Assembly: GCF_020921035.1 (NCBI RefSeq)
Contig: NC_063156.1
Span: forward strand, 27,700,283-27,764,282
Direction of reading: 5' to 3'
DNA: 64,000 nucleotides
Origin: Rhodamnia argentea
Taxonomy: Eukaryota; Streptophyta; Magnoliopsida; Myrtales; Myrtaceae
Position 1 is the stretch's first letter. Each line of letters starts with the position of its first letter. Below, piece by piece: positions 1-64,000 of this stretch. A program made the translations under genes and the position numbers. A model generated the notes under the pieces. The model was not told the origin of the DNA and did not search any database. It worked only from the letters and a program-made list of their open reading frames with translations.

Positions 1-28
1 ACCACTACTTTTCCTTGTTTCTGCAGAA

Positions 29-35
29 TATAAAT
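29..35 (+). promoter_or_regulatory. TATA box of gene A1
   Basis: TATAAAT lies 76 bp before the A1 start codon, after a CTGCAG-containing block that also precedes A2, A3, D1 and D2. Spacing fits a plant core promoter with a 5' UTR of roughly 40-45 bp. Assignment rests on motif and conservation only. Confidence 0.6.
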
Positions 36-104
36 GGTCATACAGCCTCGCCAGAAGGACACGATCCAATCACCTTAATAGGCTTCAAAGCTTCTGCTAC
101 CAAG

Positions 105-1576
105 ATGCAAACCTTGCCCAGTCCTGGTGAATCCTTCACCTGTAGCGCACCGCCTTATGACAGAGCCAAAGAAGCAAAGGAATTTGACGAGACCAAAGCC
201 GGTGTCAAAGGCCTCGTCGACTCGGGCGTGGCCAAGGTCCCTAGGCTCTTCATCCACCCACCCCAGAACCTGCGTGACCTGTCCTCCGACACGGATGGGG
301 CCGCCACCGGCCTTGAGGTCCCTGTCATCAACATGATGGGCTATGGGGATTGCCGGCGGAGGGACGTGGTCAACGATCTCCGTAGAGCATCGGAGACTTG
401 GGGTTGCTTCCGGATGATCAACCACGGAATCCCGGTCGACGCTATGGAACGCATGCTGGAAGCTGTCAAGCAGTTCCACGAGCAGCCTGAGGGAGTGAAG
501 AGAGAGTGGTACTCCAGAGACGATGCTAAGAAATTTAGGTACTACAGCAATGGAGACTTATTTTGGTCCAAAGCAGCAACTTGGAAGGACACTCTCTTCT
601 TTGAGTTGCCGTTTGAAGGGCCAGAACCAGAGGCAGTCCCTGTTCTATGCAGGTCTTAATCATGATTTATACTCTGTTCCTTCACCTAAGACCTTGACAA
701 TTTTCAAAAACTATGTACCCTGTTTCTATTTTATTTTAAAAGGGATCAAAAACAGTTTTTCGTATAACTTCGATATGGTATCAGGGCGAGATATCTCAAG
801 TTCGATTCTTCGCACCTCTTTCATCCAATTATGACTTATCCTTCTTTATACGCATCGGTTCAGTTATTGTTTCCGCTTGATGCTTTCTTTCACTCCTTTG
901 CAGAGAGCCGGTTTTTGAGTATGAAAAACACATCGAAAAATTGAAGAGAGCTCTGTCCGAGCTACTATCAGAGGCATTAGGGCTTGATTCAGGCTATCTT
1001 GGTGAAATTGAATGCATGGAATCCAAGAGAATGGTAGGCCATTACTACCCAATTTGCCCTGAGCCAGAGCTGACTATAGGCACAATCAATCATTCAGATG
1101 CCACAATTCTCACTCTTCTCCTACAAAACAACCAAGGAGGCCTCCAGGTCCGCCACCAAAACCAGTGGGTTGATGTGTCCCCTGTGCCTGGAGCAATCCT
1201 AGCCAACATGGGAGACCTCATGCAGGTACAAAGATCATTCAAATTTGTCACAGACTAGAGTAAGGTCATTTTCCAGTCGAAAGTTTGCCTGATTTGTTGA
1301 TTGCAGCTTGTTAGCAACGACAAGTTCAAGAGCGCGGAGCATCGGGTCCTCGCCAGGCGGGCTGGGCCTCGGGTCTCGGTCGCGTGCTTCGTCTTCCCCG
1401 GGGGGACACAGAAGTCGAAGCCGTATGGACCGATAGAGGAGCTTCTCGACGAGGACAATCCACCCCTGTACAGAGAGACCTCTTTCACAGAGTACTATGG
1501 GTATTACCTCTCCGGTGGCAATGGCCTGAATGGTGAACCTGTACTTCCTCATTTCAGAGTAAGCGAGCCCAAGTAG
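105..1576 (+). CDS. 2-oxoglutarate/Fe(II)-dependent dioxygenase, ACC-oxidase-homolog family (gene A1)
   Basis: Exons 105-652, 904-1225 and 1307-1576 encode 379 residues. Intron 1 is phase 2 (AG|A, Arg183), intron 2 is phase 0 after Gln, and both are GT-AG. The N-terminal DIOX_N domain covers about residues 72-180 and the 2OG-FeII_Oxy fold about 225-325. Iron ligands are H246-S-D248 and H302; the 2-oxoglutarate RxS motif is R312-V-S314. The family hydroxylates or demethylates small molecules in the cytosol using O2 and 2-oxoglutarate. The RxS motif argues against true ethylene-forming ACC oxidase, so the database name is historical. The start at 105 is chosen because B, C, D and E begin at the same aligned place; the upstream in-frame Met at 15 precedes the TATA box. 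Part of exon 2 resembles gene B more than A2/A3, which suggests gene conversion. It appears intact. The substrate is unknown. Confidence 0.92.
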
Positions 1577-1952
1577 AGAGTACAAAAATCTGTATTAGTT
1601 TTTCAAAGAAAGTGTTAAAATCTTTAAATAAGGCTACGTTGATTGCCTAAGAGAGGACCAAGAAATGGCCATGATCCTTCGGGCTGTGGAAACATTTGAA
1701 TCTCTTTCACCAAACGATAATTCCAATTAAGTTGCAAATTTAGGACGAGCTTCATCATCCCTTTCAATCTCATCCATGAGAGGTCTCCAAGTTGACATGT
1801 CGATCTCTCTAATTGGCAGAAGATTTAGGGCTGTCAAATTCGTGCCGCGACATCAGATTCGATCTGCGTCTCATGCTGTCTTGTTGCTTTCCATACTGTT
1901 TCATGTGCCGAAAAGTGAAACGAAAGAAGGAGGAAAAGTAAATGAGGAATGT

Positions 1953-2445
1953 TGTTAAAGGTATGTCTTAAGTTTAAGCCAGTAAGGAAAATTAGGAAGT
2001 TTCCTAATTTGAGTCGGATTGCTAGTTTGAACAGGTTTCTAATTTGGATCCAATTCCTTTTTATGTAAGAAATGAGTTTTCTTTGTGAAGGGTATCTAAG
2101 AGGTTACTTCTTAATGAACAACACCTTGAAGCAATCCGAGGGTGTTCAAGCTAATTAAATCTTGTGGGTAAGATATGTGAATACCATTGTGAGATTGAGA
2201 TTATTTCAAGAGGAATTGTGAAGGCCAAATATTGTGAGAGTTACTCGGTGTAATTAAAGCTGGAAAACACTTCAGAGTATTTGAGATGATCAAATGTGGT
2301 TGTAATCTTTGTTATATCGCTTAATCTATAGTATAATGTTGTGTTACCCTCCAATAGAATAGGTCCCACTAATTGAACCATGTAGATATTATTTTGTTTA
2401 TTATTGTTCGATCACTTGTTATCCACAACAAAAGGTATCAGAGCC
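1953..2445 (+). mobile_element. Truncated Copia-type element: 5' LTR plus primer-binding site
   Basis: An LTR of about 478 bp runs from TGTTAAAG to CCACAACA (1953-2430) with TGTT/AACA ends. It is followed within a few bases by GGTATCAGAGCC (2434-2445), the usual plant Copia primer-binding site matching initiator tRNA-Met. Leader-like sequence follows to roughly 2.7 kb, but no gag or pol and no second LTR is found, so this is a 5' fragment. The same fragment lies at 29400 and 61944, so it predates the tandem duplication. Confidence 0.75.
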
Positions 2446-3059
2446 AAACTTGGCTGAGTTGAAGCGAGGGAGGAAATAGGCGACAAATAAGGGTTTTTAG
2501 GTTAAAAAGGGGTAAATGTGGAATTATGAAGATTGAGTGAGGGAAAGATTGGAAATTAAAAATATACATTAACTCGGGTCTTTTGTATGCCGAGAAAGCT
2601 AGAGCAAGTAAGGAGGAGCCTTGAGTTAAAGGCCTTTAGAAGACCTTGGAAATGCTAACATTTGAGAAATGGGCTCTTCAAAAACAATTGCCAAACACTC
2701 TAGCATTCGGCTAAGGGACTTTACAGGTTCAAAGAACTTTGCAAGTGGGTTCCCAAATACAGCCTCAATAGAGCATGCTGATTGAGAGTTGCTAAATAAA
2801 CAAGCGCCGGGTGTTATTCGGCTAAGTTTGACTTGTAAGGTTGCGTGTAACATCTTGAAAGAGAAACTGCCGCCTGATTAATTAACACAAGTCGAAAATG
2901 TAGGAAAATCCATTTGCAACCACTAAAGTAAACTCAAAGAGACATATGTTTCATTTAAAGATGGGCGAAGTTGCATCGATTGCTGACACAACGTTATATT
3001 TAATATGGTCGTTAGTCAATTGAGTTTGGTTGAGATTGACTTGGATAACGAGGCACGTT
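2446..3059. other. Spacer after the truncated Copia LTR, no gene seen
   Basis: Probable untranslated leader of the truncated Copia element grading into unidentified sequence. No long reading frame resembles a known protein. Position 2783 is where unit 3 has lost about 2.2 kb. Confidence 0.4.
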
Positions 3060-3232
3060 GTTGTATTCTATTATTTTCGAGCCCGGTGGGGGACGAATTA
3101 CCTTAACTTTCGCTTGTATAAATGCTTTGCGAAATATTATCTTCAGAAGTAGGTACGCATCCAAGTTAGATTTCCGATATTTCTCATCAATTGTGCGGGT
3201 GAAAGTGGCCGTGAGTTTCAATGCCTGAAACT
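3060..3232 (+). pseudogene. Relic of the RLK 3' flank
   Basis: This stretch aligns at moderate identity with the region just downstream of the RLK stop codon (about 27170-27300). Shared features include the run around TTGCTTTGCGAAATA and the following GTAGGT...GATATTTCTC segments. It is therefore a leftover RLK 3' end behind gene A and supports an ancestral '2OGD + RLK' module. No coding sequence remains. The unit 2 copy is at 30507-30670. Confidence 0.6.
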
Positions 3233-3419
3233 AGCCCTGTTGCCTTCGAAGTTGCGATGGCATGTGCATGAAGCATGGCACCTCAGATTGAGAGAAAGAG
3301 AACTTGATCGAACTTCTTTTCCTTTTTCCGATTTCGTTTTGGTTTTGGTGGTCGCGTTAGGACAAAGACGGTGGGTTAGGAAAATGATTGGAGAAGAGAA
3401 GGATAAAAAAATGTGTATG

Positions 3420-3614
3420 GAACCACCCACCCGGGTGGTGCAGCTGGCTTGCGCACTCTTCCTCTCGCAAAAGGTCGAGTGTTCAAATCCCAGAGGTGTC
3501 GCAGAGTGACTTACCCGGTGGCACGTGTGTGGTGGCTAGCACGTGTTGCCCCCAGGGTTTACCCCCCGGCTGCCGGCCGTGCGGGGGTTCCCCGGGTCAT
3601 AAAAAAAAAAAAAA
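3420..3614 (+). mobile_element. tRNA-derived SINE, present only in unit 1
   Basis: A 195-bp insertion starts with a tRNA-like head: box A near 3433-3450 (GGTGGTGCAGCTGGCTTG) and box B near 3473-3490 (GTCGAGTGTTCAAATCCC). It ends in A14 and is flanked by the 7-bp duplication GTGTATG (3413-3419 and 3615-3621). Unit 2 has the empty site with one GTGTATG near 30857. It is not a tRNA gene, because the 3' half does not fold back and the body is GC-rich unique sequence. Confidence 0.88.
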
Positions 3615-3739
3615 GTGTATGAAAGTTGAAACTTTGTAGTTGAAAACAAAGATGAACAGAGAAGTTGAAGATGGGGATGAAGAGGAAGAAGTAGGGCTAA
3701 GTATGAGTCATTTGACCAAAGATTTGTCAACACTCAAGA

Positions 3740-3860
3740 CCTTTTTTTTTTTTTGCTCGAAATTGAAACTTCATTCATTCAACGTATCAGTTCAGAGAAA
3801 CAAGGAAAGCTAGATTCAAAACACAACAAATCCCCCAAAGATTGGGGGGGCTTTGATAGT
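3740..3860 (-). mobile_element. 5'-truncated LINE tail
   Basis: Read on the - strand this ends in a poly-A tail preceded by a segment containing GAAGTTTCAATTTCGAGC, which looks like the 3' end of a plant L1-type LINE. Only about 100 bp remain. It is also present in unit 2 (30986-31110), so it is older than the duplication. A G-rich run at its inner end is expanded in unit 2. Confidence 0.5.
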
Positions 3861-6280
3861 TAGACTTTAAGTTTACTTAAAACTGCCATGCCGCACTTAA
3901 AAACTCGATAAAAAGGCCGCGTAGGATGAATCGTCGGAATATGTCGTCGGAGATATTGAAGTGATTGATTAAGCGATATAACGAAAATTAAAACAACATT
4001 TAACGAGAGAGAATGTAATATTTATGTACAAAAGTGAAAAGAAAAAGTTGAATAGTCAAAAGGTAAAAGAAGTAGAAGACTTGGTCTTGGTCATCAAAGG
4101 AGGGGATATTCTTCGGTTTGAGAAGATAAACGTAAACACTTCCATTATTCAATTGAAGCTAAAAAAAGATATTCCCAAGTAAAAGGACAGATTCATTGAC
4201 CGTTTGGTGTAATTAACTGAAACTCGAGTTATGGCTAATTGTCATTGGCCGACTTTATCACTTAATTGAACGATTGGAGATTGATTGTAAGAACTGAATG
4301 GAAGTGATAAGTGGACGACCAACTAGTTTTTCAATCTTTTAGCATATTTAACGTGTGTAATTAGGTTATTTAGATAGATGGTCGCAGATGTTGCTATATA
4401 TGCCATTGAAATTTTAGTCTAAATAAGCTGAATCAGCTTCTCACGGACTGTGAACGCAATGGGAATCATAAAACTTTTCTCACTTTTGCTTCGAAATAAC
4501 ATTTCCTCACAATAGCTCTGTTTCATCATGACTCCCTACTTTGTAGATAGATTTTAGATGACGGATGGGTGGCCACAAAAGGGTATCTTGTGAACAGATA
4601 AAGAAATATGCAAGCACACACTTTAAGGCGATTCAAAATTGAGGTATTGAATCTCACATATAAGAGAAGATAGTATGAGAGTCAAATGGGAGCTCTTTTT
4701 TTTTTTTTTTTTGGGAATTGCAGTCTAGTAAAATTTACAATATGTTCATATCTCTGTGTCTCTTGGTGATTGCAGTCTGATAAGATATCTTATTGTCTGC
4801 TAATGCAGGAGGCTTAACAATATCCTGGACGGAGAGAGAGAGAGAGAGAGAGAGAGAGGTAGGCAAACAAGGAAAAGTGAAGAGTGAGCTGAGAGAAAAG
4901 AGTAGAAAAACGAAAGAAAGCAAGAGGGTTACGTTGCATACCCACCTCGGGGACCTCGACGAGTCGGATTCTCTCCGTTCAAAGCCCTGGTAGGTGCTCG
5001 CACCCTTCATTCATATAATTGGAGCCATCTTTTCGAACCGAGTCCTAATTTGGGATATTTATTGATTTCTAAGTCGGTGGGTTAAAACTAGGAGTTTCTA
5101 AGTTGAGAAATCATGGGGGATTGAAATTTAGGGTGCCGTGGAGCTGTAAATTTTGCAGAAGTCAATTTGGATCAATTTGGGCTTACAGTTTGCCCACAGC
5201 AAATTTTCAAAGTTACGGGCAACTGCTGAACAAGAGCGAATTTTTTTGCAGTTTTAGCCTCGGTTGTGGCCCGGTTTCGGATGTCTTTAGAGTCGACAAA
5301 GCTTGGGATGTTTAAGTATCTTGAAAAAGGCTTTTGTTGACTTTAAAATTGTTAGAATCAGAGTTTGAAGGAGAAAGTTGTAGCACAAACTAGTCCGGCG
5401 AGTAAGCTGCGCGTAGCAGACAGCAGGAAACGTCTGCTACGTCAAGCCTTTCGTTGTTATGTAGGAGTTGATTGGTCGACGAATAAATGTAATTAGTCGA
5501 GTTGTTCATTAGAGTATTTATTACTCAGTTTTTGATCCGTTTTTCCATATATTTGACAGAAATTCAGACGTGTCGGCTCAAGTAACTCTTGTAGGTTGTT
5601 GTTGGCATTATCAGGTGAATGGTACAATTTCTTCTTGTATTTGTAAACTCATATTTAAAAAATGATAAGTACTAGATAGGTTATGAGTTGAGAAAGAACA
5701 TTTTTGTTGCATAAATATGATCGAACAATTACTGCTTTTTTTTACCCAAAAAAAAAAAAATTACTGCCGTTTTATGTATTTGAAATGGAAAATCATCTTT
5801 TGGCTATATGCCCGAGCTGATTTCATCTACGTGATTTGTGAACCTTTACGAAAGGATTGGGAAAAGTTCATGACTCATGTGACTTTGAATATGGTTTGTA
5901 AAAAGTGTTCTGATATGATTGAAACACGAGAGCTATATGTGTTTTAGTTTACATGATCGACTTAGTGGTATATATATTCTAATTTATATGAAAGATTATA
6001 TGAAATGGTCTATGATCGTCTTGTGACGTGATTTTGAGCTGGCTTGCGATGTGAGAAAGACGTTGCGAGTTTAAATACTCATGTATCCTGTTCCCCATAT
6101 GTCGGCAGTTTTAAATATGAAAGATGGTACGATAATTGCAAGTCAATCGGAAACTATTTGTATTTGTTTGTCCAGAAACATTAAACCATGCACTATCTGG
6201 GAACAAGTTCCTTTCGAGCTGACTATATCGGATGGCGACTCGGCACCTCACGCCTCTCTCCCTTGTTTCTGCAGAAATAC
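3861..6280. other. Spacer between A1 and B1, no gene seen
   Basis: AT-rich spacer with the GA microsatellite, an oligo-T run (near 4690) and a small perfect hairpin with 10-bp arms (5412-5421 and 5432-5441). Short reading frames here are not conserved between units and match nothing I recognise. The last 500 bp before B is conserved in all three units, so it probably includes the B promoter. Confidence 0.6.
4832..4858. repeat. (GA)n microsatellite
   Basis: About 13 GA repeats in the spacer between A1 and B1. The same tract with the same length is at 32102-32128; unit 3 has lost it with the deletion at 62774. Confidence 0.9.
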
Positions 6281-6359
6281 ATATTGAGATGGTCAAACAG
6301 CCTCACAGAAAGGACACAATTCAATCACCTTTGCCGGCTTCAAATTTCCCCTTATAAAG

Positions 6360-7695
6360 ATGCAAGCCTCGCCCATGCATGGAGAATCCGTCACCCGTGG
6401 CGGACCGTGCTACGACAGAGCGAAAGAAGCAGAGGAATTCCACGAGACAAAAGCTGGAGTCAAAGGCCTCGTGGACTCGGGCGTGGCCAAGGTTCCTAGG
6501 CTCTTCATCCACCCGCCTGAGAACCTGCGCGACTTGTCCTCCGGCACGGATGGGGCTGTCACCGGCCTCGAGGTCCCGATCATCGACATGATGGGCTGTC
6601 GGGATTCCCGGCGGCGAGATGTCGTCGACGAGCTTCGCAGGGCATCGGAGACGTGGGGGTTCTTCCAGATAGTCAACCATGGGGTCCCAGCTGCCGTGAT
6701 GGACGGCATGCTGGAAGCTGTCACGCAGTTCCACGAGCAGCCTGAGGGAATGAAGAGAGAGTGGTACTCAAGAGATGACGCAAAGAAATTAAGGTACTAC
6801 AGCAATGGAGACTTGTTTTGGTCCCAAGCAGCAGCCTGGAGGGACACGCTCTTGTTCGATTTCTCGTGTGGAGTGCCAGACCCAGAGGAAGTCCCTCTTC
6901 TATGCAGGTCTGAATCAGGATTGATAATACCATTCCTTCACCTAGAAGAGAACGTTCCTGATGCTTTCTTTCTTTCACTCCTCTGCAGAGAGCCAGTTTT
7001 CAAATACGAAGAACACATCGAAAAGTTGAAGAGATCTCTGTCTGAACTACTATCGGACGCATTGGGGCTTGACTCAGGCTATCTTCGTGATCTTGAATGC
7101 ATGGAATCCAAGAGAATCGTAGGCCATTACTACCCAATTTGCCCTGAGCCAGAGCTGACTATGGGCACAATCAATCACTCAGATGCCACAATTCTCACTC
7201 TTCTCCTTCAAAACAACCATGGAGGCCTCCAGGTCCGCCACCAAAACCAGTGGGTTGATGTGTCCCCTGTGCCTGGAGCAATCCTAGCCAACATTGGAGA
7301 CTTCATGCAGGTACCAGGATCGTTCACATTTGTCATTTGTTACACATGTTTCCGGTTTCGATTGAGGTCGAGAAATCTTCAGGTCAAGGAGTGGTTTTCC
7401 TTTTTGCCTGATTTGTCGATTGCAGCTTGTTAGCAACGACAAGTTCAAGAGCGTGGAGCACCGGGTCCTCGCCAGGAGGGCCGGGCCCCGGGTCTCGGTC
7501 GCGTGCTTCCTCTTCCCGGGAGGGATACAGAAGTCGAAGCCATATGGGCCGATAAAGGAGCTTCTCGATGAGAACCATCCACCCTTGTACAGGCAGACCT
7601 CTTTCGCAGACTATCTTGGGTATTTCCACTCGAGGAATGGCCTCAACGGTGAATCTTTACTTCCTCATTTTAGAGTAAGTTCTAAAAATATTTAA
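6360..7695 (+). CDS. 2-oxoglutarate/Fe(II)-dependent dioxygenase, ACC-oxidase-homolog family (gene B1)
   Basis: Exons 6360-6907, 6989-7310 and 7426-7695 encode 379 residues. H246/D248/H302 and R312/S314 are all present. Intron 1 is only 81 bp, a multiple of three with no in-frame stop, so retaining it would simply add 27 residues; the GT...CTGCAG borders and alignment with A and D favour splicing. The C-terminus differs from A and D: about 75 bp inserted near the end moves the stop, giving SSKNI in place of SEPK. The TATAAAT seen before A and D is disrupted here (AATACATATT), so expression may differ. It lies about 700 bp upstream of C1 on the same strand. It is probably a functional oxygenase of unknown substrate. 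Confidence 0.92.
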
Positions 7696-8410
7696 GCTTT
7701 AAATCACGCTTTTATCTAATAGTTTAAACTGTAGTCTCACAAAATTTTATATAAGTGAGTTCAAGTAGAGAGTGCAAATTGTGCGAAAAGCTTTAATAAA
7801 GATGTCGGATTTCACATTAATATGATTGGTTTATCTTTTCAACAAAGTTAGGACTGTCAATCAATATCGTGGCATCATTCTATTGTTCGTGTCACGCTGT
7901 CTTACTGCTTTTCAAACTATTTATTGTGATGAAAAGTCTTTCTTGGTACAAAAGAAAAGGTCAAAACTTATTAAGTTATGTCAGTTTTGAGTTCATCGCG
8001 TAGATTTGAGCTTCTCTTGGTATTATCTACTTAAACAGAGTTCGCTTGCGATACGAACATTATTTATCATACCAACTTTGAAGATCGGTTTCAGTATGCT
8101 CTGGCACTAACTCAATTTTTTTTGGCACTAACTCAATTGACAAATGCCTAAATTAAGGGTTTCATTTGACCAATTCAAGCCATTCCCATGTGAAATGGAA
8201 TCTGGCTCAGATTAGGGCGGTGGTTCCAGACCTACCCCCAACCTCTTGTCTCCTGGGGATTCCTAGGCATTTTGTTCCCTTGACCAAATTTGTGCAATGG
8301 CTTCTCTCTAGCTAATCATCTTCATATCATTCCCATGGTCACAGCCTCACATTGAGCAGGGCTCAAATTCATTCGATCTTAACTAAGACTTCAAACTTTG
8401 TCACTGCAAG
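7696..8410. other. B1-C1 spacer
   Basis: Contains the remains of the original B C-terminal codons (about 7755-7770), the B 3' UTR and the C promoter. No TATA box is obvious before C. A short direct repeat of GGCACTAACTCAATT (about 8103-8140) sits in the middle. No gene seen. Confidence 0.6.
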
Positions 8411-10070
8411 ATGATGCAAACCTCGCCTAGTCCGGGAGAATTCATCACTCACCGCGACACAGTTTACAACAGAGCGAAAGAATTGCGGGAGTTCGACGAG
8501 ACCAAGGCCGGAGTCAAAGGCCTCGTGGACTCTGGCGTGGCCAAGATCCCTAGGATCTTCATGCACCCGCCCGAGAACTTGCACGGTTTGTCATCCAACA
8601 CGAAGAGGGCCTGCCTCCGGGGCCCGATCATCGATCCGAGAGACTGTCGGGATTCTCGACGTCGAGATATCACCGATGGTATTCGTGAAGCATCAGAGGC
8701 GTGGGGGTTCTTCCAGATAATCAATCACGGGATTCCACTTGACGTGATGGACAGCATGTTGGAGGGTGTGAGGAAGTTCCATGAGCAAGAAGTGGAAGTG
8801 AAGAAAGAGCTGTACTCTAGAGATGGTATGAAGAGAGTGAGGTACTTTAGCAATGGAGACTTGTTCCAGTCAAAAGCAGCAGCCTGGAGAGATAGCGTCC
8901 TATTTGATTTCCAGGATGGTGTCCTAGACCCCGAGGCTGTTCCTCCTATTTGCAGGTATATACCTATGACTTGTGAGAGTTAATAATTGAAGTTGCTACG
9001 TGAAAAATCAGAACAACTTGGTTTTGGAGTATCCTCTAACAACCTTAGTAACAACAGTTGAGGGAGAGCCAAGGTGTTCCCCAAGTCTGAACGTGCATTC
9101 TTCCAAAAAAACAAAAGAACATAAACAATGCTACAAACCTGGATACCGAAAACTCACACACGGTGCTTTCATTTGCTCGTTTGTAGAGAGGCAGTTTTCG
9201 AGTACGAGAAGCATATGGTCAGGCTGAAGACATCTTTATCCGAACTGTTCTCGGAGGCATTGGGACTTCGTTCCTATTATCTCAGTGGCATTGAGTGTAT
9301 GAAATCGGAGACACTAACATGCCATTACTACCCAGCTTGTCCTGAACCAGAATTGACTCTCGGTACAATTAATCACTCGGACTTATCGTGTCTGACTCTT
9401 CTCCTTCAAGACCACCACGGTGGCCTCCAAGTCCTCCATGAAAACCACTGGGTTGATGTGGTTCCCGTGAAGGGAGCAATTCTAGCCAACATTGGAGACT
9501 TCATGCAGGTAAAGAAAGTTCCACCTTTTATCTGACCTTATGCTCCCTGGCATACATAACATTGGAGTCGGTTTTGAATGCCCTTCATTACATCAACCAT
9601 ATAATGAGTCTAGACAATGTTTTCTGAGCAACCAATCGAATGTAGAACGAACTTTCCACGATACCCTGAGCACTTGAGAAGAATCATAAGTGAAGTAACA
9701 GAGCAATGTTGCGGCATGAGAGCACATTGCATTGTATGCCTAGCTCTTTGCCTTCATCATCTTTTGAAGTCATAACTCCCTTTCTGGTCTAATACAATGG
9801 TTGCAGCTTGTTACCAATGACAAGTTCAAAAGCGTGGAGCACCGAGTACTCGCCGGGCGGGTTGGACCCAGGGTTTCGGTCGCATGCTTTCTCTCCCCAG
9901 GCTGGACGCAAAAAACCAAACTCTTTGGGCCAATAAAGGAGCTTCTCTCTGAAAACAATCCACCTATATACAAAGAAACCTCTCCTTTGGAGTACGTCAC
10001 CTATTATATATCCCATGGCCTGAGCGGCAATTCAGCACTTCCTCATTTCAGGATGAGCGACTCCAAATAG
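8411..10070 (+). CDS. 2-oxoglutarate/Fe(II)-dependent dioxygenase, ACC-oxidase-homolog family (gene C1)
   Basis: Exons 8411-8955, 9187-9508 and 9807-10070 encode 376 residues. Iron ligands are H245/D247/H301 and the RxS motif is R311/S313. It is the most diverged intact member: [10 protein letters not shown] for [24 protein letters not shown] in exon 2, and a shorter C-terminal part. It groups with the broken E copies, while A, B and D form a second group. Two Met codons start the frame; the second aligns with the Met of A, B and D, so either may be used. No broken motif is seen. Substrate specificity probably differs from A, B and D, but this is inference. Confidence 0.92.
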
Positions 10071-10253
10071 GGCGGAGTTGTGGAAAATCCTGAATGAGTG
10101 TGTCTTGACTGGTTATATCATTTATCTGAGTTTGTGGCAGGACTTTGCACCTGTCTGTTTCGATATGTGCAATAAAATCTTACTTATCTCAAACAAACCA
10201 GTGCCAAGGTTGATTCTTCTGATGCATTGTGTAATGTGACTAGATGCCGTAAT

Positions 10254-10833
10254 CTATGTTACACGGACACGCCCCCAAAGAAAAATTTCCCGTGTCGGAC
10301 ACGTGTCGGACACCGACACGTGTCCGACACGTCCGGACTCTCTTCAACATGCTTTCCAATATCAACTCACAAAAATTTTATACTTCAAAATCATTTTCTG
10401 CCCACGTTTCCATGAAACTTTGGCCCATGGACATGCTAGGTATTCCTCAAGGCCCATCAAGCCAAGATGGGTTGCTTTATGCAACTGAGCCCCCATTTAT
10501 AAGAGGTTTTCCCTTCCTTTCTCTATTACATTGCCAATGTGGGACATGGAATCAGACATATGCACAGGCAAACACAGTTCCTGGTCATGAAACTAAAAGA
10601 ACAAAGTGTCCCCACGTGTGCACAGGCAAACATATTTCATTCTAGGGCTTTTTTTAATTATCTATTTATTTGTGACTTCAGCAAAATAATAATTTATCAC
10701 ACATCTATAAAAATATATATTTAATATATAACGTGTCCCAGCGTGTTGGAATTTTCTATTTTTTGATAAACAACGTGTCGGCGTGTCGTGTCGTGTCGTG
10801 TCGTGTCCCGTGTCCCGTGTCGGTGTAACATAG
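10254..10833. mobile_element. hAT-like MITE with GACAC-type subterminal repeats, unit 1 only
   Basis: A 580-bp element flanked by the perfect 8-bp duplication GCCGTAAT (10246-10253 and 10834-10841), with terminal inverted repeats CTATGTTACACGGACACG and CGTGTCGGTGTAACATAG. Inside both ends are dense GACACG/CGTGTC repeats in both orientations. There is no transposase. Unit 2 has a single GCCGTAAT at 37558-37565, a clean empty site. The 8-bp duplication fits hAT-type transposition. Confidence 0.87.
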
Positions 10834-11284
10834 GCCGTAATAAGCGATGGAACCATAGAATGAAAACCTATTGAAGATTTGCTCAATCGTTCTGCAACTT
10901 TATCATAACAAATCGACCGTCAAGAATTTACACCATATTTTTGGCTAGCATTGACAAGCATGTCGGCTTCAACTTGTCCGAATCAAAGAACAACTGACTC
11001 GATTAGACAAATTCTAGAAATTCAAGAACTCGTTAGATATGATGACGGCACTGGAAAAAGAGGGCAAAACCAAGAACCGAATATGTGCTGTTTCCTTGAA
11101 TACTTTCACCCATTCACTTTTCATCGGAAAACAGTTATGGTCAAAAGAAATGACCATATGTTCACCTGAGGTGTTACCCATGATTTTCTGATACAAAGTG
11201 CGAAGTGGCCATTGTCCTTCTTACCACCCGCAGAATCTATTTCCGCCGAGAGGGGGTCAGGAAAATAACGACAGCATTACCAAG

Positions 11285-11535
11285 TCATTGCTGCAGAATA
11301 AATTGGGTCATGTAATTATTTGAGTAATGACTATGGAGCTCAAATAGCATAATGTGGCATCTGGTTTAACTGTTTATCATTCTTTGGATAGCAGATTTAC
11401 TGATCTTCGTCGTCCTCCGCTTGCAAGTCGCAGGTTTTGATTTTGTTTATTTCCAAATGATCTTACAAAACAGTTATTGCCGATTTGCATGTTGACAAAC
11501 CGAAGAAGCCCCCGCTGCTTCACCAAAAGAAAGCA
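11285..11535 (+). pseudogene. RLK relic: end of kinase intron and start of last exon
   Basis: Aligns with the RLK region 26395-26600: the intron segment GCTCAAATAGCATA, the acceptor AAAACAG, then codons matching the IAYLHA-HKPNKAP-LLHQ part with changes (DLHVDKPKKPPLLHQK). It ends abruptly after about 70 coding bases. The unit 2 copy (38010-38250) has lost more of the exon. It marks an older RLK copy behind gene C. Confidence 0.7.
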
Positions 11536-12911
11536 AAAAGGCACCTCAAGTGCCAATATTGATGTTTTGGCGCTCACTTTGGTACTAATTTTTTCTTTAT
11601 CATTAAGTGCTAAATCGGAGAAAAACCAACGGCGAGAAATTCCGGCCAAAAAATGCACGTGGCATTTAAATTTAGAACAATTTAGTGCCAAGTCATTTAA
11701 AATTGAGAAATAAGGTTACGTGGGCTTCACGTGGCAATTCATTTAAAAAAAAAAAGTCCACTTGAAGATTTCTTTAAAAAATTCAGTCTTCTCTTGGCAC
11801 CTAAATTTTGGATATTTATTAATTTATTCCATAAAAAAATGAGGAACTAACCATAATCCCTAGAAAAAATATTTAATTAGTTTTCATATAGTTTTAGGAA
11901 CATTTTTGCATACATATTGCATTTAGTCGGACCAGCGGTGGATCGACTCAAATGAAAGGTTCTGGATTGCGTCAGCTAGTTGGACTAAACCCACAAGAGC
12001 ATTAAACTTCGGCCAAGCCCATGGAATATATTATGGCCGAAAATTAGTGCTAAACAATAACAAGAACATCCTGTTCTTAAAATATTGCGTAATTGAAGAT
12101 AGGAAATAAATGTTGGCGAAAACCCTAAAATTACATTATAAATAGTGCTTAAGGGTTCCGTTCAAGGAGGAAGGGCCATTCATTAGAGTACAAAGCCATA
12201 GAGCACACGGAGGAGAGAATAAAACAGAGACATACACGGCATAGAGGGAATAGGGAGAGGAGCTCCTTGCCTGACCGAGAAGTTGACGATCTGAGAAACC
12301 AACCGCAAGACGACGATCTGCTGCCTCTGGGTTCGAGCCGCTGCTGCTGCCACTTCCACACCTGACCGCATCCGATGCCGGTGCCTTGAGCGTGAGCACC
12401 CTTGACGGATCCTTGCCACTGCACCAACGAGCTCAACCGCGGTGAGCCCGACGTCTCCCCTCGGTCTGACCATGATTCGACGGCCTCGGCAGCGATGGCT
12501 CTTCCTTGCTAACCCGCCACGCATATTCATCCAATTTTCGGTGGCCACCTCCAATGACCAGGTGGCGTTTCCTTCTCATGCATAATTTTAGAGAACACTG
12601 GAGTATCAAGGAGTTTCTCATGCTCACGTGGAGAACTCTGGGCTATAATCAGTAAGAGAATAACAAGACAAAAGGGAAAGTGTGGAGATTTGTCTCTTCT
12701 TGAAGAATTTCTTTGACTTCTTTCCATTGTTCTTGTTCGAATGTTCCTTTTGGCAGGTGTCCGAAGTATGAATCTGTAACTCCCTCTTGACTGGGATTTG
12801 CCCCTCACCGACGAGGGCAGAAATTGAAGCTTCACCGTCCGTCGTGGAGCAGCCCCTGTCAAGCCTTCGCTGCAGCCGCATTGAAGGGACAAAAAAACAC
12901 ATGAGCAATTT
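11536..12911. other. Unidentified region with a possible promoter at 12137
   Basis: AT-rich to about 12.13 kb, then TATAAATA (12137-12144) followed by GC-richer sequence with CTG/GCC-rich segments to 12.9 kb. The TATA position and the purine-rich leader after it resemble an LTR or a short transcription unit. Overlapping - strand reading frames (60-150 codons) exist, but none matches a family I know and frames are not well conserved in unit 2 (38870-39640). I make no gene call. Confidence 0.3.
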
Positions 12912-13266
12912 GACTTGCGCCTGGGCACCCTCATGTGCCTAATGGTATTCATGGAAAGAGTCGACATCCTCACCTCATCTTAACGTCCTCCCCTATATAG
13001 TTCAGATAGCTATTCGCTCCCAAAGAGCACGAATAAAGTTCATTTCACATTCAGTTAGATTATTGCTGAAGGCAATAATCTTCTCAAACTCTTTCTCTTT
13101 CCTACAACCACCTACCCAGATGATATCATGTAATATTTCGTTGAATTTGATAATCTGATAACATGCCCAACCAATTCAATGTAATATTTCGTTGAATTTG
13201 ATAATCTGATAACATGCCCAACCAATTCAATGCATACATTCCATGTTATAGCTTTCATTTCACGAT
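12912..13266 (+). repeat. Large inverted repeat, left arm (unit 1)
   Basis: Its reverse complement matches 13319-13552 and, beyond an inserted LTR, 16459-16548. By eye identity is about 80-88%, with a spacer of about 52 bp. Landmarks are GCTATTCGCTCCCAAA at 13009 against TTTGGGAGCGAAAAGC near 13502, and the TTCCATGAATACC segment in both arms. A transcript across both arms would fold into a long hairpin. Confidence 0.8.
13128..13229. repeat. 51-bp tandem duplication in the left arm
   Basis: Two near-identical 51-bp copies (13128-13178, 13179-13229), each starting ATGTAATATTTCG. Unit 2 has a single copy near 39865-39915, so the duplication is recent and unit-specific. Confidence 0.88.
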
Positions 13267-13318
13267 GAGCCACAATTGTAGGGAACAAGAGGTCAAAAGG
13301 CAAAACTTGAGGAGTTGC

Positions 13319-13552
13319 AACGTGAAATAAAAGCTATAACATTGGATGGATGCATGAGTTGGTTGACCATGTTATTAGATTCAACGAGAAATTATAGGAT
13401 GTTATATGGACAGGTGGTTGTAGGAAAGAGAAGGAGTTTGAGAAGATTGTTGCCTTCAGCAATAGTCTACCTGAATGTGAAATGAACTTTATTAATGCTA
13501 TTTGGGAGCGAAAAGCTTGTATGTACTATAATATGCTTCTTGAAGCCTTAAG
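13319..13552 (-). repeat. Large inverted repeat, right arm, proximal part (unit 1)
   Basis: Inverted copy of the left arm. The arm breaks at 13552 where the solo LTR is inserted and resumes at 16459. Parts read as open frame on the + strand (for example EFEKIVAFSNSLPECEMNF), so the repeat may derive from a captured coding exon, but I cannot name the gene. Confidence 0.75.
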
Positions 13553-13940
13553 TGTGACGCCTTGGAAATTCGGATTTTGTAATTTGTCTGAATTCAATAA
13601 AATGAAGAAAATTGAATTTTAGTCGGTGCAAATTTAGGATCGCAAGGACGAAAGTGACGAATTTTAGACAATTCCCGAAATGTCGTTCGGTTTCGATTGG
13701 GTCTCGAAATCGTGGTCACCGCGACTTAAGATTTTAATCCTCGCGCCTAAGCTTTTTCTGGACCGAGCCTAGCCCGTGAAAATCTAAATTTTATTCCTAA
13801 TCGGTTGAGCCAAAAATCCGATCGGACCCGATTTATCAAATTACGAAATCGCCCTTAGATATTATGCATGTGAGATGAAATCAATTAATTGGCAGAGACC
13901 CGTGGGCCCCACCCCAGTCAAATCCGGTCAAACCAATCGA

Positions 13941-13980
<40 letters not shown>

Positions 13981-16458
13981 CCCTTTTCTCTCTCCCGCAC
14001 GATTTCTCCCCCTCCCCTGTACTCGCACGAGACCCCCCCGCACCACCGAACGACCTTCCTCCTCCCGTAGCCGTTTTTGTGTGAACACCACCTCAGACCT
14101 CCACCGTCGCTCCGCCACCTCGTCGCCACCTCCCCAACCGCCGTTCGCCACGAACCCCGCAACAGCCCCTCCTGCGCGCTTGCTTTGTTTCGGGTTTAGT
14201 GGGCGTTGTGAGCTGCCCGGCCGGCCCATACCACCTACGACCACCACCGATCTCCTCGTCGTCCGCCCTTTGACCCCCGGACGCCGTCCCACCGCCGCAC
14301 GTCGCCCCGCAGGCCGTGAACGGCCGCCTGCCCTGTTTTACGCCGAACCGCTGTCCGTCGCCCTCCGCCACGATTGAGCCGGGCCCACCGCCCGCCGACC
14401 ACCCCAGGTTGTCGCCCTCGACCTCTAGTTGTCCTATGGAGCTTCTACTAGCCGGCCGCCACCCGTAGAGCTCGATTTCAGCCCTAGCCAGACCTCCCCT
14501 GTTCTACCCGTTTCCCCCTGTTTTCGGGCCCGGTTCTGGCCGCCGCTGCTCGGCCGCCTTCGGCCGTCCGCCGCCGCCTCCGGTGCTACCGGCTACAAGC
14601 CCGAAGACCCCCCGACGTTGACCACCCTTTCCCCCGGCCTTGAACCACCCGAAAGCCCCCAAAATCGCCTCGACGCTCACTATTCTGCTCTGTTTTTCCT
14701 CTACCCGAGTCTTGTTCACCGCCGGCCAGCCATTGTTTCGGCTAACTCCGGCCACCGGCCGCCACCCCTGAGCTTCGTGCCGTTGTCCCGAGGTGTTGCC
14801 AAGTCCTTTGGGCCATCTTTGATCAAGTTGGAAGCCCAAAGTCAATTGGGCCGCGAGTCGCCTTTAGTTGTCGTCGGATTGGGCCGAGTTCGTGTCGTCG
14901 TCGCCCAAGTTGAGACCGGCCAAGCTAATTTAAATTGTGAGTTAGCCCCTAAGTCTTGGTTAGGACACTAATTGCCTTCGGATTTAGTTTAATTAGCTAA
15001 TTAGGTGTTTAGGTAGATTAATTACGGTCAAGCTAGATAGAAACGTGGTTTAGGCTAAATGACCGTAATTAGTTAAGATTAGTCAATTAGCTAGGTTGTC
15101 TGTGGCTAATTGGTGAGTAGAATTGATTGATTGGATTGATTGTGTTAATTGATCGCGAGCGAACAATAGGTCAGAGTCGAGTACGCAATTTGGCTATCAA
15201 TTGGAATTGAAATTGGAATTAATAATTGATTGGTTGCCATTGACTAATTGATTCATGAAGTGTTGGCTGTGAATGCCGGATTAATCGTTGATTGCCGTGG
15301 GGGTCCGATTAGAGGTTAATCACTCTAAATTGCTTGATTTTTCAATCGATATAATTGCGCATTCATGTGACCACGTATGATATTAAATTGCATGGTTTTG
15401 CACGAAAATAGCCTTGGGCCAAGTATTTGAACATGCGAGCGTGAGCATTCGACCTAATTTTAAGAAATGAATTGGCTGGTTGTCGAAGTGCTTGAGTGGT
15501 CACATAATGAGATAATTCCAACGATCATTGTCTTCTGGTTGATCGGTCCCGGCAATCATTCTCTTTTGGTTGCTGGATGCGCGTTAGTCATTGTCTTCGG
15601 GTCGTTCGTTTACCGGTCACGGTTTGTGATGGGCCGAAGCCTTTCAAGGATTCCTGTTAGCTATGTGCTGTGTCGACAATCATTGTCTTACGGTTGGTCG
15701 AGCGGAATCACATGGACTATCAGAAGCCGTCGCCGGAAGTAAGGGACGATGTCCGGTCCTGCTAAGAGAGCACCAACCGATTAGTGTGCTGAACCTACGG
15801 GTTGGATCCGATAATAAATGGACTACGTGTGGTGTCCTGTGCATGCAAGTCTTGTGAGGCTTTGCTAATGGGTTGATTGGTGTAATTGGTTTGATTGTTG
15901 AGTCGAGTCCGCATCGCATTATGTATGACCTGGAGGGTAAACTTGCATGTGATTGAAATATCTGCTCTTTGTTGACGTGACTATTTGTTAGGACGTTCGA
16001 GCGAATCAACGCCCTAGCTGGGCTTAGGCGTTGACTCATTGAGATTAATTTCTCACCCCGTCGTTGTTACCCATTTTCAGGCGGTGATGGAGCCAGTAGA
16101 AATTAAAGCGATGATTATTGTATGATTTTTGGGAGTAGATGAGGGTTTAACCCTACCCGACCGTATGTTTTTTTGAGCTCTTAGTGAGTCACCCCGAAAA
16201 ATGGGGTTGTATATGTTTACCGTAGTTCATTAGGGTTAAATTTCGTCTGCTTTGGTTTTATTAATGAAATTGTCTTTTGTGGATTGATGGTGTTAATTTT
16301 CCTACTATTCTATCCCGCTGATTTTGATTGTGCGGGAGAATTGCATGTTCCACATGCGTTGTAATTTCGTAAGTCGATAGCTTACTTGAGACGCTATCAT
16401 TCATGACATAAAGCAAGTAAGGTAGGGATGTCGCAAGCTTGAGAGTCGGGGCGTGACA
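13553..16458 (+). mobile_element. Solo LTR (about 2.9 kb), probable Gypsy type
   Basis: Runs from TGTGACGCC to GGGGCGTGACA with TG/CA ends. In unit 2 the same element is flanked by the 5-bp duplication ATAAG; in unit 1 the left copy has decayed to TTAAG. It splits one arm of an older inverted repeat, which confirms it as an insertion. It holds a CT microsatellite (about 13944-13978), a GC-rich stretch (13.97-14.95 kb) and an AT-rich 3' half, but no gag, pol, PBS or second LTR. Reading frames in the GC-rich part are low-complexity and not genes. The orientation is nominal. Confidence 0.8.
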
Positions 16459-16548
16459 ATAAGGGAGGACATTAAGATTAAGACGTTGAGGACATCGGCA
16501 ATTTCCATGAATACCACCCGGCGCATGAGTGCACCCCGACGCAAGTCA
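16459..16548 (-). repeat. Large inverted repeat, right arm, distal part (unit 1)
   Basis: Continuation of the right arm after the solo LTR. GGAGGACATTAAGAT and TTCCATGAATACC match the reverse complement of 12912-13000. Similarity to the left arm stops at the GCAAGTCA segment. Confidence 0.75.
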
Positions 16549-17082
16549 AAGAGATTTACTTAGGCTGTTGCCCTGTGAAATATTTCAAATAGAGAGCTTC
16601 CAAAGCGTTATGACAAGACTTTGCCGGTTTATAAGAAAAAAAAGCTTAGCGGTTGATGTGCCTTTTTATAGGATATGCTGCATGGTTTGGGACTCTTTTT
16701 GTTTGTGGCTGTTTCTCCCAGTTGTTTTAATCTTAAGTACATGAACTCGTTTATGAAACATTTGGTTGTGAATAATAAACGGCAGCTTTTTTATTATATT
16801 GTTTTGACGTCTTTGTTCATTTTTATCCATGTGTGCTCTTGTGGGGAGTTCGATAAGTTTATGTAATTTTAAAGGAACTCGATTTACATAAATCATTATG
16901 TTAATGGTAATTTCAAATTAGGTTATTTCGATGATGAATGGAAACGTAGTGAACTTTCAAATCTTAAGGCCTCTTGTGAAACTATTCATTAACATAATTA
17001 GTTAATATAATCATTATGCAGAAACGTTAGTCATTAAAAGATTCGTGCAAATAGTGTCTCAAGAACTTTGTGTTCTTATAGA
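16549..17082. other. AT-rich spacer before the gag relic
   Basis: No gene recognised. Sequence just before 17083 (AGAACTTTGTGTTC) is probably untranslated leader belonging to the gag relic. Confidence 0.4.
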
Positions 17083-17530
17083 ATGGCATTAGCAACAAAC
17101 TATATTGTAGCTGAGTTAAACAGGGGAGAGAAATTTAACGGCAAAAATTATGAGATATGGAACTTGAAAATCCCAGTATGCGCTAGAGGAGCAAGAAGCA
17201 CTAGACACCCCGAACCAAGTTATGGATGAATCTAAATAAGGTAACAATGCACAACATCGGAGAGATAGAGATGCTTTTACTGCTTAGAAAAGAAAGAACT
17301 CTCTTGCTCGCATCACATTGCTGAGCAGTATGGAGAGCGACATATGAGAGAGTTCGAGCCTTTTGACAATGCCAAGGATATGTGGGATGCATTAAAGGCG
17401 ATTTGGTCAAAAACCGGTGACTAAATTAAGACAATTCATTATGAGGTTCAACTCATATAAGCTGCTTCATGGCCAAAATATGAAGCAACATCTCAGCAAT
17501 AACCACCAAGAGTGGGTGAGGAAAATAACA
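17083..17530 (+). pseudogene. Copia gag fragment (UBN2 domain), broken
   Basis: Opens ATGGCATTAGC and reads as the N-terminus of a plant Copia Gag: YIVAELNRGEKFNGKNYEIW, then with frameshifts a MWDALK segment and KLRQ-FIMRFNSYKLL. In-frame stops and shifts make it non-functional. It is fused directly to an RLK intron relic at about 17535. Unit 2 has the same relic (43809-44255). Confidence 0.7.
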
Positions 17531-17534
17531 ACAG

Positions 17535-17790
17535 CATTTCCAAGTCATTGCTGCAGAATAAATTTTCCCTGGTCATTGCCCTATCATGTAATTATTTGAG
17601 TAACATTACGGAGCTCAAATAGCATAATGTGGCATCTGGTTTGGTTGTTTATCATTCTTTGAATTGGGGATTTACTGATCTTCATAGTCCTCTACTTGCA
17701 AGTTGCAGCTGGATTTTGTTTATTTGCCCTGGGCTACCTAGCGCCAAAGTACACATCCATGAGCCAGGTTCATGTAGAAGAGTGATGTCT
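17535..17790 (+). pseudogene. RLK relic: intron plus kinase segment
   Basis: Intron part matches 26395-26530 (CTGCAGAATAAATTTTGCC-like, GCTCAAATAGCATA). It is followed at about 17725 by codons reading GYLAPKYTSMSQVHVEE and then a stop, matching GYLAPEHTSTGRFMEKS of the RLK. About 160 bp of exon between these is missing. It is a third, independently truncated RLK remnant inside the unit. Unit 2 copy: 44262-44520. Confidence 0.7.
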
Positions 17791-17817
17791 AAGTAATGGT
17801 AAGCTTTGCTCTGGACA

Positions 17818-18360
17818 CCAAAAATTCCCAAAAGAGTCCTAAATCTATTGTAATTGTGTCGGTTCAGTCACAAACTTTTTTTTTTTAATTAAGTTTTAAA
17901 CCTTTTGCAATTGTGCCAATTCAGTCCATTTGTCTACCGGCGCTAACGTGGCAAATATTTAATAATATTTTAAACATTTCTAGAATTTTTAATTTTTTAA
18001 TAAGTTTTCCGTCTTTTCTTTTTTGTTTTAGGGCTAGCAGGAAGTTGTCGGCTACCGGCCACAAAATGAGGGCCTATGAGCCCTCATTGGCCCCTGGATG
18101 AGGGCTTGCGATGCTCACCCATAGGCCGATGACCTCCTGCAGGTCCCGACTAAAAAGAAAACAAAAGAAAAAGAGAAGAAAATTATTAAAAACTTTATAA
18201 TTGTTAAAATACTATTAAAAATTGGTCACGTCGTACCTGCTAGGTCAAATGGATTGAATTACTATAATTACAAAAGGTTATGACTTAACTAGCAAAAAAA
18301 TTATTTATAACTAAATTGGTACAGTTGCAGTATGTTTAAGACTTTTTTGGTAATTTTCCC
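17818..18360. mobile_element. Long-TIR MITE, MULE-like
   Basis: About 543 bp with long imperfect inverted repeats (roughly 250 bp each). The left end is CCAAAAATTCCCAAAAGAGTCC; the right end, reversed, is GGAAAATTACCAAAAAAGTC. Flanks CTCTGGACA and CTCTTTGGA may be a decayed 9-bp target duplication. The ends resemble a widespread eudicot Mutator-type MITE. It is also in unit 2 (44546-45104), so older than the duplication. Confidence 0.72.
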
Positions 18361-18420
18361 TCTTTGGACGACACCCCACACATCTACATGAATGAGCCTA
18401 GCCCTTGTTTAGCACCTTAT

Positions 18421-18510
18421 GGCCCGTGCGGCACGGGTCCAAGTCGGCACTTGGGGTGCCGCACGGGCCCCGATCGGCACTAAGACTGCCGGCCGGGGCC
18501 CAATTTCGTA
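18421..18510. repeat. GC-rich hairpin repeat upstream of D1
   Basis: GGCCCGTGCGGCAC and its inverse GTGCCGCACGGGCC form a hairpin, with further TCGGCACT repeats and an A19 run after it. It sits about 130-215 bp before the D1 TATA box. Unit 2 (45163-45265) has an extra repeat copy. Confidence 0.7.
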
Positions 18511-18634
18511 AAAAAAAAAAAAAAAAAAAGGTGACCCCATTTGGTATTTTTCTTTTGGACCTATTTTGGGAAAAAACCCTCACCTAATGGTCCTCCAAGT
18601 TTCACCTGCTCCCTCTCCATGTTTTTCTGCAGGA

Positions 18635-18641
18635 TATAAAT
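18635..18641 (+). promoter_or_regulatory. TATA box of gene D1
   Basis: TATAAAT 78 bp before the start codon in the same CTGCAG-containing block found before the A genes. Unit 2 equivalent: 45375-45381. Confidence 0.6.
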
Positions 18642-18712
18642 GGTCATGGAGCCTCACCCAAATGGGCACAACTCAATCACCTAAATAGGCTTCAAAGTTT
18701 CCACTTGCAAAG

Positions 18713-20794
18713 ATGCAAACCTCGCCCAGTCATGGACGATCCATCACCGGCGGTGGACCACGCTACGACAGAGCAAAAGAAGCAAAGGAATTCGACGAGA
18801 CCAAAGCGGGAGTCAAAGGCCTCGTGGACTCGGGCATGGCCAAGGTCCCCAGGCTCTTCATCCACCCGCCCGAGAACCTGCGTGAGTTGTCCCCCGACAC
18901 GGATGGGCCCGCCACCGGCCTTGAGGTCCCAATCATCGACATGATGGGCTATGGGGATTGCCGGCGGAGGGACGTGGTCAACGACCTCCGTAGAGCATCG
19001 GAGACTTGGGGTTGCTTCTGGATAATCAACCACGGAATCCCGGTCGACGCTATGGAACGCATGTTGGAAGCTGTCAAGCAGCTCCACGAGCAGCCTGAGG
19101 GAGTGAAGAGAGAGTGGTATTCAAGAGACGACGCAAAGAAATTTGGGTACTACTGCAATAAAGACTTATTTACGTCCAAAGCAGCATCATGGAGGGACAC
19201 CATCTGGTTTGATTTCTCGCGTGGAGTGCTGGACCCAGAGGCAGTCCCTCTTCTATGCAGGTCTGGCTCGTGATTGATACCCTATTTAGTAGCGTTTCCA
19301 TGTTATTTTGAAAGGGAAAGAAACCAGTTTTGGTTACAAAATTCAATAGTGTCAGGGTGAGATGTCTCATGTTCAATGCTTCACCCTTTTTTCCATCTAT
19401 TTATGACTTTCCCTTCTTCATACACACGGGTTCAATAATTATTTCCAGCACTTGCTGCAGGACTGTTCATATAAAAATGTGCAAATTGCGTCGTACCCTT
19501 TCATTGCAAACTTTTAGCACATTTGACTTTTCATTTGCATTCTAACACAGTGCCAGCCCTCGATCAAATTTCTTCCGACTTCCTTCATTTACTCGTTCGC
19601 ACGTGGCTAATTGCCAACCTAACTTTCTTATCTTTCATTTTACATACAAAATAAAAGGTTAATACCACAAGAAACTGCAAACTATGCCTACTGCCACATA
19701 AATACCCTAAACTTTCTTTGTGTCACTAAAAACCCTAAATTTGCCCAACACAAATACCTCAAACCTTTTTTTTTTTTGTGTCGTAAAAAATCTTGAACTT
19801 ATACTAGCATGCGATATCCTAGATGGAACTGTGATAGAGGGTATATGTATATGTCACATAAGTATAAGTTTGGATTTTTTCGTAACAAAAAAATAGTTAT
19901 GGAAGTGAGCAAGTTTAGGACTTTTGATGACACGAAAAAGGGTTGGGAGTATTTGTGCCCCAAAACACTATTTATAACTTTCCCTTCTTTAAAAGCGTAA
20001 GGTGTTTTAGACATCTTCAGTGGGTCAAGAATGCATTTCCCATTGTGAAAGTCCAGAACTTTGACGATGCTCTTTTCACTCCTCTGCAGAGAGCCGGTTT
20101 TTGAGTACGAAAGACACTTCGAAAAATTGAAGACATCTATGTCTGAACTACTATCAGAGGCACTAGGGCTTGATTCAGATTATCTCGGTGGCATTGGGTG
20201 CATGAAATCCAAGAGAATGTCATGCCATTACTACCCAATCTGCCCACAACCAGAGCTGACTGTGGGCACTATCAATCACTCGGATGCCTCCTTTCTCACT
20301 CTTCTCCTCCAAAACCACCATGGAGGCCTCCAAGTCCGCCACAAAAACCAGTGGGTTGATGTGTCCCCAGTGCCTGGAGCAATCCTAGCCAACATTGGAG
20401 ACTTCTTGCAGGTAGGAAGATCATTTCCATTTTGTCATTTATTGCAAATGCTTCCGATTCGATTAAGGTCGAGTTATCTTCGAGTCAAACAACGATTTTC
20501 CTTTTGCCCGATATATTGATGCAGCTTGTTAGCAATGACAAGTTCAAGAGCGTGGAGCACCGGGTACTCGCCAGGCAGGCAGGACCCCGGGTCTCGGTCG
20601 CATGCTTCCTCTTTCCAGGAGAGATGCAGAAGTCAAAGCCATATGGGCCAATAAAGGAGCTTCTCGATGAGAACAACCCACCCATGTACAGAGAGATCTC
20701 TTTCACAGATTATTTTGGGTATTACCTCTCTAGTGGCAATGGCATGAACGGTGAAGCTGTACTTCCTCATTTCAGAGTAAGCGAGTCCAAGTAG
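18713..20794 (+). CDS. 2-oxoglutarate/Fe(II)-dependent dioxygenase, ACC-oxidase-homolog family (gene D1)
   Basis: Exons 18713-19260, 20090-20411 and 20525-20794 encode 379 residues, with H246/D248/H302 and R312/S314 all present. Intron 1 is much longer than in other members (829 bp) because of inserted repeat sequence. It is closest to the A genes in exon 1 but has its own substitutions around residues 155-175 ([20 protein letters not shown]), a stretch that in the family can affect substrate binding. D1 and D2 are nearly identical. It is intact as far as can be seen. The reaction is unknown; an oxidative step on a small specialised metabolite is the family expectation. Confidence 0.92.
19655..19980. 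mobile_element. MITE-like inverted repeat inside D1 intron 1
   Basis: Left part (ATACCACAAGAAACTGC... AAATACCCTAAACTTTC) and right part, read in reverse (CACAAATACTCCCAACCC... CCTAAACTTGC), are imperfect inverted repeats around an oligo-T centre. This explains the long intron. Ends are not sharp. Present in D2 too (46395-46720). Confidence 0.5.
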
Positions 20795-21576
20795 AGAGTA
20801 CAAGAATGTGTAAAAGCGTCATTGAAGGTTTTGGTGTTCACATGAAATAAGACAGCTCTATCTTTTCATCAGATACATTAAGAGGACTACAAGTGAAAAA
20901 AAATTATTCAGAGTCCACACATTGTTTACGTAAGACTGAATCAGGAAATGGCAAAAACATGAAGGAACTAAACCTTTTTCCCTTTTCTTTATTTGGACCA
21001 AAGCAATGAAGGAAATTAAAAGGAATCCGGTCACCCTTACAGTTGGACAAGGAGGTGATGATATAACTTATAATCAGTGCAACTTTGTATTCTTAGATGA
21101 GGAATCTCAACTCTTAGACATGCATATAATCGATACCTCCCTATAGAGCACTAAACTCGAACCATCGGGGGAAACAAGGGAAGAAGAGCTATTCGAGTAA
21201 TTGCTGTCTATTAAAGTTGTTTGATTAGTTAAACTAACGGGAGAGCGAGTCGGATGGTCTTTGAATCACCTACTTCATATGTATTCGCCCTTCGGGGCAT
21301 GCTAATGGACTTACCAACACAGATAGACACTACATTAGTATAATAAATCCCGAGTGATGGACTGTATATTTGCTTGAAAGAAATGCGGAGGCCGCCGCTA
21401 GTCGAAGTGTCAAGTTGCTGATCGAGTTACGATGCAAATTGTAAATCTCATGTGAGTGAAAGTTAGGTGAATAAATCGAAAGAGCAACTTCCGTAAACAC
21501 CCGATTCGAACTCGTATAAAAAAGATTCTAACTGTTCATTAACAAAGAAATCATGAATGCTTCCTCAACACAAGCC
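20795..21576. other. D1 3' flank, no gene seen
   Basis: AT-rich, with no recognisable coding sequence. It aligns throughout with unit 2 (47533-48314) apart from scattered substitutions. Confidence 0.6.
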
Positions 21577-21925
21577 TTCAAAACGTCTGACTATCGGTTG
21601 CTAGAGCAAAAATCGACAATTGAAATACATAGAGAAAACTTTGCAGAAAAATCGAAAAAACCGTAAGATGTTTTTGTTTACTAGTTTTTTGAGTTGATTT
21701 TGAATTTTTTTGCCGTTGATATATTCTGAGCATGTTGAATGTTAGTTGTACGCTTTCATAACACCACCTATTTCAACTGCTGGATGATTTTAAAATTTTT
21801 ATATTAGTGATCAAAATATCGCCAACGTCACCATTGATTGAACAAGACTATGTTTATACAAGTACAATTGAAGAAAAGGTCATGCTATTTTCACTCCCAC
21901 TATAGCTCAAATATTTCCTATCGTC
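21577..21925 (+). repeat. Direct repeat, copy 1
   Basis: About 350 bp that recurs with moderate divergence at 23101-23460. Shared segments include GATGATTTTAAAATTTTTAT, the CAAAAATCGA segment and the ACAATTGA-GAAAAGGTCATGCT segment. The two copies bracket about 1.2 kb, an arrangement like a degenerate LTR pair, but no TG/CA ends or target duplication are clear. Unit 2 copies: about 48315-48665 and 49839-50195. Confidence 0.6.
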
Positions 21926-22288
21926 ATGTTTTGACAATATTAACTTTTGTGGGTCCCACCTTTTTGTAAGCATCCTTTGTGTTTGGTTACGGTGTCCCGT
22001 TCGTTTTCTTCTTTGTCTTCTCTTGTGAGTCCCATTTTCTTCTTTTTTAACTTCTCTGTGGTCCCTCTTAATTTTGATCATGGTTTAAGAGTGGTCTACC
22101 TTCGTTATGTGCCGTCTACATCGCACTCATCAGTTTTTGAATCTTTAACTAGAGTTTGATACACAAGAGCACAATAGACCTAAAGGCTCTTGTTCCTAAC
22201 AGCAATGAAAACACCGGGATATGAACAATTGAAGAGGAACAGGGCCACCTCATCGCATAAGGTCTCGGACTTGAGGGTTGAGTTCGCA

Positions 22289-22334
22289 ATCACCTATTTA
22301 GCAAAAATCTCTGAATTTTTGCTAAATAGGTGAT
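22289..22334. repeat. Perfect 20-bp palindrome, unit 1 only
   Basis: ATCACCTATTTAGCAAAAAT (22289-22308) and its exact reverse complement (22315-22334) around a 6-bp loop. Unit 2 (about 49056-49091) has the outer sequence but a different, non-palindromic middle. This looks like a template-switch event. It overlaps the 3' end of the - strand reading frame at 22322-22666. Confidence 0.88.
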
Positions 22335-22666
22335 GGCTTGGCGATCAAGATTGGTGTGGAAGTAGGAGAGAGCCTTGAGGCGAGGAGGGGCAAATCCTCA
22401 CCGGTCTTGAGGATGGGATTGTTGTTCTTTAAGGTAGCATTTTCGGTTTGCATAAACAACTTAGCGAGAGTGGGGGGTGAGCTCGAGTCATGGATTTGGA
22501 GGTCGGTAGGTGATGGTGAATCGGGGATGATGGTGATGATCGAGACCAAGAAGACAAAGAGGGAGAAGCAAACATTGCTGATGAGCTTGATGGGAATTCG
22601 GATGAGGGCTTCTGAATCTTTAATGGGGGGCAGGTTTTTCTGGTCTTCATGATCGATCATTTGCAT
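22322..22666 (-). other. Unidentified - strand reading frame with one hydrophobic segment
   Basis: A 114-codon frame with a likely membrane segment (CFSLFVFLVSIITII) followed by a Ser/Pro-rich stretch, like the start of a type II membrane protein. A CATAAATAG motif lies upstream on the - strand (about 22783-22791). Unit 2 keeps only 82 codons (49056-49304) with a different C-terminus because of the palindrome difference, and indels upstream break the N-terminus. It is probably a gene fragment. I do not recognise the family. Confidence 0.3.
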
Positions 22667-23100
22667 AATTTGAGCCCCCTAGTCCTTTCTCTTTCCTTCG
22701 CGGCGCGGTACCCTGTGCCGAAGAAAACCCACGATTTTTCTCTGGGCGGCTCGTGCTCTTTTTTTTTTTTTTTTCCGCCTCGGCTATTTATGGGGTCCAC
22801 TGTGTGCGGCTACTTTTCCATTTCTTTTGTTCATTATCCGACAAGGACTCATTCAACCATGGGGCCCACTTGCTTTCTTTCTCTCTTTACGGCCACAAAA
22901 TCTTCACGTTTTCTTTTTGCAGCAATGAGATAAGCAATGAGATAAGTCCAAAACTTTATCTTGATCAAACTTGAGCATTCACGAAATTGCCACCGTACCA
23001 AAAGGAAAAAAATAAATAATAAAGCAGCATCAAGACTCCACTAAATATCAAATTTTGCATTGGGCTCAAACTCGAGACATATTTTAACACCGATGACGAA

Positions 23101-23460
23101 GGGTTCAACGTCTGACTATCTGTTGCTAGTGCAAAAATCGATAGTTGAATTACATCGAAAAAACTTTGCAAAAAACTTTGAGTTGATTTTGAATTTTTTT
23201 CTTTGTTGATATATTTTGAGCCATGTTGAATGTTAATTGTTCCCCGGCATCATTTTTAAAGTAGACCAACCCACGGTCGTTGAACGCTTTCATAATACAA
23301 CCTATTTCAACCGCCGGATGATTTTAAAATTTTTATAGTAATGATCTAAAGATTGCCGACGTCACTATTGATCGAAAAAAGTTATGTTATACAAGGACAA
23401 TTGAGTAAAAAGATCATGCTTTTTCCACTCTAACCATAGTTAAAATACTCCATATCATAA
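23101..23460 (+). repeat. Direct repeat, copy 2
   Basis: Partner of 21577-21925. It carries about 50 bp extra in the middle (GTTCCCCGGCATC...) that copy 1 lacks. Confidence 0.6.
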
Positions 23461-24052
23461 CGGAGGAATAAAAGAGTATGTGCACCTGATTTCGAATCTA
23501 TCTTGCTTTAGGCGGAATCACGAGCTCAAGTTCTTCTCCTCTATCACCCTCTGTATTCCTGGCTTAATGAGCCGGTCCTTCAACCGCGCGATATCTGTAT
23601 ATGCTCCTTTATGTGAGGCAGGTTTAGAGAAGAGACTTAAGCACTATTTACGGAATTTACAATCGAGTCTTCTCATTACGGGCCGGGTTCAACTCGGCAC
23701 ACACTATACAGACCCATATTAGACTAAGAATCCTTATAAATTGCCTTTTTTAGACCAACTCGTAAAATGATAGATTAATATCGTAATACGGTAAATTACA
23801 ATCTCAATTAATATAAGCCCACTTTAGGAAAATTCTTGCAATGGATTCTGACCCAGATTAGGACAAGAACTCTACACCTACCACAAGCTTCCCGTGTTAA
23901 GAGAATCTTAGGCATTTGGTTCCCTTAACTAAACAATGGCCTCTCCAGCTCATCATCTTCATAACGATCACATGGTCATAGCCTGTCGTTTGATCAGGGC
24001 TCAAAGACCCTCAATCTTAATTAAGACTTCAAACTTCGTCACTACAAGGAAG

Positions 24053-24590
24053 ATGCAAACCATGTCCAATCATGGAGAATCCATCACCTGTAGCGGACCA
24101 CACTACAACAGAGTGAAAGAATTGCAGGCATTCGACAAGACCAAGGCCAGAGTCAAAGGCCTCGTGGACTCTGGCGCGACCAAGATCCCCAGGATCTTCA
24201 TCCATCCTCCAGAGAACTTGCCCGATTTGTCAAACGACACGGAAGGGACCGGCCTCCCGTTACCAATCATCTATCTAAGAGGCTATCGGGACTCTGGGCG
24301 GGGGGGCATCATCGATGGGGTGCGCGAAGCATCGAGGGAATGGGGAATCTTTCATTTAATCAACCACGGGATTCCGCTCGACGTGACGGACAACATGTTG
24401 GAGGGCGTGAAGAAGTTCCATGAGCAACAAGTGGAAGTGAAGAACTGTACTCTAGAGATGGTACGAAGAGAGTGAGGTACTTTGGCAATGTAGCCTTGTT
24501 CCGGTCAAAAGCAGCAACTTGGAAGGACACTATCATGTATGAATTCCAGGATGGCGAGCTAGACCCAGAGGCTATTCCTCCTATTTGCAG
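24053..24590 (+). pseudogene. Broken 2OGD exon 1 (gene E1)
   Basis: Start and reading frame match gene C exon 1 (MQTMSNHGESITC ... INHGIPLDV). A 4-bp deletion after the EVEVK codons (near 24443) shifts the frame and ends translation nine codons later; the other frame then continues correctly (LYSRDGTKRVRYFGN ... PICR) to a normal donor at 24590. Exons 2 and 3, with all iron and 2-oxoglutarate ligands, are missing: the next recognisable sequence is the RLK fragment 270 bp on. It is therefore a 5' gene stump fused to a foreign 3' end. E2 shares the deletion, so it predates the unit duplication. Confidence 0.88.
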
Positions 24591-24862
24591 GTATGTTCCA
24601 ATCTTTTTTTTTTTTTTTGGCTGGAAGGCCAAATAATTTTGGCCTTTTTCTCTAACTGAGGACTGGTTGGAATTCAATTTAACGTACTGTGTCAAAAACC
24701 GGAAACCATGTCGGATCATCCCGCGTAATGCATTTCAATACAGCTCAAAGCTTGGTATTTGAGCACCCTTTAACAACTATTCTGCTTTGATCTCTCTTCA
24801 ATGCTTTTAGGAATGAGAATCACCCACAACTGATTGTTGTTTCTTTTTTGAATATTAAAGCG

Positions 24863-27027
24863 CAGAAGAGACTGAACGAAGGATTTCTGTACGAAAACAA
24901 CTTCGACTTGTGTGGGACTCGGTTCCTCTCTTTAAGGACTTGTAATGCTTTGGAGGGTCGAAAGCCCTTTCGACCTCAACCGTATGGGGCTGCGACAACA
25001 GTACCCTCCACGACTATACCTGAGACAGCCAATGTTGTGTTAACCATGTAACCTGACTAAATGTTCTAGTTTGCCAAAATCGGCACATCCCTCTGCCCTT
25101 ATTGGATCAATCTTGGCAACTGTTGCATTGTCGGCCATAGGGATTCTTATGTTCACACTCTATCGTCGGAGGAAACAGAAACTTGGCTTTTCGGCTGAGG
25201 TTTCTGATGGCCATCTAAGCACTGATCAGCCTAAGAGTGCTTGTAAGGAAAATGGCTCTCCTTTAGCTAGCCTGGAATATTCAAATGGATGGGATCCGCT
25301 TGCTGATGCTCGGATCGTTAATGAGTTTTCTGAAGAAGCTTTGCAGAGCTTCAGATTCAATCTGGAAGAGGTGGAATCTGCCACTCAGTATTTCTCGGAG
25401 GTGAATGTGTTGGGTAAGAGTGACTTCTCTACCACATACAGAGGAATACTGAGAGACGGCTCTGTAGTCGCCATCAAATGCATCAACAAGACTAGCTGCA
25501 AGGCTGATGAATCTGAGTCCTTGAAGGGTTTGAATATGTTGACCTCGCTGAGACATGAAAATCTGGTGAGGCTGTGAGGATTCTGCCGCTCAAGGGGCCG
25601 TGGGGAGTGCTTCCTGATTTATGATTATGTTCCGAATGGGACTCTTCTAAGCTTTTTGGATTTGGAGGGGGATGTTGGCACCCTTGAGTGGTCCACTAGA
25701 GTTTCGATTGTGAAGGGAATCGCTAAAGGTCAGTGGTGTCTGATGATTTCCTTCTTGTTTCATCTGAATGGCTATCTAGTGAATTTCAATCCTTGTTCCA
25801 TAATTTCTCCAAAACTCGAGTTTGGCTCCGAGTTCTTTATTTATCCTTGTGCTACATGTTTGATAACTCTGGTTGCTGCTGGCTATTGCCTTCTAAGTTG
25901 TCCTCCCTGCATAAAGCTTTTGTTGGATTTTGGTACTTGAATTGAGTTTTGGATTTTATCTGATGCTAGAGAGCTACCTGTAACCTTGGTAGGTTATTGT
26001 TGGTGGGTGCTTGAAGACACATTTTAAGCACTGCTTAAAAAGAATGCTTGTAATTCCAAATCTCCAAATTGAGTAAAGTGTAATGGTTTTACGTGCGGCA
26101 TGAAATTCGAACATTCAAAAAAGTCACTTGTTTACACTGCCAAAGGGACATTTATGAGCCCAATAAGTGTTTTAAATGCACTCGTCAGCATTTTTAAATT
26201 CAAGCAAGAACCTTCAAAACGATAACTCCAGTTCTAATTTCTTCTGATGCATCATTGACAGTGCTTTGGATCTCTAGTGAGCAGTAACCACCTGAGGGGC
26301 TATGAAATTCATAATAGCATGGGCTAGTCTTTATGGAGGAACAAATTTAGGTGGTCCAGGACTTCCATCATTTGAGGAACACTGCCATTGTTGAATTTGC
26401 TGCATTATAAATTTTGCCTGGTCACTGCTTTGTCATGTACTAATATGGGTAATGCTTGTGGTGCTCAAATAGCATACTGTGGCGTTTAATTTAAATGTTT
26501 TTCTTTCTCTGATTTTGTTGATTTTCGAATGATTTTACGAAACAGGTATTGCCTATTTGCATGCTCACAAACCGAACAAGGCCCCTCTCCTTCACCAAAA
26601 CATCTCGGCGGAAAATGTGCTCATTGACCAGCGATACAATCCGCTGCTCTATGACTCCGGTCTCCACAGGCTCCTCACGAATGACGTCGTGTTCTCGTTG
26701 CTCAAAGCTAGCGCTGCCATGGGCTACCTAGCGCCCGAGCACACGTCCACGGGCCGGTTCATGGAGAAGAGTGATGTCTACGTGTTTGGAATGATCGTGT
26801 TCCAGATTTTGTCGGGGAAGCAGAAAGTCGATCACGCCGTGCGTCTGGCTGCTGAATCGCGCAGATTCCAGGAATTCATCGAAGGGAATATCCATGGAAG
26901 GTTCTTCGAGTACGAGGCGGCTAAACTCGCGAGGATCGCCTCGCTTTGCACCAACGAGTCTCCTTATGACAGGCCATCCATGGAGGCCGTGATTCACGAG
27001 CTGAGTAATTGTAGTAGCTGTCTCTGA
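24863..27027 (+). pseudogene. 5'-truncated LRR receptor-like kinase pseudogene (RLK1)
   Basis: Exon a (24863-25728) starts after the LRRs with NEGFLYENNFDLCGT, then a transmembrane helix (ILATVALSAIGILMFTLY), a juxtamembrane region and the N-lobe (VVAIK). Exon b (26546-27027) has the C-lobe and ends NCSSCL. It resembles the LRR-RLK family of Arabidopsis At5g51560 (from memory). The family is an atypical kinase: the catalytic loop reads HQNIS where HRD is usual, and DSG replaces DFG. Lesions are no signal peptide or LRRs, a 1-bp frameshift near 25045, and an in-frame TGA at 25575-25577 (CGA to TGA, expected RLRGFC). The intron 25729-26545 keeps GT-AG. The TGA is shared with RLK2, so the copy was dead before duplication. 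Confidence 0.88.
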
Positions 27028-27470
27028 TTGTGGGGCCTTACTGGATAAATGTTCCGAGAGCCATTTCAAAAGTTGGTCCGAAGAAGCTACCTGCGCGGTA
27101 CCACAAATGTTGTAACCTACCGGCTTCAGCATTTTTTGGTTTTTGGTCCTTTGCCTTACGGCTGTGCTTTCTTCGAGCACGGTATGCGCATGTATAATTG
27201 CTTTGCGAAATAGTTTCTTTAGGAGTAGGTTCATTTCGAAAGTAGATTTTTGATATTTCTCGTCACGTGCTGCAATTGTGTGGGCGAAAATCGCTGTCGA
27301 CTTTGGGTGTTTTGTGGCATGTGAGAAATGCTCGAGAGAAAAAATCTCCATCGACATGTCAGCAATTTTAACTGCTAGTTAATCGAAGGGATATGTTTTT
27401 CGTTGCTGATTCATGGGTCAAAGCACGTGAGAAATGCTCGAGAGAAAAAATAACACTTCCCTTGTTTCTG
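27028..27470. other. RLK 3' flank and A2 upstream region
   Basis: Former RLK 3' UTR, then two copies of a GTGAGAAATGCTCGAGAG segment about 107 bp apart. Unit 2 gene A begins right after. Compared with unit 3 (59865-59983) about 119 bp of A promoter is missing here. Confidence 0.7.
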
Positions 27471-27475
27471 CAGAA

Positions 27476-27482
27476 TATAAAT
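27476..27482 (+). promoter_or_regulatory. TATA box of gene A2
   Basis: TATAAAT 76 bp before the A2 start codon, conserved with A1 and A3. Sequence upstream of it is shortened by the deletion. Confidence 0.55.
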
Positions 27483-27551
27483 GGTCATACAGCCTCGCCA
27501 GAAGGACACGATCCAATCACCTTAATAGGCTTCAAAGCTTCTGCTACCAAG

Positions 27552-29023
27552 ATGCAAACCTTGGCCAGTCCTGGTGAATCCTTCACCTGTAGCGCACCGC
27601 CCTATGATAGAGCCAAAGAAGCAAAGGAATTTGACGAGACCAAAGCCGGCGTCAAAGGCCTCGTCAACTCGGGCGTGGCCAAGGTCCCTAGGCTCTTCAT
27701 CCACCCACCCCAGAACCTGCGTGACCTGTCCTCCGACACGGATGGGGCCGCCACTGGCCTTGAGGTCCCTGTCATCAACATGATGGGCTATGGGGATTGC
27801 CGGCGGAGGGACGTGGTCAACGATCTCCGTAGAGCATCGGAGACTTGGGGTTGCTTCCAGATGATCAACCACGGAATCCCGGTCGACGCTATGGAACGCA
27901 TGCTGGAAGCTGTCAAGCAGTTCCACGAGCAGCCTGAGGGAGTGAAGAGAGAGTGGTACTCCAGAGACGATGCTAAGAAATTTAGGTACTACAGCAATGG
28001 AGACTTATTTTGGTCCAAAGCAGCAACTTGGAAGGACACTATCTTCTTTGAGTTGCCGTTTGAAGGGCCAGAACCAGAGGCAGTCCCTGTTCTATGCAGG
28101 TCTTAATCATGATTTATACTCTGTTCCTTCACCTAAGACCTTGACAATTTTCAAAAACTATGCACCCTGTTTCCATTTTATTTTAAAAGGGATCGAAAGC
28201 AGTTTTTCGTATAACTTCAATATGGTATCAGGGCGAGATATCTCAAGTTCGATTCTTCGCACCTCTTTCATCCAATTATGACTTTCCCTTCTTTACACGC
28301 ATCAGTTCAGTTATTGTTTCCGCATGATGCTTTCTTTCACTCCTTCGCAGAGAGCCGGTTTTTGAGTATGAAAAACACATCGAAAAATTGAAGAGATCTC
28401 TGTCCGAGCTACTATCAGAGGCATTAGGGCTTGATTCAGGCTATCTTGGTGAAATTGAATGCATGGAATCCAAGAGAATGGTAGGCCATTACTACCCAAT
28501 TTGCCCTGAGCCAGAGCTGACTGTGGGGACAATCAATCACTCAGATGCCGCATTTCTCACCCTTCTCCTACAAAACCACCATGAAGGCCTCCAAGTCCGC
28601 CACAAAAACCAGTGGGTTGATGTGTCCCCTGTGCCTTGAGCAATCCTAGCCAACATGGGAGACCTCATGCAGGTACAAAGATCATTCAAATTTGTCACAG
28701 ACTAGAGTAAGGTCATCTTCCAGTCGAAAGTTTGCCTGATTTGTTGATTGCAGCTTGTTAGCAACGACAAGTTCAAGAGCGCGGAGCACCGGGTCCTCGC
28801 CAGGCTGGCTGGGCCTCGGGTCTCGGTTGCGTGCTTCTTCTTCCCCGGGGGGACACAGAAGTCGAAGCCGTATGGACCGATAGAGGAGCTTCTCGACGAG
28901 GACAATCCACCCCTGTACAGAGAGACCTCTTTCACAGAGTACTATGGGTATTACCTCTCCGATGGCAATGGCCTAAATGGCGAACCTGTACTTCCTCATT
29001 TCAGATTAAGCGAGCCCAAGTAG
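27552..29023 (+). pseudogene. 2OGD gene A2, disabled by a premature stop
   Basis: Exons would be 27552-28099, 28351-28672 and 28754-29023, exactly as in A1 and A3. In exon 2 the Gly codon GGA of SPVPGAIL is TGA (28637-28639). The product would end before the second iron ligand (H302) and the RxS motif, so it should be inactive; the stop lies upstream of a splice junction and could trigger nonsense-mediated decay. All other frames and splice sites are intact, so the loss is recent. A HHEGL for HHGGL change sits nearby. About 119 bp of promoter is also missing. Confidence 0.9.
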
Positions 29024-29399
29024 AGAGTACAAACATCTGTATGAGTTTTTCAAAGAAAGTGTTAAAATCTTTAAATAAGGCTACGTTGATTGCCTAAGAG
29101 AGGACCAAGATATGGCCATGATCCTTCGGGCTGTGGAAACATTTGAATCTCTTTCACCAAACGATAATTCCAATTAAGTTGCAAATTTAGGACGAGCTTC
29201 ATCATCCCTTTCAATCTCATCCGTGAGAGGTCTCCAAGTTGACATGTCGATCTCTCTAATTGGCAGAAGATTTAGGGCTGTCAAATTCGTGCCGCGACAT
29301 CAGATTCGATCTACGTCTCATGCTGTCTTGTTGCTTTCCATACTGTTTCATGTGCTGAAAAGTGAAACGAAAGAAGGAGGAAAAGTAAATGAGGAATGT

Positions 29400-29892
29400 T
29401 GTTAGAGGTATGTCTTAAGTTTAAGCCAGTAAGGAAAATTAGGAAGTTTCCTAATTTGAGTCGGATTGCTAGTTTGAACAGGTTTCTAATTTGGATCCAA
29501 TTCCTTTTTATGTAAGAAATGAGTTTTCTTTGTGAAGGGTATCTAAGAGGTTACTTCTTAATGAACAACACCTTGAAGCAATCCGAGGGTGTTCAAGCTA
29601 ATTAAATCTTGTGGGTAAGATATGTGAATACCATTGTGAGATTGAGATTATTTCAAGAGGAATTGTGAAGGCCAAATACTGTGAGAGTTACTCGGTATAA
29701 TTGAAGCTGGAAAACACTTCAGAGTATTTGAGGTGATCAAATGTGGTTGTAATCTTTGTTATATCGCTTAATCTATAGTATAATGTTGTGTTGCCCTCCA
29801 ACAGAATAGGTCCCACTAATTGAACCATGTAGATATTATTTTGTTTATTATTGTTCGATCACTTGTTATCCACAACAAAAGGTATCAGAGCC
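29400..29892 (+). mobile_element. Truncated Copia LTR plus PBS (unit 2)
   Basis: Unit 2 copy of 1953-2445: LTR 29400-29877, primer-binding site GGTATCAGAGCC at 29881-29892. No gag/pol or second LTR. Confidence 0.75.
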
Positions 29893-30506
29893 AAACTTGG
29901 CTGAGTTGAAGCGAGGGAGGAGATAGGCGACAGATAAGGGTTTTTAGGTTAAAAAGGGGTAAATGTGGAATTATGAAGATTGAGTGAGGGAAAGATTGGA
30001 AATTAAAAATATACATTAACTCGGGTCTTTTGTATGCCGAGAAAGCTAGAGCAAGTAAGGAGGAGCCTTGAGTTAAAGGCCTTTAGAAGACCTTGGAAAT
30101 GCTAACATTTGGGAAATGGGCTCTTCAAAAACAATTGCCAAACACTCTAGCATTCGGCTAAGAGACTTTACAGGCTCAAAGAACTTTGCAAGTGGGTTCC
30201 CAAACACAGCCTCATTGGAGCATGCTCATTGAGAGTTGCTAAATAAACAAGCGCCGGGTGTTATTCGGCTAAGTTTGACTTGTAAGGTTGCGTGTAACAT
30301 CTTGAAAGAGAAACTACCGCCCGATTAATTAACACAAGTCGAAAATGTAGGAAAATCCATTTGCAACCACTAAAGTAAACTCGATGAGACATATGTTTCA
30401 TTTAAAGATGGGCGAAATTGCGTCGATTGCTGACACAACGTTATATTTAATGTGGTCATTAGTCGATTGAGTTTGGTTGAGATTGACTTGGATAATGAGG
30501 CACGTG

Positions 30507-30670
30507 GTTTATTCTATTATTTTCGAGCCCGGTGGGGGACGAATTACCTTAACTTGCGCTTGTATAATTGCTTTGCGAAATATTTTCTTCAGGAGTAGGT
30601 ACGCATCCAAGTTAGATTTCCGATATTTCTCATCAATTGTGCGGGTGAAAGTGGCCGTGAGTTTCAATGC
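30507..30670 (+). pseudogene. RLK 3'-flank relic (unit 2)
   Basis: Same relic as 3060-3232. The following spacer has the empty SINE site near 30857 and runs gene-free to B2, with a LINE tail at 30986-31110 and the GA tract at 32102-32128. Confidence 0.6.
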
Positions 30671-30985
30671 CTGAAACTAGCCCTGTTGCCTTCGAAGTTG
30701 CGATGGCATATGCATGAAGCATGGCATCGCAGATTGAGAGAAACAGAACTTGATCGAACTTCCTTTCCTTTTTCCGATTTCGTTTTGGTTTTGTTGGTCG
30801 CGTCAGGACAAAGACGGTGGGTTAGGAAAATGATTGGAGAAGAGAAGGATAAAAAAATGTGTATGAAAGTTGAAACTTTATAGCTGAAAACAAAGATGAA
30901 CAGAGAAGTTGAAGATGGGGATGAAGAGGAAGAAGTAGGGCTAAGTATGAGTCATTTGACCAAAGATTTGTCAACACTCAAGACC

Positions 30986-31110
30986 TTTTTTTTTTTTGCT
31001 CGAAATTGAAACTTCATTCATTCAACGTATCAGTTCAGAGAAACAAGGAAAGCTAGATTCAAAACACAACAAATCCCCCAAAGATTGGGCGGGGGGTGTT
31101 TGGGGGGCGG
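30986..31110 (-). mobile_element. LINE tail (unit 2)
   Basis: Copy of 3740-3860 with the same oligo-T start; its G-rich end is longer (near 31088-31112). Confidence 0.5.
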
Positions 31111-33540
31111 CTTTGATAGTCAGACTTTAAGTTTACTTAAAACTGCCATGCCGCACTTAAAAACTCTATAAAAAGGCCGCGTAGGATGAATCGTCAGAAT
31201 ATGTCGTCGGACATTTTGAAGTGATTGATTAAGCGATATAACAAAAATTAAAACAACATTTAACGAGAGAGAATGTAATATTTATGTACAAAAGTGAAAA
31301 GAAAAAGTTGAATAGTCAAAAGGTAAAAGAAGTAGAAGACTTGGTCTTGGTCATCAAAGGAGGGGATATCCTTCGGTTTGAGAAGATAAACGTAAACACT
31401 TCCATTATTCAATTGAAGCTAAAAAAAAAGATATTCCCAAGTAAAAGGACAGATTCATTGACCGTTTGGTGTAATTAACCGAAACTCGAGTTATGGCTAA
31501 TTGTCATTGGCCGACTTTATCACTTAATTGAACGATTGAGGATTGATTATAAGAACTGAATAGAAGTGATAGGTGGACGATCAAATAGTTTTTCAATCTT
31601 TTAGCATATTTAACGTGTGTAATCAGGTTATTTAGATAGATGGTCGCAGATGTTGCTATATATGCCATTGAAATTTTAGTCTAAATAAGCTGAATCAGCT
31701 TCTCACGGATTGTGAACGCAATGGGAATCATAAAACTTTTCTCACTTTTGCTTCGAAATAACATTTCCTCACAATAGCTCTGTTTCATCATGACTCCCTA
31801 CTTTGTAGATTGATTTCAGATGACAGATCGGTGGCCACAAGAGGGTATCTTGTGAACAGATAAAGAAATATGCAAGCACACACTTTAAGGCGATTCAAAA
31901 TTGAGGTATTGAATCTCACATATAAGAGAAGATGGTACGAGAGTCAAATGGGAGCTCCTTTTTTTTTTTTTTTTTGGGAATTGCAGTCTAGTAAAATTTA
32001 CAATATGTTCATATCTCTGTGTCTCTTCCAGCATGGTGATTGCAGTCTGATAAGATATCTTATTGTCTGCTAATGCAGGAGGCTTAACAATGTCCTGGAC
32101 GGAGAGAGAGAGAGAGAGAGAGAGAGAGGTAGGCAAACAAGGAAAAGGTAAGAGTGAGCTGAGAGAAAAGAGTAGAAAAACGAAAGAAAGCAAGAGGGTT
32201 ACGTTGTATACCCTCCTCGGGGACCTCGACGAGTCGAATTCTCTCCGTTCAAAGCCCTGGTAGGTGCTCGCACCCTTCATTCATCTAATTGGAGACATCT
32301 TTTCGAACCGAGTCCTAATTTGGGATATTTATTGATTTCTAAGTTGGTGGGTTAAAACTAGGAGTTTCTAAGCTGAGAAATCACGGGGGATTGAAATTTA
32401 GGGTGCTTTGGAGCTGTAAATTTTGCAGAAGTCAATTTGGATCAATTTGGGCTTACAGTTTGCCCACAGCAAATTTTCAAAGTTACAGGGAACTGCTGAA
32501 CAGTAGCGAATTTTTTGCAATTTTAGCCCCGGTTGTGGCCCGGTTTCGGATGTCTTTAGAGTCGACAAAGCTTAGGATGTTTAAGTATCTTGAAAAAGGC
32601 TTTTGTTGACTTTAGAATTGTTAGAATCAGAGTTTGAAGGGGAAAGTTGTAGCGTAAACCAGTCCGGCGAGTAAGCTGCGCGTAGCAGACAGCAGGAAAC
32701 ATCTGCTACGTCGAGCCTTTCGTTGTTATGTAAGAGTCGATTGGTCGACGAATAAATGTAATTAGTTAAGTTGTTCATTAGAGTATTTATTACTCAGTTT
32801 TTGATCCGTTTTTCCATATATTTGACATAAATTTAGACGTGTCGGCTCAAGTAACTCTTGTAGGTTGGTGTTGGCATTATCAGGTGAATGGTACAATTTC
32901 TTCTTGTATTTGTAAACTCATATTTAAAAAATGATAAGTACTAGATAGGTTATGAGTTGAGAAAGAACATTTTTGTTGCATAAATAGGATCGAACAATTA
33001 CTGCATTTTTTTACCAAAAAAAAAAAAAAACAATTATTGCCGTTTTATGTATTTGAAATGGAAAGTCATCTTTTGGCTATATGCATGAGCTGATTTCATC
33101 TACGTGATTTGTGAACCTTTACGAAAGGATTGGGAAAAGTTCATGATTCATGACTCTGAATATGGTTTGTAAAAAGTGTTCTGATATGATTGAAATACGA
33201 GAGCTATATGTGTTTTAGTTTACATGATCGACTTAGTGGTATATATATTCTAATTTATATGAAAGATTGTATGAAATGATCTGTGATCATCTTGTGACGT
33301 GATTTTGAGCTGGCTTGCGATGTGAGAAAGACGTTGCGAGTTTAAATACTCATGTATCCTGTTCCCCATATGTTGGCAGTTTTAAATATGAAAGATGGTC
33401 CGATAATTGCAAGTCAATCGGAAGCTATTTGTATTTGTTTGTCCAGAAACATTAAACCATGCACTATCTGGCAACAAGTTCCTATCGAGCTGACTATATC
33501 GGATGGCGACTCGGCACCTCCCACCTCTCCATTGTTTCTG
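31111..33540. other. A2-B2 spacer, no gene seen
   Basis: Aligned with 3861-6280. Includes the GA microsatellite 32102-32128 and small indels. No coding sequence recognised. Confidence 0.6.
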
Positions 33541-33632
33541 CATAAATACAGATTGAGATGGTCGTACATATAGCCTCACAGAAAGGACACAATTCAATCA
33601 CCTTTGCCGGCTTCAAATTTCCCCTTACAAAG

Positions 33633-34968
33633 ATGCAAGCCTCGCCCATGCATGGAGAATCCGTCACCCGTGGCGGACCGTGCTACGACAGAGCGAAAGA
33701 AGCAGAGGAATTCCACGAGACAAAAGCTGGAGTCAAAGGCCTCGTGGACTCGGGCGCGGCCAAGGTTCCTAGGCTCTTCATCCACCCGCCCGAGAACCTG
33801 CACGACTTCTCCTCCGGCACGGATGGGGCTGCCACCAGCCTCGAGGTCCCAATCATCGACATGATGGGCTGTCGGGATTCCCGGCGGCAAGATGTCGTCG
33901 ACGAGCTTCGCAGGGCATCGGAGACGTGGGGGTTCTTCCAGATAGTCAACCATGGGGTCCCAGCTGCCGTGATGGACGGCATGCTGGAAGCTGTCACGCA
34001 GTTCCACGAGCAGCCTGAGGGAGTGAAGAGAGAGTGGTACTCAAGAGATGACGCAAAGAAATTCAGGTACTACAGCAATGGAGACTTGTTTTGGTCCCAA
34101 GCAGCAGCCTGGAGGGACACGCTCTTGTTCGATTTCTCGTGTGGAGTGCCAGACCCAGAGGAAGTCCCTCTTCTATGCAGGTCTGAATCAGGATTGATAA
34201 TACCATTCCTTCACCTAGAAGAGAACGTTCCTGATGCTTTCTTTTTTTCACTCCTCTGCAGAGAGCCGGTTTTCAAATACGAAGAACACATCGAAAAGTT
34301 GAAGAGATCTCTGTCTGAACTACTATCGGACGCATTGGGGCTTGACTCAGGCTATCTTGGTGATCTTGAATGCATGGAATCCAAGAGAATCGTAGGCCAT
34401 TACTACCCAATTTGCCCTGAGCCAGAGCTGACTATGGGCACAATCAATCACTCAGATGCCACAATTCTCACTCTTCTCCTTCAAAACAACCATGGAGGCC
34501 TCCAGGTCCGCCACCAAAACCAGTGGGTTGATGTGTCCCCTGTGCCTGGAGCAATCCTAGCCAACATTGGAGACTTCATGCAGGTACCAGGATCGTTCAC
34601 ATTTGTCATTTGTTACACATGTTTCCGGTTTCGATTGAGGTCGAGAAATCTTCAGGTCAAGGAGTGGTTTTCCTTTTTGCCTGATTTGTCGATTGCAGCT
34701 TGTTAGCAACGACAAGTTCAAGAGCGTGGAGCACCGGGTCCTTGCTAGGAGGGCCGGGCCCTGGGTCTCGGTCGCGTGCTTCCTCTTCCCGGGAGGGATA
34801 CGGAAGTCGAAGCCATATGGGCCGATAAAGGAGCTTCTCGATGAGAACCATCCACCCTTGTACAGGCAGACCTCTTTCGCAGACTATCTTGGGTATTTCC
34901 ACTCGAGGAATGGCCTCAACGGTGAATCTTTACTTCCTCATTTTAGAGTAAGTTCTAAAAATATTTAA
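33633..34968 (+). CDS. 2OGD gene B2, full-length but with R312W in the 2-oxoglutarate site
   Basis: Exons 33633-34180, 34262-34583 and 34699-34968 encode 379 residues with all splice sites intact and H246, D248, H302 and S314 kept. The RxS arginine is changed: codon CGG in B1 is TGG here (34762-34764), giving GPWVSV for GPRVSV. In this superfamily that arginine forms the salt bridge to the 2-oxoglutarate carboxylate, so B2 is predicted to have little or no normal activity. Other differences from B1 include Ser for Gly in the ATSLEVP segment, Gln for Arg in DSRRQD, and Arg for Gln in GGIRKS. Intron 1 is again 81 bp and open in frame. It could be a freshly dead gene, a regulatory pseudoenzyme, or a base-call error. 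Confidence 0.88.
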
Positions 34969-35186
34969 GCTTTAAATCACGCTTTTATCTAATAGTTTAA
35001 ACTGTAGTCTTACAAAATTTTATATAAGTGAGTTCAAGTAGAGAGTACAAATTGTGCGAAAAGCTTTAATAAAGATGTCGGATTTCACATTAATATGATT
35101 GGTTTATCTTTTCAACAAAGTTAGGACCGTCAATCAATATCGTGGCATCATTCTATTGTTCGTGTCACGCTGTCTTACTGCTTTTC

Positions 35187-35238
35187 AAACTATTTATTGT
35201 GATTTTTTTTTTGTTCGAGAAAAACTATTTATTGTGAT
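35187..35238 (-). mobile_element. Minute oligo-T insertion with 17-bp target duplication (unit 2)
   Basis: An 18-bp insert (T9 then GTTCGAGAA, 35204-35221) between two copies of AAACTATTTATTGTGAT. Unit 1 has one copy and no insert (near 7915). It fits extreme 5' truncation of a LINE or SINE integrated by target-primed reverse transcription. Confidence 0.75.
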
Positions 35239-35722
35239 GAAAAGTCTTTCTTGGTACAAAAAAACAAAAAGGTCAAAACTTATTAAGTTATGTCAGTTTT
35301 GAGTTCATCGCGTAGATTTGAGCTTCTCTTGGTATTATCTACTTAAACAGAGTCCGCTTGCGATACGAACATTATTTATCATACCAACTTTGAAGATCGG
35401 TTTCAGTATGCTCTGGCACTAACTCAATTTTTTTTGGCACTAACTCAATTGACAAATGCCTAAATTAAGGGTTTCATCTGACCAATTCAAGCCATTCCCA
35501 TGTGAAATGGAATCTGGCTCAGATTAGGGCGGTGGTTCCAGACCTACCCCCAACCTCTTGTCTCCTGGGGAATCCTAGGCATTTTGTTCCCTTGACCAAA
35601 TTTGTGCAATGGCCTCTCTCTAGCTAATCATCTTCATATCATTCCCATGGTCACAGCCTCACATTGAGCAGGGCTCAAATTCATTCGATCTTAACTAAGA
35701 CTTCAAACTTTGTCACTGCAAG

Positions 35723-37382
35723 ATGATGCAAACCTCGCCTAGTCCGGGAGAATTCATCACTCGCCGCGACACAGTTTACGACAGAGCGAAAGAATTGCGG
35801 GAGTTCGACGAGACCAAGGCCGGAGTCAAAGGCCTCGTGGACTCTGGCGTGGCCAAGATCCCTAGGATCTTCATGCACCCGCCCGAGAACTTGCACGGTT
35901 TGTCATCCAACACGAACAGGGCCTGCCTCCAGGGCCCAATCATCGATCTGAGAGACTGTCGGGATTCTCGACGTCGAGATATCACCGATGGTATTCGCGA
36001 AGCATCAGAGGCGTGGGGGTTCTTCCAGATAATCAATCACGGGATTCCACTTGACGTGATGGACAGCATGTTGGAGGGTGTGAGGAAGTTCCATGAGCAA
36101 GAAGTGGAAGTGAAGAAAGAGGTGTATTCTAGAGATGGTATGAAGAGAGTGAGGTACTTTAGCAATGGAGACTTGTTCCAGTCAAAAGCAGCAGCCTGGA
36201 GAGATAGCGTCCTATTTGATTTCCAGGATGGTGTCCTAGACCCCGAGGCTGTTCCTCCTATTTGCAGGTATATACCTATGACTTGTGAGAGTTAATAATT
36301 GAAGTTGCTACGTGAAAAATCAGAACAACTTGGTTTTGGAGTATCCTTTAACAACCTTAGTAACAACAGTTGAGGGAGAGCCAAGGTGTTCCCCAAGTCT
36401 GAACGTGCATTCTTCCAAAAAAACAAAAGAACATAAACAATGCTACAAACCTGGATACCGAAAACTCACACACGGTGCTTTCATTTGCTCGTTTGTAGAG
36501 AGGCAGTTTTCGAGTACGAGAAGCATATGGTCAGGCTGAAGACATCTTTATCCGAACTGTTCTCGGAGGCATTGGGACTTGGTTCCTATTATCTCAGTGG
36601 CATTGAGTGTATGAAATCGGAGACACTAACATGCCATTACTACCCAGCTTGTCCTGAACCAGAATTGACTCTCGGTACAATTAATCACTCGGACTTATCG
36701 TGTCTGACTCTTCTCCTTCAAGACCACCACGGTGGCCTCCAAGTCCTCCATGAAAACCACTGGGTTGATGTGGTTCCTGTGAAGGGAGCAATTCTAGCCA
36801 ACATTGGAGACTTCATGCAGGTAAAGAAAGTTCCACCTTTTATCTGACCTTATGCTCCCTGGCATACATAACATTGGAGTCGGTTTTGAATGCCCTTCAT
36901 TACATCAACCATATAATGAGTCTAGACAATGTTTTCTGAGCAACCAATCGAATGTAGAACGAACTTTCCACGATACCCTGAGCACTTGAGAAGAATCATA
37001 AGTGAAGTAACAGAGCAATGTTGCGGCATGAGAGCACACTGCATTGTATGCCTAGCTCTTTGCCTTCATCATCTTTTGAAGTCATAACTCCCTTTCTGGT
37101 CTAATACAATGGTTGCAGCTTGTTACCAATGACAAGTTCAAAAGCGTGGAGCACCGAGTACTCGCCGGGCGGGTTGGACCCAGGGTTTCGGTCGCATGCT
37201 TTCTCTCCCCAGGCTGGACGCAAAAAACCAAACTCTTTGGGCCAATAAAGGAGCTTCTCTCTGAAAACAATCCACCTATATACAAGGAAACCTCTCCTTT
37301 GGAGTACGTCACCTATTATATATCCCATGGCCTGAGCGGCAATTCAGCACTTCCTCATTTCAGGATGAGCGACTCCAAATAG
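35723..37382 (+). CDS. 2-oxoglutarate/Fe(II)-dependent dioxygenase, ACC-oxidase-homolog family (gene C2)
   Basis: Exons 35723-36267, 36499-36820 and 37119-37382 encode 376 residues. H245/D247/H301 and R311/S313 are all present and the splice sites match C1. Differences from C1 are few: [10 protein letters not shown] for [24 protein letters not shown] for [14 protein letters not shown], a Val for Leu before YSRDGMK, and LGSYYL for LRSYYL. The C2 residues are closer to the rest of the family (DLRD, YDRA), so C1 may be the more drifted copy. It is intact. The spacer to B2 (34969-35722) matches 7696-8410 and holds no other gene. Confidence 0.92.
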
Positions 37383-38009
37383 GGCGGAGTTGTGGAAAAT
37401 CCTGAATGAGTGTGTCTTGACTGGTTATATCATTTATCTGAGTTTGTGGCAGGACTTTGCACCTGTCTGTTTCGATATGTGCAATAAAATCTTACTTATC
37501 TCAAACAAACCAGTGCCAAGGTTGATTCTTCTGATGCGTTGTGTAATGTGACTAGATGCCGTAATAAGCGATGGAACCATAGAATGAAAACCTATTGAAG
37601 ATTTGCTCAATCGTTCTGCAACTTTATCAGAACAAATCGACCGTCAACAATTTACACCATATTTTTGGCTAGCATTGACAAGCATGTCGGCTTCAACTTG
37701 TCCGAATCAAAGAACAACTGACTCGATTAGACAAATTCTAGAAATTCAAGAACTCGTTAGATATGATGACGGCACTGGAAAAAGAGCGCAAAACCAAGAA
37801 CCGAATACGTGCTGTTTCCTTGAATACTTTCACCCATTCACTTTTCATCGGAAAACAGTTATGGTCAAAAGAAATGACCATATGTTCACCTGAGGTGTTA
37901 CCCATGATTTTCTGATACAAAGTGCGAAGTGGCCATTGTCCTTCTTACCACCCGCAGAATCTATTTCCGCCGAGAGGGGGCCAGGAAAATAACGACAGCA
38001 TTACCAAGT

Positions 38010-38250
38010 CATTGCTGCAGAATAAATTGGGTCATGTAATTATTTGAGTAATGACTATGGAGCTCAAATAGCATAATGTGGCATCTGGTTTAACTGTTTA
38101 TCATTCTTTGGATAGCAGATTTACTGATCTTCGTCGTCCTCCGCTTGCCAGTCGCAGGTTTTGATTTTGTTTACTTCCAAATGATCTTACGGAACAGTTA
38201 TTGCCGACCGAACAAGGGCGCCCCGCCCCCCCTCTTCACCAAAAGAAAGC
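38010..38250 (+). pseudogene. RLK relic (unit 2, behind C2)
   Basis: Same relic as 11285-11535, but the exon part is shortened and altered by a C-rich replacement (near 38220). The region between C2 and this point (37383-38009) holds the empty MITE site and no gene. Confidence 0.65.
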
Positions 38251-39644
38251 AAAAAGGCACATCAAATGCCAATATTGATGTACAGCGATCACTTTGATGT
38301 CAATATTTTTCTTTTTCTTTTTCTTTTTTATCATTAAGTGCTAAATCAGAGAAAAATGAATGGCGAGAAATTCCGGCAAAAAAATATATGTGGCATTTAA
38401 ATTTAAAACAAGTTAGTGCCACGTCATTTAAAATTGAGAAATAAGGTTACGTGAACTTCACATGGCAATTCATTAAAAAAAAAAAATAAGTTCACTTGAA
38501 GATTTCTTTCAAAAATTCAGTCTTCTCTTGACACCTAAATTTTGGATATTTATTAATTTATTCCATAAAAAAAATGAGGAACTAACCATAGTCCCTAGAA
38601 AAAATATTTAATTAGTTTCCATATAGTTTTAGGAACATTTTTGCATACATATTGCATTTAGTCGGACCAGCAGTGGATCGACTCAAATGAAAGGTTCTGG
38701 ATTGAGTCAGCTAGTTGGACTAAACCCACAAGAGCATTAAACTTCGGCCAAGCCCATGGAATATATTATGGCCGAAAATTAGTGATAAACAATAACAAGA
38801 ACATCCTGTTCTTAAAATATTGCGTAATTGAAGATAGGAAATAAATGTTGGCGAAAACCCTAAAATTACATTATAAATAGTGCTTAAGGGTTCCGTTCAA
38901 GGAGGAAGGGCCATTCATTAGAGTACAAAGCCATAGAGCACACGAAGGAGAGAATAAAACAGAGAGATACACGGCATAGAGGGAATAGGGAGAGGAGCTC
39001 CTTGCCTGGCCGAGAAGTTGACGATCTGAGAAACCAACCGCAAGACGACGATCTGCTGCCTCTGGGTTCGGGCCGCTGCTGCTGCTACATCCACACCTGA
39101 CCGCATCCGATGCCGGTGCCTTGAGCGCGAGCACCCTTGACGGATCCTTGCTACTGCATCAACGAGCTCAACCGCGCCGAGCCCGACGTCTCCCCTCGGT
39201 CTGACCATGATTCGACGGCCTCGGCAGCGATGGCTCTTCCTTGCTAACCCGCCACGCATATTCATCCAATTTTCGGTGGCCACCTCCAATGACCAGGTGG
39301 CGTTTCCTTCTCATGCATAATTTTAGAGAACACTGGAGTATCAAGGAGTTTCTCATGCTCACGTGGAGAACTCTGGGCTATAATCAGTAAGAGAATAACA
39401 AGACAAAAGGGAAAGTGTGGAGATTTGTCTCTTCTTGAAGAATTTCTTTGACTTGTTTCCATTGTTCTTGTTCGAATGTTCCTTTTGGCAGGTGTCCGAA
39501 GTATGAATCTGTAACTCCCTCTTGACTGGGATTTGCCCCTCACCGACGAGGGCAGAAATTGAAGCTTCACCGTCCGTCGTGGAGCAGCCCCTGTCAAGCC
39601 TTCGTTGCAGCCGCATTGAAGGGACAAAAAAACACGAGCAATTT
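38251..39644. other. Unidentified region (unit 2), TATA-like at 38872
   Basis: Counterpart of 11536-12911 with TATAAATA at 38872-38879 and the same GC-richer downstream part. No gene call. Confidence 0.3.
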
Positions 39645-39945
39645 GACTTGCACCTGGGCACCCTCATGTGCCTAATGGTATTCATGGAAAGAGTCGACAT
39701 CCTCACCTCATCTTAACGTCCTCCCCTATATAGTTCAGATGGCTATTCGCTCCCAAAGAGCACAAATAAAGTTCATTTCACATTCAGTTAGATTATTGCT
39801 GAAGGCAATAATCTTCTCAAACTCTTTCGCTTTCCTACAACCACCTACCCATATGATATCCTGTAATATTTTGTTGAATTTGATAGTCTGATAACATGCT
39901 CAACCAATTCAATGCATACATTCCATGTTATAGCTTTCATTTCAC
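39645..39945 (+). repeat. Large inverted repeat, left arm (unit 2)
   Basis: Inverted match to 40001-40232 and, past the solo LTR, 43186-43275. Spacer is about 55 bp. It lacks the 51-bp duplication seen in unit 1, so it shows the ancestral arm length. Confidence 0.8.
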
Positions 39946-40000
39946 GATGAGCCACAATTGTAGGGAACAAGAGGTCAAAAGGCAAAACTTGAGGAGTTGT

Positions 40001-40232
40001 AACGTGAAATAAAAGCTATAACATTGGATGGATGCACGAGTTGGTTGACCATGTTATCAGATTCAACGAGAAATTATAGGATGTTATATGGACAGGTGGT
40101 TGTAGGAAAGAGAAAGAGTTTGAAAAGATTGTTGCCTTTAGCAATAGTCTACCTGAATGTGAAATGAACTTTATTCATGCTATTTGGGAGCGAAAAGCTC
40201 GTTCGTACTATAATATGCTTCTTGAAGCCTAT
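40001..40232 (-). repeat. Large inverted repeat, right arm, proximal part (unit 2)
   Basis: Inverted match to the left arm up to the solo LTR insertion. In one + strand frame it reads EFEKIVAFSNSLPE-like residues as in unit 1. The arm resumes at 43186. Confidence 0.75.
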
Positions 40233-40237
40233 ATAAG

Positions 40238-43185
40238 TGTGATGCCCTGGAAATTTGGATTTTGAAATTTGTCCGAATTCAATAAAAGGAAGAAAATTGA
40301 ATTTTAGTCGGTGCAAATTTAGAATTGCAAGGACGAAAGTGACGAATTTTGGACGATTCCCGAAATGTCGTTCGGTTTTGATTGGGTTTCGAAATCGTGG
40401 TCACCGCGACTTAAGATTTTAATCCTCGGGCCTAAGCTTTTTTTGGAGCGAGCCTAGCCCGTGACAATCTAAATTTTATTCATATTCGGTTGAGCCAAAA
40501 ATCTGATCGGACTCGATTTATCAAATTACGAAATCGCCCTTGAATATTATGCATGTGAGACGAAATCAATTAATTGGAAGAGGCCCTGGCCCCACCTCGA
40601 TCAAATCTGGTCAAACCAGTCAACATTCTCTCTCTCTCCTCCCCTTCTCTCTCTCCCGCACGATTTCTCCCCCTCCCCTGCACTCGCGTGAGACCCCCCT
40701 GCACCACCGAACAACCTTCCTCCTCTCGCAGCTGTTTTTGTGTGACCACCGCCTCCGACCACCACCTTAGACCTCCACCGTCGCTCCGCCACCTCGTCGC
40801 CACCTCCCCGACCGCCATTCGCCGCGAACCCCGTAACGGCCCCTCCCGCGCGCTTGCTTTGTTTTGGTTCCAGTGGGTGTTGTGAGTTGCCCGGCCGCCC
40901 CGCACCACCTACGACCACCACTGATCTCCTCTCCGTCCGCCCTCCGACCCCCCGACGCCGTCCCACCGCTGCACGCCACCCCGGAGGCCGTGAACGGCCG
41001 CTCGAAGCCGCCTGCCCTATTTTATGCCGAACTACTATCCGTCGCCCTTCGCCGCGATTGAGCCGGACCCACCGCCCGTCGACCACCCCGGGTCGTCGCC
41101 CTTGACCTCTAGTTGTCCTACAGAGCTTCTGTCGGTCGGCCGCCGCCCGTAGAGCTCGATTTCTCGGCCTCGGCCGGACCCCCCCTATTCTACCCGTTTC
41201 CCCTGTTTTATGCGCTCGATTTTGGCCGCTGCTGCTCGGCAGCCTTCGGCCGTCCGCCGCCACCTTTGGCGCCACCAGCTGCAAGCTCGAAGACCCCCCG
41301 ACATTGACCACCCTTTCCCCCAGCCTTGAACCACCCAAAAGCCCCCAAAACCGCTTCGACGCTCACTATTCTGCTCTGTTTTTCCTCCGCCCGAGCATTG
41401 TTTACCGCCGGCCAGCCATCATTCCGACAAACTTCGGCCACCAACCGCCACCCCCGAGCCTCATGCCGCTGTCCCGAGGTGTCGCCAAGTCCTTCGGGCC
41501 ATCTTTGATCAAGTTGGAAGCCCAAAGTCAATTGGGTCGCGAGTCGCCTTTAGTCGTCGTCGGATTGGGCCGAGTTCGTGTTGTCGTTGCTCGAGTTGAG
41601 ACCGGCCGAGCTAATTTTAAATTGTGAGTTAGCCCCTAACTCTTGGTTAGGATGCTAATTGCGTTCAGATTTAGTTTTTTTTTTTTTTTTTTTTTGGTCG
41701 GACGTTCGGATTTAGTTTAATTAGCTAATTAGGTGTTTAGGTAGATTAATTACGGTCAAGCTAGATAGAAACGTGGTTTAGGCTAAATGACCATAATTAG
41801 TTAAGATTAGTCAATTAGCTAGGTTGTCTGTGGCTAATTGGTGAGTATAATTAATTGATTGGATTGATTGTGTTAATTGATCGTGATCGAGCGATAGGTC
41901 AGAGACGAGTGCGCAATTGGCTATTAATTGGAATTGAAATTGGAATTAATAATTGATTGGCTGCAATTGACTAATTGATTCATGAAGTGTTGGCTGTGAA
42001 TGCCAGATTAATCGTTGATTGTCGTGGGGGTCCGATTAGAGGTTAATCGCTCCAAATTGCTTGATTTGTCGGTCGATATAATTGTGCATTCATGTTACCA
42101 CGTATGAGATCAAATTGTATGGTTTTGCACGAAAATAGCCTTGGGCCAAGTATTTGAATATGCGAGCGTGAGCATTCGACCTAATTCCAAGAAATGAATT
42201 GGCTGGTTGTCGAATTGCTTGAGTGGTCACATAATGGGATAATTCTGACGATCATTGTCTTTTGGTGGATCGATCTTGGCAATCATTGTCTTCTGATTGC
42301 TGGATGTGCGTCGATCATTGTCTTCGGGCTGTTCGTTTGCCGGTCGCAGCTTGTGATGGGCCGAAGTCTTTCAAGGATTCCTGTTAGCTCCGTGCCGTGT
42401 CGACAATCATTGTCTTTTGGTTGGTCGAGCGGAGTCACATGGACTATCAGAAGTCGCCGCCGAAAGTAAGGAACGATGTCTGGTCCCGCCAGGAGAGCAT
42501 CAACTAATTAGTGTGCTGGACCTACGGGTCGAATATGATAATAAGTGGACTACGTGTAGTGTTCTGTGCATACAAGTGATGTGACGCTTTGCTAATGGGT
42601 TGATTGGTGTAATTGGTTTGATTGTTGAGTCGAGTCCGCATCGCATTATGTATGGCCTAGAGGGTAAGCTTGCATGTGATTGAAATATCTGCTCTTTGTT
42701 GACGTGACTATTTGTTAGGATGTCTGAGCGAATCAATGCCCTAGCCGGGCTTAGGCGTTGACTCACTAAGATTAATTTCTCACCCCGTCGTTGTTACCCA
42801 TTTTCGGGCAGTGATAGAGCCCGTGGAAATTAAGACGATGATCGTTGTATGATTTTTGGGAGTAGATGATGGTTTAACCCTACCCGACCGTATGTCTTTT
42901 TGAGGTCTTAGTAAGCCGCCCCGAAGAATGGGGTTGTATATGTTTACTGTAGCTCAGTAGGACTAAATTTCGCCCGCTCTGGTTTTATTAATGAAATTGT
43001 CTTTTGTGGATTGACGGTGTTAATTTTTTTACTATTCTATCCCGTTGATTTTGATTGTCGGGGAGAATTGCATGTTCCGCATGCGCCGTAATTTCATAAG
43101 TCGATAGCTTACCCGGGACGCTATCATTCATGACCCGAGGTGAGTAAGGTAGGGATGTCACGAGCTCGAGAGTCGGGGCGTGACA
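40238..43185 (+). mobile_element. Solo LTR (2,948 bp) with intact target duplication
   Basis: Same element as 13553-16458. It starts TGTGATGCCC, ends GGGGCGTGACA and is flanked by the exact 5-bp duplication ATAAG (40233-40237, 43186-43190), the clearest proof of its boundaries. The CT microsatellite is contracted here (near 40626-40640). A small oligo-T insertion at 41675-41702 is specific to this copy. The long - strand frame at 40601-41338 is GC-rich, low-complexity and interrupted in unit 1, so not a gene. Confidence 0.85.
41662..41715 (-). mobile_element. Oligo-T insertion with 13-bp target duplication (inside the unit 2 solo LTR)
   Basis: 28-bp insert (T21 then GGTCGGA, 41675-41702) between CGTTCAGATTTAG and CGTTCGGATTTAG. 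Absent from the unit 1 LTR. It looks like an A-tail-only retroinsertion. Confidence 0.72.
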
Positions 43186-43275
43186 ATAAGGGAGGACATT
43201 AAGATTAAGACGTCGAGGACATCGGCTATTTCCATGAATACCACCCGGCGCATGAGTGCACCCCGACGCAAGTCA
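43186..43275 (-). repeat. Large inverted repeat, right arm, distal part (unit 2)
   Basis: Starts with the LTR target duplication and continues the right arm to the GCAAGTCA segment, as at 16459-16548. Confidence 0.75.
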
Positions 43276-43808
43276 AAGAGATTTACTCGGGCCGTGGCCC
43301 CGTGAAATATTTCAAATAGAGAGCTTCTAAAGCGTTATTACAAGACTTTGCCGGTTTATAAGAAAAAAAGCTTAGCGGTTGATGTGCCTTTTTATAGTAT
43401 ATGCTGCCTGGTTTGGGACTCTTTTCGTTTGTGGCTGTTTCTCCCAGTTGTTTTAATCTTAAGTACATGAACTCGTTTATGAAACATTTGGTTGTGAATA
43501 ATAAACGGCAGCTTTTTTATTATATTGTTTTGACGTCTTTGTTCATTTTTATCCATGTGTGCTCTTGTGGGGAGTTCGATAAGTTTATGTAATTTTAAAG
43601 GAACTCGATTTACATAAATCATTATGTTAATGGTAATTTCAAATTAGGTTATTTCGATGATGAATGGAAACGTAGTGAACTTTCAAATCTTAAGGCCTTT
43701 TGTGAAACTATTCATTAACATAATTAGTTAGTATAATCATTATGCATAAACGTTAGTCATTAAAAGATTCGTGCAAATAGTGTCTAAAGAACTTTGTGTT
43801 CTTATAGA

Positions 43809-44255
43809 ATGGCATTAGCAACAAACTATATTGTAGCTGAGTTAAACAGGGGAGAGAAATTTAATGGCAAAAATTATGAGATATGGAACTTGAAAATCCC
43901 AGTATGTGCTAGAGGAGCAAGAAGCACCAGACACCCTGAACCAAGTTATGGATGAATCTAAATAAGGTAACAATGCACAACATCGGAGAGATAGAGATGA
44001 TTTTACTGCTTAGAAAAGAAAGAACTCTCTTGCTCGCATCACGTTGCTGAGCAATATGGAGAGCGACATATGAGAGTGTTCGGGCCTTTTGACAATGCCA
44101 AGGATATGTGGGATGCATTAAAGGCCAGATTTGGTCAAAAACCGGTGGCTAAATTAAGACAATTCATTATGAGGTTCAACTTATATAAGCTGCTTCGTGG
44201 CCAAAATATGAAGCAACATCTCAGCAATAACCACCATGAGTGGGTTAGGAAAATA
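43809..44255 (+). pseudogene. Copia gag fragment (unit 2)
   Basis: Counterpart of 17083-17530, again with YIVAELNRGEKFNGKNYEIW and stops downstream. The later frame is slightly better kept (DNAKDMWDALKARFGQKPVAKL) than in unit 1, where a small deletion shifts it. Non-functional. Confidence 0.7.
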
Positions 44256-44261
44256 ACAACA

Positions 44262-44520
44262 GCATTTCCAAGTCATTGCCGCAGAATAAATTTTCCCTAG
44301 TCATTGCCCTATCATGTAATTATTTGAGTAACATTATGGAGCTCAAATAGCATAATGTGGCATCTGGTTTGGCTGTTTATCATTCTTTGAATTGGGGATT
44401 TACTGATCTTCATAATCCTCTGCTTGCAAGTTGCAGCTGGATTTTGTTTATCTGCCGTGGGCTACCTAGCGCCAAAGTACACATCCATGAGCCAGGTTCA
44501 TGTAGAAGAGTGATGTCTAA
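44262..44520 (+). pseudogene. RLK relic (unit 2, before D2)
   Basis: Counterpart of 17535-17790: intron segment plus the GYLAPKYTSMSQVHVEE coding remnant ending at a stop. Confidence 0.7.
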
Positions 44521-44545
44521 GTAATGACAAGCTTTGCTCTAAGCA

Positions 44546-45104
44546 CCAAAAATTCCCAAAAGAGTCCTAAATCTATTGTAATTGTGTCGGTTCAGTCATA
44601 ATTTTTTTTTTCTAATTGAGTTTTAAACCTTTTGCAATTGTGTCAATTCAGTCCATTTGCCCTGCCGGTGCTAACGTTGCAAATATTTAATAATATTTTA
44701 AACATTTCTAGAATTTTTAATTTTTTAATAAGTTTTCCGTCTTTTCTTTTTTGTTTTAGGGTTAGCAGGAAGTTGTCGGCTACCGGCCACAAAGTGAGGG
44801 CTTATGAGCCCTCATTGGCCCTTGGATGAGGGCTTGCGATCCTCACCCATAGGCCGATGACCTCCTGTAGGTCCTGACTAAAAAGAAAGCAAAAGAAAAA
44901 GAGAAGAAAATTATTTAAAATAAAAATAATTAAAAATTTCATAATTGTTAAAATACTATTAAAAATTCGTCACGTCAGTGCTGCTCGGTCAAACAGATTG
45001 AATTACTATAATTACAAAAGGTTAGGACTTAACTAGCAAAAAAATAATTTATAACTAAATTGGTACAGTTGCAATATGTTTAAGACTTTTTTGGTAATTT
45101 TCCC
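44546..45104. mobile_element. Long-TIR MITE (unit 2)
   Basis: Counterpart of 17818-18360 with a small internal A-rich length difference (near 44915). Confidence 0.7.
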
Positions 45105-45162
45105 TCTTTGGACAACATCCCACACATCTACATGAATGAGCCTAGCCCTTGTTCAGCACCTT

Positions 45163-45265
45163 ATGGCCCGTGCGGCACTTGGAGTGCCGCATGGGTCCAA
45201 GTCGGCACTTGGGGTGCCGCACGGGCCCCGATCGGCACTAAGACTGCCGATTGGGGCCCAATTTC
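45163..45265. repeat. GC-rich hairpin repeat upstream of D2 (expanded)
   Basis: Contains one more GGCACTTGG-AGTGCCGC copy than the D1 version, and the GCCGGCCGGGG segment of unit 1 is GCCGATTGGGG here. The A-run after it is shorter. Confidence 0.7.
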
Positions 45266-45374
45266 GTAAATAAAAAAAAAAGGTGACCCAATTTGGTTTT
45301 TTTTTTTGGGAAAAAACCCTCACCTAATGGTTCTCCAAGTTTCACCTGCTCGCTCTCCATGTTTTTCTGCAGGA

Positions 45375-45381
45375 TATAAAT
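45375..45381 (+). promoter_or_regulatory. TATA box of gene D2
   Basis: TATAAAT 78 bp before the start codon, identical context to D1. Confidence 0.6.
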
Positions 45382-45452
45382 GGTCATGGAGCCTCACCCA
45401 AATGGACACAACTCAATCACCTAAATAGGCTTCAAAGTTTCCACTTGCAAAG

Positions 45453-47532
45453 ATGCAAACCTCGCCCAGTCATGGACGATCCATCACCGGCGGTGGACCA
45501 CGCTCCGACAGAGCAAAAGAAGCAAAGGAATTCGACGAGACCAAAGCGGGAGTCAAAGGCCTCGTGGACTCGGGCATGGCCAAGGTCCCCAGGCTCTTCA
45601 TCCACCCGCCCCAGAACCTGCGTGAGTTGTCCCCCGACACGGATGGGCCCGCCACCGGCCTTGAGGTCCCAATCATCGACATGATGGGCTATGGGGATTG
45701 CCGGCGGAGGGACGTGGTCAACGACCTCCGTAGAGCGTCGGAGACTTGGGGTTGCTTCTGGATAATCAACCACGGAATCCCGGTCGACGCTATGGAACGC
45801 ATGCTGGAAGCTGTCAAGCAGCTCCACGAGCAGCCTGAGGGAGTGAAGAGAGAGTGGTACTCAAGAGACGACGCAAAGAAATTTGGGTACTACTGCAATA
45901 AAGACTTATTTACGTCCAAAGCAGCATCATGGAGGGACACCATCTGGTTTGATTTCTCGCGTGGAGTGCTGGACCCAGAGGCGGTCCCTCTTCTATGCAG
46001 GTCTGACTCATGATTGATACCCTATTTAGTAGCGTTTCCATGTTATTTTGAAAGGGAAAGAAACCAGTTTTGGTTACAAAATTCAATAGTGTCAGGGTGA
46101 GATGTCTCATGTTCAATGCTTCACCCTTTTTTCCATCTATTTATGACTTTCCCTTCTTCATACACACGGGTTCAATAATTATTTCCAGCACTTGCTGCAG
46201 GACTGTTCATATAAAAATGTGCAAATTGCGTCGTACCCTTTCATTGCAAACTTTTAGCACATTTGACTTTTCATTTGCATTCTAACACAGTGCCAGCCCT
46301 CGATCAAATTTCTTCCGACTTCCTTGATTTACTCGTTCGCACGTGGCTACTTGCCAACCTAACTTTCTTATCTTTCATTTTACATACAAAATAAAAGGTT
46401 AATACCATAAGAAACTGCAAACTATGCCTACTGCCACATAAATACCCCAAACTTTCTTTGTGTCACTAAAAATCCTAAATTTGCCCAACACAAATACCTC
46501 AAACCTTTTTTTTTTGTGTCGTAAAAAATCTTGAACTTATACTAGCATGCGATATCTTGGATGGAACTGTGATAGAGGGTATATGTATATGTCACATAAG
46601 TATAAGTTTGGATTTTTTCGTAACAAAAAAATAGTTATGGAAGTGAGCAAGTTTAGGACTTTTGACGACACGAAAAAGGGTTGGGAGTATTTGTGCCCCA
46701 AAACACTATTTATGACTTTCCCTTCTTTAAAAGCGTAAGGTGTTTTAGACATCTTCAGTGGGTCAAGAATGCATTTCCCATTGTGAAAGTCCAGAACTTT
46801 GACGATGCTCTTTTCACTCCTCTGCAGAGAGCCGGTTTTTGAGTACGAAAGACACTTCGAAAAATTGAAGACATCTATGTCTGAACTACTATCAGAGGCA
46901 CTAGGGCTTGATTCAGATTATCTCGGTGGCATTGGGTGCATGAAATCCAAGAGAATGTCATGCCATTACTACCCAATCTGCCCACAACCAGAGCTGACTG
47001 TGGGCACTATCAATCACTCGGATGCCTCCTTTCTCACTCTTCTCCTCCAAAACCACCATGGAGGCCTCCAAGTCCGCCACAAAAACCAGTGGGTTGATGT
47101 GTCCCCAGTGCCTGGAGCAATCCTAGCCAACATTGGAGACTTCTTGCAGGTAGGAAGATCATTCCCATTTTGTCATTTATTGCAAATGCTTCCGATTCGA
47201 TTAAGGTTGAGTTATCTTCGAGTCAAACAACGATTTTCCTTTTGCCCGATATATTGATGCAGCTTGTTAGCAACGACAAGTTCAAGAGCGTGGAGCACCG
47301 GGTACTCGCCAGGCAGGCAGGACCCCGGGTCTCGGTCGCATGCTTCCTCTTTCCAGGAGAGATGCAGAAGTCAAAGCCATATGGGCCAATAAAGGAGCTT
47401 CTCGATGAGAACAACCCACCCATGTACAGAGAGATCTCTTTCACAGATTATTTTGGGTATTACCTCTCTAGTGGCAATGGCATGAACGGTGAAGCTGTAC
47501 TTCCTCATTTCAGAGTAAGCGAGTCCAAGTAG
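45453..47532 (+). CDS. 2-oxoglutarate/Fe(II)-dependent dioxygenase, ACC-oxidase-homolog family (gene D2)
   Basis: Exons 45453-46000, 46828-47149 and 47263-47532 encode 379 residues with H246/D248/H302 and R312/S314 intact. It is nearly identical to D1. Differences are Ser for Tyr at residue 18 (RSDRAKE), Gln for Glu in HPPQNL (the A-type residue), and the last exon 1 codon context. Tyr18 is conserved in nearly all other copies, but it lies in the N-terminal tail outside the active site. Intron 1 (827 bp) again contains the MITE-like repeat (46395-46720). D1/D2 is the least decayed pair of the array, which may reflect selection or recent homogenisation. Confidence 0.92.
46395..46720. mobile_element. 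MITE-like inverted repeat inside D2 intron 1
   Basis: Counterpart of 19655-19980 with a shorter oligo-T centre. Confidence 0.5.
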
Positions 47533-48314
47533 AGAGTACAAGAATGTGTAAAAGCGTCATTGAAGGTTTTGGTGTTCACATGAAATAAGACGGCTCTATC
47601 TTTTCATCAGATACATTAGGAGGACTACAAGTGAAAAAAATTATTCAGAGTCCACACATTGTTTACGTAAGACTGAATCAGGAAATGGCAAAAACATGAA
47701 GGAACTAAACCTTTTTCCCTTTTCTTTATTTGGACCAAAGCAATGAAGGAAATTAAAAGGAATCCGGTCACCCTTACAGCTGGACAAGGAGGTGATGATA
47801 TAACTTATAATCAGTGCAACTTTGTATTCTTAGATGAGGAATCTCAACTCTTAGACATGCATATAATCGATACCTCCCTATAGAGCACTAAACTCGAACC
47901 ATTGGGGGAAACAAGGGAAGAAGAGCTATTCGAGTGATTGCTGTCTATTAAAGTTGTTTGATTAGTTAAACTAACAGGAGAGCGAGTCAGATGGTCTTTG
48001 AATCACCTACTTCATATGTATTCGCCCTTCAGGGCATGCCAATGGACTTACCAACACAGTTGGACACTACATTAGTATAATAAATCCCGAGTGATGGACT
48101 GTATATTTGCTTGAAAGAAATGTGGAGGCCGCCGCTAGTCGAAGTGTCAAGTTGCTGATCGAGTTACGATGCAAATTGTAAATCTCATGTGAGTGAAAGT
48201 TAGGTGAATAAATCTAAAGAGCAACTTCCAGAAACACCCGATTCGAACTCGTATAAAAAAGATTCTAACTGTTCATTAACAAAGAAATCATGAATGCTTC
48301 CTCAACACAAGCCT
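47533..48314. other. D2 3' flank, no gene seen
   Basis: Matches 20795-21576. No coding sequence recognised. Confidence 0.6.
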
Positions 48315-48675
48315 TCAAAACATCCGACTATCGGTTGCTAGAGCAAAAATCGACAATTGAAATACATCGAGAAAACTTTGCGGAAAAATCGAAAAAACCG
48401 TAAGATGTTTTGTTTACTAGTTTTTTGAGTTGATTTTGAATTTTTTTGCCTTTGATATATTCTGAGCATGTTGAATGTTAGTTGTACGCTTTCATAACGC
48501 CACCTATTTCAACTGCTGGATGATTTTAAAATTTTTATATTAGTGATCAAAAGATCGCCAACGTCACCATTGATTGAAGAAAACTATGTTTATACAAGTA
48601 CAATTGAAGAAAAGGTCGTCCTATTTTCACTCCCACTATAGCTAAAATATTTCCTATCGTCATGTTTATAGCTAA
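48315..48675 (+). repeat. Direct repeat, copy 1 (unit 2)
   Basis: Counterpart of 21577-21925, with an extra short duplication of a TAGCTAAAATATTTCCTAT-like segment near its end (48644-48690). Partner copy at 49839-50195. Confidence 0.6.
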
Positions 48676-49055
48676 AATATTTCCTATAGTCATGTTTTGA
48701 CAATATTAACTTTTGTGGGTCCCACCTTTTTGTAAGCATCCTTTGTGTTTAGTTACGGTGTCCCGTTCGTTTTCTTCTTTGTCTTCTCTTGTGAGTCCCA
48801 TTTTCTTCTTTTTTAACTTCTTTGTGGTCCCTCTTAATTTTGATCATGGTTTAAGAGTGGTCCACCTTCGTTATGTGCCGTCTACATCGCACTCATCAGT
48901 TTTTGAATCTTTAACTAGAGTTTGATACCCAAGAGCACAATAGACCTAAAGGCTCTTGTTCCTAATAGCAATGAAAACACCGGGATATGAACAATTGAAG
49001 GGGAATAGGGCCACCTCATCGCATAAGGACTCGGACTTGAGGGTTGAGTTCGCAA

Positions 49056-49304
49056 TCACCTATTTAGCCTCTCAATCGCTGGCGGTGATGGCTTGGCGAT
49101 CAAGATTGGTGTGGAAGTAGGAGAGACCCTTGAGGCAAGGAGGGGCAAATCCTCACCGGTCTTGAGGATGGGATTATTGTTCTTTAAGGTAGTATTTTCG
49201 GTTTGCATAAACAACTTAGCGAGAGTGGGGGGTGAGCTCGAGTCGTGGATTTGGAGGTCGGTAGGTGATGGTGAATCAGGGACGATGGTGATGATCGAGA
49301 CCAA
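49056..49304 (-). other. Unidentified - strand reading frame (unit 2)
   Basis: 82 codons matching the C-terminal part of the frame at 22322-22666; the end differs (PPAIERLNR) because the palindrome is absent here. It has no recognisable domain. Confidence 0.25.
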
Positions 49305-49838
49305 GAAGACAAAGAGGGAGAAGCAAACATTGCTGATGAGTTGATGGGGATTCGGATGAGGGGCAGGTTTTTCTTGTCTTCATGATCGATTATTTGCATA
49401 ATTTGAGCCCCCTAGTCCTTTCTCTTTCCTTCGCGGCGCGGTACCCTGTGCCGAAGAAAACCCACGATTTTTCTCTGGGCGGCTCGTGCTCTTTTTTTTT
49501 TGTTTTTTCCGCCTCGGCTATTTATGGGGTCCACTGTGTGCGGCTACTTTTCTATTTCTTTTGTTCATTATCCGACAAGGACTCATTCACCCATGGGGCC
49601 CACTTGCTTTCTTTCTCTCTTTACGGCCACAAAATCTTCACGTTTTCTTTTTGCAGCAATGAGATAAGCAATGAGATAAGTCCAAAACTTCATCTTGATC
49701 AAACTTGAGCATTCACGAAATTGCCACCGTACCAAAAGGGAAAAAAATAAATAATAAAGCAACATCAAGACTCCACTAAATATCAAATTTTGCATTGGAT
49801 TTAAACTCGAGACATATTTTAACACCGATGACGAAGGG

Positions 49839-50195
49839 TTCAACGTCCGACTATCTGTTGCTAGTTCAAAAATCGATAGTTGAATTACATCGAGAAAACT
49901 TTGCAGAAAACTTTGAGTTGATTTTGAATTTTTTTTGTTGTTGACATATTCTGAGCCATGTTGAATGTTAGTTGTTCCCCGGCATCATTTTTAAAGTAGA
50001 CCAACCCACAGTCGTTGCACGCTTTCATAATACAACCTATTTCAACCGCTGGATGATTTTAAAATTTTTATATTAATGATCAAAAGATTGCTGACGTCAC
50101 TATTGATAAAAAAAAGTTATGTTATACAATGACAATTGAGTAAAAAGATCACGCTTTTTCCACTCTAACCATAGTTAAAACATTCCATATCATAA
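49839..50195 (+). repeat. Direct repeat, copy 2 (unit 2)
   Basis: Counterpart of 23101-23460. Confidence 0.6.
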
Positions 50196-50787
50196 TGGAG
50201 GAATAAAAGAGTATGTGCACCCGATTTCGAATCTATCTTGCTTTAGGCGGAATCACGAGCTCAAGTTCTTCTCCTCTATCGCCCTTTGTATCCCCGGCTT
50301 AATGAGCCGGTCCTTCAACCGCGCGATATCCGTATATGCTCCTTTATGTGAGGCGGGTTTAGAGGAGAAACTTGAGCGCTATTTACGGAATTTACAATCG
50401 AGTTTTCTCATTGTGGGTCGGGTTCAACTCGGTCCACACTATACATGCCCATATTAGACTAAGAATCCTTATATATTGCCTTTTTTAGACCAACTCGTAA
50501 AACGGTAGATTAATATTATAATACGGTAAATTACAATCTCAATTAATATAAGCCCACGTTAGGAAAATTCTTGCATTGGATTTTGACCCAGATTAGGACA
50601 AGAACTCTACACCTACCACAAGCTTCACGTGTTAAGGGAATCTTAGGCATTTGGTTCCCTTAACTAAACAATGGCCTCTCCAGCTCATCATCTTCATAAC
50701 GATCACATGGTCATAGCCTGTCGTTTGATCAGGGCTCAAAGACCCTCAATCTTAATTAAGACTTCAAACTTCGTCACTACAAGGAAG

Positions 50788-51777
50788 ATGCAAACCATGT
50801 CCAATCATGGAGAATCCATCACCTGTAACAGACCACACTACAACAGAGTGAAAGAATTGTAGGCATTCGACAAGACCAAGGCCGGAGTCAAAGGCCTCGT
50901 GGACTCTGGCGCGACCAAGATCCCCAGGATCTTCATCCACCCTCCAGAGAACTTGCCCGATTTGTCAAACGACACCGAAGGGACCGGCCTCCAGTTACCA
51001 ATCATCGATCTAAGAGGCTATCGGGACTCTCGGCAGGGGGACATCATCGATGGAGTGCGCGAAGCATCGAGGGAATGGGGAATCTTTCATATAATCAACC
51101 ACGGGATTCCGCTCGACGTGATGGACAACATGTTGGAGGGTGTGAAGAAGTTCCATGAGCAACAAGTGGAAGTGAAGGACACAGCGTTCAGCGAATAACG
51201 CAAGAAAACCATTGCTAAAAGAGAGAAATCTCAAAAATTATGTGAATATTATTGATGATGCTTCAAAAAAACGTGATATACACCTTTTATAGAGTGTTAT
51301 CCTAACCCTAGTCCAATTAGGAATCAAAATATCAAAAAACGGAAAATTACAAAAGTGCCACTGAAATAAAATTAAGCCCGAAAAATACTAAAAAAAAATA
51401 GAAAAACCCATCTAGACATTCTCGAACCGCCAAAATTCATCGTTAGTCACGGCCAAAGGCGGTGAGTATTGATCGAGACGCCGTTTCGCTTCAGCCTGCC
51501 GAATTTGAGCTCAATCCGACGTCGTCGACCCGATCCGCCGGTTCTAGCCGCAGCACCGTTTCGCCTTCCGATTAGATTTGTGTTGATCCAATCGATCCAG
51601 GAATGCACTACTAATGACATCCGCATCAGAACTGTACTCTAGAGATGGTACGAAGAGAGTGAGGTACTTTGGCAATGTAGACTTGTTCCGGTCAAAAGCA
51701 GCAACTTGGAAGGACACTATCATGTATGAATTCCAGGATGGCGAGCTAGACCCAGAGGCTATTCCTCCTATTTGCAG
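50788..51777 (+). pseudogene. Broken 2OGD exon 1 (gene E2)
   Basis: Counterpart of E1 with more damage. Codon CAG of KELQAF is TAG (50860-50862), so translation would end after 24 residues. A 451-bp insertion (51178-51628) splits the exon at the same place as the 4-bp deletion it shares with E1. After the insertion the frame resumes (LYSRDGTKRVRYFGN ... PICR) to the donor at 51777. Exons 2 and 3 are absent and RLK sequence follows, as in unit 1. Confidence 0.9.
51178..51628. mobile_element. 451-bp insertion of unknown type in E2
   Basis: Present only in unit 2, between GAAGTGAAG and GAACTGTACTC. The start is AT-rich (a CGTGATATACACC segment) and the end GC-richer, finishing CATCCGCATCA; reversed it would begin TGATGCGG, like an LTR. 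The other end has no CA and there is no target duplication, so a solo LTR is possible but unproven. No coding content. Confidence 0.5.
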
Positions 51778-52277
51778 GTATGTTCCAATCTTTTTTTTTT
51801 TTTGGCTGGAAGGCCAAATAATTTTGGCCTTTTTCTCTATCTGAGGACTGGTTGGAATTCAATTTAACGTACTGTGTCGAAAACCGGAAACCATGTCGGA
51901 TCATCCCGCGTAATGCATTTCAATACAGCTCAAAGCTTGGTATTTGAGCACCCTTTAACAACTATTCTGCTTTGATCTCTCTTCAATGCTTTTAGGAATG
52001 AGAATCACCCACAACTGATTGTTGTTTCTTTTTTGAATATTAAAGCGCGGAAGAGACTGAACGAAGGATTTCTGTACGAAAACAACTTCGACTTGTGTGG
52101 GACTGGGTTCCTCTCTTTAAGGACTTGTAATGCTTTGGAGGGTCGAAAGCCCGGTCGACCTCAACCGTATGGGGTTGCTACAACAGTACCCTCCACGACT
52201 ATACCTGAGACAGCCAATGTGGTGTTACCATGTAACCTGACTAAATGTTCTAGTTTGCCAAAATCGGCACATCCCTC

Positions 52278-52702
52278 TGTTGAATTTTCGAGTTGCGAAG
52301 CACGTCTCGATCCTTAAGATGATCGAAGACTATCGAAGGTGAAAGGTTCTCTTCACACGAGATAAGTGTTCAAGGGAGGAGATGGATGGACTCTATAATT
52401 TTCTATATTCACCTTACTTTCACCTTATTTGAAACGATTACGGGACTTGCCTTTATATAGGCGAAAAGACATGACTCCCGACATACCTTAGATACATGAA
52501 AAGACCCGTCCCGATACAAAGCAATAATTACACATTGGAATACTAAAAGACTCTCGAGACACACAACAAATGATGACTCTTAAATAACTACAAAACAATA
52601 ATGACACTAAACACGCGCGTCGATAGACGTCCATCGAAAACCGAAAAATCTATCGAAGAGTCACGCTATTGAATTCTCGAGTAGGCGGTGATATCTTCAA
52701 TA
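52278..52702 (-). repeat. Copia 3' LTR
   Basis: Left copy on the + strand, downstream in element orientation. A TATATAGG motif (near 52454) on the + strand lies mid-LTR. Confidence 0.93.
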
Positions 52703-52709
52703 CTCCCCC

Positions 52710-54965
52710 TCACCGACTACTCTCTCTTAGGACAGATCTCGCGACCATACCTAGCTGAGTTCTAAACTCATCGAACTTTGCTGCTCCAAGACCTTTGGTG
52801 AAGATATCAGCAACCCGATCACCTGTCTTAGTGTACTCCATTTTGATCTCGCCCCGCAAGACCTTTTCTCGTAGAAAATGATGGTGTACTTCCACATGCT
52901 TTGTTCTAGCATGAAAAACTGGATTTTCTGCCAAACTTATAGCGGATAGATTATCACAAAACAATGTTGTCGAATAATCTATCGATTGATGAAGATCATC
53001 CAATAACCGCACTAGCCACGAACTCTCCCGAGCCGCCATTGCTGCTGCTCTGTATTCAGCTTCTGTTGTCGACAGAGACACAGTTGGCTGTCTTTTACTG
53101 CACCAGGATACTACTGCTGATCCAAGATTAAACGAGTATCCGGTAGTCGAGCGCCTTGTGTATTGATCTCCAGCAAAGTCGGCATCGCAATAACCGACCA
53201 ACTCACTCGTTGAGACCTTCTTGTACAAAAGGCCAAAATCAAATGTCTTCTTTACATACCTCGGGATACGCTTGGTTGCATCCAAGTGAGGCTTCCGTGG
53301 CTTTTCCATAAATCGACTTACTACTCCCACTGCAAAAGCGATATCAAGTCGAGTTATGGTAAGGTAAATTAGACTACCTACCGGTTGCCTGTACATGGTC
53401 GAATCTTCTAACTCTCGACCTTCATCTGCACACAGCTTTGCATTCCCATCCAACGGAGTAGATATAGGCTTACACTCGAGCATCCCGAACTTCTCTAAGA
53501 GATCTCGTGCATACTTCTGTTGACATAGGAATAATCCTTCCTTTATCCGATCAATCTCGAGTCCCGTAAAGTGCTTCAGCTCTCCAAGCTCCTTCATCTG
53601 AAAACGGACCGAGAGATTGGCTCTAATTCGACATATCTCATCTTCATCATCTCCAGTAATGATGAGATCATCCACATAAACCAACACGGTCGCTATCCTT
53701 CCATCTTCTTCCTTCACGAACAAGCTCGAATCTGCTGGGGCTAGAGAATAACCGCTTCTCAATAAGAATTCTGCGATCTTCCCATACCATGCTCTCGGGG
53801 CTTGCTTCAAGCCATACAAGGCTTTCTTTAGCTTGCAGACATATTCTGGATGATTTTTGCTCTTGAAACCATCCGGCTGCTCCATGTATATTTCTCGATC
53901 AAGCTCTCCATGAAGAAAGGCATTCTTCACATCCATCTGCCACAGATTCCACGACTTGCTTGCCGCAAGTGCCAACGTAACTCGAACAGTAGTAACTTTG
54001 GCCACTGGGCTGAAGGTTTCTTCATAATCGACGCCATACTTTTGCGAAAAACCTCGAGCAACTAGACGTGCTTTATATCTCTCTATCGACCCATCCGGTC
54101 GAGTTTTCAATTTATAAACCCATTTGCAAGATATAGGACGTACCTCTTCAGGTTTCGACACCAAGTCCCACGTCTCATTCTTCTTTAGTGCGAGGATCTC
54201 TTCCTCCGTGGCCTTTCTCCACTCTGCATCCTTCGATGCTTCCTCATATGTCGACGGCTCCACTGCACCAACATCTTCGGTCAACGCCGCATTGGCATAC
54301 TTGGGGTTTGGCCTCCTCTGCCTCCGTGATCTTCGAAGTCGAGGCTCCTCTCCTTCGAGTTCCTCTACCCGACTTGGTCGAAATTCTTCCGTTACTATTC
54401 GATGCTCACCGGATGAATTTGTTGAACCTTGTGATCGTGCTTCGACATCCTTTTCGATAGGCTGATCCTCATCGAATTCTCTCAGCCTTTCTTGAAACTC
54501 TTCTTCGATATGCTGTGAATCCGGCAATTCGACGCCTTGAGATGACCACCATGACGATAATTCGTCGAACACCACATTTCTCGAAATATAGCACCTCCCC
54601 GATGTAGGATCACAGCACTTCCACCCTTTTCGTTGATCATCATAACCCACGAAAATACATCGAACCGCCTTCTTGTCGAATTTGCTGCGAAGGTGTTCCG
54701 GTACAAATGCATAACATACACATCCAAAAACTCTGAAATGACTTACCACAGGCTTGCACTTCCATAACCTCTCGTATGGTGACATAGAACCAAGCCTTAC
54801 TTGTGGTAATCTGTTAATCACATGAGCCGTTGTCTTCATACACTCGGCCCAAAATTTGGGTGGAACATTCTTCGCATGTAGCATGCTCCTGCATGTCTCT
54901 GCTAGATGTCGATTCTTCCTTTCGGCAACTCCATTTTGCTGTGGCGTATACGGACAAGAAAACCG
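52710..54965 (-). CDS. Copia pol, part 2: integrase C-terminus, reverse transcriptase, RNase H
   Basis: Open from just after the internal stop at 54966-54968 down to 52710 (the first Met in this stretch is at 54882-54884). It begins with the end of the integrase ([13 protein letters not shown]), then the Copia RT with [20 protein letters not shown] and the catalytic YVDD box ([14 protein letters not shown]), and RNase H ([38 protein letters not shown]). No lesion is seen in RT or RNase H. As a stand-alone frame it lacks Gag, protease and the integrase core, so it is not autonomous. It ends against the polypurine tract. Confidence 0.92.
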
Positions 54966-55612
54966 TCAACGTATCTTGCACTCTTGCAAATACTTCGTGA
55001 ATTCATTAGAAGTATATTCTCCCCCGTTATCAGCACGAAGGCAAAGAATCTTCTTGCCCACTTCACTTTCTATCTTCTCCTTAAACTCCTTAAATTTGAT
55101 AAATGCCTCGGATTTATCTTTCATAAAATCAACCCAAACATACCTGGAGAAGTCGTCGATAAATGTGATCATATACTTTGATCCACCAATAGACGATTGC
55201 TTCACCGGACCAAACACATCCGAGTGAATGAGCTCGAGAGGCGTACGAGCTTTGAATGATGATTCCTCGTAAGGAAGCCGATGTGCCTTTCCATACCGAC
55301 ATTCGACACAAACCACATCTTCTTGAACTTCCGACTGGGGGAGGCCCTTCAGCATATTCTTCAGCATTATCACTTTCAACTTGTGATAACTTACATGCCC
55401 AAGCCGCGCATGCCACAAATCAGGTGTATCATTCCTCCGGGTTTTGTTTACGTATGCCGTTTGAGCAGACATCACGTAAACGGACTCCGGTCGACGTCCC
55501 TCCATGATTGGTCGACTAGTGGGCTTCACACTTCGGTACACCTTAACATCTCGTGGACCGAATATAACATAATTACCCGAGTCCGTGAGCTGGGACACAG
55601 ACAATAAATTTT
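54966..55612 (-). pseudogene. Copia pol, part 1: GAG-pre-integrase and integrase core
   Basis: Contains the HHCC zinc-binding segment (LWHARLGH ... [10 protein letters not shown]) and integrase core residues ([26 protein letters not shown]). It is out of frame with gag upstream because of one extra A in a run of A (55609-55614), and ends at TGA (54966-54968) where an Arg codon is expected in [13 protein letters not shown]. Both are single-base changes, so the element was recently intact. Confidence 0.9.
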
Positions 55613-56874
55613 TTCTTCATCCCCGGCACGTGATACACATTTTTCAATTCAACCTGCTGTGAATTGAGTCGAGGAGTTATCACCGTCTCACCAATATGGG
55701 AAATTGGCAACCTCGAGCCATCCGCAGTAATCACTACACGTCCACCGGTATAATCCAGCGTATTCGACGCCTTGCCTTGATCTCCGGTCATGTGATTCGA
55801 ACACCCCGAATCAACAATCCAATCAACATCATAATTAATCGACTTATCACTTACAGTGATTAAAGCCATCGAATGGTTCGACTCGACAATGGACGAGGCA
55901 GCGAGCTCGTCTTGCACCTCCGTTGCGATAGATGCATGAAAATCCCATTCCACATTGTCATCGAAATCACTCCTCTTCGATGATGCTGCGACATTTACTT
56001 CAACTCTTTTTGCTCGACAATCTCTAGCGAAATGACCTTCTCTGCCACGGACATAACATCGTCCACTACGCCTTTTGTCATTCCCATAACGATTCCGCCA
56101 AGCTCCCCCTGATCGAAGACTCGTCTCTCCCGGACGTTTTTTCCATTCTCCACGAGCTGGCTGCTTTTGCCTTTCGACATGACTTTTTCCCGGCTTGTCA
56201 TCTCTATTGTCAGCATCGATTCTCCTCCGGCCCTTGAACCCTCTCTTATCACCGAAGAGGGCACTCTCATCTCCCTTCATCGAAACCTTAGACATTTGAT
56301 TATCTAAAGTTTCTTGGTTGGCCAAAATATTCTCCAGTTCGATCAACGTTGGTTGTGTTGCCCATCCACGAGTAGCCGTAACAATACCATTATACTCCGG
56401 CTTTAACCCATGAATAATAATCATTCTCATTCTCGTTTCAGAGATGGCATTATTCGGATCTAGCTTCGAAATTTCGTCACAAATAGACTTAACCTTGGAG
56501 AAATATTGACTCACCGTCATATTTTGTTGTGACATCGACAGCAGCTCGTTCTCCAACCTTTGCAACTTGGCATCATTCGACCTTGCGAACAACGTTGCCA
56601 AGTTATCCCATGCCTCCTTGGGAGTCTGCGCACTCTTTATATGCTGCAACAAGTCATCTTCAACAGTCACGGCAAGAGCGTAAAGAGCCTTACCCGCTTT
56701 GATGTTCCATCTCCTCGTATCACCATCGTTTGTGGGTGCCATGGTGTTGCTGCCGCCAACAATATCCCACAAATCTTGACCCCGCAAATAAAACTGCATG
56801 CGGGTACTCCAATTATTATAATTGGAATTGTTCAGCTTCTCAATACCATTCGTCGAACTTGATACGTCTGCCAT
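55605..56874 (-). CDS. Copia gag and protease
   Basis: The Gag start is taken at 56874 ([14 protein letters not shown]); an upstream in-frame Met at 56907 is less likely. It has a UBN2-type Gag ([15 protein letters not shown] ... [20 protein letters not shown]), a zinc knuckle near 56020-56060, and a retropepsin site [11 protein letters not shown]. The knuckle reads [14 protein letters not shown]: the second Cys of CX2CX4HX4C is Arg, which should impair RNA binding. The frame is lost at the A-run 55609-55614. Confidence 0.88.
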
Positions 56875-57066
56875 CCGATTGGAGAAAAGTGTCCGGCTTG
56901 GTCCCAATCAATTGATCACAGTCCCCGATCGTACTCCGTGAGAACTTCGACGTACTCCGGTCCTCGACCGCTTGCACACGAACAATGGTCGCTAACCACC
57001 ATCTTCACGAACCACACTCCGAAAGACTTGATTCACGGTCCCCGGTAACCGCGCTCCGATACCAAA

Positions 57067-57491
57067 TGTTGAATTTTCGAGTTGCGAAGCACGTCTCGAT
57101 CCTTAAGATGATCGAAGACTATCGAAGGTGAAAGGTTCTCTTCACACGAGATAAGTGTTCAAGGGAGGAGATGGATGGACTCTATAATTTTCTATATTCA
57201 CCTTACTTTCACCTTATTTGAAACGATTACAGGACTTGCCTTTATATAGGCGAAAAGACATGACTCCCGACATACCCTAGATACATGAAAAGACCCGTCC
57301 AAATACAAAGCAATAATTACACATTGGAATACTAAAAGACTCTCGAGACACACAACAAATGATGACTCTTAAATAACTACAAAACAATAATGACACTAAA
57401 CACGCGCGTCGATAGACGTCCATCGAAAGCCGAAAAATCTATCGAAGAGTCACGCTATTGAATTCTTGAGTAGGCGGTGATATCTTCAATA
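57067..57491 (-). repeat. Copia 5' LTR
   Basis: Right copy on the + strand. Same length (425 bp) as its partner; differences noted at a G/A in the ACGGGACTTG segment, CCTTAG/CCCTAG, CCCGATA/CCAAATA (two), AAAACC/AAAGCC and CTCGAG/CTTGAG. Confidence 0.93.
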
Positions 57492-59429
57492 CCCTCTGCC
57501 CTTATCGGTCAATCTTGGCAACTGTTGCATTGTCGGCCATAGGGATTCTTATGTTCACACTCTATCGTCGGAGGAAACAGAAACTTGGCTTTTCGGCTGA
57601 GGTTTCTGATGGCCATCTAAGCACTGATCAGCCTAAGAGTGCTTGTAAGGAAAATGGCTCTCCTTTAGCTAGCCTGGAATATTCAAATGGATGGGATCCG
57701 CTTGCTGATGCTCAGATCGTTAATGAGTTTTCTGAAGAAGCTTTGCAGAGCTTCAGATTCAATCTGGAAGAGGTGGAATCTGCCACTCAGTATTTCTCGG
57801 AGGTGAATGTGTTGGGTAAGAGTGACTTCTCTACCCCATACAGAGGAATACTGAGAGACGGCTCTGTAGTCGCCATCAAATGCATCAACACGACTGGCTG
57901 CAAGGCTGATGAATCTGAGTTCTTGAAGGGTTTGAATATGTTGACCTCGCTGAGACATGAAAATCTGGTGAGGCTGTGAGGATTCTGCTGCTCAAGGGGC
58001 CGTGGGGAGTGCTTCCAGATTTATGATTATGTTCCGAATGGGACTCTTCTAAGCTTTTTGCATTTGGAGGGGGATATTGGCACCCCTGAGGGGTCCACTA
58101 GAGTTTCGATTGTGAAGGGAATCGCTAAAGGCCAGTGGTGTCTGATGATTTCCTTCTTGTTTCATCTGAATGGCTATCTAGTGAATTTCAATCCTTGTTC
58201 CATAATTTCTCCAAAACTCGAGTTTGGCTCCGAGTTCTTTATTTATCCTTGTGCTACATGTTTGATAACTCTGGTTGCTGCTGGCTATTGCCTTCTAAGT
58301 TGTCCTCCCTGCATAAAGCTTTTGTTGGATTTTGGAACTTGAATTGAGTTTTGGATTTTATCTGATGCTAGAGAGCTACCTCTAACCTTGGTAGGTTATT
58401 GTTGGTGGGTGCTTGAAGACACATTTTAAGCACTGCTTAAAAAGAATGCTTGTAATTCCAAATCTCCAAATTGAGTAAAGTGTAATGGTTTTACGTGCGG
58501 CATGAAATTCGAACATTCAAAAAAGTCACTTGTTTACACTTCCAAAGGGACATTTATGAGCCCAATAAGTGTTTTAAATGCACTCGTCAGCATTTTTAAA
58601 TTCAAGCAAGAACCTTCAAAACAATAACTCCAGTTCTAATTTCTTCTGATGCATCATTGACAGTGCTTTGGATCTCTAGTGAGCAGTAACCACCTGAGGG
58701 GCTATGAAATTCATAATAGCATGGTCTAGTCTTTATGGAGGAACAAATTTAGGTGGTCCAGGACTTCCATCATTTGAGGAACACTGCCATTGTTGAATTT
58801 GCTGCATTATGAATTTTGCCTGGTCACTGCTCTGTCATGTACTAATATGGGTAATGCTTGTGGTGCTCAAATAGCATACTGTGGCGTTTAATTTAAATGT
58901 TTTTCTTTCTCTGATTTTGTTGATTTTCGAATGATTTTACGAAACAGGTATTGCCTATTTGCATGCTCATAAACCGAACAAGGCCCCTCTCCTTCACCAA
59001 AACATCTCGGCGGAAAATGTGCTCATAGACCAGCGATACAATCCGCTGCTCTATGACTCCGGTCTCCACAGGCTCCTCACGAATGACGTTGTGTTCTCGT
59101 TGCTCAAAGCTAGCGCTGCCATGGGCTACCTAGCGCCCGAGCACACGTCCACGGGCCAGTTCACGGAGAAGAGTGATGTCTACGTGTTTGGAATGATCGT
59201 GTTCCAGATTTTGTCGGGGAAGCAGAAAGTCGATCACGCCGTGCGTCTGGCTGCTGAATCGCGCAGATTCCAGGAATTCATCGACGGGAATATCCATGGA
59301 AGGTTCTTCGAGTACGAGGCGGCTAAACTCGCGAGGATCGCCTTGCTTTGCACCAACGAGTCTCCTTATGACAGGCCATCCATGGAGGCCGTGATTCACG
59401 AGCTGAGTAATTGTAGCAGCTGTCTCTGA

Positions 59430-59990
59430 TTGTGAGGCCTTACTGGATAAATGTTCCGAGAGCCATTTCAAAAGTTGGTCCGAAGAGGCTACCTGCGCGG
59501 TACCACAAATGTTGTAACCTACCGGCTTCAGCATTTTTTGGTTTTGGTCCTTTGCCTTACGGCTGTGCTTTCTTTGAGCCCGGTATGGGCATGTATAATT
59601 GCTTTGCGACATAGTTTCTTTAGGAGTAGGTTCATTTCGACAGTAGATTTTTGATATTTCTCGTCACGTGCTGCATTTGTGTGGGCGAAAATCTCTGCCG
59701 ACTTTGGATGTTTTGTGGCATGTGAGAAATGCTCGAGAGAAAAAATCTCCATCGACATGTCAGCAATTTTAATTGCTAGTTAATCGAAGGGATATGTTTT
59801 TCGTTGCTGATACATGGGTCAAAGCACGTGAGAAATGCTCGAGAGAAAAAATAACACTCCCCTTATTTTATGATCTAGGCCATGGTTGCTCTCTAATCCG
59901 GACGCTTGATCACCATCCGGTTGATAAGAGTCCCTTTCGATTGCACGTGATCGGACGCGGACCGGGCAACTACTACTTCTCCATGTTTCT
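59430..59990. other. RLK2 3' flank and A3 promoter region
   Basis: Same as 27028-27470 but with about 119 bp (59865-59983) that unit 2 lacks. The final bases match the window start, so unit 1 probably has this longer A promoter too. Confidence 0.7.
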
Positions 59991-59996
59991 GCAGAA

Positions 59997-60003
59997 TATA
60001 AAT
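59997..60003 (+). promoter_or_regulatory. TATA box of gene A3
   Basis: TATAAAT 76 bp before the A3 start codon, with the full-length upstream region intact. Confidence 0.6.
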
Positions 60004-60072
60004 GGTCATACAGCCTCACCAGAAGGGCACAATCCAATCACCTTAATAGGCTTCAAAGCTTCTGCTACCAAG

Positions 60073-61553
60073 ATGCAAACCTTGCCCAGTCCTGGTGAAT
60101 CCTTCACCTGTAGTGGACCGTGCTATGACAGAGCCAAAGAAGCAAAGGAATTTGAAGAGACCAAAGCTGGCGTCAAAGGCCTCGTCGACTCGGGCGTGGC
60201 CAAGGTCCCTAGGCTCTTCATCCACCCACCCCAGAACCTGCGTGACCTGTCCTCCGACACGGATGGGGCTGCCACTGGCCTCGAGGTCCCTGTCATCGAC
60301 ATGATGGGCTGTGAGGATTGCCGGCGGAAGGATGTGGTCAACGACCTCCGTAGAGCATTGGAGACTTGGGGTTTCTTCCGGATAATCAACCATGGAATCC
60401 CGGTTGACGCTATGGAACGCATGCTGGAAACTGTCAAGCAGTTCCACGAGCAGCCTGAGGGAGTGAAGAGAGAGTGGTACTCCAGAGACGATGCTAAGAA
60501 ATTTAGGTACTACAGCAATGGAGACTTATTTTGGTCCAAAGCAGCAACTTGGAAGGACACTCTCTTCTTTGATTTCCCCTCTGGAGGGCTAGAACCAGAG
60601 GCAGTCCCTGTTCTATGCAGGTCTTAATCATGATTTATACTCTGTTCCTTCACCTAAGACCTCGACAATTTTCGAAAACTATGTACCCTGCTTCTATTTT
60701 CTTTTAAAAGGGATCGAAAACAATTTTTTGTATAACTTCAATATGGTTACGGGGCGAGATATCTCAAGTTCAATTCTTCGCAATTCTTCGCACCTCTTTC
60801 ACCCAATTATAACTTTCTCTTCTTTATATACATAGGTTCAATTATTCTTTCCGCATGATGTTTTCTTTCACTCCTTCGTAGAGAGCCGGTTTTTGAGTAC
60901 GAAAAGCACATTGAAAAGTTGAAGAGATCTCTATCTGAACTACTATCAGAAGCATTAGGGCTTGATTCAGGCTATCTTGGTGAAATTGAATGCATGGAAT
61001 CCAAGACAATGGTAGGCCATTACTACCCAATTTGCCCTGAGCCAGAGCTGACTCTGGGCACAATCAATCACTCAGATGCCGCATTTCTCACCCTTCTCCT
61101 ACAAAACCACCATGGAGGCCTCCAATTCCGCCACAAAGACCAGTGGGTTGATGTGTCCCCTGTGCCTGGAGCAATCCTTGCCAACATAGGAGACCTCATG
61201 CAGGTACAAAGATCATTCAAATTTGTCACAGACAGAGTAAAGGTCATCTTCCAGTCGAAGTTTGCCTGATTTGTTGATTGCAGCTTGTTAGCAACGACAA
61301 GTTCAAGAGTGCGGAGCACCGGGTCCTCGCCAGGCAGGCTGGGCCTCGGGTCTCGGTCGCGTGCTTCCTCTTCCCCAGGGGGACACGGAAGTCGAAGCCA
61401 TATGGACCGATAGAGGAGCTTCTCGACGAGGACAATCCACCCCTGTACAGAGAGACCTCTTTCCCAGAGTACTTTGGGTATTACCTCTCCAGTGGCAATG
61501 GCATGAATGGTGAAGCGGTGCTTCCTCATTTCAGAGTAAGCGAGCCCAAGTAG
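60073..61553 (+). CDS. 2-oxoglutarate/Fe(II)-dependent dioxygenase, ACC-oxidase-homolog family (gene A3)
   Basis: Exons 60073-60620, 60882-61203 and 61284-61553 encode 379 residues with H246/D248/H302 and R312/S314. Intron 1 ends in TAG where A1 and A2 use CAG. The frame is open for 100 codons upstream of the Met, but the TATA box lies in that stretch, so it is leader rather than protein. A3 keeps the family-typical IDMMG and GFFRIINHG where A1 and A2 have INMMG and GCF, and its LPSPGESF N-terminus is shared with A1. It differs from A1 more than A1 does from A2. No defect is seen. Confidence 0.92.
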
Positions 61554-61943
61554 AGAGTACGAAAATCTGTATTGAGTTTTTCAAAGAAAGTGTTAAAATA
61601 TTGAAAGAAGGCTACGTTGATTGCCTAAGAGTGGAACGAGAAATGGCCATGATCCTTCAGGCTGTGGAAACATTTTAATCTCTTTCACCAAACGATGATA
61701 ATACTTACTACTTCCAATTAAGTTGCAAATTTAGGACAAGCTTCATCATCTCTTTCAATCTCATCCATGAGAGGTCTCCAAGTTGACATGTCGATCTCTC
61801 TAATTGGTAGAAGATTTAGGACTGTCAAATTCGTGCCGCGACATCAGATTCTATCTGCGTCTCATGCTGTCTTGTTGCTTTCCATACTGTTTCATGTGAC
61901 GAAAAGTGAAACGAAAGAAGGAGGAAAAGTAAATGAGGAATGT

Positions 61944-62436
61944 TGTTAAAGGTATGTCTTAAGTTTAAGCCAGTAAGGAAAATTAGGAAGTTTCCTAATT
62001 TGAGTCGGATTGCTAGTTTGAACAGGTTTCTAATTTGGATCCAATTCCTTTTTATATAAGAAATGAGTTTTCTTTGTGAAGGGTATGTAGGAGGTTACTT
62101 CTTAATGAACAACACCTTGAAGCAATCCGAGAGTGTTCAAGCTAATTAAATCTTGTGGGTAAGATATGTGAATACCATTGTGAGATTGAGATTATTTCAA
62201 GAGGAATTGTGAAGGCCAAATACTGTGAGAGTTACTCGGTGTAATTGAAGCTGGAAAACACTTCAGAGTATTTGAGGTGATCATATGTGGTTGTAATCTT
62301 TGTTATATCGCTTAATCTATAGTATAATGTTGTGTTGCCCTCCAACGGAATAGGTCTCACTAATTGAACCATGTAGATATTATTTTGTTTATTATTGTTC
62401 GATCACTTGTTATCCACAACAAAAGGTATCTGAGCC
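61944..62436 (+). mobile_element. Truncated Copia LTR plus PBS (unit 3)
   Basis: LTR 61944-62421 and primer-binding site GGTATCTGAGCC (62425-62436; one change from units 1 and 2). Leader-like sequence follows until the deletion junction at 62773. Confidence 0.75.
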
Positions 62437-62771
62437 AAACTTGGCCGAGTTGAAGCGAGGGAGGAGATAGGCGACATATAAGGGTTTTTAGGTTAAAAAG
62501 GGGTAAATGTGGAATTATGAAGATTGAGTGAGGGCACGATTGGAAATTAAAAATATGCATTAACTCGGGTCTTTTGTATGCCGAGAAAGCTAGAGCAAGT
62601 AAGGAGGAGCCTTGAGTTAAAGGCCTTTAGAAGACCTTGGAAATGCTAACATTTGAGAAATGGGCTCTTCAAAAACAATTGCCAAACACTCTAGCATTCG
62701 GCTAAGGGACTTTACAGGCTCAAAGAACTTTGCAAGTAGGTTCCCAAATACAGCCTCAATAGAGCATGCTG

Positions 62772-62775
62772 ATCT
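62772..62775. other. Deletion junction in unit 3
   Basis: Sequence matching unit 1 up to about 2783 joins sequence matching from about 5015 (unit 2: 30229 to 32285). A shared AT at the junction suggests microhomology-mediated end joining. Lost are the RLK relic, LINE tail and GA microsatellite. Confidence 0.85.
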
Positions 62776-62938
62776 AATTGGAGACATCTTTTCGAACCGA
62801 GTCCTAATTTGGGATATTTATTGATTTCTAAGTTGGTGGGTTAAAACTAGGAGTTTCTAAGCTAAGAAATCATGGGGGATTGAAATTTAGGGTGCCGTGG
62901 AGCTATAAATTTTGCAGAAGTCAATTTGGATCGATTTG

Positions 62939-62970
62939 GGCTTACGTTTTTTTTTTTTTTTTTGGCTTAC
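62939..62970 (-). mobile_element. Oligo-T insertion with 7-bp target duplication (unit 3)
   Basis: Insert G then T17 (62946-62963) between two GGCTTAC copies. Units 1 and 2 have a single GGCTTAC and no insert (near 5190 and 32450). Confidence 0.7.
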
Positions 62971-62975
62971 AGTTT

Positions 62976-64000
62976 GCCCACAGCAAATTTTCAAAGTTAC
63001 GGGCAACCGCTGAACAGTAGCGAATTTTTTTGCGGTTTAAGCCACGGTTGTGGCCGGGTTTCGGATGTCTTTAGAGTCGACAAAGCTTAGGATGTTTAAG
63101 TATCTTGAAAATGGCTTTTGTTGACTTTAGAATTGTTAGAATCAGAGTTTGATGGAGAAAGTTGTGGCGTAGACTAGTCCGACGAGTAAGTTGCGCGTAG
63201 CGCATGGAAGGGAACATTTGCTACGTTGAGCCTTTCGTTGTTATGTAGAAGTCGATTGGTCGATGAATAAATGTAATTAGTCGAGTTGCTCATTAGAGTA
63301 GTTATTACTCAGTTTTTGATCCGTTCTTCCGTATATTTGATAAAAATTCGGATGTGTCGGCTCGAGTAACTCTTGTAGGTTGGTGTTGGCCTTATTAGGT
63401 AAGTGATACAATTTCTTCTTGTATTTGTATACTCATACTTAAAAAATGATAAGTACTAGATAGGTCATGAGCTGAGAAATAGCATTTTTGTTGCATGAAT
63501 ATGATCGAACAATTACTGGCTTTTTTTTTAATTAAAAAAAAAACTATTACCACCTCTATGTGATTTGTGAACCTTTATGAAAGGATTGAGAAAAGTTCAT
63601 GGCTCATGACTTGTGAATGTGGTTTGTAAAAAGTGTTATGATATGATTGAAACACGAGAGCTATATGTGTTTTGGTTTACATAATCAACTTAGTGGTATA
63701 TATATTCTAATTTATATGAAAGATTATATGAAATGGTATGTGGCCATCTTGTGACGTGATTCTGAGTTGGCTTGCGATGTGAAAAAGATGTTGCAAGTTT
63801 AAATACTCGTGTATCATCTTCCCCATATGTTGGCAGTTTTAAATATGAAAGATGGTACGATAATTGCAAATCAATCGGAAGCTATTTGTATTCGTTTGAC
63901 CAGAAACATTAGTCCATGCACCATCTGGTAACAAGTTCCTTTCGAGCGGACTGTATCGGATGGCGACTCGGCACCTCCCACCTCTCCATTGTTTCTGCAG
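62976..64000. other. Spacer leading to B3 (B3 itself outside the window)
   Basis: Matches 5200-6273 and 32465-33542. The last bases (CCATTGTTTCTGCAG) are the leader block that lies about 90 bp before the B1 and B2 start codons, so a B3 gene is expected immediately after the window. No gene inside this stretch. Confidence 0.7.

Follow-up and report, generated by a model that had tools for sequence, protein, structure and literature searches.

A direct tandem array of four-oxygenase blocks in Rhodamnia argentea, probably built by stepwise block duplication and carrying some already broken copies

Tandem duplication is a usual source of 2-oxoglutarate/Fe(II) dioxygenase (2OGD) genes in plants and accounts for 39 of 153 such genes in tea, according to the excerpted text of PMC10051519. 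In the opium poppy T6ODM cluster, tandem 2OGD copies carried their flanking transposons along as they were copied, and loss of the cluster accompanies changed chemistry (PMC7055283, excerpt). The locus described here is likewise an array of plant 2OGD copies, but T6ODM belongs to DOXC52 (PMC10051519, excerpt), whereas the present block combines four diverged 2OGDs with two relics. The clade probably represented here is DOXC31, that of D4H, GSL-OH and BX6 (excerpts of PMC10051519 and PMC9301305), with the difference that copying at this locus proceeds as a 27-kb block. The Arabidopsis halleri HMA4 triplicate is a comparable set of tandem copies with ectopic gene conversion among them, a candidate process here too, although HMA4 is one transporter gene selected for dose (PMC3749932, excerpt). 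Yeast CUP1 arrays show that nonhomologous joins can create new tandem units, as may have happened in this array, but their repeats surround one gene of known function, copper binding (PMC4232551, excerpt).

We consider it very likely (probability about 0.87) that the locus is a direct tandem array with a unit of about 27.4 kb, made up of four diverged 2OGDs, a dead E exon and the 3' half of an LRR-kinase gene, likewise dead, and that it arose by stepwise block duplication.

Layout and divergence of the units

The window, meaning the whole 64,000-nt stretch of DNA that was analysed, is occupied by two direct units of about 27.4 kb with the order A-B-C-D-E-K and by the beginning of a third:

1..27464, + strand: unit 1 (A1-B1-C1-D1-E1-K1), aligned to unit 2; left end cut by the window
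27449..59868, + strand: unit 2 (A2-B2-C2-D2-E2-K2), containing a 5.2-kb copia insertion
59869..64000, + strand: first part of unit 3 (leader of A, A3, region upstream of B3), recognised by identity to units 1 and 2
62772..64000, + strand: region upstream of B3, a self-match; the B3 gene itself lies beyond the window

In self-BLAST, units 1 and 2 matched directly and collinearly over long stretches, offset by 26.7-27.4 kb across most of the unit; positions 10-3419 matched 27457-30865 at 97.4% and 14977-21931 matched 41705-48667 at 95.4%. Over 26,506 aligned positions the two units are 96.74% identical (K2P 0.033), a likeness far beyond chance. With adjacent direct copies and the gene order kept, the locus is a tandem segmental duplication array. 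The first-pass annotation had recognised this array, which these matches show to be real, and its order of A, B, C, D, E stump and kinase piece agrees with the gene models; its count of at least 2.1 units was also correct, since all that can be seen of unit 3 is its A gene and the DNA upstream of B. The 27.4-kb step that it gave holds with the copia element set aside. As the DNA stands, the step is 32.4 kb from K1 to K2 and 32.5 kb from A2 to A3, because the 5.2-kb copia element lies inside K2. For the region upstream of B the step is 30.5 kb, unit 3 being about 2.2 kb shorter in that part.

Unit 3 is further from units 1 and 2 than those two are from each other. Its A region is 94.9% identical to unit 1 and 94.7% to unit 2 (K2P 0.0535 and 0.0549), and the region upstream of B is 91.1% and 91.3% identical (K2P 0.0959 and 0.0930). 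The simplest reading of this greater distance is that blocks were added at least twice.

Between units 1 and 2, noncoding divergence is low in a B-C block (12/1618, compared with 498/17,365 elsewhere), the limits of which were set after viewing the divergence profile, with 13,500-16,500 left out of the comparison. The interval left out is highly divergent between units (288/2975) and has a CpG observed/expected ratio of 1.12, the value for the window as a whole being 0.82; 240 of the 288 changes are transitions, 110 of these at CG. Given this CpG richness and transition excess, faster mutation of methylated DNA may be the simpler reading of the interval, as opposed to an older segment.

Oxygenase genes, relics and insertions

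Genes A-D are three-exon 2OGD genes, with A, B and D close relatives of one another and C and E forming another pair. Seven of the nine complete gene models look intact:

105..1576, + strand: A1, intact 2OGD with GT-AG introns and no internal stop; exons 105-652, 904-1225 and 1307-1576; 379 aa
6360..7695, + strand: B1, intact 2OGD; exons 6360-6907, 6989-7310 and 7426-7695; 379 aa
8414..10070, + strand: C1, intact 2OGD; exons 8414-8955, 9187-9508 and 9807-10070; 375 aa
18713..20794, + strand: D1, intact 2OGD; exons 18713-19260, 20090-20411 and 20525-20794; 379 aa
35726..37382, + strand: C2, intact 2OGD by gene model
45453..47532, + strand: D2, intact 2OGD by gene model; 99.4% nucleotide identity to D1
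60073..61553, + strand: A3, intact 2OGD by gene model; 379 aa

Pfam scanning of the oxygenases covered B1 and D1, the other copies being assigned by alignment to these two. DIOX_N and 2OG-FeII_Oxy were found in the B1 frame (E 1.5e-19 and 2.1e-19) and in D1, where DIOX_N lies in exon 1 and 2OG-FeII_Oxy in exons 2 and 3. All seven intact copies (A1, B1, C1, D1, C2, D2 and A3) have HxD, the distal His and RxS; we take HxD...H to be the iron triad of these oxygenases and the RxS Arg to bind 2OG. HxD and His/RxS align with those of feruloyl-CoA ortho-hydroxylase 4xae (B1 exon 3, D1 exon 2). By their domains and the HxD...H/RxS residues, A-D are classed as plant DOXC-class 2-oxoglutarate/Fe(II) dioxygenases. 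Between gene types, dN/dS is 0.17-0.36 (NG86) or 0.20-0.40 (YN00). Between units the NG86 values, from few changes, are uneven (A1-A2 0.38, B1-B2 0.64, C1-C2 0.40, D1-D2 0.11), which counts against inferring present constraint on the newest copies.

The remaining oxygenase copies are damaged, and E is a single broken first exon in both units:

27552..29023, + strand: A2, pseudogene truncated by a nonsense codon (TGA at 28637, codon 279)
33633..34968, + strand: B2, full-length frame; Arg312 of RxS changed to Trp (34762)
24053..24591, + strand: E1, a lone first exon, frameshifted because 4 bp present in C are missing at one position
50788..51777, + strand: E2, a lone first exon with a TAG stop in frame at 50860 and an insertion of about 452 bp (51177-51628)

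It had been proposed that each unit adds four complete 2OGD genes. Unit 2 contradicts this through the premature stop of A2 and the lost Arg312 of B2, which rule it out as a general rule; with these two copies damaged, an added block does not amount to four additional working genes. What survives of the earlier description is a block-amplified direct 2OGD tandem array with a kinase relic and older transposon-like DNA.

Downstream of E lies the relic K:

24810..27027 (start approximate), + strand: K1, remains of an LRR receptor-like kinase gene (3' part); in-frame TGA at 25575-25577, another frame break near 25,040
51976..59429, + strand: K2, the same relic; TGA at 57977-57979, split by the copia element

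K1 and K2 have the same in-frame nonsense codon in common, the simplest reading of which is that K was already dead before the unit was copied. This shared codon, the altered kinase motifs of K1 (HRD to HQN, DFG to DSG) and a Pfam search that found no LRR domain of K in the frames scanned together rule out that the unit encodes an active receptor kinase.

Three transposon-like insertions are each present in just one of units 1 and 2, and these unit-specific insertions came after the duplication:

52278..57491, - strand: copia retrotransposon, unit 2 only; LTRs 52278-52702 and 57067-57491, target-site duplication CCCTC
10254..10833, strand not assigned: 580-bp hAT-like element present in unit 1 but not unit 2, with inverted ends CTATGTTACAC and an 8-bp target-site duplication GCCGTAAT
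3420..3614, + strand: SINE-like element with an A-tail, unit 1 only; GTGTATG flanks it on both sides

The copia element has the make-up of Ty1/copia, with gag, integrase and RT (RVT_2) domains in interrupted frames. Its LTRs differ by 6 mismatches in 425-426 sites (1.4%), below the unit divergence; the LTR was aligned as 426 bp and is 425 bp when the final base is read as target duplication.

The unit join and competing explanations

The unit edges had been described as not visible, yet a switch in flank affinity together with a leader gap probably marks one of them:

27449..27464, + strand: probable duplication join K1|A2

The left flank of the join resembles the sequence before A3 at 93 of 95 positions. 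Of 114 diagnostic sites to its right, 90 group A2 with A1, 21 group it with A3 and 3 with neither; A2 and A3 agree at 9 of the 12 sites in a single tract of exon 2 and at 12 of the 102 others. A2 is also without about 120 bp (121 alignment columns) of the A leader that A3 has, and short similarity occurs at the join, as CCTTGTTT in A1 and A2 and as CCTTATTT in A3, left of the missing piece.

We propose that the array grew by tandem duplication in steps and that its copies then diverged and decayed, perhaps with some gene conversion. K would have been dead when the block was copied, judging by the common nonsense codon, and the last block duplication would have linked DNA preceding the A3 leader with the leader of A1, either through short sequence similarity or by unequal exchange. 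Later gene conversion may have evened out differences in the B-C stretch and also introduced a B-like tract into A1. A variant of this stepwise scheme, to which we give somewhat less than an even chance, invokes homologous unequal crossover between A leaders and treats the deletion of about 120 bp in the A2 leader as separate and later. The A genes would offer long homologous substrates (94-97%), and repeats are known to undergo unequal crossover as a standard process (PMC4232551, excerpt), but it would then be a coincidence that the affinity switch lies only a few bases from the deletion.

Could the assembly instead have placed two haplotypes of one unit in tandem? Divergence of 3.3% is possible between haplotypes of a very heterozygous plant, which covers the value between these units, and haplotypes also show insertions of the unit-specific kind seen here. 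However, A is present in three copies of two divergence classes (A1-A2 97.4%; A3 94.1-94.2% to A1 and A2), which in a diploid needs more than two haplotypes; moreover, the K1|A2 join has its own deletion and the decay of A2 and B2 fits paralogues. We regard such an artefact as very improbable and retain stepwise block duplication.

The candidate conversion in A1 was examined by its site pattern:

1103..1157, + strand: stretch of A1 exon 2 that resembles B, a candidate gene conversion with B as donor

Six of its seven clustered sites match B. The clustering of sites is significant (1/5000), whereas permutation of the match labels is not, 1450 of 5000 shuffles being equally good. That the array is a mosaic generator, still growing by block duplication and by short A/B/D conversion tracts beside HxD (A1 1103-1157), seems unlikely; if true, it would swap residues on the active-site side and so yield new oxygenase variants.

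Enzyme clade and biological meaning

The intact copies would encode soluble oxygenases of specialised metabolism, most likely of the DOXC31 (D4H / GSL-OH / BX6) kind. The closest solved structure is feruloyl-CoA ortho-hydroxylase 1 (4xae; E 3e-36), an enzyme of the F6H kind, which a table in PMC10051519 (excerpt) assigns to DOXC30. A literature search by sequence motif for clade placement gave no match. Lineage-specific chemistry from the array would be a guess based on the enzyme family. It is highly improbable that the window holds a metabolic gene cluster in which different enzymes serve one pathway. Although 2OGDs are known in such clusters (GAME11 and BX6; PMC4191161, excerpt), all enzyme genes seen in the window are paralogues of one family. 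Pfam scanning of 30 of the 78 listed open frames found no second enzyme family, the remaining matches among them being the kinase relic and the copia element, and a multi-enzyme cluster is unsupported on that basis. Among the frames scanned, 19 that were intergenic or antisense had no Pfam domain, and an Rfam scan gave nothing at gathering score.

The locus reflects a fairly recent block duplication of an ordinary kind, and some of its additional gene copies are already broken. It changes no concept, tandem 2OGD arrays and copy-number effects being already known. What it offers is a readable order of events, from an older and then a newer block to transposons and decay, along with a candidate join. 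It also carries a warning that 2OGD copy counts overstate working enzymes. Block copy number would set the dose of intact oxygenases and, if confirmed in the living plant, the array would be a clean example of oxygenase dose rising by blocks while single copies die.

Layout and divergence of the tandem array

Self-BLAST of the window returned long collinear direct repeats with the gene order A-B-C-D-E-K, where A to D are three-exon 2-oxoglutarate/Fe(II) dioxygenase (2OGD) genes, E is a lone broken 2OGD first exon, K is the 3' part of a decayed LRR receptor-like kinase gene, and digits denote units:

1-27464, unit 1
27449-59868, unit 2
52278-57491, copia element within unit 2
59869-64000, start of unit 3 (A3, then sequence upstream of B3)

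In the same comparison, unit 2 follows unit 1 at an offset of 27.4 kb for A, 26.7 kb for D and E, and 32.4 kb for K; A3 is offset from A2 by 32.5 kb, and the sequences upstream of B in units 2 and 3 are offset by 30.5 kb. Units 1 and 2 were 96.74% identical over 26,506 aligned positions (K2P 0.033; 635 transitions and 228 transversions), with K2P values of 0.014 for coding and 0.037 for noncoding sequence when E and K were taken as noncoding. The surplus in unit 2 is the 5.2-kb copia element, which has gag, integrase and RT domains, 425-bp LTRs (426 bp by the aligner) differing at 6 sites, and a CCCTC target duplication; unit 1 lacks the element and has an empty site. Present in unit 1 and missing from unit 2 are a 580-bp element with inverted ends and an 8-bp target duplication, and a second element that is A-tailed and flanked by a 7-bp repeat; by these hallmarks we take them to be hAT-like and SINE-like, respectively. 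The hAT-like and copia sites lie beyond the visible part of unit 3, and their presence or absence refers to units 1 and 2. Also absent from unit 3 is ~2.2 kb that both other units carry between A and B (2783-5012 in unit 1, against 62773), reflecting an insertion or a deletion.

Unit 3 was the outgroup: its K2P to unit 1 was 0.0535 in the A region and 0.0959 upstream of B, and to unit 2 it was 0.0549 and 0.0930, which most simply would imply that blocks were added at least twice. Two haplotypes set in tandem during assembly could account for two copies, but not for three copies in two divergence classes, nor for the special join between K1 and A2, and we regard such an artefact as very improbable. 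The tandem array is real and well preserved, and the type of event is already known.

The K1/A2 join

The first-pass annotation held that the unit edges were not visible. One edge is probably visible at the K1/A2 join (~27,449-27,464), given an A3-like left flank, a mostly A1-like right side and a gap in the leader, the sequence ahead of the A gene. Before A2, 93 of 95 aligned bases were identical to the sequence ahead of A3. To the right, among 114 sites differing between A1 and A3, A2 matched A1 at 90, A3 at 21 and neither at 3; the first five diagnostic sites, from 27458, were A1-like, and nine of the 21 A3-like sites fell inside a single tract in exon 2 that holds 12 diagnostic sites. A2 lacks ~120 bp of leader found in A3 (121 alignment columns), and the first bases of A1 resemble A3. 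K2P between K1 and K2 was 0.018, below the distance of unit 3 to the other units, putting the exchange on the right-hand side of K. Short similarity was found at the join (CCTTGTTT versus CCTTATTT), and the origin of the join would be compatible both with direct microhomology joining and with unequal exchange plus a nearby deletion.

State of the genes and signals of possible conversion

Gene models built with A1 as guide gave nine complete three-exon genes, all with GT-AG introns, of which seven (A1, B1, C1, D1, C2, D2, A3) had no internal stop and kept the catalytic motifs. The RxS arginine and HxD residues function in 2-oxoglutarate and iron binding. A2 has a TGA at codon 279 (28637) and B2 an Arg312 to Trp change (34762); Arg312 aligned to the RxS arginine, and the HxD motif to the HxD, of feruloyl-CoA ortho-hydroxylase (4xae). 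Intron 1 of B is just 81 bp (6908-6988 in B1, 34181-34261 in B2), divisible by three and open in frame, so that a read-through protein with 27 added residues is possible.

E is a single first exon damaged in units 1 and 2, and tblastn with A1 exons 2 and 3 found neither exon downstream. E2 carries a ~450-bp insertion (51177-51628), in which clear inverted ends or a target duplication were not seen; it sits exactly at the point of a 4-bp shortfall in E1 relative to C. In K, HQN replaces HRD and DSG replaces DFG; an LRR domain was not found in the frames scanned. Because K1 and K2 share these changes and an in-frame TGA, K most simply would have been dead before block copying.

A, B and D were close (NG86 dS 0.28-0.37 between types) and C distant from them (0.88-1.24); E joined C in an exon 1 tree using its first 388 bases. 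Between types, dN/dS was 0.17-0.36 (NG86) or 0.20-0.40 (YN00), so purifying selection acted on the enzymes during divergence of the types. For the unit 1/unit 2 pairs, where changes are few, NG86 dN/dS came to 0.38 for A, 0.64 for B, 0.40 for C and 0.11 for D.

Positions 13500-16500 and their unit 2 counterpart differed by 9.7%, more than three times other noncoding sequence. Transitions made up 240 of the 288 changes and 110 lay at CG, a pattern that looks like heavily methylated DNA with faster mutation. Either side lie direct repeats (11243-11452 and 17503-17725; ~81% alike, 6.26 kb apart), perhaps remnants of an old element. Inverted arms lie at 13008-13153 and 13372-13517 in unit 1, and unit 2 has a long imperfect palindrome (78%) at 39742-40198.

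Between B and C (6900-10250), 12 of 1618 noncoding positions differed versus 498 of 17,365 elsewhere, leaving out the hypermutable 13,500-16,500 (Fisher p 7e-9, which is too small since the limits were picked after viewing the divergence profile). This suggests that the stretch was homogenised later. A1 has 14 private changes in its coding sequence, and seven of them fell in a 60-bp stretch of exon 2, a clustering equalled in 1 of 5000 simulations. B matched six of these seven versus 1 of 13 private changes in A2; label shuffling of the tract matches alone was not significant (1450/5000). The low B-C divergence and the A1 tract are suggestive of gene conversion, though not proof.

Enzyme family and predicted role

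Domain content assigns the enzymes to the plant 2OGD family. DOXC31 is our best guess for the clade, based on an N-terminal pattern that we take to be typical of it, and on the nearest relative with a solved structure, the DOXC30 enzyme F6'H1; a literature search for such pattern strings did not find them. DOXC31 includes D4H, GSL-OH and BX6 (PMC10051519) and the tanshinone enzyme SmTIIAS (PMC9301305). Precedents for the array are opium poppy T6ODM, with copies flanked by transposons and copy loss accompanying altered alkaloids (PMC7055283), ectopic conversion at A. halleri HMA4 (PMC3749932), and yeast CUP1 arrays formed via nonhomologous joins (PMC4232551). The enzymes are predicted, as their likely role, to hydroxylate, demethylate or desaturate a specialised metabolite, and the number of blocks would set the dose.
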